From Bolinopsis microptera (Eukaryota; Ctenophora; Tentaculata; Lobata; Bolinopsidae), in assembly GCF_026151205.1 (NCBI RefSeq), contig NC_087075.1, positions 14,831,628 through 14,895,627 of the forward strand: a DNA stretch of 64,000 nt, given 5' to 3'. Of the stretch, positions 1-64,000 are shown one piece after another; the first letter of the stretch is position 1, and the number at the start of each line of letters is the position of its first letter. The translations under genes were made by a program, and so were the position numbers. The notes below the pieces were generated by a model that was given only the letters and a program-made list of their open reading frames with translations, had not been told where the DNA came from and did no database searches.

Positions 1-820
1 CCGGAAAAATGAGAATTTAATCCTTTGATTGTGGGGTTTTATCAATATAATTTAAAAGCCATGTGGACGACAATGAGAAAAGTGCTTACAGTCCGACTAA
101 CTGTGTCACGCCCTATTTCAAATTTCAACCAAACTTCTGCGCTGTGAGTCAGCAGTCCACTTGTGAATGTTGTGCGAGCAGTCAGAGGTCACATGATTGA
201 TCTGCTGTATGACAGAGCTAGAAACGAGTCGGAATAAAATCACAACCTTGCGCAAGAATTCACTCCGCCTTGCCTAGCACAAATGTACAATTGCTTTCAG
301 TATTAAAGCCCAAGATCCAGCACCAGTGCCAGCTCTTATAAGTTCGTGGCGTCAATATAACCGAGGATAATGTCCAAAGTTTTTTTATAATGGCTTGATG
401 GCCTGTGTTTTAATCCTTGACATGTAAAGGGGAGTTAGCAACGGGTTTGTTTTTACCACAATAAACAGGGACCCTCTGGCTCTGCTTGAAATGCTCTTAA
501 AGAAAAGCATAAATGGTAGCTGTTTTACTCTAACCCACTCAACAAATCTCACTTTCAACGGGTCCTTGACATTTCGCTGACAGATAACAGGCCGACCGCT
601 GAGCGTGGAATTTACCGGTCACTGAGAGCAATGACTGGATGCCCCTTAGTAAGAATTTTGACGGGAGAAATATTATACATTTTAGGAACACTAAAAAAGA
701 AATGTCTCTGTTGAATATCCGGGCCAAATTTTTGGAAACCGACCGAAACCGGAACCGGAACCGAGATGAAAGCGAATATCCGGCTGGAACCGGATTCAGC
801 GGATATCCGGTCAGTTCCTA
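1..820. mobile_element. hAT-like non-autonomous transposon, right part
   Basis: The window opens inside this element. Its right end reads GGATATCCGGTCAGTTCCTA and is followed by TGCTAGGAG, the copy of the target duplication. The left end lies before position 1. Confidence 0.7.
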
Positions 821-986
821 TGCTAGGAGGAGCTTTATTTCTACTATGGTGCCATGGAGATATTGTCTTCTTCTGGCTATTAAATATTTTACTTGTTTAC
901 TTAAAAACTTCCTTTGTGTTATTTTATCGCGTGGTTCTTTTATTCACAACTAAATAATCCCCGTTTGACCCTGAATACCCTAACAG

Positions 987-1495
987 GGCCTCCGTACACC
1001 TAATACATTGAAGACCATGTACAACAGTAAGCGATCGTACTGAGGTGTTCCCTCTGCAAACGCAGTTAGCCGCCATAGTCCTCCTCATCAACCTGGAAAA
1101 CAAGGTGTGTATTTTTTTTTTTTTTGTTAGTTTTGTACCCTGTCTGATGATGGCATATAGGTTCATTTTAGTAGATAAATTAAGGATTTACTGTGTGAGT
1201 AAGGTACACAATTCTCTACTGTAGCTACTCACTGAATAATTGTTAGAAGTTGTTAACTAATGTAACAGTGTAATCATTGTAGAATTGTAACAGTGTATAT
1301 GTAACAGTGTAAATCATTGCAATGTAACAGTGTTAATGTAACAGTGTTACAACTCCAGACAGTGCTGTTGGAGTACATTGAACTGCATGAACCATGGAGA
1401 CACCCTGCTACCAACTAAAGAAGGGTGAATGTGGTGGAGGATGTGGAGGTGGTCAGGGTTACTAAACGTGGGGGTGTATGTCTCACTTGATGACG
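987..1495 (+). CDS. PDCD11: Rrp5/PDCD11 fragment copy 0: last two exons only
   Basis: Exons A (987-1104) and H (1359-1495) of a unit whose upstream exons lie outside the window. Exon A starts after the acceptor TAACAG and reads as the second half of S1 domain 3; exon H starts after CTCCAG and runs to the GTCAGT-type donor where the minisatellite begins. Exon A carries several one-base errors but keeps the donor GTGTGT. The intron between them has a run of about 15 T near 1111, which is private to this copy. Confidence 0.75.
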
Positions 1496-2950
1496 GTCAT
1501 TAGTCTGTACTTCAGTCAGTAGTCGTAGTTTAGTCAGTAGCATGTAGTCAGTATCAGTATCTGTAGTTCAGTCAGTAGTCCTGGAGTTCAGTCAGTAAGT
1601 CTGTAAGTTTCGTCCAGTAGTCTGTAGTTCAGTCAGTAGTCCCTGTACATTCAGTCAGTAGTTCTGTACTTCAGTCAGTAGACTGTAGTTCAGTCAGTAG
1701 TCTGAGTTCATCAGTAGTCCTGTACTTCAGGTCATAGTCATGTACTTCAGTCCATAGTCTGTGAGTTTTATCAGTCAGTATCAGGTAAGTTCAGTCAGTA
1801 GTCTGTACTTCATCAGTATCTTGTAACTTCAGTCAGTAGTCCTTGTACTTCAGTCAGTAGTCTGTAGTTTCAGTCAGTAGTCTGTAGTTCAAGTCCAGTA
1901 GTCTGTACTCCAGTCAGTAGTCTGTACTTCAGTCAGTAGTCGGTAGTTCAGTCATTAGTCTTATTTCAGTCAGTATCCTGACTTCAGTCAGTAGTCCCGT
2001 ACGTCAGTCAGTAGTCTGTAGTTCAGTCAGGTAGTCCGGATATTCAGTCCAGTAGTCTGTAGATTAGTCTGTATCTGTAGTTCGTCAGTAGTCTGTACTT
2101 CATCAGTAGTCAGTACTTCAGTCTGTAGTCAGTATCTTCAGTCAGTAGCTGTACTTAGTCAGTAGTCTGTAGTTCAGGTCAGTAGTCGTACTTCAGTCAG
2201 TAGCTGTACTTCAGTCAGTAGTCTGTACTTCATCAGTAGTCTGTAGTTCAGTCAGTATCCCTGTACTTCATCTGTAGTCTGTAGTTTAGTCAGTAAAAAA
2301 GCCCATGTGATTCAGTCATAGCGTAAGTTCAGTCCGTAGTCTGTAGTTCAGGTCAGTAGATCTGTAGTTCTGTCAGTAGCGTGTAGTTCAGTCAGTAGTC
2401 TGTACTTCAGTCGTAAGTCTGTACTTCAGTCAGTATCGGTACTTCAGTCAGTAGTCTGTACTTCAGTCAGTAGTCTGTACTTCAGTCAGTAGTCTGTAGT
2501 TCATCAGTAGTCCTGTGACATCAGTCCAGTAGTCTGTAGTTTATCAGTAGCATGTAGTTTCAGTCAGTAGTCTGACATTCAGTCAGTAGTCTGTCGGTTC
2601 AGTCAGTAGTCTGTAGTTCAGTCAGTAGTCCTGTAGTTCAGTCAGTAAGTCTGTACGTCTAGTCAGATATCTGTACATCATCAGTATTCTGTATTTCAGT
2701 CAGCAGTCTGTAGTTCAGTCCGTAGTCTGTAGTTCAGTCAGTAGTCTGTACTTCAGTACTAATTAGTCCTGCCTTAGACTTCAGTCATTGTCTGTAGTTC
2801 AGTCAGTAGTCTGTACTTCAGGTCAGTAGTATGTACTTCAGTGCAGTAGTCTGTAGTTCAGTCATAGTCTGTAGTTCAGTCAGTAGTCTGGTAGTTTAGT
2901 CAGTAGTCTTTAGTTCAGTCAGTAGTCTGTACTTCAGTCCTAGTCCAGTC
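1496..2950 (+). repeat. 19-bp minisatellite, array 1
   Basis: Some 75 tandem copies of a 19-mer, TTCAGTCAGTAGTCTGTAG, with a common variant in which GTAGTT reads GTACTT. A rarer variant, GTTTAGTCAGTAGCATGTAG, marks fixed places: near 1538 and 2548 here, and a damaged one near 2285. The array starts exactly at the exon H donor and ends at TAGTCAGTC before TTTATATCAC. Nineteen is not a multiple of 3 and the unit includes TAG, so it is not coding. Confidence 0.95.
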
Positions 2951-3747
2951 TTTTATATCACTGTATTAATACTGCCAGTGTATGAAACCCTCGAGACCTC
3001 ATGCTATGGTCAATATAATGATAAGAACAAAAATGAATATGATTTAAGATCGTATAAATGCATAGGAATACGAAAGTTTTTAGTTTTGATGGATTGCACT
3101 ACCCGAGGCGAGTACTCTGCATTAACGCCTTAAAATGTATAATTACAATCACTTTAAAGATATACACACATACATAAATATAATAAACACTATTAGGGAA
3201 TGAAAAAAAGTTCTTATCTCTTACATAATTTAGAACAGTAATACAGAGTCTGAAAAGAATGTCACAGATATCTTATCAGGAAATGGCAGTGAAATTGGTT
3301 GGATGGCGTGTAGCATTGTAAAATACATCGAAGATAGTCATATTTTCGTTCTGCGAATAAAGTTTTGTGTTCGTTGCTGTACTTCCCGCAACTTTAAAAT
3401 CACACCTTTTATCACACTCCTAAACCTGGGCAACGTAGCGACTGGGAGTTGTGGGTATTCTGATTACCAAATATGTCACGTGAACATCTAAACAGTTTGT
3501 AATAGTTAAGCACGATATAAAACACCGAAATCAACTCCTGAGTATGCCTCAGATAACTCTGTGTAATTTTTGGCTCGTCGAGATCTTCTTTGATTTTCAT
3601 TCAGCATCGGTGCAATTTTTCCTTCAAATTTACACATGAGTAGAACCAATGTTGTGTCCGCAGCCAAAATTTACGCTGAAACTGGCCGAGTTTCTGAGTG
3701 TGGATATTGATTAAATACAGAATTCTTTAAAAATTGGGTATTTTCAG

Positions 3748-6700
3748 AAAGAAAAAGTAGAGCAATATTCTCGGAAAAATCCATAGCCAAAACGGTTTCC
3801 TAAAGATGATTTCTATATCTGATCTGAAACCCATTGGAAGATCTTACATACACGGTAAACGAAAACACATTTATTGTTTACTTATATAATATTACTAAGT
3901 GTATCCCGCCTACGGTCCGGGATTTCACTGCCGCAGTTAAAAAGGGTAGGAGTACTTACCCCGCTGATCAAAACCCGGATAGGGGCGAGCAATTCTATTC
4001 GGAGTGCCCTCACGTATGCAATAGTATGCTAAAAGGATAGTAAATCTTATGAATAAATCAATAGAAATTAACCCTTAACACCAGGCACCACACCAGCCTA
4101 TCATATTTGTGAACATGCAATTACATTGTCGTAATGTAATATGAACTCTCTCTTACAGTCCAAACAGACCGTTTTGAGCACTCCCTCCCTAATAAGTTTA
4201 TATAATTATATGACCATGTAATATATACCCATGTAATATATACGCTACAGATGCAGAGAGGAGCAGCCCCGTACTCTTGGCCGTTCTTCTCAAGCCAATG
4301 TATGTAACATAAAGTTTGGGTGGTACAAAACCAACAATTAAACCCACTTACCACGCGCCGATTTTTATAAAATTTGCTTATTGGCTTCGTCAGAGTTTTG
4401 TCGGCACTGAAACCGAAAAAACCTAGTCCCGTAACTATTACCGTTTTTTTGTATAAACCGTTCGAAACTACACACAGACACACCCACAGACACACACACA
4501 GACACACACACATTCTGGTGTGATTAAGTTGATAATTACACTTGCTATGACCTGACCTTTGTATCGTCTCATTGGCACAAATCCAAAATATCACTCTCTA
4601 ACAACATATTAATGTGGATATTCCTTGTTTTTTATAGAAACTGTTCCCCTGGTATGCGATGCTCGTGTTGTTCGAAGTTTGGTGAGTTGGATGTGGTAGT
4701 GAACCTGCCCAATGGATTGACGGGCTTTTATCAGAGTAATGTGAAATATGCATTTCTATGTTAAATTGTATGTGTGGCACCAAATTAAGCCTTTGAATAG
4801 ATCTAGCTAAGCAAAAATATTTTGATAACAAATTAAGTGCAAGTTAAATGCATACACGAATGAAAAATTGAAATGAAGAAACTAGATGTCAAGTAATTTA
4901 TATCAATATTGAATTTCTTGTGTTGATCCATACTAATTATTATCATAAATGCTAGTACTGATATCAGCGAGGAATTTAACAGTGTATCGAGAAACAACGC
5001 TGAAGGTGACGAGGAAGCAGAAGGTGAAGAGGTTAGTTTTCCTCTGTTGTAGATTTAAGAAGAGAATGTACTAACAGAACGTGGGCGTGAGAGTTCACCA
5101 CACTGTTCTATACTCAAACTCAGAGATTCGATACAAAATTAATCATAACAATTTCCTAAACAGCCTTCTGATTGAACATCAATTTAATAATGTAAGCCAC
5201 CTATAACATAGTATCTCTATTCTTAAAGCTCCTGTAAGTTCACTTAATTCAGGAAGCTAGAACCTCGGTGACGGATGTACAGGGGACAGTCTTATCCTGC
5301 ACCGTTTGTTGATGTAGTTACTGTTGCAAGACACGCAACTCAAGCCTCGACCACCAAAAACCGGGAGATAGTGAAGCGTTCTGTCAAGCAACAAGGATAT
5401 CAACAAGAATATGGTAGGTGATTTCATTCGATTTAAAGGACTAGTGACCACTTACCTTCTTCATAAGAATATCTTTTTAGTATGAAATTTTTCAATGTTG
5501 CTTTATAGCCGAAGGAAAAAAAAAAACCTTATTTCCGTAGGTTATCATCTTAAAAATACTTTAAATGATGGTGGCCACTATTTTAAACAAAATACTGTTT
5601 TGAGGATTATCTGATAGTTGAAGTTGTAACATTAAAAACAGTGCTACATGGAGTTCATCCAGAGTGTTGAAAGTAGGGTACATGGTGAACGGGGAGTCAA
5701 GGGGAGTAACAGCCTTCCTCAACACAGAGTGCAGTGCTCCCTGAAGAAGTGTGATATTGTCCGGGTGGTGTTCAATACGGTTACCGATGGCAACCTTTCA
5801 TTTTTTAGGTGAGGTGTGTATAAATGTGCAGGCCCGGGGGATTATTAAGATTTGTTTTTATTTCTCTCTCCAGAGTTTTGAGATTGAATATACAATAATA
5901 AGTTTACTCATACTATATCGTCTGAAATTCTGTGGCATTCTAAGAAGCAATTCCGTGAGTTATTAAAGGGTCGCGTATGGGCAGTTACTTCTTGCCACTC
6001 TGTAAATTGGTAGCTCTGGTAGTGTAGTCAGGGTCATACATTTATGACTTAAAAAATTTTAATTTAGCAGGAGATAAATTAATTAATCATCCTTAGTAAC
6101 TGTCTATTAACACAGTCTAATTAACAAAGGACTGTACGCGGTAGGGATGAAAGCACTTCGGAGAAAACATAACCACGTTCTGAACTTCTCTGACGCCCAA
6201 GGTCACCTTGTTAATATCACCGTTAATGATTCAGCTGCTAACCGGAACTGAGATGTACCTGCCTGGGGGTATCCTGGTAGGTTAACTCTTCCACTTAGGG
6301 ACTTTTGCTGGGGGTGATGCAACGTCATTAATCAGTATTCCATAAAAACCCCAACTGGACATTGACATTAATGTACATTAATTGACATAAATGACATTAA
6401 TTGACAATATTGAATAATTGACTTTAATTGACAGGTATTCGATAAATATTCAAGATAGTGCACGTCTATGTAAGTAGATCGGTTCACAAAAAACGAAAGT
6501 CTTAAATAATTATGAGTATGTTCTTAATCTGGATGATCCTTAGGTATCAAAGACCACCAAAAAAATTTCAGCTTTCCCAACTCTCCATCGTCGGTCCCAC
6601 CGGCCCACGCCCATATTTTATTGGTTTCATATACAGGTAAAATATCTAGAATCGGCTTTTTTAGTAGAAGGATTAATGTAAGCTGTTTAAAATCGTTATT

Positions 6701-8696
6701 CAAGAAATAAATGTCATGAGGCATATTCGTTTAATGTGGGTTTTTAAGTCGATGATGTTTGAGTACCACGCCTTGATGGCCAAGCCCATTTAAGAAAATT
6801 TAAATTTCGGGAAACCGTATGATTATTAGTTTTATTGTTTAATGATCGGAATTTTTTCCACATTTCACATTTCATATGTGATAGTAGTGAATAAATTGAT
6901 GATATAAACGTTCTAAAGTGCTAAAAAATGGTAGAGACTACATAATCTCTGGTCAAAAATATCATGTCAATTAATGTCAGTATTCCAAAATTTTTGCAAA
7001 ACTGACAATAATTACAGTAATTGACTTAATTGCCATAATTGACATTAATTGGACATTATTGACCGTTGCATTCCCCCGTTTTTGGCTAGAGTAGGGAACC
7101 GACCGGTCTAAGGTTTTGGCTGCCGACCAGAAAAGACCGGATATCCGGTTTGTCGCATTTTCCGTCCGGGCCGGAACCGGTAAAAAGAAGAAATATTTAA
7201 GGCTGCCGGAAAATTAATAATTTCCTGATTGTGGTTTTATCACTTATAATATTAAAAAGCCATGTGGACACAATGAGAAAGTGCTTACAGTCCGACTAAC
7301 TGTGTTCATCACACGCCCTATTTCAAATTTCAACCAAACTCTGCGGCTGTGAGCAGCAGTCACTTGTTTGATATAGTTGTGCGAGAAGTGCCAGAGGTCA
7401 CTGATTGATCTGCTGTAGTAGCAGAGCTAGAACTAGTTTGGAATAAAATCAAAACATTGCCAGAATTCACAGCGCCTTGCCTAGCACAAATGTACAAATT
7501 GCTTCAGTAGTAAAGCCCAAGATCCAGCAGCCCAGTGCAGCTCTTATAAGTTCGTGCCGTCAATATTCAACCGAGAAAATGTCCAAAGTTTTTATGGCAT
7601 GATGGCCTTGGTGTTTAATCCTTGACATAGTAAGGGGAGTTAGCATCGGGTGTTGTTACCACAATAAAGCAGGGACCCTCTGGGCTCCTGCTGTAATCTC
7701 CATAAGTCAAGCCTAAATGGTCGCTGTTTTGACTCTAACCCACTCAAAAATCTCACAATCAACGGGTCTTGGAGACATTCGCTGACTAGAATAACAGGCG
7801 ACCGTGGAGGCGTGGAATTTATACCGGTCACTGAGAGCAAATGGACTGGATGGCCGCCTTAGTAAGAATTTTGACAAAATATATACTTTTAGGAAACCCT
7901 TAAAAAAGAAATGTCCTGTTGCAATATCCGGGCCCAAATTTTTGGAAACCGGACCGAAACCGAAACCGGAACCGGAGATTAAAGCCGAATATCCGGCTGG
8001 AGACCGGATTCATCCGGAATCCGGTCCAGTTCCCTATGCTAAGGAGCTTTATTTTCAACTATGTCCAATGGAGATATTTCTTCTTCTGGTCTGATTAAAT
8101 ATATTTACCTTGTTTACTTACAAACTTACTATGTGTTATTTGTATCGCGATGATTCGTTATGCACAACTAATTAATCCCCGTTTGACCCTGAATATCCCT
8201 AACAGGCTATCCCGTACACCTAATACATATCTGAAGGACATGTACAAACAGTAAAAAGTGTACTGGAGGTGTACCCTGCTAAACGCAAGTTAGCCGCCAG
8301 AGTCTCCTCATAACCCTGCAAACAAAGGTGAGTTGTACCCTGTCTTGATATAGCTATGGTTCATTTTAGTAGAATAAATTAAGGATTTACTGTGTGATAA
8401 GGTAACACAATTTCTCTACAGTACTACTCACTAGAATATTAGGTTAGAAGTTGGTAAGCACCATTATGTAACAGTGTAAATCATTGTAATGTAACAGTGT
8501 AACTGTAACAGTGTAAATCATTGCAAATGTAACAGTGTTAATGTAACAGTGGTACAACTCTCAGACAGTGTCAGTGAGTCGTTGAACTGCCATTAACCAT
8601 GGGAGACACCCTGCTACAACTAAGAAGGGTGATGTGGTGGATATGTGGAGGTGTCAGGGTTACTAAAACGTGGTTGTAATGTCTCACTTGATGACG
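3748..8696 (+). CDS. PDCD11: Rrp5/PDCD11 fragment copy 1, eight exons
   Basis: Exons: B 3748-3854, C 4638-4736, D 4956-5031, E 5253-5413, F 5642-5808, G 6130-6276, A 8206-8327, H 8565-8696. Splice sites are recognisable throughout, but the exon C donor and the exon F acceptor have each lost a G relative to the other copies, and the acceptor of G reads AAAG. Exons A and H lie in the next period of the array, beyond the two transposons in the G-A intron. No start codon exon is present. Confidence 0.8.
4469..4512 (+). repeat. (ACACACAG)n microsatellite, unit 1
   Basis: About five units of ACACACAG/ACACACAC following TTCGAAA in the B-C intron, ending at CATTCTGGTG. Confidence 0.9.
6310..7077. 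mobile_element. Non-autonomous DNA transposon with GGGGG ends, copy 1
   Basis: The left end, in consensus over copies, is GGGGGTGATGCAACGTC, and the right end read in reverse is GGGGGAATGCAACGTC, continuing on both sides as AATTAATG: an inverted terminal repeat of about 24 bp with one small gap. It is flanked by GTTTTGCT on both sides, an 8-bp target duplication (damaged to TTTTGCT on the left in this copy). Each end is followed or preceded by a block of TTAATTGACA 10-mers (about 6350-6440 and 6990-7060), and each block is introduced by GTCAATTAATGTCAG facing CTGACATTAATTGAC, which can fold as a hairpin. About 0.55 kb of AT-rich DNA without an open frame lies between. Eight-bp duplications fit hAT, Merlin or P-type elements; the GG start is more like Merlin, but the family is uncertain. 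Confidence 0.75.
7092..8036. mobile_element. hAT-like non-autonomous transposon, first full copy
   Basis: Consensus termini are TAGGAACCGACCGG on the left and, read in reverse, TAGGAACTGACCGG on the right, flanked on both sides by TGCTAGAG, an 8-bp target duplication (slightly damaged here: GGCTAGAG left, TGCTAAGG right). TA-start inverted ends with an 8-bp duplication fit the hAT superfamily. Both subterminal regions are rich in CCGG palindromes (GACCGGATATTCCGG on the left, CCGGATATCCGG on the right) and in repeated CCGGAA steps, candidate transposase-binding sites. At about 0.94 kb with no open frame of transposase size it would depend on a transposase made elsewhere. It lies in the G-A intron, 14 bp after the end of the neighbouring GGGGG-end element. 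Confidence 0.8.
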
Positions 8697-10101
8697 TCAG
8701 TAGTCTGTACTTCAGTCAGTCTAGTCCTGTAGTTTAGTCATAGCTGAGTTCAGTCAGTAGTCTGTAGTTCCCAGTCAGTATCCTGTGTTCATCAGTAGTC
8801 TGTAGTTCATCAGTAGTCTGTAGTTCAGTCAGTTAGTCTGTACTTCACTCAGTAGTCTGTACTTCATGTTCAGTAGTCTTGTAGTTCAGTCAGTAGTCTG
8901 TAGTTCAGTTCAGTAGTCTGTACTTTCAGTCAGTAGTCTGTACTTCGTCAGTAGTCCTGTAGTTCAGTCAGTATCTGTAGTTCAGTCCGTAGTCTGTACT
9001 TCAGTCAGTATCCTGTTACTTCAGTCATAGTCAGTACTTCAGCAGTAGCTCCTGTAGTTCAGTCAGTAGTCTGTAGTTTCAGTCAGAGTCTGTACTCCAG
9101 TCAGTAGTCTGTACTTCGTCAGTAGGCTGTAGATCAGTCAGTAGTCTGTAGTTCAGTCCAGAGTCTACTTCAGTCAGTAGTCTGTGACTTCAGTCAGAAG
9201 TCTGTAGTTCAGTCAGTAGTCTTTAGTTCAAGTCAGTAGTCCTGTAGTTTAGTCATTAGTCTGTTCTGTAGGTCAGTCAGATAGTCTGTACTTTCAGTCA
9301 GTATCTGTAACTTCAGTCAGTATCTGTACTTCTGTCAGTAGTCCTGTCTTCAGTCAGTAGTCTTTAGTTCAGCAGTAGCTGTACTTCATCAGTAGTCTGA
9401 CTTCGGTCAGTAGTCTGACTTCATCAGTATCTGTAGTTCAGTCAGTAGTCTGTAGCTTCAGTCAGTAGTCCTGTAGATAGTCAGTAGCATGTAGTTCATC
9501 AGTAGTCTGTAGTTCAGTCCAGTAGCCTGTATTCATCAGTAGTCTTGTATTCAGTCAGTAAGTCTGTGTTCAGTCAGTTAGTCAGTACTTCAGTCAGTAG
9601 TCTGTACTTCAGTCGTAGTCTGTACTTCAGTCAGTATCTGTACTTCAGGTCAGATCTGTACTTCAGTCAGTATTCTGTAGTTCAGTCAGGTAGCCGTCTT
9701 CAGTCAGTAGTCTGTAGGTAGTCATACAGTAGTCAGTCAGTAGTCGTAGTTCATCAGTAGTTCTGTAGTTCAGTCCCAGAGTCAGTAGTTTCAGCAGTAG
9801 TCTGTAGTTCAGTCAAGTAGTCCTGTACTTCAGTCAGTAGTCTGTACTGCAGTCAGTAGTCTGTACTTCAGTCAGGTATTGTTTCAGTCAGTAGTCTTAG
9901 TTCAGTCAGTAGTCCTGTACTTCAGTCAGTAGTCTTACTTCAGTCAGAGTCAGTAGATCAGTCAGTATCTGACTTCAGTCAGTAGTCTGACTTCTCAGCA
10001 GTCGTAGTTCAGTCAATAGTCTGAAGTTTCAGTCAGTAGTCTGTAGTTTATCAAGTAGTCCTGTAGTTCATCAGTAGTCTGTACTTCAGTCCTAGTCAGT
10101 C
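8697..10101 (+). repeat. 19-bp minisatellite, array 2
   Basis: Same position relative to exon H as in other units. The AGCATG marker variant is clear at 9485; the first marker is degraded near 8735 and the last is not clear. Confidence 0.95.
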
Positions 10102-10890
10102 CTTGATATCACTTGTATATACTGCCGTGTATGAACCCTCGAGACCTCCTGCTATGGTAAATTATGAATGATAATGAACATAAAATGAATAGTGTATTAT
10201 AACCGTATAAATTGATAGTGAATACGAACGTTTTTAGTTATTGATGATTGCACTAACCTGCGAGCAGTACTCTGCATTAACGCCTTAAATGTTTAATTAC
10301 CATCAATTTAAAGATTACACACATACAAAATATAATAACGACTATTAGGAATGAAAATAGTTCTTATCTCTACATTAATTAGAACAGTAATACAGAGTCC
10401 TGAAAGAATGTCACAGATATCGTACAGGAAAATGGCAGTTGAAAATTGTTGGAGCGTGTAGCATTGTAACATACGTCGAAGATAGTCATATGTCGTTCTG
10501 CGATAAAAGTTTTGTGTTTTCGTTGCTGTACTTCCCGCAACTTTAATCACACCTTTATCACACTCTTACCTAAACCTGGGCAACGTAGCGACTGTGGATG
10601 TGGGTATTCTGATTACCAAATATGTCACGTGAACATCTAAACAGTTGAATTAGTTTAAGCACGAATATTAAACACCCGAAATCAACTCCTGATATGCCTC
10701 AGATAAGACTTCTTTTAATTTTGCTCGTCGATATCTGGCTGTTGATTTCATTCACCATCGGTGTATTTTCTTCAAATTTACACATGGAGTAGAACAATAT
10801 GTCCGCGCGCAAAATGTACCTGAACTGGCCGTGGTTTTCTGAGTGTGGATATTGATTAAATACAGAATTCTTTAAAAATTGTATTTTCAG

Positions 10891-13800
10891 AAGAAAAAGT
10901 AGAGCATATATTCTCGGAAAAAATCCATAGCCAAAAAGTCTAAAGATGATTCTAATTCTGATCTGGGAAAAACCATTGGAATATCTTACATACAAAGGTA
11001 ATCGATAAACACATTTATTGTTAATTATATAATATTACTATGAAGCACCCGCCTACCGGCCGGATTTCACTGCCGCAGTTAAAAAGGGTAGGAGTAATTA
11101 CTCCGCTGAGTCAAACCCGGGCGATTGGCGAGCATTCTATCGGAGGCCCTCACGTATCCAATAGTAAATGCTTAAAAAAGATAGTAATTCTTAAATGAAT
11201 AATCAATAGAATTCACCCTTAACACCTGCACCACACCAGCCTATCATATTTTGAACATGCATTACATGTCGTATGAAAGAGTATGAACTCTCTCGGACAG
11301 TCCAAACAGAACCGTTGAGCACTCCCTCCCCTAATAAGTTTATAGTATTATATGGACCATGTAAGATATACCCAGGTAATAATACGCTACATATGCAGAG
11401 AGAGAGCTAGCCCCCGAACTCTTGCCGTTCTTTCTCAAGCCATTTAATGTAACTATTTGTGGACAAGAACATCCAATTAAACCACTTACCACCAGGCCCC
11501 CCCCGAGTTTTTATAAAAATATGCTTATTTGGCTTCGTTCAGAGTGTTGTCGGCACTATACCGAAAAATCAGCCGATACTCTTACCGTTTTTTTTGTATA
11601 ACCGTTCGGAAATACACACAGACACACACAAATACACACACACGACACACACACATCTGGTGTTATTTAAGTTTGATAATACACGTGCTTATACCTGACC
11701 TTTGTATCGCCTCATTGCACAAATCCAAAATCATCACTCTCTACAACATATTAATGTGGATATTCTGTTTTTAGAAATGTCCCCCTGGTTATGCTGATGC
11801 TCGGTGTTGTTTCTGAAGTTGGTGAGGTTGATGTGGTAGTGAACTGCCCAATGGATTGACTGGCTTTATCAGAGGTAATGTGAATTATGCATTATTCTAT
11901 GTAAATTGTATGTGTGCCACCTAATAAGCTTGAATTAGATCTAGCTAAGATAAAATATTTTGATAACAAATTAATTGCAGTTTAAATGCATACCTAAGAA
12001 AATGAAATGAAGACACTAGATTGTAAGAAGAATTTATAGCAATATTGATTCTTGTGTTAGCCATATCTAATTATTATCATAATATGCTAGGTACTGATAT
12101 CAGCGAGGAATTTAACAGTGTTCTCGAGAACAACGCTGAAGGTGAAGAGGAAGCATGAAGTGAATAGGTTAGTTTCCTCTGTGTAGATTTGAAGAAGAGA
12201 AATGTACTTACAGAATCGGGGGCGTGAGAGTTCACCACACTGTCATACTCAAACTCAGAATTGCGGATACTAAATTAATCATAACAATTTCCTAAACAGC
12301 CTTCTTTTGAACATCATTTATAATGTAAGCACCTATAACTTAGTATCTCTATTCTTTAAGCACTGTTAGTTCCACTTAATTACAGGAACTAGCCCTCTGT
12401 GACGTTGTATCAGTGGGGACATGGTCTTATCCTGCTCGTTGTTTGATGTAGTTACTGTTGACAAGACACGCAAACTCAACCTCACCACCTAACCGGAATA
12501 GTGAACGTTTCGTGTCAGCAACAGGAATAGCACAGAATCTGGTAGTGATTTCATTCGATTTAAAGGACAGTGGACCACCTTACCTTCTTCATAAGAATAT
12601 CTTGTTTAGTATGAAATGTTCAATGTTGCTTTATTAGCCGGGAACCTTATTTCCGGTAGGTTTTCCATCTTAAAAATACTTTAAATGATGTGCCACTATT
12701 TTAAAAAACAAAATACAGTTTTAGGATTATCTGATAGTTGAAGTTGTAACATAAAAAAACAGGTGCTACAAGGAGTCAATCCAGAGTGTTGAAGAGTTCG
12801 GGTACATGGTGAAACGTGGGAGTCCAATGAGTAACACCGTTCCTCAACAAGAGTGCAGTGCTGCCTGAAAAATGTGATATTGTCCGGGTGTGGTCAATAC
12901 GGTTTAAACGATGCAACCTTATTTTAGGTGAGGTTGTTATAAATTGGTGGCAGCCCCTGGGGGATTATTAAATTGGTTTTTATTTCTCTCTCCAGAGTTG
13001 AGATTGAATAATACAATAATAAGTTTGACTCATATCTATAATCTCTGAAATTTCTGTGCAATTCTAAGAAGAATTACTGAGTTAATAAAGGGTCGCGTAT
13101 GGGCAGTACTTCTGGGCCACTCTGTATAATTGGGGTAGCTCTGGCAGTGTATCAGGGTCTACCTTTATAATTAGAAAATTTTAATTTTAGCAGGGAGATA
13201 AATTAGTTAATCATCGCTTGTTAACTGTCCTAATTAACACAGTCTAATTAACACAGGACTGTTACGCGGTAGGGATAAAAGCACTTTCGAGAAAACAAGT
13301 AACCACGTCTCTTCTCTGCCGCCAGGTCACAATTGTAATATCACCGTTAAGAAACAGGCTGCTAACGACTGAGAGGTACCTTCCCTTGGGGGTATCTGGT
13401 AGGTACTCTTCCACTTAGGGACTGTTTGCTGGGGGTTATGCAACGTCAATTAATGGTCAGTATTCCTAAAAACCCCCAAACTGACATTGAACATTAAATT
13501 GACATTAATTGACATTAATTGTCATTAATTGACTTAATTGACAGTAATTGACATTAATTGGACATTATTCGATAATATTCAGATATCACGCTATGATAAA
13601 GTTAATCGGTTCAAAAAAACAAATGTCCTTAAATTATTATGAGTATGTTCTTAATCTGTTGATCCTTAGGTCACAGACACCAAAAAAAATTTCATCCTTC
13701 CAACTCCTTCCATCTTCGGTCCCCACCGGCCACGCCCATATTGTATTGGTTTTCTTATAAGCAGGTAAACAATCTAGAATCGGCTTTTTTAGTATGAAGG

Positions 13801-15794
13801 AGTAATGTTAGCTGTTAAAAGTCGTTATCAAAAATAAATGTCAGTGAAGGCATTTCGTTTAATGTGGGTTTTAAGTTCTGATGAAGTTGAGAACCACGCC
13901 CTGATGGCCAAGCCCATTTAAGAAAATAAAATTTCGGAAACCGTATTATGTTAGTTTTATTGTTTTAATGATCTGAATTTTATCACATTTTCACATTTCC
14001 ATATTGATAAGTATTAATAAATTGAATGATATAAACGTTCCTAAAAAGTGCTAAAAATATGGTAGAACTACTAATGCTCTGGTCGAAAAAATATCATGTC
14101 AATTAATGTCAGGTATTCCAAGAATTTTGCAAACTGACATTAATTGACATTAAATTGACATTAATTGACATTCAATGACATTAATTGACATTAATTGACG
14201 TTGCTTTCCCCCCGTTTTGCTAGAGTAGAACCGACCGGTCTAAGGTTTGGGCTGCCGACCTGAAAAGACCGATATTCGTTTGTGTCGCATTTTCCGGGCC
14301 GGAACCGGGGTAATAAGAAGAAGAGTATTTAAGGCTCCGGAAAATTGAAGATAATCCTTGATTGTGGGTTTATCAATTATAATATTTAAAAGCCATGGGA
14401 CACAATGAGAAAAGTGCTTACAGTCGACTAACTGTGTTCACGCCCTATTTTCAAATTTCAAACCAAACTTCTGCGCTGTGAGCACAGTCACTTGTTGATA
14501 TGTTTGGAGCAAGTGCAGAGGTCACTGTTGATCTGCTGTATGAGCAGAGCTAGAAACGAGTTGGAATAAAAATCAAAACCTTGCAAGAATTCACTGCGCC
14601 TTGCCTAGCACACAAAAGTTACAAATTGCTTCAGTAGTAATGCCCAAGATCCAGCAGCCATGCAGCTCTTATAAGGTCGTGTGTCAATATAACGTGAGGA
14701 TAATGTCCAAATTTTTAATCATGATGGCCTTTGTTTTAATCCTTGACATGTAAGGGGAGTTAGCAACGGGTGTGTTTACCACAATATAGCAAGGACCCTC
14801 AGGGCACTGCTTGAAATGCTCATAAGTAAAGCAGAAATGGTAGCTGTTTTGACTCTACCCACTCAAAAATCCTCACATCAACGGGCTTGAACATTCGCCG
14901 ACAGATATTACAGGCGACCGATGGGAGCGGGAATTTTCCGGTCACTGAGAGCATGACTGATGCCCCCTTAGTAAGAATTTGACAGAAATATAATACATTT
15001 TAGGAACACTTAAAAAAGAAAGGTCCTGTTGAATATCCGGCCAAATTTTTGAAACCGAAACCTAGCGAAACCGGAACCGAACCGAGATTAAAGCCGAATA
15101 TCCGCTGGAACCGGATTCAGCCGGAAACCGGTCAGTTTCCTATCTAGAGGAGCTTTATTTCAACTATGACCATGGAGATATTCTTCTTCTGGCTATAAAT
15201 ATATTTACTTGTTACTAAAAACTACTATGTGTTATTTTATCCGCGATGTTTCTTTTATTCACACTAAATAATATCCCCGTTTGGACCCTGAATATCCCTA
15301 ACAGGCTCCCTACACCTAAGACATCTGAAGGACATGTACAACATAAGGAGAGTACTGGAGGTGTACCCTGCTAAAACGCAAGTTAGGGCCGCCAGAGTCC
15401 CCGTCCTCATTTAACCCTGAAAACAAGGTGATTGTACCCTGTCTTGATATGCTATAGGTTTCAATTTTAGTAATAAATTAAGGATTTACTGTGTGATAAG
15501 GTACACAATTCTCCCACTGTAAGCTACTCACTTAAATTATTAGGTTGAAGTTTTAAACACAATGTAATCCGTGTAAATGCAATGTAAATGGAAACAGTGG
15601 AAATGTTAACAGTGTAAATCATTGCAAATGTACAGTGTTAATGTAACAGTGTTACAACTCTCTGACAGTGGCCCTGTTGAGTACAATGAACTGCATGTAA
15701 CCCATGGAGACACCCTGCCCAACTAAGCAGTGGTGTGTTGGTGGAGGATTGAGGTGGTTCAGGGTACTAAACGTGGGTTTGTCTCACTATGACG
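10891..15794 (+). CDS. PDCD11: Rrp5/PDCD11 fragment copy 2, eight exons
   Basis: Exons: B 10891-10997, C 11775-11874, D 12091-12167, E 12386-12541, F 12763-12927, G 13257-13398, A 15305-15427, H 15665-15794. Exon C keeps the full TTTATCAGAG/GTAATG donor. Exon C has lost bases near its start, exon H has several missing bases, and its acceptor reads TCTG instead of TCAG. Confidence 0.8.
11613..11655 (+). repeat. (ACACACAG)n microsatellite, unit 2
   Basis: Same intronic place; one unit reads AAATACAC. Confidence 0.88.
13431..14213. mobile_element. GGGGG-end DNA transposon, copy 2
   Basis: Left flank ACTGTTTGCT, right flank GTTTTGCT. The left block has about nine regular TTAATTGACA steps, more than copy 1. 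Confidence 0.75.
14226..15142. mobile_element. hAT-like transposon, copy 2
   Basis: Left flank GCTAGAG, right flank TCTAGAGG; the left end has lost one G (TAGAACCGACCGG). Confidence 0.78.
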
Positions 15795-17208
15795 GTTCAG
15801 TAGTCTGTACTTCAGTCAGTATCTGTAGTTTAGTCAGTAGCATGTAGTTCAGTCAGTAGTCTGTAGTTCAGTCAGTAGTCTGTAGTTCAGTCAGTAGTCT
15901 GTAGTTCAGTCAGTAGTCTGTAGTTTCAGTCAGTAGTCGGTACTTCATTCAGAAGTCTGTACTCATTCAGTATCTGTAGTTCACATCAGTAGTCCGGTAG
16001 TTCCAGTCAGTAGTCCTGTACTTCAGTCAGTCGTCTGTACTTCAGTCAGTAGTCTGTAGTTCAGTCAGTAGTCTGTAGTTTCAGTCAGTAGTCATGTCCC
16101 AGTCAGTATCTGTACTTCATTCAGTAGTCTTACTATTCAGTCAGAAGTCTGGATCAGTCAGAGTCTGTAGTTCAGTCATAGCTGTACCCAGTCCCAGTAG
16201 TCTGTACGTCAGTCAGTAGTCTGTAGTTCAGTCAGTAGTCTGTAGTTCAGTCCAGTAGTCTGACTTTCAGTCATAGTCTGTACTTCGTCAGTAGTCTGTA
16301 GTTCAGTCAGTCTCTGTAGTTCAGTCAGTAGTCTGTAGTTTAGTCATAGTCTGTAGTACGTCAGTAGTCTGTACTTTCACAGTAGTCCTGTCTTCAGTCA
16401 GGTAGTCTGTACTCAGTCAGTAGCCTGTACTTCAAGTCAGTAGTCAGTAGTTCAGTCAGTAGTCTGTACTTCAGTATGAGTCTGTACTTCAGTCAGTAGT
16501 CCTGTACTTCAGTCAGTAGTTCTGTAGTTCAGTCAGTAGCTGTACATCAGTCAGTAGTCCTGTAGTTTAAGTCAGTGAGCATGTGTTTCAGTCAGTAGTC
16601 TGTATTCAGTCAGTAGTCTGTAGTTCAGAGTCAGTAGTCTGTAGTTTCAGGTCAGTAGTCTGTAGTTCAGTCAGTAGTCTGTACTCAGTCAGTAGTCCTG
16701 TACTTTCAGTCAGTGTCTGTACTTTCTGTCAGAGCCTGTACTTCATCAGTAGTCCTGTACTTCAGTCAGTAGTCTGTAGTCAGTCAGTAGTCCCTGTACT
16801 TCCGTCCAGTAGTCTGTAGTTTAGTCAGTAGCATGTTTCAGTCAGTAGTCTGTAGTTCAGTCAGTAGTCTGTAGTTCAGTCCAGTAGTCTGGTAGTTCAG
16901 TCATAGTCCTGTAGTATCATCAGTAGTCGGTACTTCAGTCTGTAGTCTGTACTTCAGTCATAGTCTGTACTTCAGTCAGTAGTCTGTAGTTATCATTAGT
17001 CTGTAGTCAGTCAGTAGTCAGTACTTCAGTCAGTAGTCTGTACTTCAGGCAGTAGCCTGTAGTTCAGTCAGTAGTCTGTACTTCAATCAGTATTCTGTAC
17101 TTCAGTCAGTAGTCTGTAGTTCAGTCAGTAGTCTGTATTCAGTCAGTAGTCTGTAGTTTAGTCAGTAGTCCTGTAGTTCATTCAGTATCTGTACTTCAGT
17201 CTAGTCAT
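15795..17208 (+). repeat. 19-bp minisatellite, array 3
   Basis: Marker variants with AGCATG at 15839, 16578 and 16830, spaced 739 and 252 bp. Confidence 0.95.
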
Positions 17209-18001
17209 CTTTCTATCACTGTATTAATACTGCTGTGTATGAACCTCGAGACCGACACATCCTCTCAATGGTCAATATGAAATGGATAATGACCAAAAAT
17301 GAATATGATGTATATCGTATAAATGATATTGAATCGAAAGTTTTAGTAGTGATGATTGCACTACCCGAGGCAGTACTCTTGCATTAACGCCTTAAAATGT
17401 TAATTACAATCAATTAAAGATATACAACACATACATAAATATAATAACACTATTAGGGAATGAAAAGTTCTTATATCTCGTAACAATTAATTTAGTAACA
17501 GAAATACAGAGTCCTGAAAGAATGTCACAGATATCTTATCAGAAAATGGCAAGTGAAATTGTTGGATGCGTGTAGCATTTGTAAAATACCTCGAAGATAG
17601 TCATATTTCCGTTCTGCGGATAAAAGTTTTGTGTTTCGTTGCCGTACTTCCCGCAACTTTATCACACCTTTTAGCACCACTTCTAAACCTGGGCCAACGT
17701 AGCGACTGTGAGTGTTGGGTATTCTGATTACCAATATGTCACGTGAAAGCTAGACAGATTTGTAATTAGTTTAAGGCACGATAGTAAACAACCGAAATCA
17801 ACTCCTGATAGGCCTCAGATAGACTCTTTGTAATTTTGGCTCCGTCGATATCTGGCTGTGTTGCCATTCGCATCGGTGTAGTTTTTCTATCTATTACACA
17901 TGAGTAGAACCAATTTGTCCGCAGCCAAATTTACCTGAAACCGCCGTGTTTCTGAGTGTGGATTTATTAAATACAGAATTCCCTTAAAAATTGTATTTCA
18001 G

Positions 18002-20505
18002 AAAGAAAAGTAGACATATATTCTCGGAAAAATCCATAGCAAAAAGTCCCTAAAGATGATTCTATTTCTGATCTGGGAAAACCATTGGAAGATCTTACTA
18101 ACCAGTAATACGATAAGACACATTTATTGTTAATTATATAATATTACTAGTGTAACCCGCCTAAACGGCCGGATTTCACACTGCCTGCAGTAATAAGGGT
18201 AGGAGTAATTACCCGCTGAGTCCATAACCCGGATTAGGCGAGCAATTCTATTCGAGTGCCTCACTTATCCATAGTATGCTTAGAAAGATAGTGAATTCTT
18301 AATGAATAATCAATAGAAAATAACCCTTAACACCATGACCACACCAGCCTATCATATTGGTGAATCATGCATTACATTGTCGTATAAAGTATGAACTCTC
18401 TCTACAGTCCAAACAGACCCGTTTTTGAGCACTCCCGCCCCTACTAAGTTTTATAGTATTATAAGACCATGTAATGATATACGCCATGTAATAAATACGC
18501 TACATATGGTCAGAGAGAGGAGCCTAGCCCGTAACTCTTGCCGTTTTCTCAGCCATTTTATGTTATCATATTTTGTGGTACAAAACATCAATTAAACCAC
18601 TTACCACCGGCCGAATTTTTTATAAAATTTGCTTATGGCGTCGTCAGAGTTTTGTCGCACTATACCGAAAAAACCAGTCCCGTAACTATTACCGTTTTTT
18701 TTGAATAAACCGTTCGGAATTACACACAGACACACACACAGACACACACACAGACACACACACATTCTGGTGTTTTATGAAGTTGATAATACACTTGCTG
18801 GACCTGACCTTTGTATCGTCTCATAGCACAATCAAAACATCACTCTCTAACAACATATTAATGTGGATATTCTGTTTTAGAAACGTCCCCCTTGGTATGC
18901 TGATGCGCGTGTTGTGTCTGAAGTTTGGGAGGTTGATTGTGGGTAGTGAACCTGGCCCAATGGATTGATCTGCTTTAAATCAGAGGAATGTGAATAGTGC
19001 AATTCTATGTTAAATTGTATGTGTGGCACCAAATAAGCTTTGAATTAGATCTATCGAAGATAAAAAATTTTTGATAGCATTAACAAATTAAGTGCAATGT
19101 TAAATGCATACCGAATGAAATTGAAATGAAGAAACTAATGTAGAATATTTATATCAATATTGAATTCCTTGTTTTGAGGCATATCTAATTATTATCAAAT
19201 ATGCTAGGTAACTGATATCACGAGGAATTTAACAGTGTTACGAGAACAAAGCTGAGGGTGACGAGGAAGCAGAAGGTGAAGAGGTTAGTTTACCTCTGTT
19301 GTAGATTGAATAATAAGAAATGTACTTACAGAACGGTGGGCGTGAGAGTGTCACCACACTGTCTATACTCAACTCAGAGATTCGGATACTAAATTAATCA
19401 TACCAAATTCCTAACAGCCATCTTTTTGACATCCATTTATAATGTAAGCCACCTATAACATAGATCTCTATTCTTTAAGCTCCTGTAAGGTCCACTAATT
19501 TCAGGTACTAGACCTCTGTGACGTTGTAACAGTGGGACAGTTCTTATCCTCATCGGTTGTTTGATGTAGTTACTGTTGACAAACACGCAACTCAACCTCA
19601 TCCACCAAACCGGAGATAGTGAACGTTTCGTCAAGCAACAGGAATCAACAAAATATGGTAGGTGATTTCATTCGATTAAAGGACTAGTGACCACCTTACC
19701 TTCATCATAATAATATCTTTTTTAGTATGAAGATGTTTCAAATGTTGCTTATAGCCGGAACCTTATTTCCGGTAGGTTTTCATCTTAAAATACTTAAATG
19801 ATTGTGCCACTATTTTAAACAAAAATACAGTTTTAGTATTATCTATAGTCTGAAGTTGTAACATTAAAAACAGTGCGACAAGGAGTCATCCCCAGAGTGT
19901 TGAAAGATTACGGGTACATGGTGAACGTTGGAGTCAAGGAGTAACTGCCTTCCTCAACAAGAGTACAGTGCTCCTGAAGAAGTGTGATATTGTCCGGTGT
20001 GTCAATACGGTTAACGATGGCAACCTATTTTAGGTGAGGTGTGTTATAAATTGTGCAGCCCCGGGGATTATTAAATTGTTTTTATTTCCTCTCCCAGAGT
20101 TTGAGATTGATTAATACAATAAAAAGTTGACTCAATCTATAATCTCTGAATTCTGTGCAATTCTAAGAAGAATTACGTGAGTTATTAAAGGGTCGCGTAT
20201 GGGCAGTTACTTCTGGCACTCTGTATAATTGGGTACTCTGGCAGGTAGTCAGGGTCATACATTTATAATTAAAATTATTTTATTTTATGCAGGAGATAAA
20301 TTATTACTCATCTCTTAATAACTTGTCTAATTAAACACAGTCCAAATTAACACAGGAACTGTACGCGGTATGGATGAAAGCACGGGGGGTTTTCGAGAAA
20401 ACAGTAACCACGTTCTCGTCTCTGACGCAAGGTCACCTTGTTAATATACCGTTAAGAAACAGGCTGCTAACGACTGAGAGGTACCTTCTTGGGGGTATCC
20501 TGTAT

Positions 20506-20540
<35 letters not shown>

Positions 20541-22964
20541 ACTCTCCACTTAGGTACTGTTTGCTGGGGGTGCTGCAACGTCAATTAATGTCAGTATTCC
20601 ATAAAAACCCAAACCGCATTGACATTAAATTGACATAATTGACATTAATTGACAATAAATTGACTTTAATTGACATTAATTGACATTATTGACATTATTC
20701 GATAAATATTCAAGATATTCACGTCTATTAAGTTTAGAGTCGGTCAAAAAAAACAAAAATGTCCCGTAAATAATTTTTGAGTATGTCTTATCTGTTGATC
20801 CTTGGTTCCAAGACCACCATAAAATTTCAGCTTCCAAACTAACTCTCCAACTTCGTCCCACCGCCACGCCCATATTTTAATGGTTTCTTATACCAGGTAA
20901 AAATATCTAGAATTCAGCTTTTTTTAGTATGAAGGATTAATGTTAGCTGTTTAAAAATTCCGTTATTCAAAAATAAATGTCATGAAGGCATTTCGTTTAA
21001 TGTATGAGTTTTAAGTCTGATGATTTTTGAGAACCACGCCTTGGAATGGCCCAAGCCCATTTAAAGAAAAATTAAATTACGGAAACCTACTCATCAGTAT
21101 TTTAGTTTATTGTTTAATATCTGAATTTTTTCACATTTCACAATTTTCCATATGTGATAGTAGTGAATAAAATTGATGATATAAACTTCTAAGAGTGCTA
21201 AAATATGGTAGAACTACATAACTCTGTCGAAAAATATCTTGTCAATTAATGTCAGTATCCAAAATTTTGCAAAACGTACATTTAATTGACATTAAATGAA
21301 CATTAATTGCCATTAATGACATTAATTGACATTAATTTGACGTTGCATTCCCTGGCCCGTTTCTGGGGGGAAGGGGGGGGTAGAGGAACCGACTCGGTCT
21401 AAGTTTTGGCTGCCGACCAGAAAGACCGGATATTCCGGTTTGTCCGATTTTTACCGGGCCGAAACCGGGTAAATACGAAGAAGATATTTAAGGCTGCCGG
21501 GAAAATTGAGATTAATCTTGATTGTGGTTTTATCAATTATAATATAAAAGCCATGTGGACACAATGAGAAAGTGCTTACAGTCCGACTAACTGTGTTCAC
21601 AGCCTATTTTCAAATTTCAACCAAACTTCTGCGCTGGAGCAGCATTCACTTGTTGATATGTTTGCAGCATGCAGAGGGTCACTGATTGATCTGGCTGTAT
21701 GGCAGAGCTAGAAACGAGTTGGAATAAAATCAAAACATTGCAAGAATTCACTGCGCCTTGCCTAGCACAAATGTACAAATTGCTTCAGTAGTACGAGAAG
21801 CCCAAGATCCAGCAGCCAGCAGCTCTTAAAGTTCGTGGCTCAATATAACCGAGGATAATGTCCAAAGTTTTAATGTCATTGATGGCCTTTGTTTTAAATC
21901 CTTGACAGTATGGGGATTTTAGCAAACGGTTTGTTTACCACAATAAAGCAGGGGACCCTTCTGGGCTCTGCTTGAACATGCTCATAAGTAAAGCATAAAT
22001 GGTAGCTGTTTGACTCTAACCACTCAAAATCTCACATCATACGGGTCCTTGAACATTCGCTGACAGATAACAGGCGACCGTGGAGGCGTGGAAATTAACC
22101 GTCACTGGAGCAATGACTGGATGCCCCGTAGTAAGAATTTTGCAGAAATGTTTTGACATTTTAGGAACACTTAAAAAAAGAAATGTCCTGTTTGAATATC
22201 CGGCCAAATTTTTTGGAAACCGACCGAAACCGGAAGCCGGAACCGAGATTAAAGCGAATATCCGGCTTGAACCGGATTCATCCGATAATCCGGTCAGTTC
22301 CCCTATGCTAGAGGAGCTTTATTTCTATTTCTACTAGTTCCATGGAGATATATCTTCTTCTGGCTATTAAATATATTTACCTTGTTTACTTAAAAAACTT
22401 ACTATGTGTTATTTTATCGCGATGTTTCCTTTCTTCACAACTAAATAATCCCCGATATGACCCTGAATATTCCCTAACAGGGCTCCGTACACCTAATACA
22501 TCCGAAGGACATTACAACAGTAAATGTAACTGTAGGTGTACCCTGCTAAACGCCAGTTAGCCGCCAGAGTCCTCCTCATTAACCCTGAAAACAAGTGAGT
22601 TGTACCCTGGTCTTGATGATGCTATAGGTTCATTTTAGTAGATAAATTAAAGGATTTCCTGTGTGATAAGGACACATTTCTCTACTGAGCTACCTCACTA
22701 GAATATTGTTAGAAGTTTGTAAACATAATGTAACAGTGTCAATCATTGTAAATGTAACAGTGTAAATGTAACAGTGTAGAATCATTGCAAATGTAACAGT
22801 GATAATGTAACATTGTTACAACTCACAGACAGTGGCGGTGAGTACATTGAACTGCCAAGTAAACCATGGAGACACACCCTGCTACCACTAAAGAAGGGTG
22901 ATGTGGTGGAGATGTGGAGTGGTCAGGGTTACTAGACGTGGGGTGTATGTCTCACTGAATGACG
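18002..22964 (+). CDS. PDCD11: Rrp5/PDCD11 fragment copy 3, eight exons
   Basis: Exons: B 18002-18105, C 18881-18985, D 19208-19283, E 19505-19657, F 19874-20033, G 20356-20502, A 22481-22595, H 22829-22964. Exon C has G at 18907, making the codon CGC (Arg) where most copies have CTC (Leu); copies 7 and 8 share this. A block of 34 G (20506-20539) follows the exon G donor by only a few bases and is absent from all other copies. Confidence 0.8.
18721..18763 (+). repeat. (ACACACAG)n microsatellite, unit 3
   Basis: The cleanest example, with three GACACACA steps. Confidence 0.92.
20506..20539. other. Private run of 34 G
   Basis: Sits just after the exon G donor, where the other eight units read GGTAGGTACTCTTCC without a run. 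Most likely a sequencing or consensus artefact. Confidence 0.8.
20566..21358. mobile_element. GGGGG-end DNA transposon, copy 3
   Basis: Left flank ACTGTTTGCT. The right terminus is damaged by inserted bases and G-runs (21365-21380), so the end is approximate. Confidence 0.65.
21384..22305. mobile_element. hAT-like transposon, copy 3
   Basis: The left end is blurred by G-runs just upstream and has lost two terminal bases; right flank TGCTAGAG intact. Confidence 0.72.
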
Positions 22965-24410
22965 GTCATAGATCGTCTTCAGATCAGTAGTCTGTAGTTT
23001 AGAGTCCAGTAGCATGTAGTTCATCAGTAGTCTGTAGTTCAGTCATATCTGTAGTTCAGTCATAGCTGTAGTTCAGTCAGTAGTCTGTAGTTAGTCCAAG
23101 TAGACTGTTCTTCAGGTCAGTAGTCTGTACGTCAGGTCGGTAGTCGGTAGTTCAGGTCATAGTTGTATTCAGGTCAGTAGTCTGTATTCTTCAGTCAGAG
23201 TCTGTTACTTCAGACGTAGTCCTGTAGTTTCAGTCGGTAGTCAGTAGTTCAGTCAGTAAGCTGTACTTCAGTCAGTAGTCTGTACTTTCAGCAGTAGTCT
23301 GTACTTCAGTCATAGTCCTGTAGTTCAGTCAGATGTCTGTAGTTCAGTCATAGTCTGTACTCCAGTCAGTAGTCTGTACGTCAGTCATAGTCTGTAGTTC
23401 AGTCAGTAGTCCTGTGTTCAGTCAGTAGTCCTGTACTGTCAGTCAGTATCCTGTACTTCAGCCAGTCAGTAGTCTGTAGTTCAGTCAGTAGGCTGTAGTT
23501 CAGTCAGTGAGTCGTAGTTTAGTCCGTAGTCTGTAGTTCAGTCAGTAGAGTCGTACTTCATTCAGTAGTCTGTAACTTCCGTCTGTAGTCTGTACTTCAG
23601 TCAGTAGTCTGTACTTCAGTCAGTAGTCTGAGTTCAGTCAGTAGTCTGTACTTCAGGTCAGTAGTCTGTACTTTCATTCAGTAGTCCTGTACTTCAGTCC
23701 AGTAGTCCTGTAGTTCAGTCAGTAGTCGTACTTCAGTCAGTAGTCCTGTAGTTGTAGTCCAGTAGCATGTAGTTTCTGTCCAGGAGTCTGTAGTTCATCA
23801 GTAGTCTGTAGTTCATTCAGTACGTTGTAGTTTCAGGTGCAGTAGTCTGGAGTTTTCAGGTCAGTAGTCTGTACTTCAGTCAGTAGTCTTACTTCATCAG
23901 TATCGTACTTCAGTCAGTAGTCTGTACTTCAGTCATAGTCTGTACTTCAGTCAGTAGTCTGTAGTTTTCAGTCAGTAGTCTGTAACTTCAGTCCAGTCAG
24001 TCTGTAGTTAGTCAGTAGCAATGTAGTTCAGTCATAGTCTGTAGTTCAGTCAGTAGTCCTGTAGTTCAGTCCAGTATCTGTAGTTTCAGTCAGTAGTCCT
24101 GTAGTTCAGTCAGTAGTCTGTAACTTCAGCAGTAGTCAGTACTTCAGTCAGCAGTCGTACTTTCAGTCATAGTCTGAGTTCAGTCAGTATCTGTAGTTCA
24201 GTCAGTAGTCTGTACTTCAGTCAGTAGTCTGTACTTCATCAGTAGTCTGTAGTTCAAGTCGTTAGTCTGTACCTTCAGTCAGTAGTCTGTAGTTCAGTCA
24301 GTAGTCTGGTAGTTCAGTCAGTAGTTCGTGTGAGTTCAGTCAGTAGTCGTGTAGTTTTAGATCAGTAGTCGTGTAGTTCAGTCAGTATTCTGTACTTTCA
24401 GTCTAGTCAG
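22965..24410 (+). repeat. 19-bp minisatellite, array 4
   Basis: Marker variants near 23011, 23764 and 24017, spaced 753 and 253 bp. Confidence 0.95.
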
Positions 24411-24603
24411 TCTTTATATCACTTGTATTAATACTGCCGTGTATGAACTCGAACTCATGCAATGGTCAATATGATGTTATTGAACAAAAGAATATGATTT
24501 TATCGTATAAATGAAGTGAATACGAAAGTTTTAGTATTGATGATGCACTACCCCGAGGCAGTACTCCGCATTAACGCCTTAAAATGTTTTAATTACAATC
24601 ATT

Positions 24604-24606
<3 letters not shown>

Positions 24607-24637
<31 letters not shown>
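24607..24637. other. Private run of 31 G
   Basis: Inserted into AATCAATTTAAAGATATAC, which is uninterrupted in all other units. Likely artefact. Confidence 0.8.
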
Positions 24638-24638
<1 letters not shown>

Positions 24639-25218
24639 AAGATATACACACATACATAAATATAATAACACTATTAGGGAATGAAATTAGTTCTTATCGT
24701 CTTACATTATTTAGAACAGTAATACAGAGTCTGAAAGAATCACAGATATCGTATCAGGAAAATGGCAGTGAAATTGTTTGATGGCGTGTAGCATTGTAAA
24801 TACCTCGAAGATAGTCGCATATTGCGTTCTGCGATAAAAGTTTTGTGTTTCGTTGCTGTACTTCCCCAACTTTAATCAACACCTTTTATCACACTTCTAA
24901 ACCTGGCAACGTAGCGACTGTGGAGTGTGGGTATTCTGATACCAATATGTCACGTGAACATCTAAACAGTTCTTGTAATTAGTTTAAGTCACGATATTAA
25001 ACACCGAAATCACGCCTGAGTATGCCTCAGATAGACTCTTTGTCATTTTTGGCTCGTCGATCTCTGCTGTTGATATCATCAGCATCGTGTATTTTTCTTC
25101 AAATTTACACATAGTAGAACCATTTTTGGTCCGCGCGCCAAAATTGACCTGAAACTGCCGTGGTTTCTGAGTGTGGATATTGATTTAAATACAGAATTCT
25201 TTAAAATTTGTATGTCAG

Positions 25219-28200
25219 AAAGAAAAGTAAGAGCATTTAGTGTCTCGGAAAAATCCATAGCCAAAAAGTCAAAAGATGAGTCTAATTTCTGGGATCTGGA
25301 ATAACCATTGGAAGATCTTACATACAAGGTAAAACGAATAAAACAAATTTATTGTTATTATATAATACTTACTAGTGTATCCCGGCCTACGGCCCGGGAT
25401 TTCACGCCGCAGTTAAAAAGGGTAGAGTAATTACCGCTGAGTCAAAACCCGGATTAAGGCAGCAATCTATTATTCGGAGTGCCCTCACGTATCCAAGAGT
25501 AATGCTTTAAAAGAGAGTAATTCTAATGAATAATCAATAGAAATTAACCCCTTAACACCAATGCAACCAACCAGCCTATCATATTTTGTGAACATGCATT
25601 CCATTGTCGTATGAAAGTATGAACTCTCTCTAACATCCAAAACAGACCCGTTTGAGCACTCCCTCCCCTAATACGTTTATAGTATTATATGACCATGTAA
25701 TATATACGCCATGTATTAATATACGCTAACATATGCAGAGGAGAGCTAGCCCTGTAACTCTTGCCGTTCTTCTCAGCCATTTATGTAACGATCATTTTGT
25801 TGTACAAAACCATCAATTCAACCACTTACCTACCACCGCCCGATTTTTATAAAATTTTGCTTTATTGGCTTCGTCAGAGGTTTTGTCGGCACTATACCGG
25901 AAAAACCAGTCCCGTAACTATACCGTTTTTTTTGAATTACCGTTCGGAAAATACACACAGACACAGCACACTGAACCACACACACAGACACACACACATT
26001 CTGTGTTAAAATTTGATAATACACTTGCTATGACCCTGAACCTTTGTATCGTCTCATTGCTCAATCCAAAATATCACTCTCTAACAACATATTACTTTGG
26101 ATATTCAGTTTTAGAAACTGTCCCTGGTATGCTGATGCTCGGTGTTGTTTTCTGAAGTTGTGAGGTTGATGTGGTTAGTGAACCTGCCCAATGGATTGAC
26201 TGCTTATCAGAGTAAAGTGTGAATATGCATTCTATGTTAAATTGTATGTGTGGCACCAAATTAGCTTTGAATAATCTAGCTAAGATAAAATATTTTGATA
26301 ACAAATTAAGTGCAATGTCAAATGCATACCGAATGAAAAATGAAATGAAGAAACTAGATGTAGAAGTATTATTTATATCAATATTGAATTCTTGTGTTGA
26401 CCATACTATTATTATCATAATATGCTAGGTACTGATATCAGGCGAGGAATTAACAGTGTTCTCGAGAACACCTGAAGGTGACGAGAAGCAGAAGGTGGAA
26501 GAGGATAGTTTCCTCTTAGTAGATGTTGAAGAAGAGAAATGTACTTACAGAACGGTGGGCGTGAGAGTTTCACCACACTGTTCTATACTCAAACTCAGAG
26601 ATTCGATACTAAATTAATCATAACAATTTCCTAAAAAAACCGCCTTCTTTTGAACATCATTTATAAAGTAAGCACCTATAACATAGTATCTCTATTCTTT
26701 AAGCTCCTGTAAGTTTCCACTTCATTTCAGGACTATACCTCTGGAGACGATTGATCAGTGGGACAGTTCTTATCCTGCTCGTTTGTTGATGTAGTTTACT
26801 GTTGACAAGACACGCAAACTCAACCGCACCACCAAACCGGAGATAGTGGATCGTTTCTGTCAAGCAACAGGATATCAACAAGGAATAGGGAGTGTATTTC
26901 ATTTCATCGATTAAAGGACTATGCCACCTTACCTTCTTCAGAAGGAATATCTTTTAGTATGAAATGTTTCAATGTTAGCTTTTATTAGCCGAACCTTATT
27001 TCCGGTAGGTTTTCATCTTAAAAATACTTTAAATTGATTGTGCCACAATTATAAAAAACAAAAATACAGTTTTAGGATTATCTGATAGTTGAAGTTGTAA
27101 CCATTAAAAACAGGTTGCAACAAGGAGTCATCCAGAGTGTTGAAGAGTACGGGTACATGGTGAACTGGATCACGGAGTAAACAGCCTTCCTCAACAAGAG
27201 TGCAGTGCTCCAGAAGAAGTGTGATATTGTCCGGGTGTGGTCATACGGTTAACGATGGCAACCTTATTTAGGTGAGGTGTGTACTAAATTGTGCAGCCCC
27301 GGGGATTATTAAATTGTTTTTATTTCTCTCGTCCAGAGTTTCAGATTGAATAATACAATATAAGTTTGACTCAAATCTATAATCTTCTGAAATTTCTGTG
27401 CAATTCCTAAGAAGAATTACGTGAGTTATTAAAGGGGCGCGTATGGGCAGTTACTTCTGGGCCTCTTGTATAATTGGGTACTCTGCAGTGTAGTCGGGTT
27501 CTACATTTATAATTAAAATATTAATTTTAGCAGAGGAGATAAATTATTAATCAACTCTTATTAACTGTCTAATAGCACAGTCTACTTAACACAGGACTGT
27601 ACGCGGTAGGATGAAAGCACTTTCGGAAAAACAGTAACCACGTTTCTCGTGTTCCTTGACGCCAGGTCACCTTGTTAATATCTCCGGTTAAGAAACAGCT
27701 GCTAACGGACTGAGATGTACCTTCCTTGGGGGGTATCCGGTAGGTACTCTTCCACTTAGGACTGTTTTTGCTGGGGTGATGCAACGGTCAATTAATTCTG
27801 TATTCATAAAAACCCCAACTGACATACATTAATTGACATTAATTGACATTAAATGACATAAATTGACATTAATTGACATTAATTGACATTAATTGACATT
27901 AGTCGATAAATATTCAAGATATCACGTCAATTTAAGTTTAGATCGGTTCAAAAAAACAAAATGACTTAAATAAGTATGAGTAGTTCTTATCTGTTGTTCC
28001 TTAGGTTCAAAGACCACCAAAAAAATTTTCAGCTTCCAACTCTTCCCATCCTTCGTCCCCACCGCCACGCCCATAGTTTTATAGGTTTCTTATACAGGTA
28101 AAATACCTAGAATCGGCTTTTTTTTAGTATGAAGGAGTAATGTTAGCTGTTGTAAAATTCGTTATTCAAAAATAAATGTCATGAAGGCATTTCGTTAATG

Positions 28201-30137
28201 TGGGGTTTAAGTTCTGATGATGTTGAAGAACCACGCCTTCTGGATGCCAGCCCATTAAAAATTAAATTTCGGGAACCGTATTATTTTAGTTTTATTGTTA
28301 ATGATCTGATTTTTTTCACATTTCACATTTCCATATGTTGATAGTAGTGAATAAATTGATGATATAAACGTGTCTAAAGTGCTTAAAAATATGGTAGATC
28401 TACATATTCTCTGTCGAAAATTATCATGTCAATTAATGTCAGTATTCCAAAATTTTTGCAAAACTGACATTAATTGACATTAATTGACATTATTGACATT
28501 AATTGACATTAAGTGACATTAATTGAACGGTTGCATTCCCCCGTTATTGCTAGAGTAGGAACCGACCGGTCGTATGTTTTGGCTGCCGGACCAAAAAGAC
28601 GATATTCCGGTTCGTCGCATTTTTCCGGGCCGATCCGGGTAATAAGAAGAAGATATTTAGGCTGCCGAAAATTGAGATTAATCCCTTGATTGTGGTTTAT
28701 CAATTAGAATATTAAAAGCCATGTGGACACAATGAGAAGTGCTTTAGCAGTCCGACTAACTGTGTTCACGGCCCTATTTCAAATTTCAACCAAACTTCGC
28801 GTCTGTGAGCAGCAGTCACTTTTGATATGTTGGTGCGAGCAGTGCAGAAGGTCACGGATTGATCTGCTGTAATGAAGCAGGGAGCTAGAAACGAAGTTGG
28901 AATAAAATCCAAAACATTGCAAGCATTCACTGCGCCTTGCCTCGCACAAAAAGTACAAATTGCTCAGTAAGTAAAGCCCAAGATCGCAGCTGCCAGTGCA
29001 GGCTCATGATAAGTTCGTGCGTCAATATAACCGAGGATAATGTCCAAAGTTTTTAATGGCATGATGCCTTTGTTTTAATCCTTGACATGTAAGGGGAGTT
29101 AGCAACGGGTTTGTTTTACCACAATAAAGCAGGGACCCCCTGGTCTCTCTTGAAATTGCTCAAAGTAAGAGCATAAATGGTAGCTGTTTTGACTCTGAAC
29201 CCACTCAAAAATCTCACATCAACGGGTCTTGAACATTCGCTGACGAGATACCAGGCTGACCGGGAGCTTGGAAGTTAACCGTCACTGAGAGCAATGGACC
29301 TGGATTGCCCTTAGGTAAGAATTTGACAGAAATATTAGGACATTATAGGAACACTTAAAAGAAATGTCCTGTGAATATCCGGCCAAATTTTTTGGAAACG
29401 CGGACCGAAACCGGAACCGGAACCGGAGATTAAAGCCGAATATCCGGCTGGAACCGGATTCAGCCGGATACCGGTCAGTTCCTATGCTAGAGGAGCGTTA
29501 TTTCTACGTAGGTCCAGGAGATATTTCTTCTTCTGGCTATTAAATATATTACTTGTTTACTTAAAAACTTACTATGTGTTTATTATATCGCGATGTTTCT
29601 TTTATTCACACAAAATAACCCCCGTTTGACCCTGAATATCCTACAGGGCTCCGTACACCTAATACCATCTGAAGGACATGACAACATAAGAGTGTACTGG
29701 AGGTGTAACCCTGCTAAACGCAAGTTAGCCGCAAGTCCCCCATTAACCCTGAAAACAATGTGAGTTGTACCCTGTTCTTGATATGCTATAGGTTCATTTT
29801 TAGTAGATAAATTAAGGATTTACTGTGTATAAGGTACACAAGTCTCTACTGTAGCTACTCACTAGAATATTTGGTTAGAAGTTGTAAACATAATTTGGGG
29901 GGGTAACAGTGTAAATCATTGTAAATGTAACATGTAAAATGTAACAGTGTAAATCATGGCAAATGTAACAGTGTTAATGTAACAGTGTTACAACTCTCAG
30001 ACAGTGCTGTTGAGTACATTGAACTGCCATGTAATCCATGGAGACACCCTGCTACCAACTAAAGAAGGGTGATATGGTTGGAGGATGTGGAGTGGTCAGG
30101 TTACTAAACGTGGGGTGTAATGTCTCATCTTGAGACG
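25219..30137 (+). CDS. PDCD11: Rrp5/PDCD11 fragment copy 4, eight exons
   Basis: Exons: B 25219-25328, C 26115-26212, D 26429-26503, E 26731-26889, F 27114-27271, G 27595-27739, A 29647-29759, H 30001-30137. The end of exon E and its donor are poorly preserved (AGGAATAGG then GAGTG), and the exon A donor reads AATGTGAG for the usual AAGGTGAG. Exon H has a clean CTCTCAG acceptor. Confidence 0.8.
25952..25998 (+). repeat. (ACACACAG)n microsatellite, unit 4
   Basis: Interrupted by GCACACTGAACC near its middle. Confidence 0.88.
27773..28542. mobile_element. GGGGG-end DNA transposon, copy 4
   Basis: Left flank ACTGTTTTTGCT, right flank GTTATTGCT. Long regular 10-mer blocks on both sides (about 27826-27900 and 28466-28525). 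Confidence 0.75.
28556..29484. mobile_element. hAT-like transposon, copy 4
   Basis: TGCTAGAG is intact on both sides, and the left terminus TAGGAACCGACCGGT is intact. Confidence 0.82.
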
Positions 30138-31580
30138 GTCAGTAGTCTGTACTTCAGTCCAGTAGTCTGTAGTTTAGTCATAGCACTGTAGTTCAGTCAG
30201 TATTCTGTATTTTTCAGGTCAGTAAGTCTGTAGTTCAGTCAGTAGGTCTGTAGTTCCATCGTAGTCTGTAGTTCAGTCATAGTTCTGTACTTCAGTCAGT
30301 AGTCTGTACTACATCCCAGTAGTCTGTATTCAGTCAGTATTCTGTAGTTCATTCAGTAAGTCTGTACTTCAGTCAGTAGTCTGTACTTGTCAGTCAGTAT
30401 CCTGTAGTTCAGTCAGTATCTGTAGTTCAGTCAGTAGTCTGTACTTCAGTCCAGTAGTCTTGTACTTCAGTCAGTATCTGTACCTTCAGTCAGTATCTGT
30501 AGTTCAGTCATAGTCTGTAGTTCAGTCTTAGTCCTGTACTTGCCAGTCAGTAGTCTTACGTTCAGTCAGTAGTCTGTAAGTGTTCCAGTCAGTAGTCTGT
30601 AGATTTCAGTCAGTAGTCTGTACTTCAGTCAGTAGTCTGTATTCTTCAGTCAGTAGTCCTGTAGTTCAGTCAGTAGTCTGTAGTTCAGGTCAGAGTCTGA
30701 GTTTTAGGTCAGTAACTGTAGTGCATCAGTATCTGTACTTCAGTCATGAGTCTGTACTTCAGTCAGTAGTCATGTACTTCAGTCAGTATTCTGTACTTCA
30801 GTCAGTAGTCGGTAGTTCAGTCAGTAGTCTGTACTTCAGTCAGTAGTCTGTTACTTCATCAGTAGTCAGTACTTCAGTCAGTAGGCTGTAGTTCAGTCAG
30901 TAGTCTGTACTTCAGTCCAGTTAGTCTGTAGTTTAGTCAGTAGCATGTATTCATCATAGTCCTGTAGGTCAGTCATAGTCTGTATTCAGTCATTTGTCTG
31001 TATTTGCAGTCAGTAGTCTGTAGTTCAGTCATAGTCTGTACTTCAGTCAGTAGTCTGGTACTTGCAGTCAGTAGTCTGTACGTCAGTCAGTATCTGTACT
31101 CAGTCAGTAGTCTGTACTTCTGTCATAGTCTGTAGTTCAGCTCGTAGTCTGTACATCAGGTCAGTAGCCTGAGTTTAGTTCAGTAGCATGTAGTTCAGTC
31201 AGTAGTCTGTAGTTCAGTCAGTAGTCCTGTAGTTCAGCAGTCAGTATCTGTAGTTCAGCCAGTTAGTCTGTAGTTCAGTCAGTAGTCCTGTACTTCAGTC
31301 AGTAGTCTGTACTCAGTCAGTAGTCTGGACTTCAGTCAGTAGTCTGTGTTCAGTCAGTATGTCTTGTAGTTCAAGTCAGTAGTCTGTACTTAGTCAGTAG
31401 TCTGGTACTTCATCAATAGTCTGTAGTTTTTTTCATGTCAGTAGTCTGTACTTCAGTCAGTTCCAGGACTTCAGTCATAGTCTGTAGTTTCAGTCAGGAG
31501 TCCTGTATTCTGTCCAGTATCTGTAGTTTCGTCAGTAGTCCTGTATTCAGTCAGTAGTCTGTACGTCAGTCTAGTCAGTC
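30138..31580 (+). repeat. 19-bp minisatellite, array 5
   Basis: Marker variants near 30184, 30942 and 31185, spaced about 758 and 243 bp. Confidence 0.95.
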
Positions 31581-32380
31581 TTTATATCACCTTGTATTAT
31601 GTACTGCCCGTGTATGATACCTCGAGAGCCTCATGCTATGGTCCCATATGAATGATAATGAACAAAAATGATATGATTATATCGTATAAATGATATTGAA
31701 TACGAAAGTTTAGTTCTTGATGGATTGCACTACCCCGAGGCAGTACTCTGCATTAACGCCGTAAAATGTTTAATTACAATCAATTTAAAGATATATCACA
31801 CATACATAATAAAATACACTATTAGGAATGAAAATAGTTTCTTATCTTCTACATAATTTAGAACAGTAATACAGAGTCGAAAAGAATGTCACAGATATCT
31901 ATCAGGAAAATGGCAGTGATTAGTTGGATGGCGTGTAGCATTGTAAATACTCGAAGATAGACATATTCGTTCTGCGATAAAAGTTTTGTGTTTCGTTTGC
32001 TGTACTCCCGCAACTTAATCACACCTTTTTTTCACACAGGTCCTAAACCTGGGCAACGTAGCGACTGTGGAGTGTGGGTATTCTGATTACCAAAATTTGT
32101 CAGTGAACACTAAACAGTTTGGTAATTAGTTTAAGCACGATATTAAACTACCGAAATCACTCTCCTGAGTAACATGCCTCGGATGGGAACTCATTTGTGA
32201 ATTTTTGCTCGTTCGATATCTATCTGCTATGTTGAGTTTTCATTCAGCATCGGTGTATTTTTCTCAAATTAACACCAGAGTAGAACCAATTGTCCGCCCA
32301 AAATTTACCTGAAACTGGCCGTGGTTTCTGAGTGTGGATATTGATTAAATACAGAATTCTTTAAAAATTGTATTTTTCAG

Positions 32381-35300
32381 AAAGAAAAAGTAGAAGCATA
32401 TATTCTTCGGAAAAATCCCTAGCCAAAAAAGTCCTAAAGATGAATCTATTTCTGATCTTGGGAAAACCATTGGAAGATCTTACATACAAGGTAAAAGATA
32501 AAACACATTTAAATTGTTAATCAAATATATTACTAGTGAAACCCGGCCTACGCCGGGATTTCATCTGCCCGCAGTTTAAAAAGGGTAGGAGTAATTACCC
32601 GCTGAGTCATACCCGATTAGCAGCAATTCTATTCGATTGCCTCACGTATCCAATAGATCTTAAAATATAAGTAATTCTTAAATGCATAATCAATAGAAAG
32701 TAAACCCATAAACACCATGCACCACACCAGCCTATCATATTTGTGAACATGCATTACATTGTCGTATGAAAGTTGAACTCCTCTACAGTCCAAACAGACC
32801 GGTTTGAGCACTTCCCTCCAGCAAATAATTTTTATAGTATTATTGACCATTTAATATATAATAGCGCCATGTAATATATACGGGCTACATATGCAAGAGA
32901 GAGCTAGCCCGAAACTCTTGCCGTTCTTCTCAGCATTTTATGTTAACATATTTTTTGTGGTACAAAACCTTCAATAAACCACTTACCACCGGCCGATTTT
33001 TATAAAATTTGCTTATTGAGCTTCGTCATGAGTTTGTCGGCACTATACCGAAAAACCAGTCCCGTAACTATTACCGTTTTTTTTGTTTAACCGTTCGAAA
33101 TTAACACACAGACCCACCCACAAACAACAACACAGACACACACACATACTGGTGTTATTACGTTGATAATACACTTGCATGACCTGACCTTTGTAAATCG
33201 TCTCATTGGCACAAATCCAAAATATCACTCTCTAACACATATTAAAGCGGGATATTCTGTTTTAGAAACTCCCAGGGTATGCTGATGCCTCGGTGTTGTT
33301 TCTGAGTTGGTGATGTTTGATGTGTAGTGAACCTGCCCAATGATTTGACTGGCTTTAATCAGAGGTAAGTGAATATGCATTTCTATGTTAAATTGTATGT
33401 GTGGCACCAAATACAGCTTTGAATTAGATCTAGCTAAGATAAAATATTTTGATAACAAATTAAAGTTGCAATGTTAAGATGCCTACCGAATGAAAATGAA
33501 ATGAAGAAACTAGATGTTAGAAGTACTTATATCAGCAATATTGAATTCTCTGTGTTGAGCATAGCGAATAATATCATAATTATGCAAGGTACTGATACAG
33601 CGGATTTAACATGTTATCGAGAACAACGCTAAGGGTGACGAGAAGATAGGTGTAAGAGGTTAGTTTCCGCTGTTGTAGGATTTGAAGAAGAGAAATGTAC
33701 AACAGAACGGTGGCGTGAGAAGTTTCACCACACTGGTTTCTATACTCAACTCAAGATTCGTACTAATATTAATCATAACAATTTCTAAACAGCCTTCTTT
33801 TGAACATCAATTTATAATGTAAGCCCCCTATAACATAGTTCTCTATTCTTTAAGCTCCTGTAAGTTCCACTTCATTTCAGGAACTAGACCACTGTGACGT
33901 TTTGTATCATGGACAGTTTCTTATCCAGCATCGGTTGTTGATGTAGTTACTGTTGACAGACACGCAAACTCAACCTCACCACCAAACCGGAGATAGTGAA
34001 CGTTTCTGTCAAGCAACAGGATATCAACAAAATATGGAAGGTGAATTCATGTCGATTTAAAGGACTAGTGACGCACATGTACCCTTCTCATAAGATATCT
34101 TTTTAGTATGAAATGTTTCTATGTTGCTTTATCGCCGAACCTTATTTCCGGTAGGTTTTCATCTAAAAATACTTTAATGATTGTGCCACTATTTTAAAAC
34201 AAAAATACAGTTATTAGGATTATCTGATATTGAAGTTTTGTAAACATTAAATCAGGTGCTACAAGGAGTCATCCCAGCGTGTTGAAGAGTACGGGTACGG
34301 GTGACGTGGGAGTCAAAGGAGTAACCGCCTTCCTCAACAAGAAGTGCAGTGCTCCTGAAAGAAGTGTGATAGTTGTCCGGGTGGTGGTCAATACGGTTAA
34401 CGATGGGCAACCTTATTTAGGTGAGGTGTTTATAATTGGTGGCAGCCCGGTGAATTATTAAAATTGTTTTTATTTCTCTCCTCCAGAGTTTTTGAGATTT
34501 GAATAATACAATAATAAGTTTTGACTCATATCTATAATCACTGAAATTTCTGTCAATACTAATAAGAATTACGTGAGTTATTAAAGGGTCGGCGTATGGG
34601 CAGTTTTACTTCTGGCCACTCTGTATTAATGTGGGGTTAGCTCGGCAGTGTAGTCAGGGTCATACCTTTATAATTAAAATATTTAATTTTAGCATGGGAG
34701 AATAAATTATTAATATCTCTTATTAACTGTCTAATTTAACACAGTCGAAATTAACACAGGCCCTGTACGGCGGTAGGATGAAAGCACTTTCGAGAAAACA
34801 GTACCACGGTTCTCTCCTCTGACGCCAGTCACCTTGTTAATATCACCGTTTAAGAAACAGGCTGCTAACGGACCTGAGATGTAACCTTCCTTGGGGGTAT
34901 CCTGGTAGGTACTCTTCCACTTAGGTGACTGTTTTTGCTGGGGGTGATGCAACGTCAATTAATGTCAGTATTCCATAAAAACCCCAAACTGAAAACATGC
35001 ATTAATTGACATTATTGCATAAATTGACATTAATGACATTAATGACATAATTGACATTTAATTGACATTATCGTAAATATTCAAAGATATTCACGCTAAT
35101 GGTAAGGTTAGATCGGTTCAAAAAAACAAAATGTCCTTAATAATTACGAGTAGTTCTTATCTGTTGATCCTAGTTCAAAGACCACCAAAAAAATTCAGCT
35201 TCCAACTCTTCCATCTTCGGTCCCCCACCGGCCACGCCCATTTTTATTGGTTACTTATAGCCGGTAAAATAGCTAGAATCGGCTTTTTTAGTGATAAGAG

Positions 35301-37296
35301 TAATGTTAGCTGTTTAAAATTCGTTATTCAAAAAAAAGTCATGAAGGCATTTCGTTGTAATGTGGGTTTTAAGTTCTGATGATGTTGAGAATCACGCCTT
35401 TGGATGGCCAAGCCCATTTAGAGAAAATTAAATTCGGGAAACCGTATTATTTTAGTTTATTGATTTAATGATCTGAATTTTTTTCACATTTTCCATTTCC
35501 ATATGTGATAGTAGTGAATAAATTGATTGATATAAACGTTCTAAAGTGCTTAAATAAGTTAAACAACATAATCTCGGGGTCGAACAAAATATCATGTCAA
35601 TTTAATGTCATATTCCCAAAATTGCAAAACTGGACATTCATTGACATTCATTGGCATTAATTGACAATAATTGGACATTAAATTGACATTAATTTGCGTG
35701 CATTCTCCCCCCGTTTTGCTAGAGTAGGAACGAACCCGTCTAAGGATTTGGCTGCGGGACCAGAAAAGACTCGGATATTCCGGTTTGTCGCATTTTTCCG
35801 GGCCGGAACCGGTAATAAGCAGAAGATATTTAAGGCTGCCGAAAATTGAGATAATCCATGATTGTGGGTGTTATCAATTTATAATGTAAAAGCCATTGGA
35901 CACAATGAGAAAGTGCTACAGTCCGACTAACTGGGTTCACGCCCTATTCAAATGTCAACCAAACTTCTGCGCTGTGAGCAGCAGTCACTTGTTGATATGT
36001 TGTGCGAGCAGTGCTGAGGTCACTGATTGATCTGCTGTATGAGCAGAGCTAAAACGAGTTGGAAAAAATCAACACATTGCAAGAATTTCACTGCGCCTTG
36101 CCTATGCACAAATGTACAAAATGCTTCAGTATTAAAGCCCAAGATCCAGCAGGCCAGTGGCAGCTCTTATAATTCGTGGCGTTCAATATAAACCGAGGAA
36201 AATGTCCAAAGTTTTAAATGGCATGTATGGCCTTTGATTTGAATCCTTGACATGTAGGGTAGTTACAACGGTTGTTACCACTATAAAGCAGGGACCCTCT
36301 GGCTCGCTTGAAAGCACATAAGTAAACATAAATGGTAGCTTTTTGACTCTAACCCCCGCAAAAATCTCACATCAACGGGTCTTGAACATTCGCTTACAGA
36401 AACAGGCGACCGTGGAGCGTGGAATTTACGGTCACTGAGAGCAAGGACTGGGCGATGCCCCTTAGAAAAGTTGACAGAAATATTATACATTTTAGGAACA
36501 CTTAAAAAAGAAATGTCCTGTTGAATATCCGGACCAAAATTTGAAACCGGACCGAAACCCGGAACCGGGAACCGGAGCTTACAGCAATATCCGGCTGGAA
36601 ACCGAATCAGGCGGATATCCGGTCAGTTTCCTATGCTAGAGGAGCTTTATTTCTACTATGGTCCCATGGAGATATTTCTTCTTCTGCTATAAATATATTA
36701 CTTGTTTACTTAAAAAACTTACATGTGTTTTATTTTGTATCGCGATGTTTCTTTTAATCACAACTAAATCATCCCCGTTTAACCCTGAATATTCCCTAAC
36801 AGGGCTCCGTAACCTAATACATCTGAAGGACATGTACAACAGTAAGAGTGTAGCTGGAGGTGTAACCCTGCTAAAAAAACGAAGTTAGCCGCCAGAGTCC
36901 TCCTCATAACCCTGAAAACAAGGGGAGTTTACCCTGTCTGAATGATAGCTATAGGTGTCTTTTAGTAGATAAATTAAGGATTTACCGTGTGATAAGGTAC
37001 AGAACATTTCTCTAAACTGAGCTACTCACTAGAATACTTTGGTTCGAAGTTGGTAAACATATGTAACAGTGGTAAAATTATGTAAATGTTACAGTGTAAA
37101 TGTAACAGTGTAAATCATTGCAAATGTGACAGTGTTAATGGAACAGGGTTACAACTCTCAGACAGGTGCTGTTGATACACTTGACCTGCATGTAACCATT
37201 GAGACACCTGCATACCAACAAAGAAGGTAGATGTGGTGAGATGTGGAGGTGGTCAGGTTACAAAAACGTGGGTGTATGTCTTCACATTGATGAACG
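32381..37296 (+). CDS. PDCD11: Rrp5/PDCD11 fragment copy 5, eight exons
   Basis: Exons: B 32381-32490, C 33266-33364, D 33589-33658, E 33881-34036, F 34256-34420, G 34760-34904, A 36803-36922, H 37162-37296. Exon F has a long stretch in one frame that shows the S1 core directly: VKGVTAFLNK, then after indels VVRVVVNTVNDG. Exon A likewise shows LIHLKDMYNSKSV in an open frame. Exon D is about 7 bases short near its start. Confidence 0.82.
33103..33146 (+). repeat. (ACACACAG)n microsatellite, unit 5
   Basis: Contains CCCACCCACAAACAACAA in place of regular units. Confidence 0.85.
34940..35712. mobile_element. GGGGG-end DNA transposon, copy 5
   Basis: Left flank ACTGTTTTTGCT, right flank GTTTTGCT. 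Confidence 0.75.
35725..36633. mobile_element. hAT-like transposon, copy 5
   Basis: TGCTAGAG intact on both sides; the left terminus reads TAGGAACGAACCCGT. Confidence 0.8.
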
Positions 37297-38734
37297 GTCA
37301 TAGTCCTGTACTTACTTCCAGACAGTAGTCTGTAGTTTAGTCAGTAGCATGTAGTCATCATAGTCTGTAGTTCAGTCTAGTCGTAGTTCAGTCAGTAGTC
37401 TGTATTCAGTCAGTAGTCTGTAGTTTCAGTCAGTAGTCTGTACTTCATGTCAGTAGTCCTTACTTCAGTCAGTAGTCAGTAGTTCAGTCAGTAGTCTGTA
37501 GTTCAAGTCAGTAGTCTGTACTTCAGCAGTAGTCTGTACTTCTGTCAGTAGTCTGTAGTTCAGTCAGTATGTCTGTAGTTTCAGTCCCCCCCCCCCCCCC
37601 AGTAGTCTGTACTTCATCAGTAGTCTGTACTTCAGTCAGTAGTCTGTACTTCATCAGTAGTCTGTAGTTCATCAGTAGTCTGTATTTCAGTCATGTAGTC
37701 TGTACGCCTGTCAGTAGTCTGTACTTCAAGTCAGTAGTCTGTATTCAGTCATTAGTCTGTAGTTTCATTCAGTAGTCTGTACTTCAGTCAGTAGTCTGTA
37801 TATTCAGTCAAGTAGTCTGTAAGTTCAGTCCAGTAGTCTGTAGTTCATTCAGTATCTGTATTTAGTCAGTAGTCGTATCAGTCATAGTCTGTACATCAGT
37901 CAGTAGTCTGTACTTCAGTCATATCTGTACTTCAGTCCAGTAGTCTGTACTTCAGTCAGTAGTCTGGAGTGTCAGTCAGTAGTCTGTACTTCAGTCAGTA
38001 TCTGTACTTCAGTCAGTAGTCTGTACTTCAGTCAGTAAGACTGTAGTTCAGTCAGTAGTGCGTGTACTCAGTCAGTAAAGCTGTAGTTTAGTCAGTAGCA
38101 TTAGTTTTCAGTCAGTAGTCTGAGTTCAGTCATAGTCCACCCAGTAGTTTCCATCAGTAGTCTGTATTCAGTCAGTAGTCTGTAGTTCAGTAGTATCTGA
38201 CATCATCAGTATCAGTACTTCATCAGTATTCTGTAAACTTCAGTCAGTAAGTCTGTACTTCAGTAAGTAGTCTGTAACTTCAGTCAGTAGTCTGTAGTTT
38301 CAGTCAGTAGTCTGTACATCAGACAGTAGTCTGTAATTTTAGTCAGTAGCATTAGTTCAGTCAGTAGTCTGTAGTTCACAGTAGTCTGTAAGTTCATCAG
38401 TAGTCTGTAGTTAAAGTCGAGTATCGGGAGTTCAGTCATAAGTCTGTACTTCAGTCAGTAAGTCCTGTACTTCAGTCATAGTCGGTACTGTCAGTCAGTA
38501 GGTCTGGTAGTCAGTCATTAGTCTGTAGTTCGTCAGTAGTCCTGTACTTCAGTCATAAGTCCTGTACTTCATCGCAGTAGACTTATTTCAGTCAGTAGTC
38601 TGTACTTTCATCAGTAGTCTGGTCACTTCATCAGTAGTCTGTAAGTTCATTCGTAGTCTGGAGTTCAGTCAGTATCTGTAATTTAGTCATAGTCTGTATT
38701 TCAGTCAGTAGTCTGTACTACAGTCCTAGTCAGT
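37297..38734 (+). repeat. 19-bp minisatellite, array 6
   Basis: Marker variants near 37345, 38098 and 38348. A private run of 15 C (37586-37600) interrupts one unit. Confidence 0.95.
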
Positions 38735-39530
38735 CTTTATAAGCACTTGGATTATTACTGCCGTGTTATAACCTCGAGACCTCATGCTATGGTCATATAC
38801 AGATAATTAATCAAAATGAAATGATTATATCGTATACATGTATAGTGAATACGAAAGTTTTTATTATTGATGGATTGCACTACCACCGAGCAGTACTCTG
38901 CATTAACGCCTTAAAAAGTTTAATTACAATCAATTTATAGATATACACACATACATAAATAGAAAAACACTAATTAGGGAATGAAATAAGTTCTTATCTC
39001 TACATTAATTTAGAACAGTAATACAGAGTCTGAAAGAATGTCACAGATTATCTTATCAGGAAAAAGCAGTGAAATTGTGGATGGCGTGTAGCATTGTAGA
39101 GAAATAACCTCCGAAGATAGTCATATTTCGTTCTGCGATAAAAGTTTGTGTTTCGTTGCTGTACGTCCCCCGCTACTTAAATCACACCTTTTATCACAAT
39201 TCCTAAACCTGGGCTACGGAGCGACTGTGGAGTGTGGGTATTCTGATTACCAATATGTCACGTAACATCTAAACAGTTTGTAATTAGTTAAGCACGATAT
39301 TAAACACCGGAATCAACTCCTGAGTAGGCCTCAGATAGACTCTTTGTAATTTTTGGCTCGCGATATTATCTGGCTGTGATTTCCAATTCAGCATCGTGAT
39401 TTTTTCTTCAAATTACACATGAGTAGAACCAATTTGTCCATCGCCAAAATTTAGCCTGACACTGGCCGGGTTTTGCTAGTGTGGATATTGATTAAAAATT
39501 TACAGAATTCTTTAAAAATTGTATTTCCAG

Positions 39531-42500
39531 AAAGAAAAAAGTAAGCATATAATCCTCGGAAAAATCCATAGCAAAAAGTCGAAATATGATTCTGATTTCT
39601 GATCTGGGAAAACCATTGAAGATCTTACATACAAGTAAACAAAACACATTTATTGTTAATTATTAATATACTAGTGTAACCCTGCCTACGGCCGGGATTT
39701 CACTGCCGCGCAGTTATAAAGGGTAGGAGTAATTACCCGCTGAGTCAAAACCCGGATTAGCGAGCAATTCTAATTCGAGAGTGCCCTCGCCGTATCCAAT
39801 AGTATGCTTAAAAATAGTAATTCTTAATGAATAATCAATAGAAATAACCCTAACACATGCACCACACCAGCCTATCATATTTGGGACAATGCATTACTTG
39901 TCGTATGAAAAGTATGAACTCTCTCCTACAGTCCAAACAGACCGTTTGAGCACTCCCTCCCCTAATAATTTATAGTATTATATGAACATGTAATATATAC
40001 GCCAAATGGTAAAAAATAGATCACGCTACATAGCAGAGAAGAGAGCTAGCCCCGTACCTCTTGCCGTTTCTTCTCACGCCATTTATGTAACATACTTTTA
40101 GGTGGACAAAACCATCAAGTAAACCACTTACCACCGGGCCGATTTTTTAAAAATTTGCTTATTGGCTTCGTCAGAGTTTGTCGCACTATACCGAAAAAAA
40201 CCATCCCTAACTATTACCGTTTTTTTTTGTATCACCGTTCGAAATTAACAAACAGACTCACACACAGACACACACACAGACACACACACATTCTGGTGTT
40301 TTAAGTTGATAATACACTGCTATACCTGACCTTTGCATCAGTCTCATTGGCACAAATCCAAAATATCCTCACTACGACAATTAATGTGGAGTATTCTTTT
40401 TTAGAAACGGTCCCCTGGTATGCTGATGCTCGGTGTTGTTTCTGAAGTTGGTGGAGGATGTGTGGTAGTGAACCTCCAATGGATTGACTGGCTTTATCAG
40501 AGGTAATGGATATATGCAATTCTATGTAAAATTTGTATGTGTGGCACCAATAAGCTTTGAATTAAGACTCTAGCTAAGAAAAAATATTTGATAACAAATA
40601 AGGTGGCAATGTTAAAATGCATACCGAAGTGAAAAATGAAATGGAGAAGAAACTTAGATTTAGAAAGTAATTTATATCAATATTGAATTCTTGGTTGAGC
40701 CATATCTAAGTATTATCATAATATGCTAGGTACTGAGATCACGAGGAATTTAACAGTGTTATCGAGAACAACGCTTGAAGTGACGAGGAAGCAGAAGGTG
40801 AAGAGGTATTTCCTCTGTTGTAGCTTTGAAGAGAGAAATGTACTTACACGAACGGTGGGCGTGGAGAGTTCACCACACTGTTCTATACTCACACTCAGAG
40901 ATTCGATACTAAATTAATCAAACAATTTCCTAAACACCTTCTTTTAACATCACTTTATAATGTAATAGCCCCTAATAACATAGTAGCTCGTATTTTTTTC
41001 CCCCCCCCCCCCCTTTAAATAAGCTCCGTAGTTCCACTTAATTTCAGGAACTAACCTCTGTGAACGTGTATCAGTGGGAAGTTCTTATCCAGCTCGTTGT
41101 TGATGTAGTGTTACAGTTGACAAGACACGCAAACTCACCTCACCACCAAAACCGAGATAGTGAACGTTTCTGTCAAGCAACAGGAAGTATCACCAAGAAT
41201 ATGGTAGTGATTTCATTCGATTAAAAGGACTAGTGACCACCTACCTTCATTCATAAGAATATCTTTTTAGTATGAAATGTTTCAATGTTGCTTTATTTTA
41301 TAGCCGGAACTTATTTCCGGTAGGTTTTCATTCTTAAAAATACTTTAAATGATTGTGCCACTATTTTAAACAAAAATACCAGTTTTAGGATTATCTGATG
41401 CGTTGAAGTGTAACATTAAATAACAGGTGCTACAAGGAGTCATCCAGATGGTTGAAAGAGTACGGGTACATGGTGAACGTGGGAGTCAAGGGAGTAACAT
41501 CCTTCTCAACAAGAGTGCAGTGGCTCCTGAAGAAGTGTGATATTGGTCCGGGGTTGGTCAATGGACGGTTAACGATGGCAACCTTATTTAGGTGAGGTGT
41601 GTTTATAAATGTGCAGCCCCCGGGGGATTATTAAATTGTTTTTATTTCTCTCTCCAGAGTTTAGATTGAAAATACAAAATAAGTCTTGACTCAATATCTA
41701 TAATCTCTGAAATTTCTGTGCAATTCTAAGAAAGGTATTAACGTGAGTTATAAAGGGTCGCGGTATGGGCAAGTTACTTCTGGGCCACATCTGTATATTT
41801 GGGTAGCTCTGCAGTGATAGTCAGGTCATACATTTATAATTAAAATATTTAAATTTTAGCAGGGAGATAAATTTTTAATCATCTCATATTAACTGTCTAA
41901 TTAACACAGCTAATTAACACAGGAACTGTACGCTGTAGGATGAAATCACTTTCGGAGAAAACAGTAGACACGTTCTCTCTCGACGCCAGGTCACCTTGTA
42001 ATATCACCGTTAAGAAACATGCTGCTAACGGACTGAGATGTACCTTCCTGGGTATCCTGGTAGGTACTCTTCCAACACTTTCCACTTTAGGGACTGTTTT
42101 GCCTGGGGGTGATGCAACGCCAATTAATGTCAGTAGTCCATAAAAACCCCCAAACGACATTGACATTAATTGACATTAAATTGACATTAATTGACATTAA
42201 TGACATTAATGACATTATTTGACCCATTATGACAGTAAATTCGATAAATATTCAAGATATTCACGTCTATGTAAGTTAGATCGGTTCAAAAAAACAAAAA
42301 ATGCCGTAAATAATTAATGAGTATGTTCTTACTGTTGATCCTTAGGTTCAAAGAACCACCAAAAATAATTTTCAGCTTCCAACTACTTCCATCTTCGGTC
42401 CCCACCGGCCACGCCCATATTTTATTGTTTCTATACAGGTAAAATATCTAGAATCGCTTTTTTAGTATGATGGAGTAATGTTGAGCTGTTGAAAATTCGT

Positions 42501-44487
42501 TATTCAAAATAACATGTCATAATGCATTTTCGTTTAATGTGGGTTTTTTTAAGTTCTGGATGATGTTGAAACCACGCCTTGGCTATGCCCCACATGCCCA
42601 TTTAAGAAAATTAAATTTCGGGAAACCGTATACTTTAGTTTTATTGTTTAAGTGATCTGAATTTTTTTTCACATTTCACATTCCATATGTGATAGTAGTG
42701 AATAAATTGATGATATAAACGTTCTAAATTGCTAAAATATGTAGAACGACATAATCTCTGGTCGAAAATATTATGTCAATAATTCGTATTCCAAAATTTT
42801 GCAAAACTGACATATTGTACATTAATTGACATTAATTGACATTGAATGTGACATTAATTGAACATTAAATTGACGTTGCATCCCCCCGTTTTGCTAGAGT
42901 AATGAACCGACCGTCTAAGTTTTGGCTGCCGGACCAAAAAGACCGGATATCCGGTTTGTTCGCAATTTTCCGGGCCGGAACCGGGTAAAAGAAGAAGATA
43001 TTTATGGCTGGCCGGTAAATTGAGATAATCCTTGATTGTGGTTTTATCATTCTAATATTAAAAGCATGTGGACACATGAGAAAGTGCTTACGTCCGACCT
43101 AACTGTGTTCACGCCCTATTTCAAATTTCAACCAAACTCTGCGCCTTGTGAGCAGCAGTCACTTGTTGATATGTTGTGCGAGCAGTGCAGAGGTCCCTGA
43201 TTGATCTGCTGTATGAGCAGAGCTAGAAACGAGTTGGAATAAAATCAAAACATTGCAAGATTCACTGCCGCCTTGCCCAGCACAAATGTACAAATTGCTT
43301 CAGTAGTAAGCCCCAAGTCCAGCAGCCAGTTTAGCCTCTTATAAGTTCGTGGCGGGTGCAATATAACGCGAGGATAATTGTCCAAAGTTTTTAAATGGCC
43401 ATGATGGCCTTTGGTTTGATCCTGTCATGTATGGGGAGGTTAGCAACGGGATTGGTTTATCCACAATAAAGCAGGGACCTCTGGGCTCTGCTTGAAATGC
43501 TCATATGTAAACATAAATGGTTAGCTGTTTTGACTCTAACCCACTCAAGAAATCTCACATCAACGGGTCTTATCATTCGCGACAGATACCAGGCGAACCG
43601 TGGAGAGCGTGAATTTACCGGTCACTGGAGCATGGACGTGAATGCCCCTATAAGAATTTTGACAGAAATATTATACATTTTAGGAACACCTTAAAAAGAA
43701 ATGTCCTGTTGAATAGCCAGGGCAAAGTTTGGAAACGGACCGAAAACCGGAACCGAACGGAGATTGAAGCCGAAATATTCCGGCTGGAAACCGGATTCAG
43801 CCGGATATCCGGTCCCAGTTCCTATGCTAAGAGGAGCTTTATTCTACTATGGTCCCCATGGAGATTATTTCCTTCTTCTGGCTATTAATATCTTACTTGT
43901 TTACGCTTAAAAACTTACTATTGTGTTATTTTAATCGCGATGTTTCTTTATACACAACTAAATAATCCCCGTTTGAACCTGAATATGCCCTGAACAAGGC
44001 TCCGTACACCTAATACATCTGAAGACATGTATCAACAGTAAAAAGTGTACTGGAGGTGTACCCTGCAAACGCAGTTAGCCGCCAGCGTCCTCCTCCATTA
44101 ACCCTGAAAACAAGGTGAGTTGTACCCTGTCTGTGATGATGCTATAGTGTTCCTTTAGTTAGATAAATTAAGGATTACTGTGTGATAAGGTACATCATCT
44201 CTACTGTAGCTCTCACTAGAATATTGTTAGATAGTTGTAAACATGAAAGTAACAGTGTAAATATCATTGTAAATGTAAACAGTGTAATTTAACAGTGTAA
44301 ATCATTGCAATGTAACAGTGTTAATGTAACAGTGTTACAACTCTCAGACAGTGCTGTTGAGTACATGAACTGCTTGTAACCATGGAGAACAACCCTGGCT
44401 ACCAACTAAAGAGGGTGATGTGGTGAGGATGTGGAGGTGGCAAGGGTTACTAGGAGTAACGTTGGGTGTATGTCTCACTTGATGACG
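39531..44487 (+). CDS. PDCD11: Rrp5/PDCD11 fragment copy 6, eight exons
   Basis: Exons: B 39531-39635, C 40405-40502, D 40730-40805, E 41048-41203, F 41427-41591, G 41923-42059, A 43999-44114, H 44348-44487. Exon G contains an uninterrupted readable block, NITVKKHAANGLRCTFLG, the S1 domain 3 start. A private run of 14 C (41000-41013) lies in the D-E intron, and a private A-run and C-run (44493-44521) follows directly after the exon H donor. Confidence 0.82.
40247..40290 (+). repeat. (ACACACAG)n microsatellite, unit 6
   Basis: Regular apart from the first unit (AACAAACAGACT). Confidence 0.9.
41000..41013. other. Private run of 14 C
   Basis: In the D-E intron of copy 6, preceded by a T-run; other units read TATTCTTTAAGCTCC here. 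Likely artefact. Confidence 0.75.
42105..42887. mobile_element. GGGGG-end DNA transposon, copy 6
   Basis: Left flank ACTGTTTTGCCT, right flank GTTTTGCT. Confidence 0.75.
42900..43824. mobile_element. hAT-like transposon, copy 6
   Basis: Left flank TGCTAGAG, right flank TGCTAAGAG; left terminus TAATGAACCGACCG. Confidence 0.78.
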
Positions 44488-45940
44488 GTCATAAAAAAAA
44501 AAAAAAAAGGTCCCCCCCCCCTGTACTTCAGTCAGTAGTCTGTAGTTTAGTCAGTAAGCATGTATTTCTGTCAGTAGTGTCTGTAGTTCAGTCAGTAAGT
44601 CTGTAGTATCAGTTCCAGAGTCTGTAGTTCAGTCATTGAGTCTGCAGTTTCAGTCAGTAGTCCTGTACTTCAGTCATGTAGTCTGTACTTCAGTCAGTAT
44701 CTGTATTCAGTCAGTAGTCTGTAGTTCAGTCAGTAGTCTTGTACTCAGTCCAGTAGTCCTGGACTTCAGGCAGTATCTTAGTTTCCAGTCAGTAGTCTGA
44801 TTCAGTCCTGTAGTCTGTACTTCAGTCAGTAGTCTGTACTTCAGTCATATCTGTACTTCAGTCAGTATTCTGGAGTTTCAGTCAGTTCTTGTGAGTTCAT
44901 CAGTAGTCTGTACTCCCAGTCATAGTCTGTACTTCAGTCAGTAGTCTGTAGTTCAGTCCAGTAGTCTGTAGTTTCAGTCAGTAGTCTGTAATTCAGTCAG
45001 TATCTGTACTTCAGTCAGTAGTCTGTAGTTCAGTCAGAGTCTGTAGTTCAGTCAGAGTCTGTAGTTTATCATAGTCTGTAGTCAGTCAGTAGTCTGTACT
45101 TCAGTCAGTAGTCTGTACTTCAGTCAGTAGTCTGGACTTCAGTCAGTAGTCTGTACTTCAGTCAGTAGCCCTGTAAGTTTCAGTCCGTAGTCTGTACTTC
45201 AGTCAGTATCTTGTACTTCAGTCAGTAGTCTTACTTCAGTCAGTAGTCCTGTAGTTCAGTCCAGAGTCCCTGTACTTCAGTTCATAGTCTGAAGTTTAGT
45301 CAGTAGCATGTATTCAGTCAGTAAGTCTGTAGTTCAGTCCATAGTCTGTAGTTCAGTCAGTAGTCCTGTAGTTCAGTCAGTAGTCTGTAGTTCAGTCATA
45401 GTCTGTACTTTCATCAGGAGTCCCTGTACTTCAGTCAGTAGTCTGTACTTCAGTCAGTAGGTCTGTACTTCAGTCAGTCATCTGTACTTCAGTCAGTAGT
45501 CTGTAGGTCAGTCAGTAGTCTGTACTTCCAGTCAGTAACTGTAGTTTAGTCAGTAGCATGTAGTTCAGTCAGTAGTCTGTATTAGTCAAGTAGTCTGTAT
45601 TCAGTCATTTAATCCCTGTATTCAGTCAGTAGTCTGTAGTTCAGCGTCAGTAGTCTGTACTCAGTCAGTAGTCTGTACTTCAGTCAGTAGTCTGTACTTC
45701 AGTCAGTATTCGTAGTTCAGTATAGTCCTGTAGTTCAGTCAGTGTCTGTACTTCAGTCAGTAGTCTGTACTTCAGTCAGTAGTCTGTAGTTCAGTCATAG
45801 TCAGTACCTGTTCATTCAGTAGTCTGTACTTCAGTCAGTAGTCTTTCATTCAGTCAGTAGTCTGTAGTTCAAGTCAGTAGTCTGTTAGTTAGTCAGTATC
45901 TGTAGTTCCAGTCAGTAGTCTGTACTTCAGTCTAGTCAGT
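44488..45940 (+). repeat. 19-bp minisatellite, array 7
   Basis: Marker variants at 44557, 45305 and 45555. The first unit is displaced by a private A-run and C-run (44493-44521). Confidence 0.95.
44493..44521. other. Private A-run and C-run at the start of minisatellite array 7
   Basis: Sixteen A, GGT, then ten C replace part of the first 19-bp unit. Not seen in other units; likely artefact. Confidence 0.75.
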
Positions 45941-46750
45941 CTTTATATCACTTGTATAAATACTATACTGCCGTGTATGAACCTCGAGACTCATGCTATG
46001 GTCAATATGAATGATAATAACAAAAATGGAATATGATTATATCGTATAAAATGATGGTGAAATACGAAAGTTTTAGTTATTGATGTATTGCCACAACCCC
46101 GAGGCCGTACCTGCATAACGCTTAAATGTTTAATTACAATCAATTTAAAGGATATACACACTACATAAATATAATAACACTAGAGGGAATGAAAAATTTC
46201 TTATCTCTACATTAATTTAAGAACAGTAAATACAGAAGTCGAAAGAATGTCACAGAATATATTATCTGGAAAATGGCAGTGAAATTGGTGTGTTGGCGTG
46301 TAGCATTGGTAAACTAGCCTCGAAGATACGTCATATTCGTTCGCGATATAGTTTTGTGTTTCGTTGCTGTACTTCCCCCTGCAACTTTTAATCACACTTT
46401 TATCACCTTCCTAAACCTGGCAACGTGTCGACTGTGGAGTGTGGGTATTCTGATTTTTTTAACCAAATATGTCCACGTGAACATCTAAACAGTTTTGTAA
46501 TTAGTTTAAGCACGATATTAAACACCGAAACAACTCCTGAGTATTGCCTCAGATAAGAACTCTTTGTAATTTTTTGGCTCGTCCGATATCTGGCGTTGAT
46601 TTTCATTCAGCATCGGGTAGTTTTTCTTCAAATTTACACATGAGTAGAACCAATTTGTCCGCGCCAAGAATTTACCTGAAACTGGCCGTGTTTTTCTGAG
46701 TGTGGATATTGATAAATACAACAGAATTCTTTAAAAGATTGTATTTTCAG

Positions 46751-49700
46751 AAAGAAACAAGTAAGAGCATATAATCTCGGAAAAAATCCATAGCCAAAAA
46801 TCTAAAATGATTCTATTTCTGATCTGGAAACCATTGAAGATCTTACATACAAGTAAACGAAAAACACATTATTGGTAATTAATAATATTACAGTGTAACC
46901 CGCTACGGCCGGATTTCACGCCGCAGTTAAAAGGGTAGGAGTAATTTACCCGCTGAGGTCAAACCCGGATTTAGGCGAGCAATTCTATTGAGTGCCCTCA
47001 CGTATCCAATAGTAATGACTTCTAAAAAGAAGTAATTCTAATGAATAATCAATATAAATTAACCCTAACACATGCACCACACCACCTATCATATTTGTTA
47101 ACACGCATTAACATTGTCCGTATGAAAGGTATGAACTCTCTCTACAGTCCCCAAACCGACCGTTTGAGCACGTCCCTCCCTAATAATTTATAGTATTATA
47201 TGACCAAGTTAAATATACGCCATGTAATATATTACCGCTACATATGCAGAGAGAGAGCTAGCCCCGTAATCCTTCCGTTCTTTCCTCAAGCCATTTATGT
47301 AACATATTTGTGGTACAAAACATCATTAAAACCACCTTACCACCGGCCGATTTTATAAAATTGCTATTGGCTCGTCAGAGTTTGTCGGCACTAGACCGAA
47401 AAAACCAGTCCCGAACTATTACCGTTTTTTTTGTATAACCGTTCGAATTACACACAGACACACACACAACAACACACATACACACACACATATCTGGTGT
47501 TATTAAGTTGATAAGAACTTGCTATGACCTGACTCTTTGTATCGTCTCATTGGCACAAATACAAATATCACTCTCTAACAACATAATTAATGTGGATGTA
47601 TTCTGTTTTTTTTAGAAACTGTCCCCTGTAGAGCTGATGCGCGGTGTTGTTCTGAAGTTTGAGGTTGATGTGGTAGTGGAACCTGCCCATGGATTGCCTG
47701 GCCTTTATCAGAGGTAATGTGAATATGCATTTCTATTTAAATTGTATGTTGTGGCACCAAATAAGCTTTGAATTAGATCTAGCTAAGATAAAATATTTTG
47801 GATAACAAATGTAATGCAAATGTTAAATGCTATACCGAATGAAAATGAATGAAGAAACTAGATGTAAAGTAATTATATCAATATTGACTTCTTGTGTTGA
47901 GGCCATATCGAATTATTATCATTGAATAGCTAGGTACTGATATCAGCGAGGATTTTAACAGTGTATCGAGAACCTCGCTGAAGGTGACGAGGAAGCAGAA
48001 GTTAAGAAGGTTATTCCTCCGTTGTAGCATTTGAAGAAGAGAAATGTACTTACAGAACGGTGGGCGTGAGATTCACCACACTGTTTCTATACTCAAACTC
48101 AGAGATTCGATAACTAAATTAAATCATAACAATTTCCTAAACAGCCTTCTTTTGAACATCAATTTATAAGGTAAGCCACCTATAACATAGTATCTCTATT
48201 GTCTTTAAGCTCCTGTAAGTTTCCACTTAATTTCAGGACTAGACCTCTGTGACGTGTAATCAGTGGGACAGTTCTTATCCTGCCGCTCGGTTGTTGATGT
48301 AGTTAATGTTACAAGACACGCAAACTCCAACCTCACCACCAAACCGGAGATAGTGAACGTTTCCTGTCAAGCAACAGGATATCCACACGAATATGTAGGT
48401 GATTTCATTTCGATTTAAAGGACTAGTGACCACCTTACCTTCTTCATAAGAAATATCTTTTTTAGTATGAAATGTTTCAATTGCTTTTAGCCGAAACCTT
48501 ATATTCCGGTAGGTTTTCATCTTAAAAATACTTTAAATGATTGTGCCACTATTTTAAACAGAAAAATACAGTTTTAGGATTATCTGATAGTTGAATTGTA
48601 ACATTAAAAACAGTGCACAAGGGTCATCCAGAGTGTTCTTGAAGAGTACGGGTACATTGGTGAAACGTGGGAGTCAAGGAGTAACACCCTTCCCTCAACA
48701 AGAATGCGGGCTCCCTGAAGAAGGTTGTGAATATGGCCGGGTGGTGGTCATAACGGTTAACGATGGCAACCTTATTTTAGGTTGAGGTGTGTTATAAAGT
48801 TGGTGCCAGTGTGCAGCCCGGGGGATGTATTAAAATTTTTTTATGTCACTCTCCAGAGTTTGCGATTGAATAAATACAATAATAAGTTGGACTCATAAAT
48901 CTATAACGCTGAATTTCTGTGCAATTCTAAGAAGAATTACGTGAGTTATTTAAAGGTGCGTATGGGGCAGTTACTTCAGGCACTCTGTATAATTGGGTAG
49001 CTCTGGCAGTGTAGTCAGGTCATACATTTATAATTAAAACATTTTATTTTAGCAGGGAGATAAATTAATTAATCATCTCTTATTAACTGTCTAATAACAA
49101 CAGACTAATTAACACAGGACTGTACGCTGTAGGGATGAAAGCACTTTCGGAGAAAACAGTAACCCACGTTCTCTTCTCTGCCGCCAGTCCCCTTGTAATA
49201 TCAACCGTTAAGAAACAGCTGCTAACGGACTGAGATGTACCTTCCTTGGGGGGATCCTATCCTGGTAGGTACACTTCCACTTAGTGACTGTTTGCTGGGG
49301 GTGAAGCAACGTCAAATTAATGTCAGTATTCCAAAAAACCCCAAACTGACATGACATATGTGACATTAAAAGACATTAATTTTACATTAATTGACATTAA
49401 TGGACATAATTGCATTAATTGAACAATTATTCGATGATATCTTCAAGATATTCCACGTCTATGAAGTTAGATCGGTTTCGAAAAACACAAAATGTTCCTT
49501 AAAGAATATGATATGTCTTATCTGTTGATCCTTATGTTCAAAGACCACCAAAAAATTTCAGCTTCCAACTCTTCCCATCTTCGTCCCCACCGCCACGCCC
49601 ATATTTATTGGTTTTCTTATAAGGTAAAATATCTAGAATCGGCTTTTTTAGTATGAAGGATAATGTTTAGCTGTTTTAAAATGCGTTATTCAAAAATAAA

Positions 49701-51641
49701 TGTCATGAGGCTGTCGTTTAATGTGGGTTTTAAGTTCTGAAGATTGAGACCACGCCCTTGGATGGCCAAGCCCATTTAAGAAAATTAAATTTCGGGAAAC
49801 CGTATTATTTTAGGTTTTATTGTTTAATGATCTGAATTTTTTCACATTTCACATTTCCATATGTGATAGTAGTGAATAAATTGGATGATATAAACGTTCT
49901 AAAGTGCTAAAAATATGGTAGAACTACATAATCATCTGGTCGAAAAATATCATGTCAATTAATGTCAGTATTCAAAAACTTTTTGCAAAACTGACATTAA
50001 TTGGCCATTAATTGACATTAATTGAATTAAATTGACTTTAATTGACATTATTGAGACGGTTGCATTCCCCCGTTTTGCTAGAGTAGGAACCGACCGGTCT
50101 AAGGTTTTGGCTGCCGGTCCAGAAAAGACCCGGGATTTTCCGGTTTGTCGCATTTTCCGGGCCGAACCGGGTAATAAGAAGAAGAATTTAAGGCTGCCGG
50201 AAAATTGAGATTAATCCTTGATTGTGGGTTATCAATATTATATTAAAAGCCATGTGGACACAATGAGAAAGTGCTTACAGTCCGACTAACTGAGTGTTCA
50301 AATCACGGCCCCTATTTTCAAATTTCAACCAACTTCTGCGCTGTGAGCAGCAGCACTTTGTTGATTATGTTGTGCGAGCAGTGCAGAGGTCCACTGATTG
50401 ATTCTGCTGTATGAGCAGAGCTAGAAACGAGTGGAATAAAATCAAAACATTCAAGAATTTCACTGCGCTTGCCTACACAAAATGTACAAATTGCTTTCAG
50501 TAGTAAAGCCACCAGATCCAGCAGCCATGCAGCTCTTATAAGTTCGTGGCGTCAATATACCGAGGATAATGTCAAAGTTTTAATGGCATGATGGCCTTTG
50601 TTTTAATCCTGACATGTAAGGGAGTTAGCAACGGGTTGGTTTAACCACAAAAAGCAGGGACCCTCTGGTCTCTGCTTGAAATGCCATAAGTAAAGCATAA
50701 ATGGTAGCTGTTTTGACACTAACCCACTCAAAAATCTCACATCACGGTCTTGAACATTCGCTGACAGATAACAGGCGACCGTGGAGGCGTGAATTTACCG
50801 GTCACTGAGAGCAATGACTGGATGCCCCTTAGTAAGAATTTTGACAGAAATATTATACTTTTAGGAAAACACTTTAAAAAGACAATGTCTGTTGAATATC
50901 CGCCAAATTTTTTGGAAACCGACCCGAAACCGGAACCGGAACCGGAGATTAAAGCGAATATCCGGCCTGGAACCGGTTCACGGATATCCCGGTCGTTCCT
51001 ATGCTAGAGGACTTTATTTCTACATGGTCATGGAGATATTTCTCCTTCTTCTGGCTATTAAATATATTTAACTTGTTTACTTACAACTTACTATTGTTAT
51101 TTTACGCGATGTTTCTTTATTCACAACTAAATAATCCCCGTTGACCCTGAATATCCTAACGGGCTCCGTACACCTAATACATCTGAAGGAACAAGTACAA
51201 CGTAAGATTACTGGAGGTGTACCCCTGCTAAACGCAAGTTAGCCGCCAGAGTCCCTCCTCATTAACCATGAAAACAATGTGAGTTGTTACCCTGTCTTGA
51301 TGAGCTATAGGTATCATTTTAGTAGATAAATTAAGATTTAACTGGTGTGATACGGAACAAAGTCTCTACTGTAGCTACTCACTAGAATATTTGGTTAGAA
51401 GTTGTAAACATAATGTAACAGTGTAAATCATGGTAAAATGTAACAGTGTAAAATGTTACTGTAAATCATTGCAAATGTAACAGTGTTATGTAACAGTGTT
51501 ACAACTCTCAGACAGTGCTGTTGAGTACATTGAACTGCCATGTAACCATGAGACACCCGGCTACCAACTAAGAAGGGTGATGTGGTGGGTGGATGTTGGT
51601 GGTCAGGGTTACAAACGTGGGTGTATGTCACCTTGATGACG
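46751..51641 (+). CDS. PDCD11: Rrp5/PDCD11 fragment copy 7, eight exons, shared nonsense variant
   Basis: Exons: B 46751-46853, C 47616-47713, D 47934-48009, E 48237-48395, F 48614-48780, G 49118-49264, A 51162-51278, H 51512-51641. Exon C has the CGC variant at 47641. Near the end of exon D, the GGTGAAGAG of other copies reads as GTTAAGAAG (T at 48003, an extra A) and the intron continues TTATT instead of TTAGTT; the same three changes occur in copy 8 and would put a TAA in frame. The acceptor AG of exon A is lost. Confidence 0.8.
47449..47491 (+). repeat. (ACACACAG)n microsatellite, unit 7
   Basis: The later G positions are lost (ACAACAACACACATACAC). Confidence 0.88.
49297..50071. mobile_element. 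GGGGG-end DNA transposon, copy 7
   Basis: Left flank ACTGTTTGCT, right flank GTTTTGCT. The left 10-mer block is irregular. Confidence 0.75.
50084..51001. mobile_element. hAT-like transposon, copy 7
   Basis: TGCTAGAG intact on both sides; left terminus TAGGAACCGACCGGT. Confidence 0.82.
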
Positions 51642-53060
51642 GTCAGTAGTCGTACTTCAGTCATAGTCTGTAGTTTAGTCAGTACATGTATTCAGTCAGT
51701 AGGCTGTAGTTCAGTCAGTAGGTCTTGTAGTTCAGTCAGTAGTCTGTAGATCAGTCAGTAGTCTGTAGTTTCAGTCAGTAGTCCTGTACTCAGTCAGTAG
51801 TCCTGTACTTCAGTCCGTAGGTCTGTAGTTCAGTCAGTAGTCCTGTAGTTCATCAGTAATCCTGTACTCAGTCATAGTCTGTCTTCATCAGTAGTCTGTA
51901 GTTCAGTCCAGTAGTCCTGTAGTTCAGTCAGGTAGTCCTGTACTTCAGTCAGTATCTGTACTCCAGTCAGTATCTGGACTTTCAGTCAGTAGTCCTGTAG
52001 TTCAGTCAGTAGTCTGTAGTTCAGCAGTAGTCTGTACTCCAGTCAGTAGTCCATGTACTTCAGTCAGTAGTCTGTAGTTCAGTCAGTAGTCTGTAGTTCA
52101 GTCAGTAGTCTGTACTTCAGTCGTATCTGTCTTCAGTCATAGTCTGTAGTATCAAGTCAGTAGTCTGTGTTCAGTCAGTAGTCTGTAGTTTAGTCAGTAG
52201 TCTGTAGTTCAGTCAGTAGGTCTGTAACTTCAGTAGTAGTCTGTACTTCCAGTCATAGTCTGTACTTCAGTCATTAGTCTGTACTTCAGTCAGTAGTCTG
52301 TATTCAGTCAGTAGTCTGTACTTCAGTCAGTAGTCCTGTTACTTCAGTCATAGTCTATACTTCATCAGTAGTCTGTAGTTCAGTCAGTAGTCTGTACCTT
52401 CAGTCAGTAGTCTGTAGTATAGTCAGTAGCATGTAGTTCAGGTCAGTAGTCCAGTAGTTCAGTCGTATCTGTAAGTTCAGTCAGTATCCTGTAGTTCAGT
52501 CAAGTCTGTAGTTCAGTCAGTAGGTCTGAACTTCATCAGAGTCTGTACTTCATCAGAGATCGTACGTTCAGTCAGTAGTCTGTACTTCATTCAGTAGTCT
52601 TACTTCAGTCAGTAGTCTGTGTTTCAGTCAGTAGTCTGTACTTCCGTCAGTAGTCTGTAGTTTAGTCAGTAGCATGTAGTTTCAGTCCAGTAGTCTGAGT
52701 GTCAGTCAGTAGTCTGTAGTTCAGTCAGTAGTCGAAGTTCATTCAGTAGTCTGTAGTTCAGTCATTAGTCTGTACTTCAGTTCAGTAGTCCTGTCCTTCA
52801 GTCAGTAGTCTGTACTTCAGTCAGTAGTCTGTAGATTCAGTCAGTAGTCCGGTAGTTTCAGTCAGTAGTCTGTACTTCAGTCAGTAGTCTCTACTTCAGT
52901 CAGGTATCAGTAGTTCGAGTCATATCTGTAATTCAGTCAGTAGTTCTGTACTTCAAGTTAGTGTCCTGTAGTTTCAGTCAGTAGTCTGTATTTCATTCAA
53001 GTATCTGTAGTTTAGTCAGTAGTCTGTAGTTCAGTCAGTAGTCTGTACTTCATCTAGTCA
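51642..53060 (+). repeat. 19-bp minisatellite, array 8
   Basis: Marker variants near 51684, 52429 and 52671. Confidence 0.95.
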
Positions 53061-53856
53061 TCTTATATCACTTGTAATTAATACGCCGTGTATGAATCCC
53101 TCGAGACCTCATTCATGGTCAATATAATAGATAATGAACAAAAATGAATATATTATATCGTATAAATGATAGTGTAATACGAAAGTTTAGTATGATGGAT
53201 TGCACTACCCCGAGGCAGTACTCTGCATTAACGCCTTAAAATGTAAAATTACATTCCTTTATAAGCTATACACACAAACATAAATATAATAAACACTATT
53301 AGGAATGAAAATAGTTCTTATCTCTTACATTAATTTAGAACAGTAATACAGAGTCTGAAAGAATGTCCAGATATCTTAATCAGGAAAATGGCAGTGAAAT
53401 TGTTGGATGGCGTGTAGCATTGAAAAATACCTCGAAGATAGTCATATTCGTTCTGCGATAAAAGTTTTTGGTGTTTCGTTGCTGTACTTCCCGCAACTTT
53501 AATCACACCATTTATCAACACTTCCTAAACCTGGCAACGTAGCGACTGTGGTGTGGGGTATTCGATTCCAAATATGTCACGTGAACATCTAAACAGTTTG
53601 TAATTAGTTTTTAAGCACGATATAAACACCGAAATCAACTCCTGATATGCCTCAGAAGACTCTTTGTAATTTTTTGGCGTCGTCGATTAGCTGGCTGTTG
53701 TTTTCAAATTTTTTTCAGCATCGTGATTTTTCTTCAAATTTACACATGAGTAAAACGCAATTTGTCGCGGCGGCAAAATTTACCTGAACCTGGCCGTGGT
53801 TTCTGAGTGTGGCTTATTGATTAAATAAGACAGTCTTATAACAATTGTATTGTCAG
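53061..53856 (+). other. Unique-looking AT-rich stretch between minisatellite and exon B
   Basis: About 0.8 kb present in every unit (for example 2951-3747, 10102-10890, 60225-61027). No exon, RNA gene, inverted repeat or coding signal was recognised. The junction created when the unit was first duplicated must lie here or within the minisatellite, because this is where the gene order jumps from S1 domain 4 (exon H) back to the N-terminal linker (exon B). Confidence 0.6.
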
Positions 53857-53960
53857 AAAGAAAAAAGTAGAGCATATAGTCTCGGAAAAATCCATAGCCA
53901 AAATCTAAAGATGATTCTATTTCTGATCGAGGGAAAACCATTGGAAGATCTACATACAAG
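53857..53960 (+). CDS. PDCD11: Exon B: charged linker before S1 domain 1
   Basis: Consensus length 105 nt, 35 codons, phase 0 at both ends, between a TTTTCAG acceptor and a GTAAAC donor. It encodes a Lys- and Ser-rich segment (KEKVEHIF ... KKSKDDSISDLG) ending in LEDLTYK, which leads into S1 domain 1 in exon C. This matches the basic, low-complexity linker that precedes the first S1 domain in animal Rrp5/PDCD11. No Met start or FPRGG-type N-terminus is found upstream, so the true first exon is outside the unit. Equivalent positions: 3748, 10891, 18002, 25219, 32381, 39531, 46751, 61028. Confidence 0.75.
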
Positions 53961-56900
53961 GTAAACGATAAACACATTTATTGTTAATTTATAAGATTAC
54001 TAGTGTAACCCGGCCTACGTGCGGGATTTCACTGCCGCAGTTAAAAGGGTAGGAGTACTTACCCGCTTGAGTCAAAACCCGGATTAGGCGAGCAATTCTA
54101 TTCGGAGTGCCTCCGTATCCAATAGTAAATGCTTAAAAGATAGTAATTCTTAATGAATAATCAATAGAAATTAACACCGTTAACACCATGCACACACAGC
54201 CTATCATATTTGTGAACATGCATTACATTGTCGTAATGAAAGTATGATCTCCTCTCTACAGTCAAACAGACCGTTTTGAGCACTCCCTCCCCTAATAAGT
54301 TTATAGTATTTATGTGCCCATGTAATATAACGCCAATGTAATATATACGCTTACATATGCAGAGAGAGAGCTAGCCCCGGTAACTCTTGCCGTTCTTCTC
54401 AAGCCATTTTATGTAACATAATTTGTGGTACAAAACCATCAACTAAACCACTACCACGGGCCGATTTTATAAAATTTGCTTATTGCTTCGTCAGAGTGTT
54501 GTCGCACTATAACCGAAAAAACCATTCCCGAACTATTACCGTTTTTTTTTTTGTATAACCGTTCGAAATAACCACAGACACACAACACAGACACCAACAC
54601 AGACACACACACATTCTGTGTTATTAAGTTGATATACACTTCTATGACCTGACCTTTGTACGTCTCATTGGCACAAATCCAAAATAATCACTCTCTAACA
54701 ACTATTAATGTGGATATATTCTGTTTTTAGAACTGTCCCCTGGTATGCTGATGCGCGGAGTTTTTTTCTGAATGTGTGAGGTTGATGTGGGAGTGAACCT
54801 GCCCAATGGATTACGTGGCTATCAGAGGTAATGTGAATATGATTTTCTATGTTAGAATTGTATGTGTGGCAACAAATAAGCTTTTGACTTAGATCTAGCT
54901 AAGATAAAATATGTTTGAAAACAAATAAGTGCAATGTTAAATGCATACCGAAGAAAAATGAAATGAAGAAACTAGATTGTAGAAGTAATTTATATCAATA
55001 TTGAATTCTTGTGTTGAGCCATATCTAATTATATCATAGATATGATAGTACTTGATATCACGAGGAATTTAAACAGTGTTATCGAGAACAACGCTGAAGG
55101 TGACGAGGAAGCAGAAGGTTAAGAAGGTTATTTCCTCTGGTGTAAGATTGTTGAAGGAGAGAAATGTACTTGACAGAACGGTGGGCGTTAGAGTTCAAAC
55201 CACACTGTTCTATACTCAGAACTCAGAGATTCGATACTAAATTAATCATAACAATTTCCCTAACAGCCTCTTTTGAACATCAATTTATAATGTAAGCCAC
55301 CTATAACATAGTATCTCTATCTATAAGCTCCTGTACTTCCACTTAATTTCAGAACTAGACCTCTGTACGTTGTATCAGTTGGACAGTTCTATCCTGCTCG
55401 GTTTGTTGATGTAGTTACTGAGTGACAAGACACGCCACACTTCAACCTCACCACCAAACCGAGATAGTGAACGTTATCTGTCAGCACCAGGGATATCAAC
55501 AAGAATAATGTAGGTGATTTCATTCGATTTAAAGGACAAGTGACCAACCTTACTTCTTCATAAGAATAACTTTTTTAGTAGGAAATGTTTTTCAATGTTG
55601 CATTATTAGCCGAACCTTATTTCCGGTAGGTTTTTACATCTTAAAAGATACTTTTTAAATGATTGTGCCACTATTTAAACAAGAATACATTTTAGGATTA
55701 ATCTGATAGTTGAAGTTGTAACATAAAACAGGTGCAACAAGGAGTCAGCCAGAGTGTTGAAAGTACGGTACATGGTGAACGAGGGAGTCAAGGGAGTAAC
55801 AGCCTTCTCAACAAGAGGTGCAGTGCTCCTAAGAGTGTCTGATATTGTCCAGGGTGTTGGCCAATAAACGGTTAAACGATGGCAACCTTATTTTAGGTGA
55901 GGTTGTATAATTGTGCAGCCCCTGGGGATTATTAAATTTGTTTTTTATTTCTCTCCTATCCAGAGTTTGAGATTAATGAATACAATAATAAGTTTGACTT
56001 CATAATCTATAATCTCTGAAATTTCTGTGCAATTCTAAAAGAATTACGTGAGTTATTAAAGGGTCCGCGTATGGGCAGTTACTCTCTGGCCACGCTGTAT
56101 AATTGGGTAGCTCTGGCAGTTGTAGTCAGGGTCATACATTTATAATTATAATATTTTAATTTAGCAGGTATAAATTATTAATCATCTCTTATTAACTGTC
56201 TAATTAACACAGTCTAATAACACAGGACTGTACGCGGTAGGGATGAAAGCACTTTCGGAGAAAACAGTAACCCGTTCTCTTCTCTGACGCCAGTCACCAT
56301 GTACTATCACCGGTTAAGAAACAAGGCTGCTAACGGACTGAGATGTACCTTCCTTGGGGGTATACCTGTAAGGTACTCTTCCACTTAGGGACAGTTTCAT
56401 GGGGGTGATGCAACGTCAATAAGTCAGTATTCCATAAAAACCCCAAACTGACATTGACATTAATTGACATTAATGACATAATTGACATTAATTGACATTA
56501 ATTGACATTAATGGACATTAATTTGACATTAATTCGATAAATAGTCAAGATATCAACGTCCTATGTAAGTTAGATCGGTTCAAAAAAACAAAATGTCCTT
56601 TAAATAATTATGATAAGTTCTTATCTGTTGGATCCTTAGGTTCAAAGACCACCAAAAAAATTTCAAGCTTCCAACTCTTCCATCTTCGGTCCCCACCGCC
56701 ACGGCCCATATTTTATTGGTTTTTCTTATACAGGTAAATATCTCGAAATCGGGCCTTTTTTTTAGTATGAAGGAGTAATGTTAGCTGTTTTAAAATTCGT
56801 TTATTCAAAAATAAATGTCATGAAGGATTCGAGCTAGTTTTAATGTGGTTTTTAATTCTGATGATGTTTAGACACGCGCTTGATGGCCAAGCCCTTTAAG

Positions 56901-58774
56901 AAAATTAAATTTCGGAACCGATTATTTAGTTTTTATTGTTAATGATCTGAATTTTTTACACATTTCCATTTCATATGTGATAGTAGTGAATAAATTGAAT
57001 ATAAAACGTTCTAAAGTGCTAAAAATAGTAGAACTTCATTAATCTCTGGTAGTAAAATATCATGTCAATTAATGTCAGTATTCCAAAATTTTGTAACAAA
57101 ACTGACATTAAATTGACATTAATGACATTAATGACATTAATTGACAGTAATTGAAATTAATTGACGTTTGCATTCCCCCCGTTTGCTAGAGTAGGAACCG
57201 AACCGTCTAAGTTTTGGCTGCCCCCGGACCAGAAAAGACCGGATATTCCGGTTTGTCGCATTTGTTTCCGGGCCGAAACCGGGGTTAATAAGAAGAAGAT
57301 ATTTAAGGCTGCCGGAAATTGAGATTATCCTTGATTGTGGGTTTGTATCAATTAGAATATTAAAAGCCATGGTGGACACAATGAGGAAAGTGCTTACAGT
57401 CCGACTAACTGTGTTCACACGCCCTATATCAATATCAACCAAACTTCTGCGCTGTGAGCAGCAGTCACTTGTTGATATGCTTGCGAGCAGTGCAGAGGTC
57501 ACTGATTGATCTGCTGATGAGCAGAGCTAGAAACGAGTTGAATAAAAATCAAAACAATTGCAAAAGAATTCCACTGCGCCTTGCCTACACAAATGTACAA
57601 ATTGTCTTCATTAGTAAAGCCCAAAGACCACAGCCAGTGCAGCTCTTATAAGTTCGTGGCTCAATATAACCGAGGATAATGTCCCAAAGTTTTTAATGCA
57701 TGATGCCTTTGTTTTAAATCCTTACTGTAAGGGGAGTAGCAACGGTTTGTTTACCACAATAAAAGCAGGGACCCTCGGGCTCTGCTTGAAATGCTCATAA
57801 GTAAAGCATATATGGTAGCTGTTTTGACTCTAACCCCGCAAAAATCTCACATCAACAACGGGTCTTGAAACATTCGCTGACAGATAACAGGGCGACCGGG
57901 AGGCGTGGAATTACCGGTCACTGAGAGCAATGGACTGGATTGCCCCTTAGTAAGAAATTTGACAGAAATATTATAATTTTAGGAACCCTTAAAAAAGAAA
58001 TGTCCTGTTTGTAATATCCGGCCAAATATTTTGAAAGCCCGACCGAAACCGGAACCGGGAACCGGAGATTAAAGCCGAATAACCCGGCTTGGCGACCGAT
58101 TCAGCCGGATATCCGGGCAGTTCTATGCTAGAGGAGCTTTTTTCTACTATGGGTCATGAGATTATTCTTCTTCTGGCTATTAAATATATTTACTTGTTTA
58201 CTTAAAAACTTACTAGGTGTTATTTTATCGCGATGTTTCCTTTATTCACGAACTAAAGTAATCCCCGTTTGCCCCGTGAATATCTAACATGCTCCGTACA
58301 CCTAATACATCTGAAGGACATGTACAACAGTAAGAGTGTACTGGAGGTGTACCCTGCTAAACGCAAGTAGGCCCGCCAAGTCCTCCTCATTAACCCTGCA
58401 AACAAGGTGAGTTGTTACCCTGTCTTGAAGATGCTAAGGATCATTTTAGTAGATAAATTAAGGATTTACGTGATGATAGGACAGCAATTCTCTACTGTAG
58501 CTACCTCACATAGAAATATTTGTTAGATTTACAATCATAATGACACAGTGTAAATCATGTAATGTAACAGTGTAAATGTACAGTGTAAATCATTGCAAAT
58601 GTAACAGTGTTTAATGTTAACAGTGTTACAACTCTCAGACAGTGCTGTTGCGTACATTGAACTGCCATGAACCATGGAGACACCCCTGCATAACCAACTA
58701 AAGAAGGGGATGTGGTGAGGATGTGGAGGTGTCAGGGTTACTAAACGTGGGGTGTATTCTCGACTTGATGTACG
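53857..58774 (+). CDS. PDCD11: Rrp5/PDCD11 fragment copy 8, eight exons (described exon by exon below)
   Basis: Exons: B 53857-53960, C 54731-54827, D 55049-55126, E 55353-55510, F 55732-55896, G 56226-56368, A 58291-58406, H 58639-58774. Averaged over the nine copies the exons are 105, 100, 77, 156, 163, 143, 117 and 136 nt, about 332 codons, with phases that match at every internal junction. The product would be part of Rrp5/PDCD11, a nucleolar RNA-binding scaffold needed for 18S and 5.8S/25-28S rRNA processing, built from many S1 domains followed by a TPR-like C-terminal part. Only the N-terminal third of the S1 array is here. It shares the Arg variant (54755) and the TAA variant (55120) with copy 7. 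The acceptor before exon A reads AACAT. Confidence 0.82.
53961..54730 (+). other. B-C intron with microsatellite; no gene seen
   Basis: The first part contains a GC-richer block (CCCGCCTACGGCCGGG near the start, then GGGTAGGAGTAATTACCCGC) and the last part contains CTTCGTCAGAGTTTTGTCGG followed by a T-run, TTCGAAA and the CA-type microsatellite. This composition suggests an old interspersed repeat ending in a microsatellite tail, but no family could be named and no target duplication was found. The equivalent intron is present in all nine units. Confidence 0.45.
54570..54613 (+). repeat. (ACACACAG)n microsatellite, unit 8
   Basis: Three CAG steps kept, with extra C or A bases. Confidence 0.88.
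54731..54827 (+). CDS. PDCD11: Exon C: first strands of S1 domain 1
   Basis: Consensus 100 nt, phase 0 start and phase 1 end, TTTTTAG acceptor and GTAATG donor. Begins KLSPGMLMLGVV and continues to VVNLPNGLTGFI, the hallmark of the first S1 (OB-fold) domain of Rrp5: a Pro-Gly-Met turn, a Gly before the first strand and the LPNGL-GF motif. The join LTYK (exon B) to KLSPGM is as expected for the family. In three copies the codon for the Leu before GVV is CGC (Arg), including here at 54755. Confidence 0.88.
55049..55126 (+). CDS. PDCD11: Exon D: acidic insert inside S1 domain 1
   Basis: Consensus 77 nt, phase 1 start and phase 0 end. After completing the Gly codon from exon C it reads TDISEEFNSV, then an acidic tail rich in Glu and Asp (EGDEEAEGEE). 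In Rrp5 the segment after GF[V/I] begins T[E/D]I and is followed by a variable acidic or charged loop before the last strands of S1-1. This copy and the one at 47934-48009 have TAA in place of the GAA in the last codons (55120), a candidate true difference between units. Confidence 0.8.
55353..55510 (+). CDS. PDCD11: Exon E: end of S1 domain 1 and linker
   Basis: Consensus 156 nt, 52 codons, phase 0 at both ends, TTTCAG acceptor and GTAGGT donor. Reads ELDLCDVVSVGQFLSCSVV, then DKTRKLNLTTKPEIVN, which is the last strands of S1-1 (G-Q-F/L-x-C-x-V-V core and a basic K-L-x-L strand followed by P and VN), and ends QQDINKNM, the lead-in to S1 domain 2. The VN about ten residues before the next domain is a family-typical feature. 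Confidence 0.87.
55732..55896 (+). CDS. PDCD11: Exon F: S1 domain 2
   Basis: Consensus 163 nt, phase 0 start and phase 1 end, between AACAG and GTGAGG. Reads VLQGVIQSVEEYGYMVNVGV, then KGVTAFLNK and DIVRVVVNTVNDGNLIL. This is a textbook S1 fold: V-x-S-V-E-E-Y-G-Y-x-V in the first strands, G-V-x-A-F-L in the third, and a long final strand. The exon covers nearly the whole domain, and its end joins in frame to exon G. Confidence 0.9.
55897..56225 (+). other. F-G intron, nothing further recognised
   Basis: About 330 bp with a strong pyrimidine tract and AG near 55960 that would open onto GAGTTTGAGATT and stop at once. The segment with TCGCGTATGGGCAGTTACTT is well conserved between copies but shows no coding or structural signal. 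Confidence 0.6.
56226..56368 (+). CDS. PDCD11: Exon G: linker and start of S1 domain 3
   Basis: Consensus 143 nt, phase 1 start and phase 0 end. After LYAVGMKALSEKTVTTF it reads SSLTPGHLVNITVKKQ and NGLRCTFLGGIL. The donor was chosen as the GTAGG after GGTATCCTG because only this choice joins in frame to exon A and gives the family spacing FL-4 residues-G in S1-3; the earlier GTATCC would be out of frame. The preceding intron (F-G) contains an AG after a pyrimidine run near 55960, but it leads to a stop within five codons and is not used. Confidence 0.85.
56401..57180. mobile_element. GGGGG-end DNA transposon, copy 8
   Basis: Left flank damaged (ACAGTTTCAT), right flank GTTTGCT; inverted ends intact. 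Confidence 0.75.
57192..58125. mobile_element. hAT-like transposon, copy 8
   Basis: TGCTAGAG intact on both sides. From 58134 to the exon A acceptor only about 160 bp of AT-rich intron remain. Confidence 0.82.
58291..58406 (+). CDS. PDCD11: Exon A: second half of S1 domain 3
   Basis: Consensus 117 nt, 39 codons, phase 0 at both ends, CTAACAG acceptor and GTGAGT donor. Reads GSVHLIHLKDMYNSK, then AKRKLAARVLLINPENK. In Rrp5 the S1-3 domain has G-x-V-x-x-x-H-L at this point and then a final strand R-x-x-L-x-x-x-P. It is separated from exon G by about 1.9 kb that holds two transposons. Confidence 0.88.
58407..58638 (+). repeat. A-H intron with TGTAACAGTG short repeats
   Basis: The intron between exons A and H ends in about five tandem copies of a motif close to AAATGTAACAGTGT, partly spaced by AAATCATTG (58541-58629 here). 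Equivalents are at about 1259, 8465, 15561, 22729, 29893, 37060, 44252 and 51413. The array ends just upstream of the exon H acceptor. Confidence 0.75.
58639..58774 (+). CDS. PDCD11: Exon H: end of S1-3 and start of S1 domain 4
   Basis: Consensus 136 nt, phase 0 start and phase 1 end, CTCTCAG acceptor. Reads TVLLSTLNCH, YQLKKGDVVEDVEVVRV and TKRGVYVSLDD, that is the last strand of S1-3, a linker and the first strands of the degenerate S1-4. The proposed donor is GTCAGT, immediately where the 19-bp minisatellite starts; reading through instead gives Gly-Gln-stop. The next exon of the gene, which should start in phase 1, was not found before exon B of the following unit. Confidence 0.78.
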
Positions 58775-60224
58775 GTCAGTAGTCCTGTCTACTTCTAGTC
58801 AGTAGTCCCTAGTTTAGTCAGTAGCATTAGTTCAGTCAGTAGTCTGTAGTTCAGTCATAGTCTGTAGTTGTCAGTCAGTAGTCTGTTATTTCGTCCATAG
58901 TCTGTAGTTCAGTCAGTAGTCTGTACTTCAGTCAGTAGTCTGTTACATCAGTCATAGGTCTAGTAGTTCAGTCAGTAGTCTGTAGTCAGTCATAGTCGAC
59001 ATCAGTCAGTAGTCTGTACTTCTGTCAGTAGTCTGTAGTTCAGTCAGTAGTCCTGTAGTTCAGGTCAGTTAGTCGTACTTCAGTCAGTAGTCTGTACATT
59101 CAGATCAAGTAGTCGTGTACTTCAGTCAGTAGTCTGTAGTTCAGTCAGTATCTGTAGTTCAGTCAGTAAGTCCTGTACTCCAGTCAGTAGTCTGTACTTC
59201 AGTCAGTAGTCGTAGTTCAGATCAGTAGTCTGGTAGTTCAGTCAGTAGTCTGTACTTCAGTCGGTATCTGTACTTCAGTCAGTAGTCTGTAGTTTCAGTC
59301 AGTAAGTCTGTAGTTCACAGTAGTCTGTATTTCTGTCAGTAGGTCTGTAGTTCAGTCAGTAGTCTGTACTTCAGTCAGTAGTCTGTACTTCAGCAGTAGT
59401 CTGTACTTCAGTCAGTTAGTCTGTACTTTAGCAGTCGTAGTCTGAGTTCAGTCAGTAGTCTGGTACTTCATCAGTAGTCTGAACTTCAGACAGTAGTCTG
59501 GTACTTCAGTCCAGTAGTCTGTAGTTCAGTCAGTAAGTCTGTACTTTACATCAGTATTCTGTAGTTTAGTCAGGTAGCATGTAGTTCAGTCAGTAGTCTG
59601 TAGTTCAGTCATAGTCTGTAGTTTTCATCAGTAGTCTGTAGTTCAGTCAGTAGTCTGTAGTTTCAGTCAGTAGTCTGTACTTCAGACAGTAGGCTGTACG
59701 CTTCAGTCAGTAGTCTGTACTTTCAGTCAGTAGTCTTTACTTCACAGTCAGTAGACTGTACTTCAGCAGTAGTTCTGTAGTTCAGTCAGTATTCTGTACT
59801 TCAGTCAGTAGTCTGTAGTTTAGTCAGTAGCAATTATGTCATTCTAGTAGTCGTGTAGTTCAGTCTAGTAGTCTGTAGTTCAGTCAGTAGTCTGTAGTTT
59901 CAGTCAGTAGTCTTAGTCAGTCATTAGTCTGTTACATCAGTCATAGTCTGTACTTTCAGTCAGTATCTTGTACTTCAGTCAGTAGTCTGTAGTGCAGTCA
60001 GTAGTCTGTATTCAGTCAGTAGTCCTGTACTTCATCAGTAGTCTGTACTTCAGTTCAGTAGTCTGTAGTTTCAGTCAGTAGTCTTACTTCAGTCAGTAGT
60101 CCTGTACTTCAGTTATAGTATCCTGTCTTCAGTCAGTAGTCTGTAAGTTCATTCCAGTAGTCATTAGTTTTAGTCAGGTAGTCCTGTAGTTCAGTCAGTA
60201 GTCTGTAATTCAGTCTAGTCAGTC
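58775..60224 (+). repeat. 19-bp minisatellite, array 9
   Basis: Marker variants near 58823, 59577 and 59829 (the last damaged by an insertion). Confidence 0.95.
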
Positions 60225-61027
60225 TTTAATCACTTGTATTAATACTGCCGTGTTAGTGAACCCGAGACCCATGCTAGGGTCAATATGAATGATAATGAAC
60301 AAAAATGAATATGATTATATCGATAAAATGATAGTGAATAAAAAGTTTTTAGTTTATTGATGGATTGCACTAAAGACCCCCGAGGCAGTTACTCTGCATT
60401 AACGCCTAAAATGTTTAATTACAATCAATTTAAAGATATAAACACATACATAAATAGTAATAACGACATTAAGGGAATGAAAATAGTCATTATCTCTTAC
60501 ATTAATTTAGAACAGTACTAACCGAGTCTGAAAAGAATGTCACAAGATATCTTATCAGGAAAATGGCAGTGAAATTGTTTGATGGAGTGTAGCATTGTAA
60601 ATACCTCAAGATAAGTCATATTTCGTTCTGCGATTAAAAGTTTTGTGTTCGTTGCTGTACTTCCGCAACTTTAATCACAAACCGTTTATCCCACTTCCTA
60701 AACCTGGGCAACGTAATCGACTGTGGAGGTGTTGGTATTCTGATTACCAAATATGTCACGTGAACATCTAAAACAGGTTTGTAATTAGTTTAAGCACGAT
60801 ATTCAACACACCGAAATCATCTCCTTATATGCCTCAGATCAACTCTTTTGTAATTTTTGGCCTCGTCGATATCGGGCTGTTGATTTTCATTCAGCATCGT
60901 GTATTTTCTCAAAATTAACAACATGATAAACCAATTTGTCCGCGCCCAAAATTTACCTTAAACTGGGCCGTGGTTTCTGAGTGTGGATATATTGATAATA
61001 CAGAATTTCTTTAAAATTGTATTTCAG

Positions 61028-63551
61028 AAAGAAAAAGTAGAGCATATATTTCTCGGAAAAATCCATAGCCAAAAAAGTCTAAAGATGATTTCTATATCTG
61101 ATCTGGGAAAACATTGGAGATCTTACATACAAGGTAAACGATAAACCACATTTATTGTTAATTAATATAATATACTGAGTGTAACCCGCCTAACGTCCGG
61201 ATTTCACTGCCGCAGTTAAAGGGTAGGAGTAATTACCCGCTGAGTCAAACCGCGGATTAGGCGAGCAATTCTATTCGGAGTGCCCTCACGTATCCAATAT
61301 AGCTTAAAAGAAGTAATTCTTAATGAATAATCAATAGAAATTAAACCCTTAACACCATGGCAACCACAAACCAGCCTATCAAAGTTGTGAAACATGCATT
61401 ACATTGTCGTAGAAAGTAGGAACTCTCTCTACAGTCCAAACAGACCGTTTGAGCACTCACCTCCCCTTATAAGTTTATAGTAGCATATGACCATAGTAAT
61501 AATTGCATGTAATAATATACGCTAACATATCAAGAGAGAGCTAGCCCGTAACTCTTGCCGTTTCTTCGCAAAGCCATTTTATGTAACATATTTTTGGTAC
61601 AAAAACCATCAATTAAACCACTTCCCACCGGCCGAATTTTTTATAAATTTGCTTTATTGGCTTCGTCAATTTTGTCGCACTATACCGAAAAAACCAGTCC
61701 CCGTAACTATTACCGTTTTTTTTGTATGGGGGGGGGGTGGGAACCGTTCGAAAATACACACAGACACACACACAGACTCACACCCAGACAACAGCACACA
61801 ATCTGGTGTTATTAAGTTGAATAATACACTTGCAATGACCCTGACCTTTGATCGTCTAATTGCACAAATCCAATATCACTCCTCTAACAACATATAATGT
61901 GATTATTCCAGTTTTTAGAAACTGTCCCTGGTATGCTGATGCTCGGTTGTTGTTTCTGAAGTGGGTGTAGGTTGATGTGGAGTGAACCTCCCAATTGGGA
62001 TTGACTGCTTTTATCAGAGCAATGTGAATATGCTTTTCGATGTTAAATTGGAAGTGTGGCACAAAATAAGCTTTGATTAGGACTAGTTAAGATAAAATAT
62101 TTTGATAACAAATTAAGTGCAATGTTAAATGCATACCGAATGAAAAATGAAATGACGAAACTAGATGTAGAAAGTAATTTATATCAATAGTTGAATTCTT
62201 GTGTTGAGCCCTATCTAAATTATTATCATAATATGCTAGGTACTGATATCAGCGAGGAATTTTAACATGTATCGAGAACACAACGCTGAGGTGACGGAGA
62301 AGCAAAGTGAAGCGGTTTAGTTTTTTCCTCTGTTGTAGATTGAAGAAGAGAAATGTACTTACAGAACGGTGGGCCGTGAGAGTTCACACAACTGTTCTAT
62401 ACTCAAACTCAGAGATTCGATACAACTTAATAATAACAATTTCCTAACAGCCTTCATTTGAACTCAATTTTAATTGTAAGCACCTATAACATAGTAAGCT
62501 CTATCTTTTAAGCTGCCTGTAAAGTTCCACTTAATTTCAGAGAACTAGACCTCTGTGACTTTGTATCAGTGGACAGTTTCTTATCCAGCTCGGTTGTTGA
62601 ATGAGTACTGTTGACAAGACACGCAAACTCAAGCTCTCACCACCAAACCGGATATAGTGAACGGTGTTCTGTCAATTCTACAGGATATCAACAAGAATAT
62701 GGTAGGTGATTTTCATTCGATTTAAAGACTAGTGACCACCATTACCTCTCATACAGAATATCTTTTTAGTATGAAATGTTTCAATGTGCTTTATTACCGA
62801 ACTTATTTCCGTAGGTTTTCATCATAAAAAATACTTTAAATGATTGTGCCACTATTTTTAAACAAAAATACAGTTTTAAGGATTATCTGATAGTTTGATG
62901 TTGTAACATTAAAAACAGGTGCCACAAGGAGTCATCCAGAGTGTTGAAAGAGTACGGTACATGGTGAAAGCGTGGGAGTCAAGGAGTAAACGCCTCCTCA
63001 TCAAGAGTGCAGTGCCTCCTGAAGAAGTGTGATATTGTCCGGGTGGTGGTCATACGGTTAACGAGGCAACCTTATTTTTAGGTGAGGTGGGTTATAAATT
63101 GTGCAGCCACGGGATTTTTAATGGTTTTTATTCTCTCATCCAGAGTTTTTGAGATTGAATAATACAATAATAAGTTTGCTCATAGCATAATCTCTGAAAA
63201 TCTTCTGTGCAATTCTAAGAAGAATTACGTGAGTTATTAAAGGTCGCGTATGGCAGTTACTTCTGGGCCACTCTGTATAATTGGGTAGCTCTGCAGTGTA
63301 GTCAGGGTCATACATTATAATTAAAAATATATTTAATTTAGCAGGGAGATAAATTATTAATCATCTCTTATTAACTGTCTAATTAACACAGTCTAATTAA
63401 AACACAGGACTGTACGCCGGTAGGGATGAAACACTTTCGGGAAACAGTAACCACGTACTCTTATTCCTCTGGACGCCAGGTCCACCTGTTAATATCCACC
63501 GATTAAGAAACAGGCTGCTAACGACTGAGATACCTTCCTTGGGGTATCCTG
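61028..63551 (+). CDS. PDCD11: Rrp5/PDCD11 fragment copy 9, cut by window end
   Basis: Exons: B 61028-61133, C 61919-62019, D 62240-62314, E 62541-62701, F 62919-63081, G 63408-63551; A and H would lie beyond 64000. Exon C has the Leu (CTC) form. The donor of C reads GCAATG for GTAATG, a single substitution or read error. Confidence 0.8.
61754..61800 (+). repeat. (ACACACAG)n microsatellite, unit 9
   Basis: Preceded by a private G block (61728-61740) inserted between TTTGTAT and AACCGTTCG. Confidence 0.88.
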
Positions 63552-63586
63552 GTAGGGTACTCTTCCACTTAGGGACTGTTTTGGCT

Positions 63587-64000
63587 GGGGTGATGCAACG
63601 ACAATTAAGTCAGTATTCCATAAAAACCCCAAACTGACATTGACATTAATTGACATTAATTGACATTAAATTGACATTAATTGACATTAAATGACATTAA
63701 TTGACATTAATTGACATAATTCGATAAATTATTTCAAGATATTCACGTCTATGGTAAAGTTAGATCGGTTCAAAAAAACAAATATGTCCTTAAAAATTTA
63801 TATTATTTCTTATCTGTTGATCCTTAGTGTTTCAAAGACCAACCAAAAAAATTTTTCAGCTCCAACTCCTTCCATCTTCGGTCCCCACCCCCACCGCACC
63901 ATAGTTTATTGGTTTCTTATACAGGTAAAATATCTAGGAATCGGCTTTTTTTAGTAGAAGGAGTAAAGGTTAGCTGTTTTAAAATTCGTTATTACAAAAA
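63587..64000. mobile_element. GGGGG-end DNA transposon, copy 9, cut by window end
   Basis: Left end with GGGGTGATGCAACG after ACTGTTTTGGCT, then about nine TTAATTGACA steps; the right end is outside the window. Confidence 0.7.

Follow-up and report, generated by a model that had tools for sequence, protein, structure and literature searches.

Head-to-tail Rrp5/PDCD11 fragments in a Bolinopsis microptera assembly: very probably uncorrected read sequence placed on several contigs

The DNA considered here (the window) is a stretch of 64,000 nucleotides from the ctenophore Bolinopsis microptera, corresponding to C4:14831628-14895627 in an assembly of 264.65 Mb and 232 contigs. It is filled by head-to-tail copies of a single repeat unit, all on the + strand, of which eight are complete and two are partial, with a spacing of 7,113-7,210 bp. 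The repeat in these letters is not due to chance, and the head-to-tail repetition of an Rrp5/PDCD11 fragment that had originally been predicted for this stretch is borne out. The units are laid out as follows:

1-3419, + strand: partial unit, right part, with Rrp5 exons 8 and 9
3420-10567, + strand: complete unit 1; the stretch 3400-7600 is 100% identical to reversed C11 at 14.31 Mb
10568-17681, + strand: complete unit 2
17682-24896, + strand: complete unit 3; the stretch 19474-25098 is 100% identical to reversed C11 at 14.29 Mb
24897-32042, + strand: complete unit 4
32043-39204, + strand: complete unit 5
39205-46410, + strand: complete unit 6
46411-53524, + strand: complete unit 7
53525-60697, + strand: complete unit 8
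60698-64000, + strand: partial unit, left part, with Rrp5 exons 2 to 7; the array continues past the window to C4:14942123

The first window unit is only 82-85% identical to the other window units. Two long runs of G, one of 34 (window 20506-20539) and one of 31 (24607-24637), each occur in a single unit and have the look of a read artefact.

Placed on the native copy of the gene, the unit contains eight exons of 105, 100, 77, 156, 166, 143, 117, and 136 bp with AG/GT borders. Spliced together with the next exon, these match Rrp5 in the PDB entries 6rxy (E 1.3e-28) and 5wlc (E 4.7e-25), as well as the Pfam families S1_RRP5 and OB_RRP5_4th, which confirms the gene name given in the original prediction; its further claim that the repeated segment is a gene fragment also holds, the unit consisting of exons 2-9 only, with neither exon 1 nor anything after exon 9. 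The unit thus resembles Rrp5/PDCD11 in that its exons encode the first S1 domains, and the native locus carries on with further S1 exons, but it differs in that each repeat is incomplete and splicing from unit to unit is out of frame: a splice that runs from exon 9 into exon 2 of the following unit shifts the frame and then meets a stop. An in-frame amplification of S1 modules was rejected on account of this frame shift. A literature search pairing PDCD11 with "tandem duplication" found nothing that combined the two.

A clean version of the unit, 7,111 bp (~7.1 kb) in length, is present at C11:3063170-3070283, where it occurs once within the surrounding 20 kb and is bordered by non-repeat DNA on both sides, its right end falling 4 bases before exon 10 of Rrp5. 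The identity of this copy is 97.8% to a rough consensus drawn from the window units and 90-92% to the units themselves. When 1.2 kb of the window were searched against the genome, 40 of 604 candidate matches were scored, and one of these, on C11 at 3.06 Mb, was a copy at 90%; apart from the query and an identical twin on C11, the remaining matches among those 40 were at 82-86%, and the counts from this search stand for at least that many. The Pfam S1_RRP5 profile gave one match at E <=0.001 (C11:3070977-3071111), a count that does not inform copy number. The junction between array units joins the two ends of the native segment, which have the three bases CTA in common, and the same junction recurs in the copies; such a head-to-tail joining of both ends of one genomic segment is what a circle would display, and it is equally true of a tandem array. 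A mobile element inserted in an Rrp5 exon was considered as the nature of the unit and rejected: the joined native flanks do give an open frame, yet this is probably a coincidence, because the exon borders put both unit ends outside the assigned exons. Intron 9 of native Rrp5 also carries a 19-bp minisatellite (C11, L005:3251-4900) that is nearly perfect, with 228-243 of 243 possible 7-mers in each inner 250-bp bin, compared with ~105-170 of 243 in the inner 250-bp bins of the array minisatellite. The minisatellite amounts to ~74 copies in each complete window unit.

Across the eight complete window units, the mean divergence from the native unit is 2.0% in substitutions, 4.0% in insertions, and 3.3% in deletions. 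Substitutions found in one, two, and three of the eight units numbered 988, 65, and 3, where ~995, 72, and 3 are expected under independence, while deletions common to two units (225 vs 176 expected) and to three units (77 vs 12) were in excess. Among 19 complete units (the eight of the window and 11 from contig C5), substitutions common to two and to three units likewise exceeded expectation (216 vs 135 and 18 vs 5, respectively); these excesses, in deletions among the eight units and in substitutions among the 19, are tentatively attributed to base- and context-dependent error. Exons are affected much as the rest of the unit is, with substitutions at 2.1% in exons and 2.0% outside, and deletions at 3.7% and 3.2%. 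In the orientation of Rrp5, all 14 pieces longer than 3 kb (on C4, C11, C5, C1, and C3, some of which share text) show deletion rates of 5.6-6.9% for G and 1.1-2.2% for C, a roughly fourfold difference, and such a bias fits raw reads taken from one strand. The differences from the clean copy are therefore indel-rich, private, strand-biased, and blind to exons, and, judged from the letters, they are raw read errors and not mutations, because the substitutions are private as chance predicts, are equally dense in exons, and are accompanied by deletions with a strand bias. At C5:11546391-11547216, ~10 kb away from the main noisy stretch of that contig, an isolated noisy piece of the unit (826 bp, 85-88% identity), which is filler from another read, has the opposite bias, with C deleted at 8.1% and G at 2.5%; the unit text of the assembly therefore does not stem from one strand throughout.

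The noisy text of the window is not confined to it. The two stretches marked in the feature list above, of 4,201 and 5,625 bp, have letter-identical counterparts on C11, and comparable text is found in five long stretches of the assembly, which total ~302 kb:

C4, 14824569-14942123: filler stretch that includes the window
C11, 14292376-14337167: filler stretch
C5, about 11556893-11639825: filler stretch
C1, 4985812-5019402: filler stretch
C3, 1050678-1074029: filler stretch

Both ends of the C1 stretch (7,189 and 6,402 bp) and both ends of the C3 stretch (6,323 and 4,029 bp) are 100% identical to text in the C5 stretch. The comparison by letters covered parts of the C11, C1, and C3 stretches, and the remaining interiors were paired by identical match scores, with the junction matches of C4 pairing with those of C11, and those of C5 with those of C3 and C1; noisy text thus recurs at more than one place, both by letters and by paired scores. 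Random errors cannot arise twice in the same form on different contigs, and each such set can therefore have no more than one member in its proper place. These observations also dispose of the view that the arrays are old and real chromosomal duplications on C4, C11, C5, C1, and C3 that have decayed by mutation, which we consider extremely improbable even though the assembly displays arrays on all five contigs: the copies are ~9% from the clean copy, their substitutions are private, indels outnumber substitutions, the deletions are strand-biased, and the exons are unprotected, while stretches on different contigs are 100% identical. A decayed ancient array was accordingly rejected on its error spectrum and its 100% shared text, and the reading fails because mutation cannot give both private divergence and 100% identity across contigs.

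The borders of these stretches were examined in the same light. Eight placed edges fall at eight different and unrelated phases of the unit, and beyond the edges of the placed stretches we found no further matches to the unit. The native Rrp5 flanks were sought at the edges at ten loci, nine of them with flank, and gave no match. The flanking DNA looks clean, as in the regular 18-bp repeat that lies beside the C4 stretch. Several edges lie in or adjoin the 19-bp minisatellite, which may have anchored the read at wrong places. The flanks on C4 and C11 were translated, and from these comes a BCCT transporter gene on C11, an exon of which lies 23 bases from the start of the C11 stretch, the filler there adjoining the 3' half of the gene. 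Parts of this gene corresponding to profile positions 20-269 (14422436-14423708) and 295-462 (14290338-14292352) are on the same strand and 130 kb apart, whereas at six other places in the genome the BCCT parts are 0.3-1.4 kb apart. The gene thus appears to be split across the place of the C11 filler. Only 45 kb of the 130 kb are filler, and the first 3.8 kb of the rest were viewed; the separation may also stem from another misjoin, from two distinct partial genes, or from a long intron.

Taken together, these features make it very probable that the window is uncorrected single-molecule read sequence pasted into C4 by the assembly process and not a chromosomal array at that place, because there is one clean copy, the errors are private and read-like, the noisy text is reused letter for letter, and the edges fall at unrelated phases. 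The tandem amplification put forward in the original prediction therefore stands as to the gene and the head-to-tail order of its copies but not as a chromosomal feature here, the window being uncorrected read text that is partly reused on C11; the alternatives that the prediction itself had listed, namely a segmental array, a circle or rolling-circle product, and an assembly concatemer, were well chosen. The text shared with C11 likewise speaks against an accurate passage from the C4 flanks into an array.

As for how such text could enter a finished assembly, a long-read gap closer (TGS-Gapcloser) may have placed slices of a read into several gaps, and short-read polishing would then have failed on the filler, presumably because ~9% errors together with the repetition stopped the reads from mapping. 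The available part of the published B. microptera methods describes PacBio CLR reads, wtdbg, HiRise, TGS-Gapcloser, and pilon (PMC10232365), a sequence of steps that fits this reading; a published B. microptera assembly is described as having 265 Mb, 13 chromosomes, and 346 scaffolds, and the last figure counts against the match, as the assembly used here has 232 contigs. Proteins place the genome among the ctenophores as well: for the ligand-binding part of one of its glutamate receptors the best PDB match is ML032222a, a Mnemiopsis leidyi protein, and a 117-residue part of ML032222a has its best match in the genome at 80% identity, which makes M. leidyi itself an improbable source. TGS-GapCloser is described as using long-read segments aligned to both gap flanks and as applying error correction by default (PMC7476103). 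This correction step may be omitted. Both default correction and two-sided alignment count against a filler whose clean flanks lack similarity to the native flanks. In a benchmark, the same program filled gaps from real Drosophila PacBio reads at 95.16% mean identity, or 38.98% when weighted by gap size (PMC8848313). The window resembles the errors of this class of gap-closing programs (TGS-GapCloser, PBJelly, LR_Gapcloser) in that read segments with read-level error stand between contigs, but it differs in that the filler is here a long tandem read whose text is used in five places, and in that the program is inferred. Read text of this extent on five contigs of a chromosome-level assembly, next to an apparently split transporter gene, mimics a dispersed gene amplification, and users of the assembly should mask the filler before counting genes or repeats. 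The signature seen here also serves as a cheap general test for such fills: errors that are private to a copy, deletions biased by strand, noisy text that recurs unchanged on several contigs, and one clean donor.

A different matter is the molecule from which the read was taken. The C4 stretch and the part of C11 that extends it would together make ~130 kb of continuous array text, or >18 units, and C5 adds 83 kb, with no stretch of >97% identity and 300 bp in common with the window text. Two independent source molecules cannot be claimed from this, the window and C5 text agreeing in strand, error rates, and variants, and the two may be slices of one read. Four substitutions relative to the native copy are present in 10, 13, 15, and 16 of the 19 complete units, and a 3-bp in-frame deletion in exon 6 is present in 10 to 15 of them, depending on the base; beyond the four array-wide ones, no substitution is common to more than 4 of the 19. 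We read all 19 units as fitting one variant set, and thus one clone, and the shortfall as read or alignment error.

With a slight leaning in its favor, we suggest that the source read came from a 7.1 kb Rrp5 circle closed at CTA and read round repeatedly, the circle being either natural or made in the tube, because the long pieces are one-stranded and the units are clonal. Such a circular DNA would have been cut from the Rrp5 gene and closed at the 3-bp CTA microhomology, a strand-displacing sequencing polymerase would have read it again and again to give one-strand head-to-tail text, and slices of this circle-derived text would then have been put in several gaps; direct PacBio sequencing of plasmids without a library has been reported (Coupland 2012, as described in a passage that cites it). 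We find it rather doubtful that the animal itself carries a tandem array of the fragment, one that the assembler collapsed and whose reads were misused as filler; its most likely site would be the native Rrp5 locus of one haplotype. Such an array would account for the length of the continuous text across C4 and C11, for the C5 text without overlap with the window, and for the shared variants of the units that are absent from the assembled native copy, a pattern to be expected of another haplotype. Against it, no substitution other than the four array-wide ones occurs in more than 4 of the 19 units, which makes the units clonal, and all long pieces are on one strand, an outcome with a probability of one half should just two molecules lie behind them. 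At the variant sites, moreover, the polished native copy on C11 retains its own bases; had there been a large array, we infer that its short reads should have replaced them. Finally, the unit-to-unit splice is out of frame, and no filler edge runs into the native flanks.

The circle or concatemer could also have arisen in the tube, through a fragment that ligated to itself or through rolling-circle amplification in the course of preparation. This account, which shares ground with the circle reading, would likewise give one strand only, clonal units, and a closure with only 3 bp in common; it is unlikely, and the part of the B. microptera methods at hand mentions no amplification step (PMC10232365). 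We hold it as a tentative possibility that a genuine amplification of a clonal 7.1 kb Rrp5 piece took place in the animal, whether as an abundant circle or as a recent array of >18 identical units, with its join formed at 3 bp of microhomology, and that one or two very long reads captured it. The likeness to extrachromosomal circular DNA lies in the one-strand, head-to-tail, clonal units and the short closure microhomology; the difference is that the present case is known from assembly letters alone, in which a recent linear array in the chromosome or an in vitro circle would look alike. The read behind the filler is also a pointer to possible circular or amplified DNA in a ctenophore. The array-specific substitutions and the 3-bp deletion cluster at unit positions 2035-2731, that is, in 0.7 of the 7.1 kb (native copy at C11:3.065 Mb), and this cluster perhaps marks a haplotype switch in the assembled native copy.
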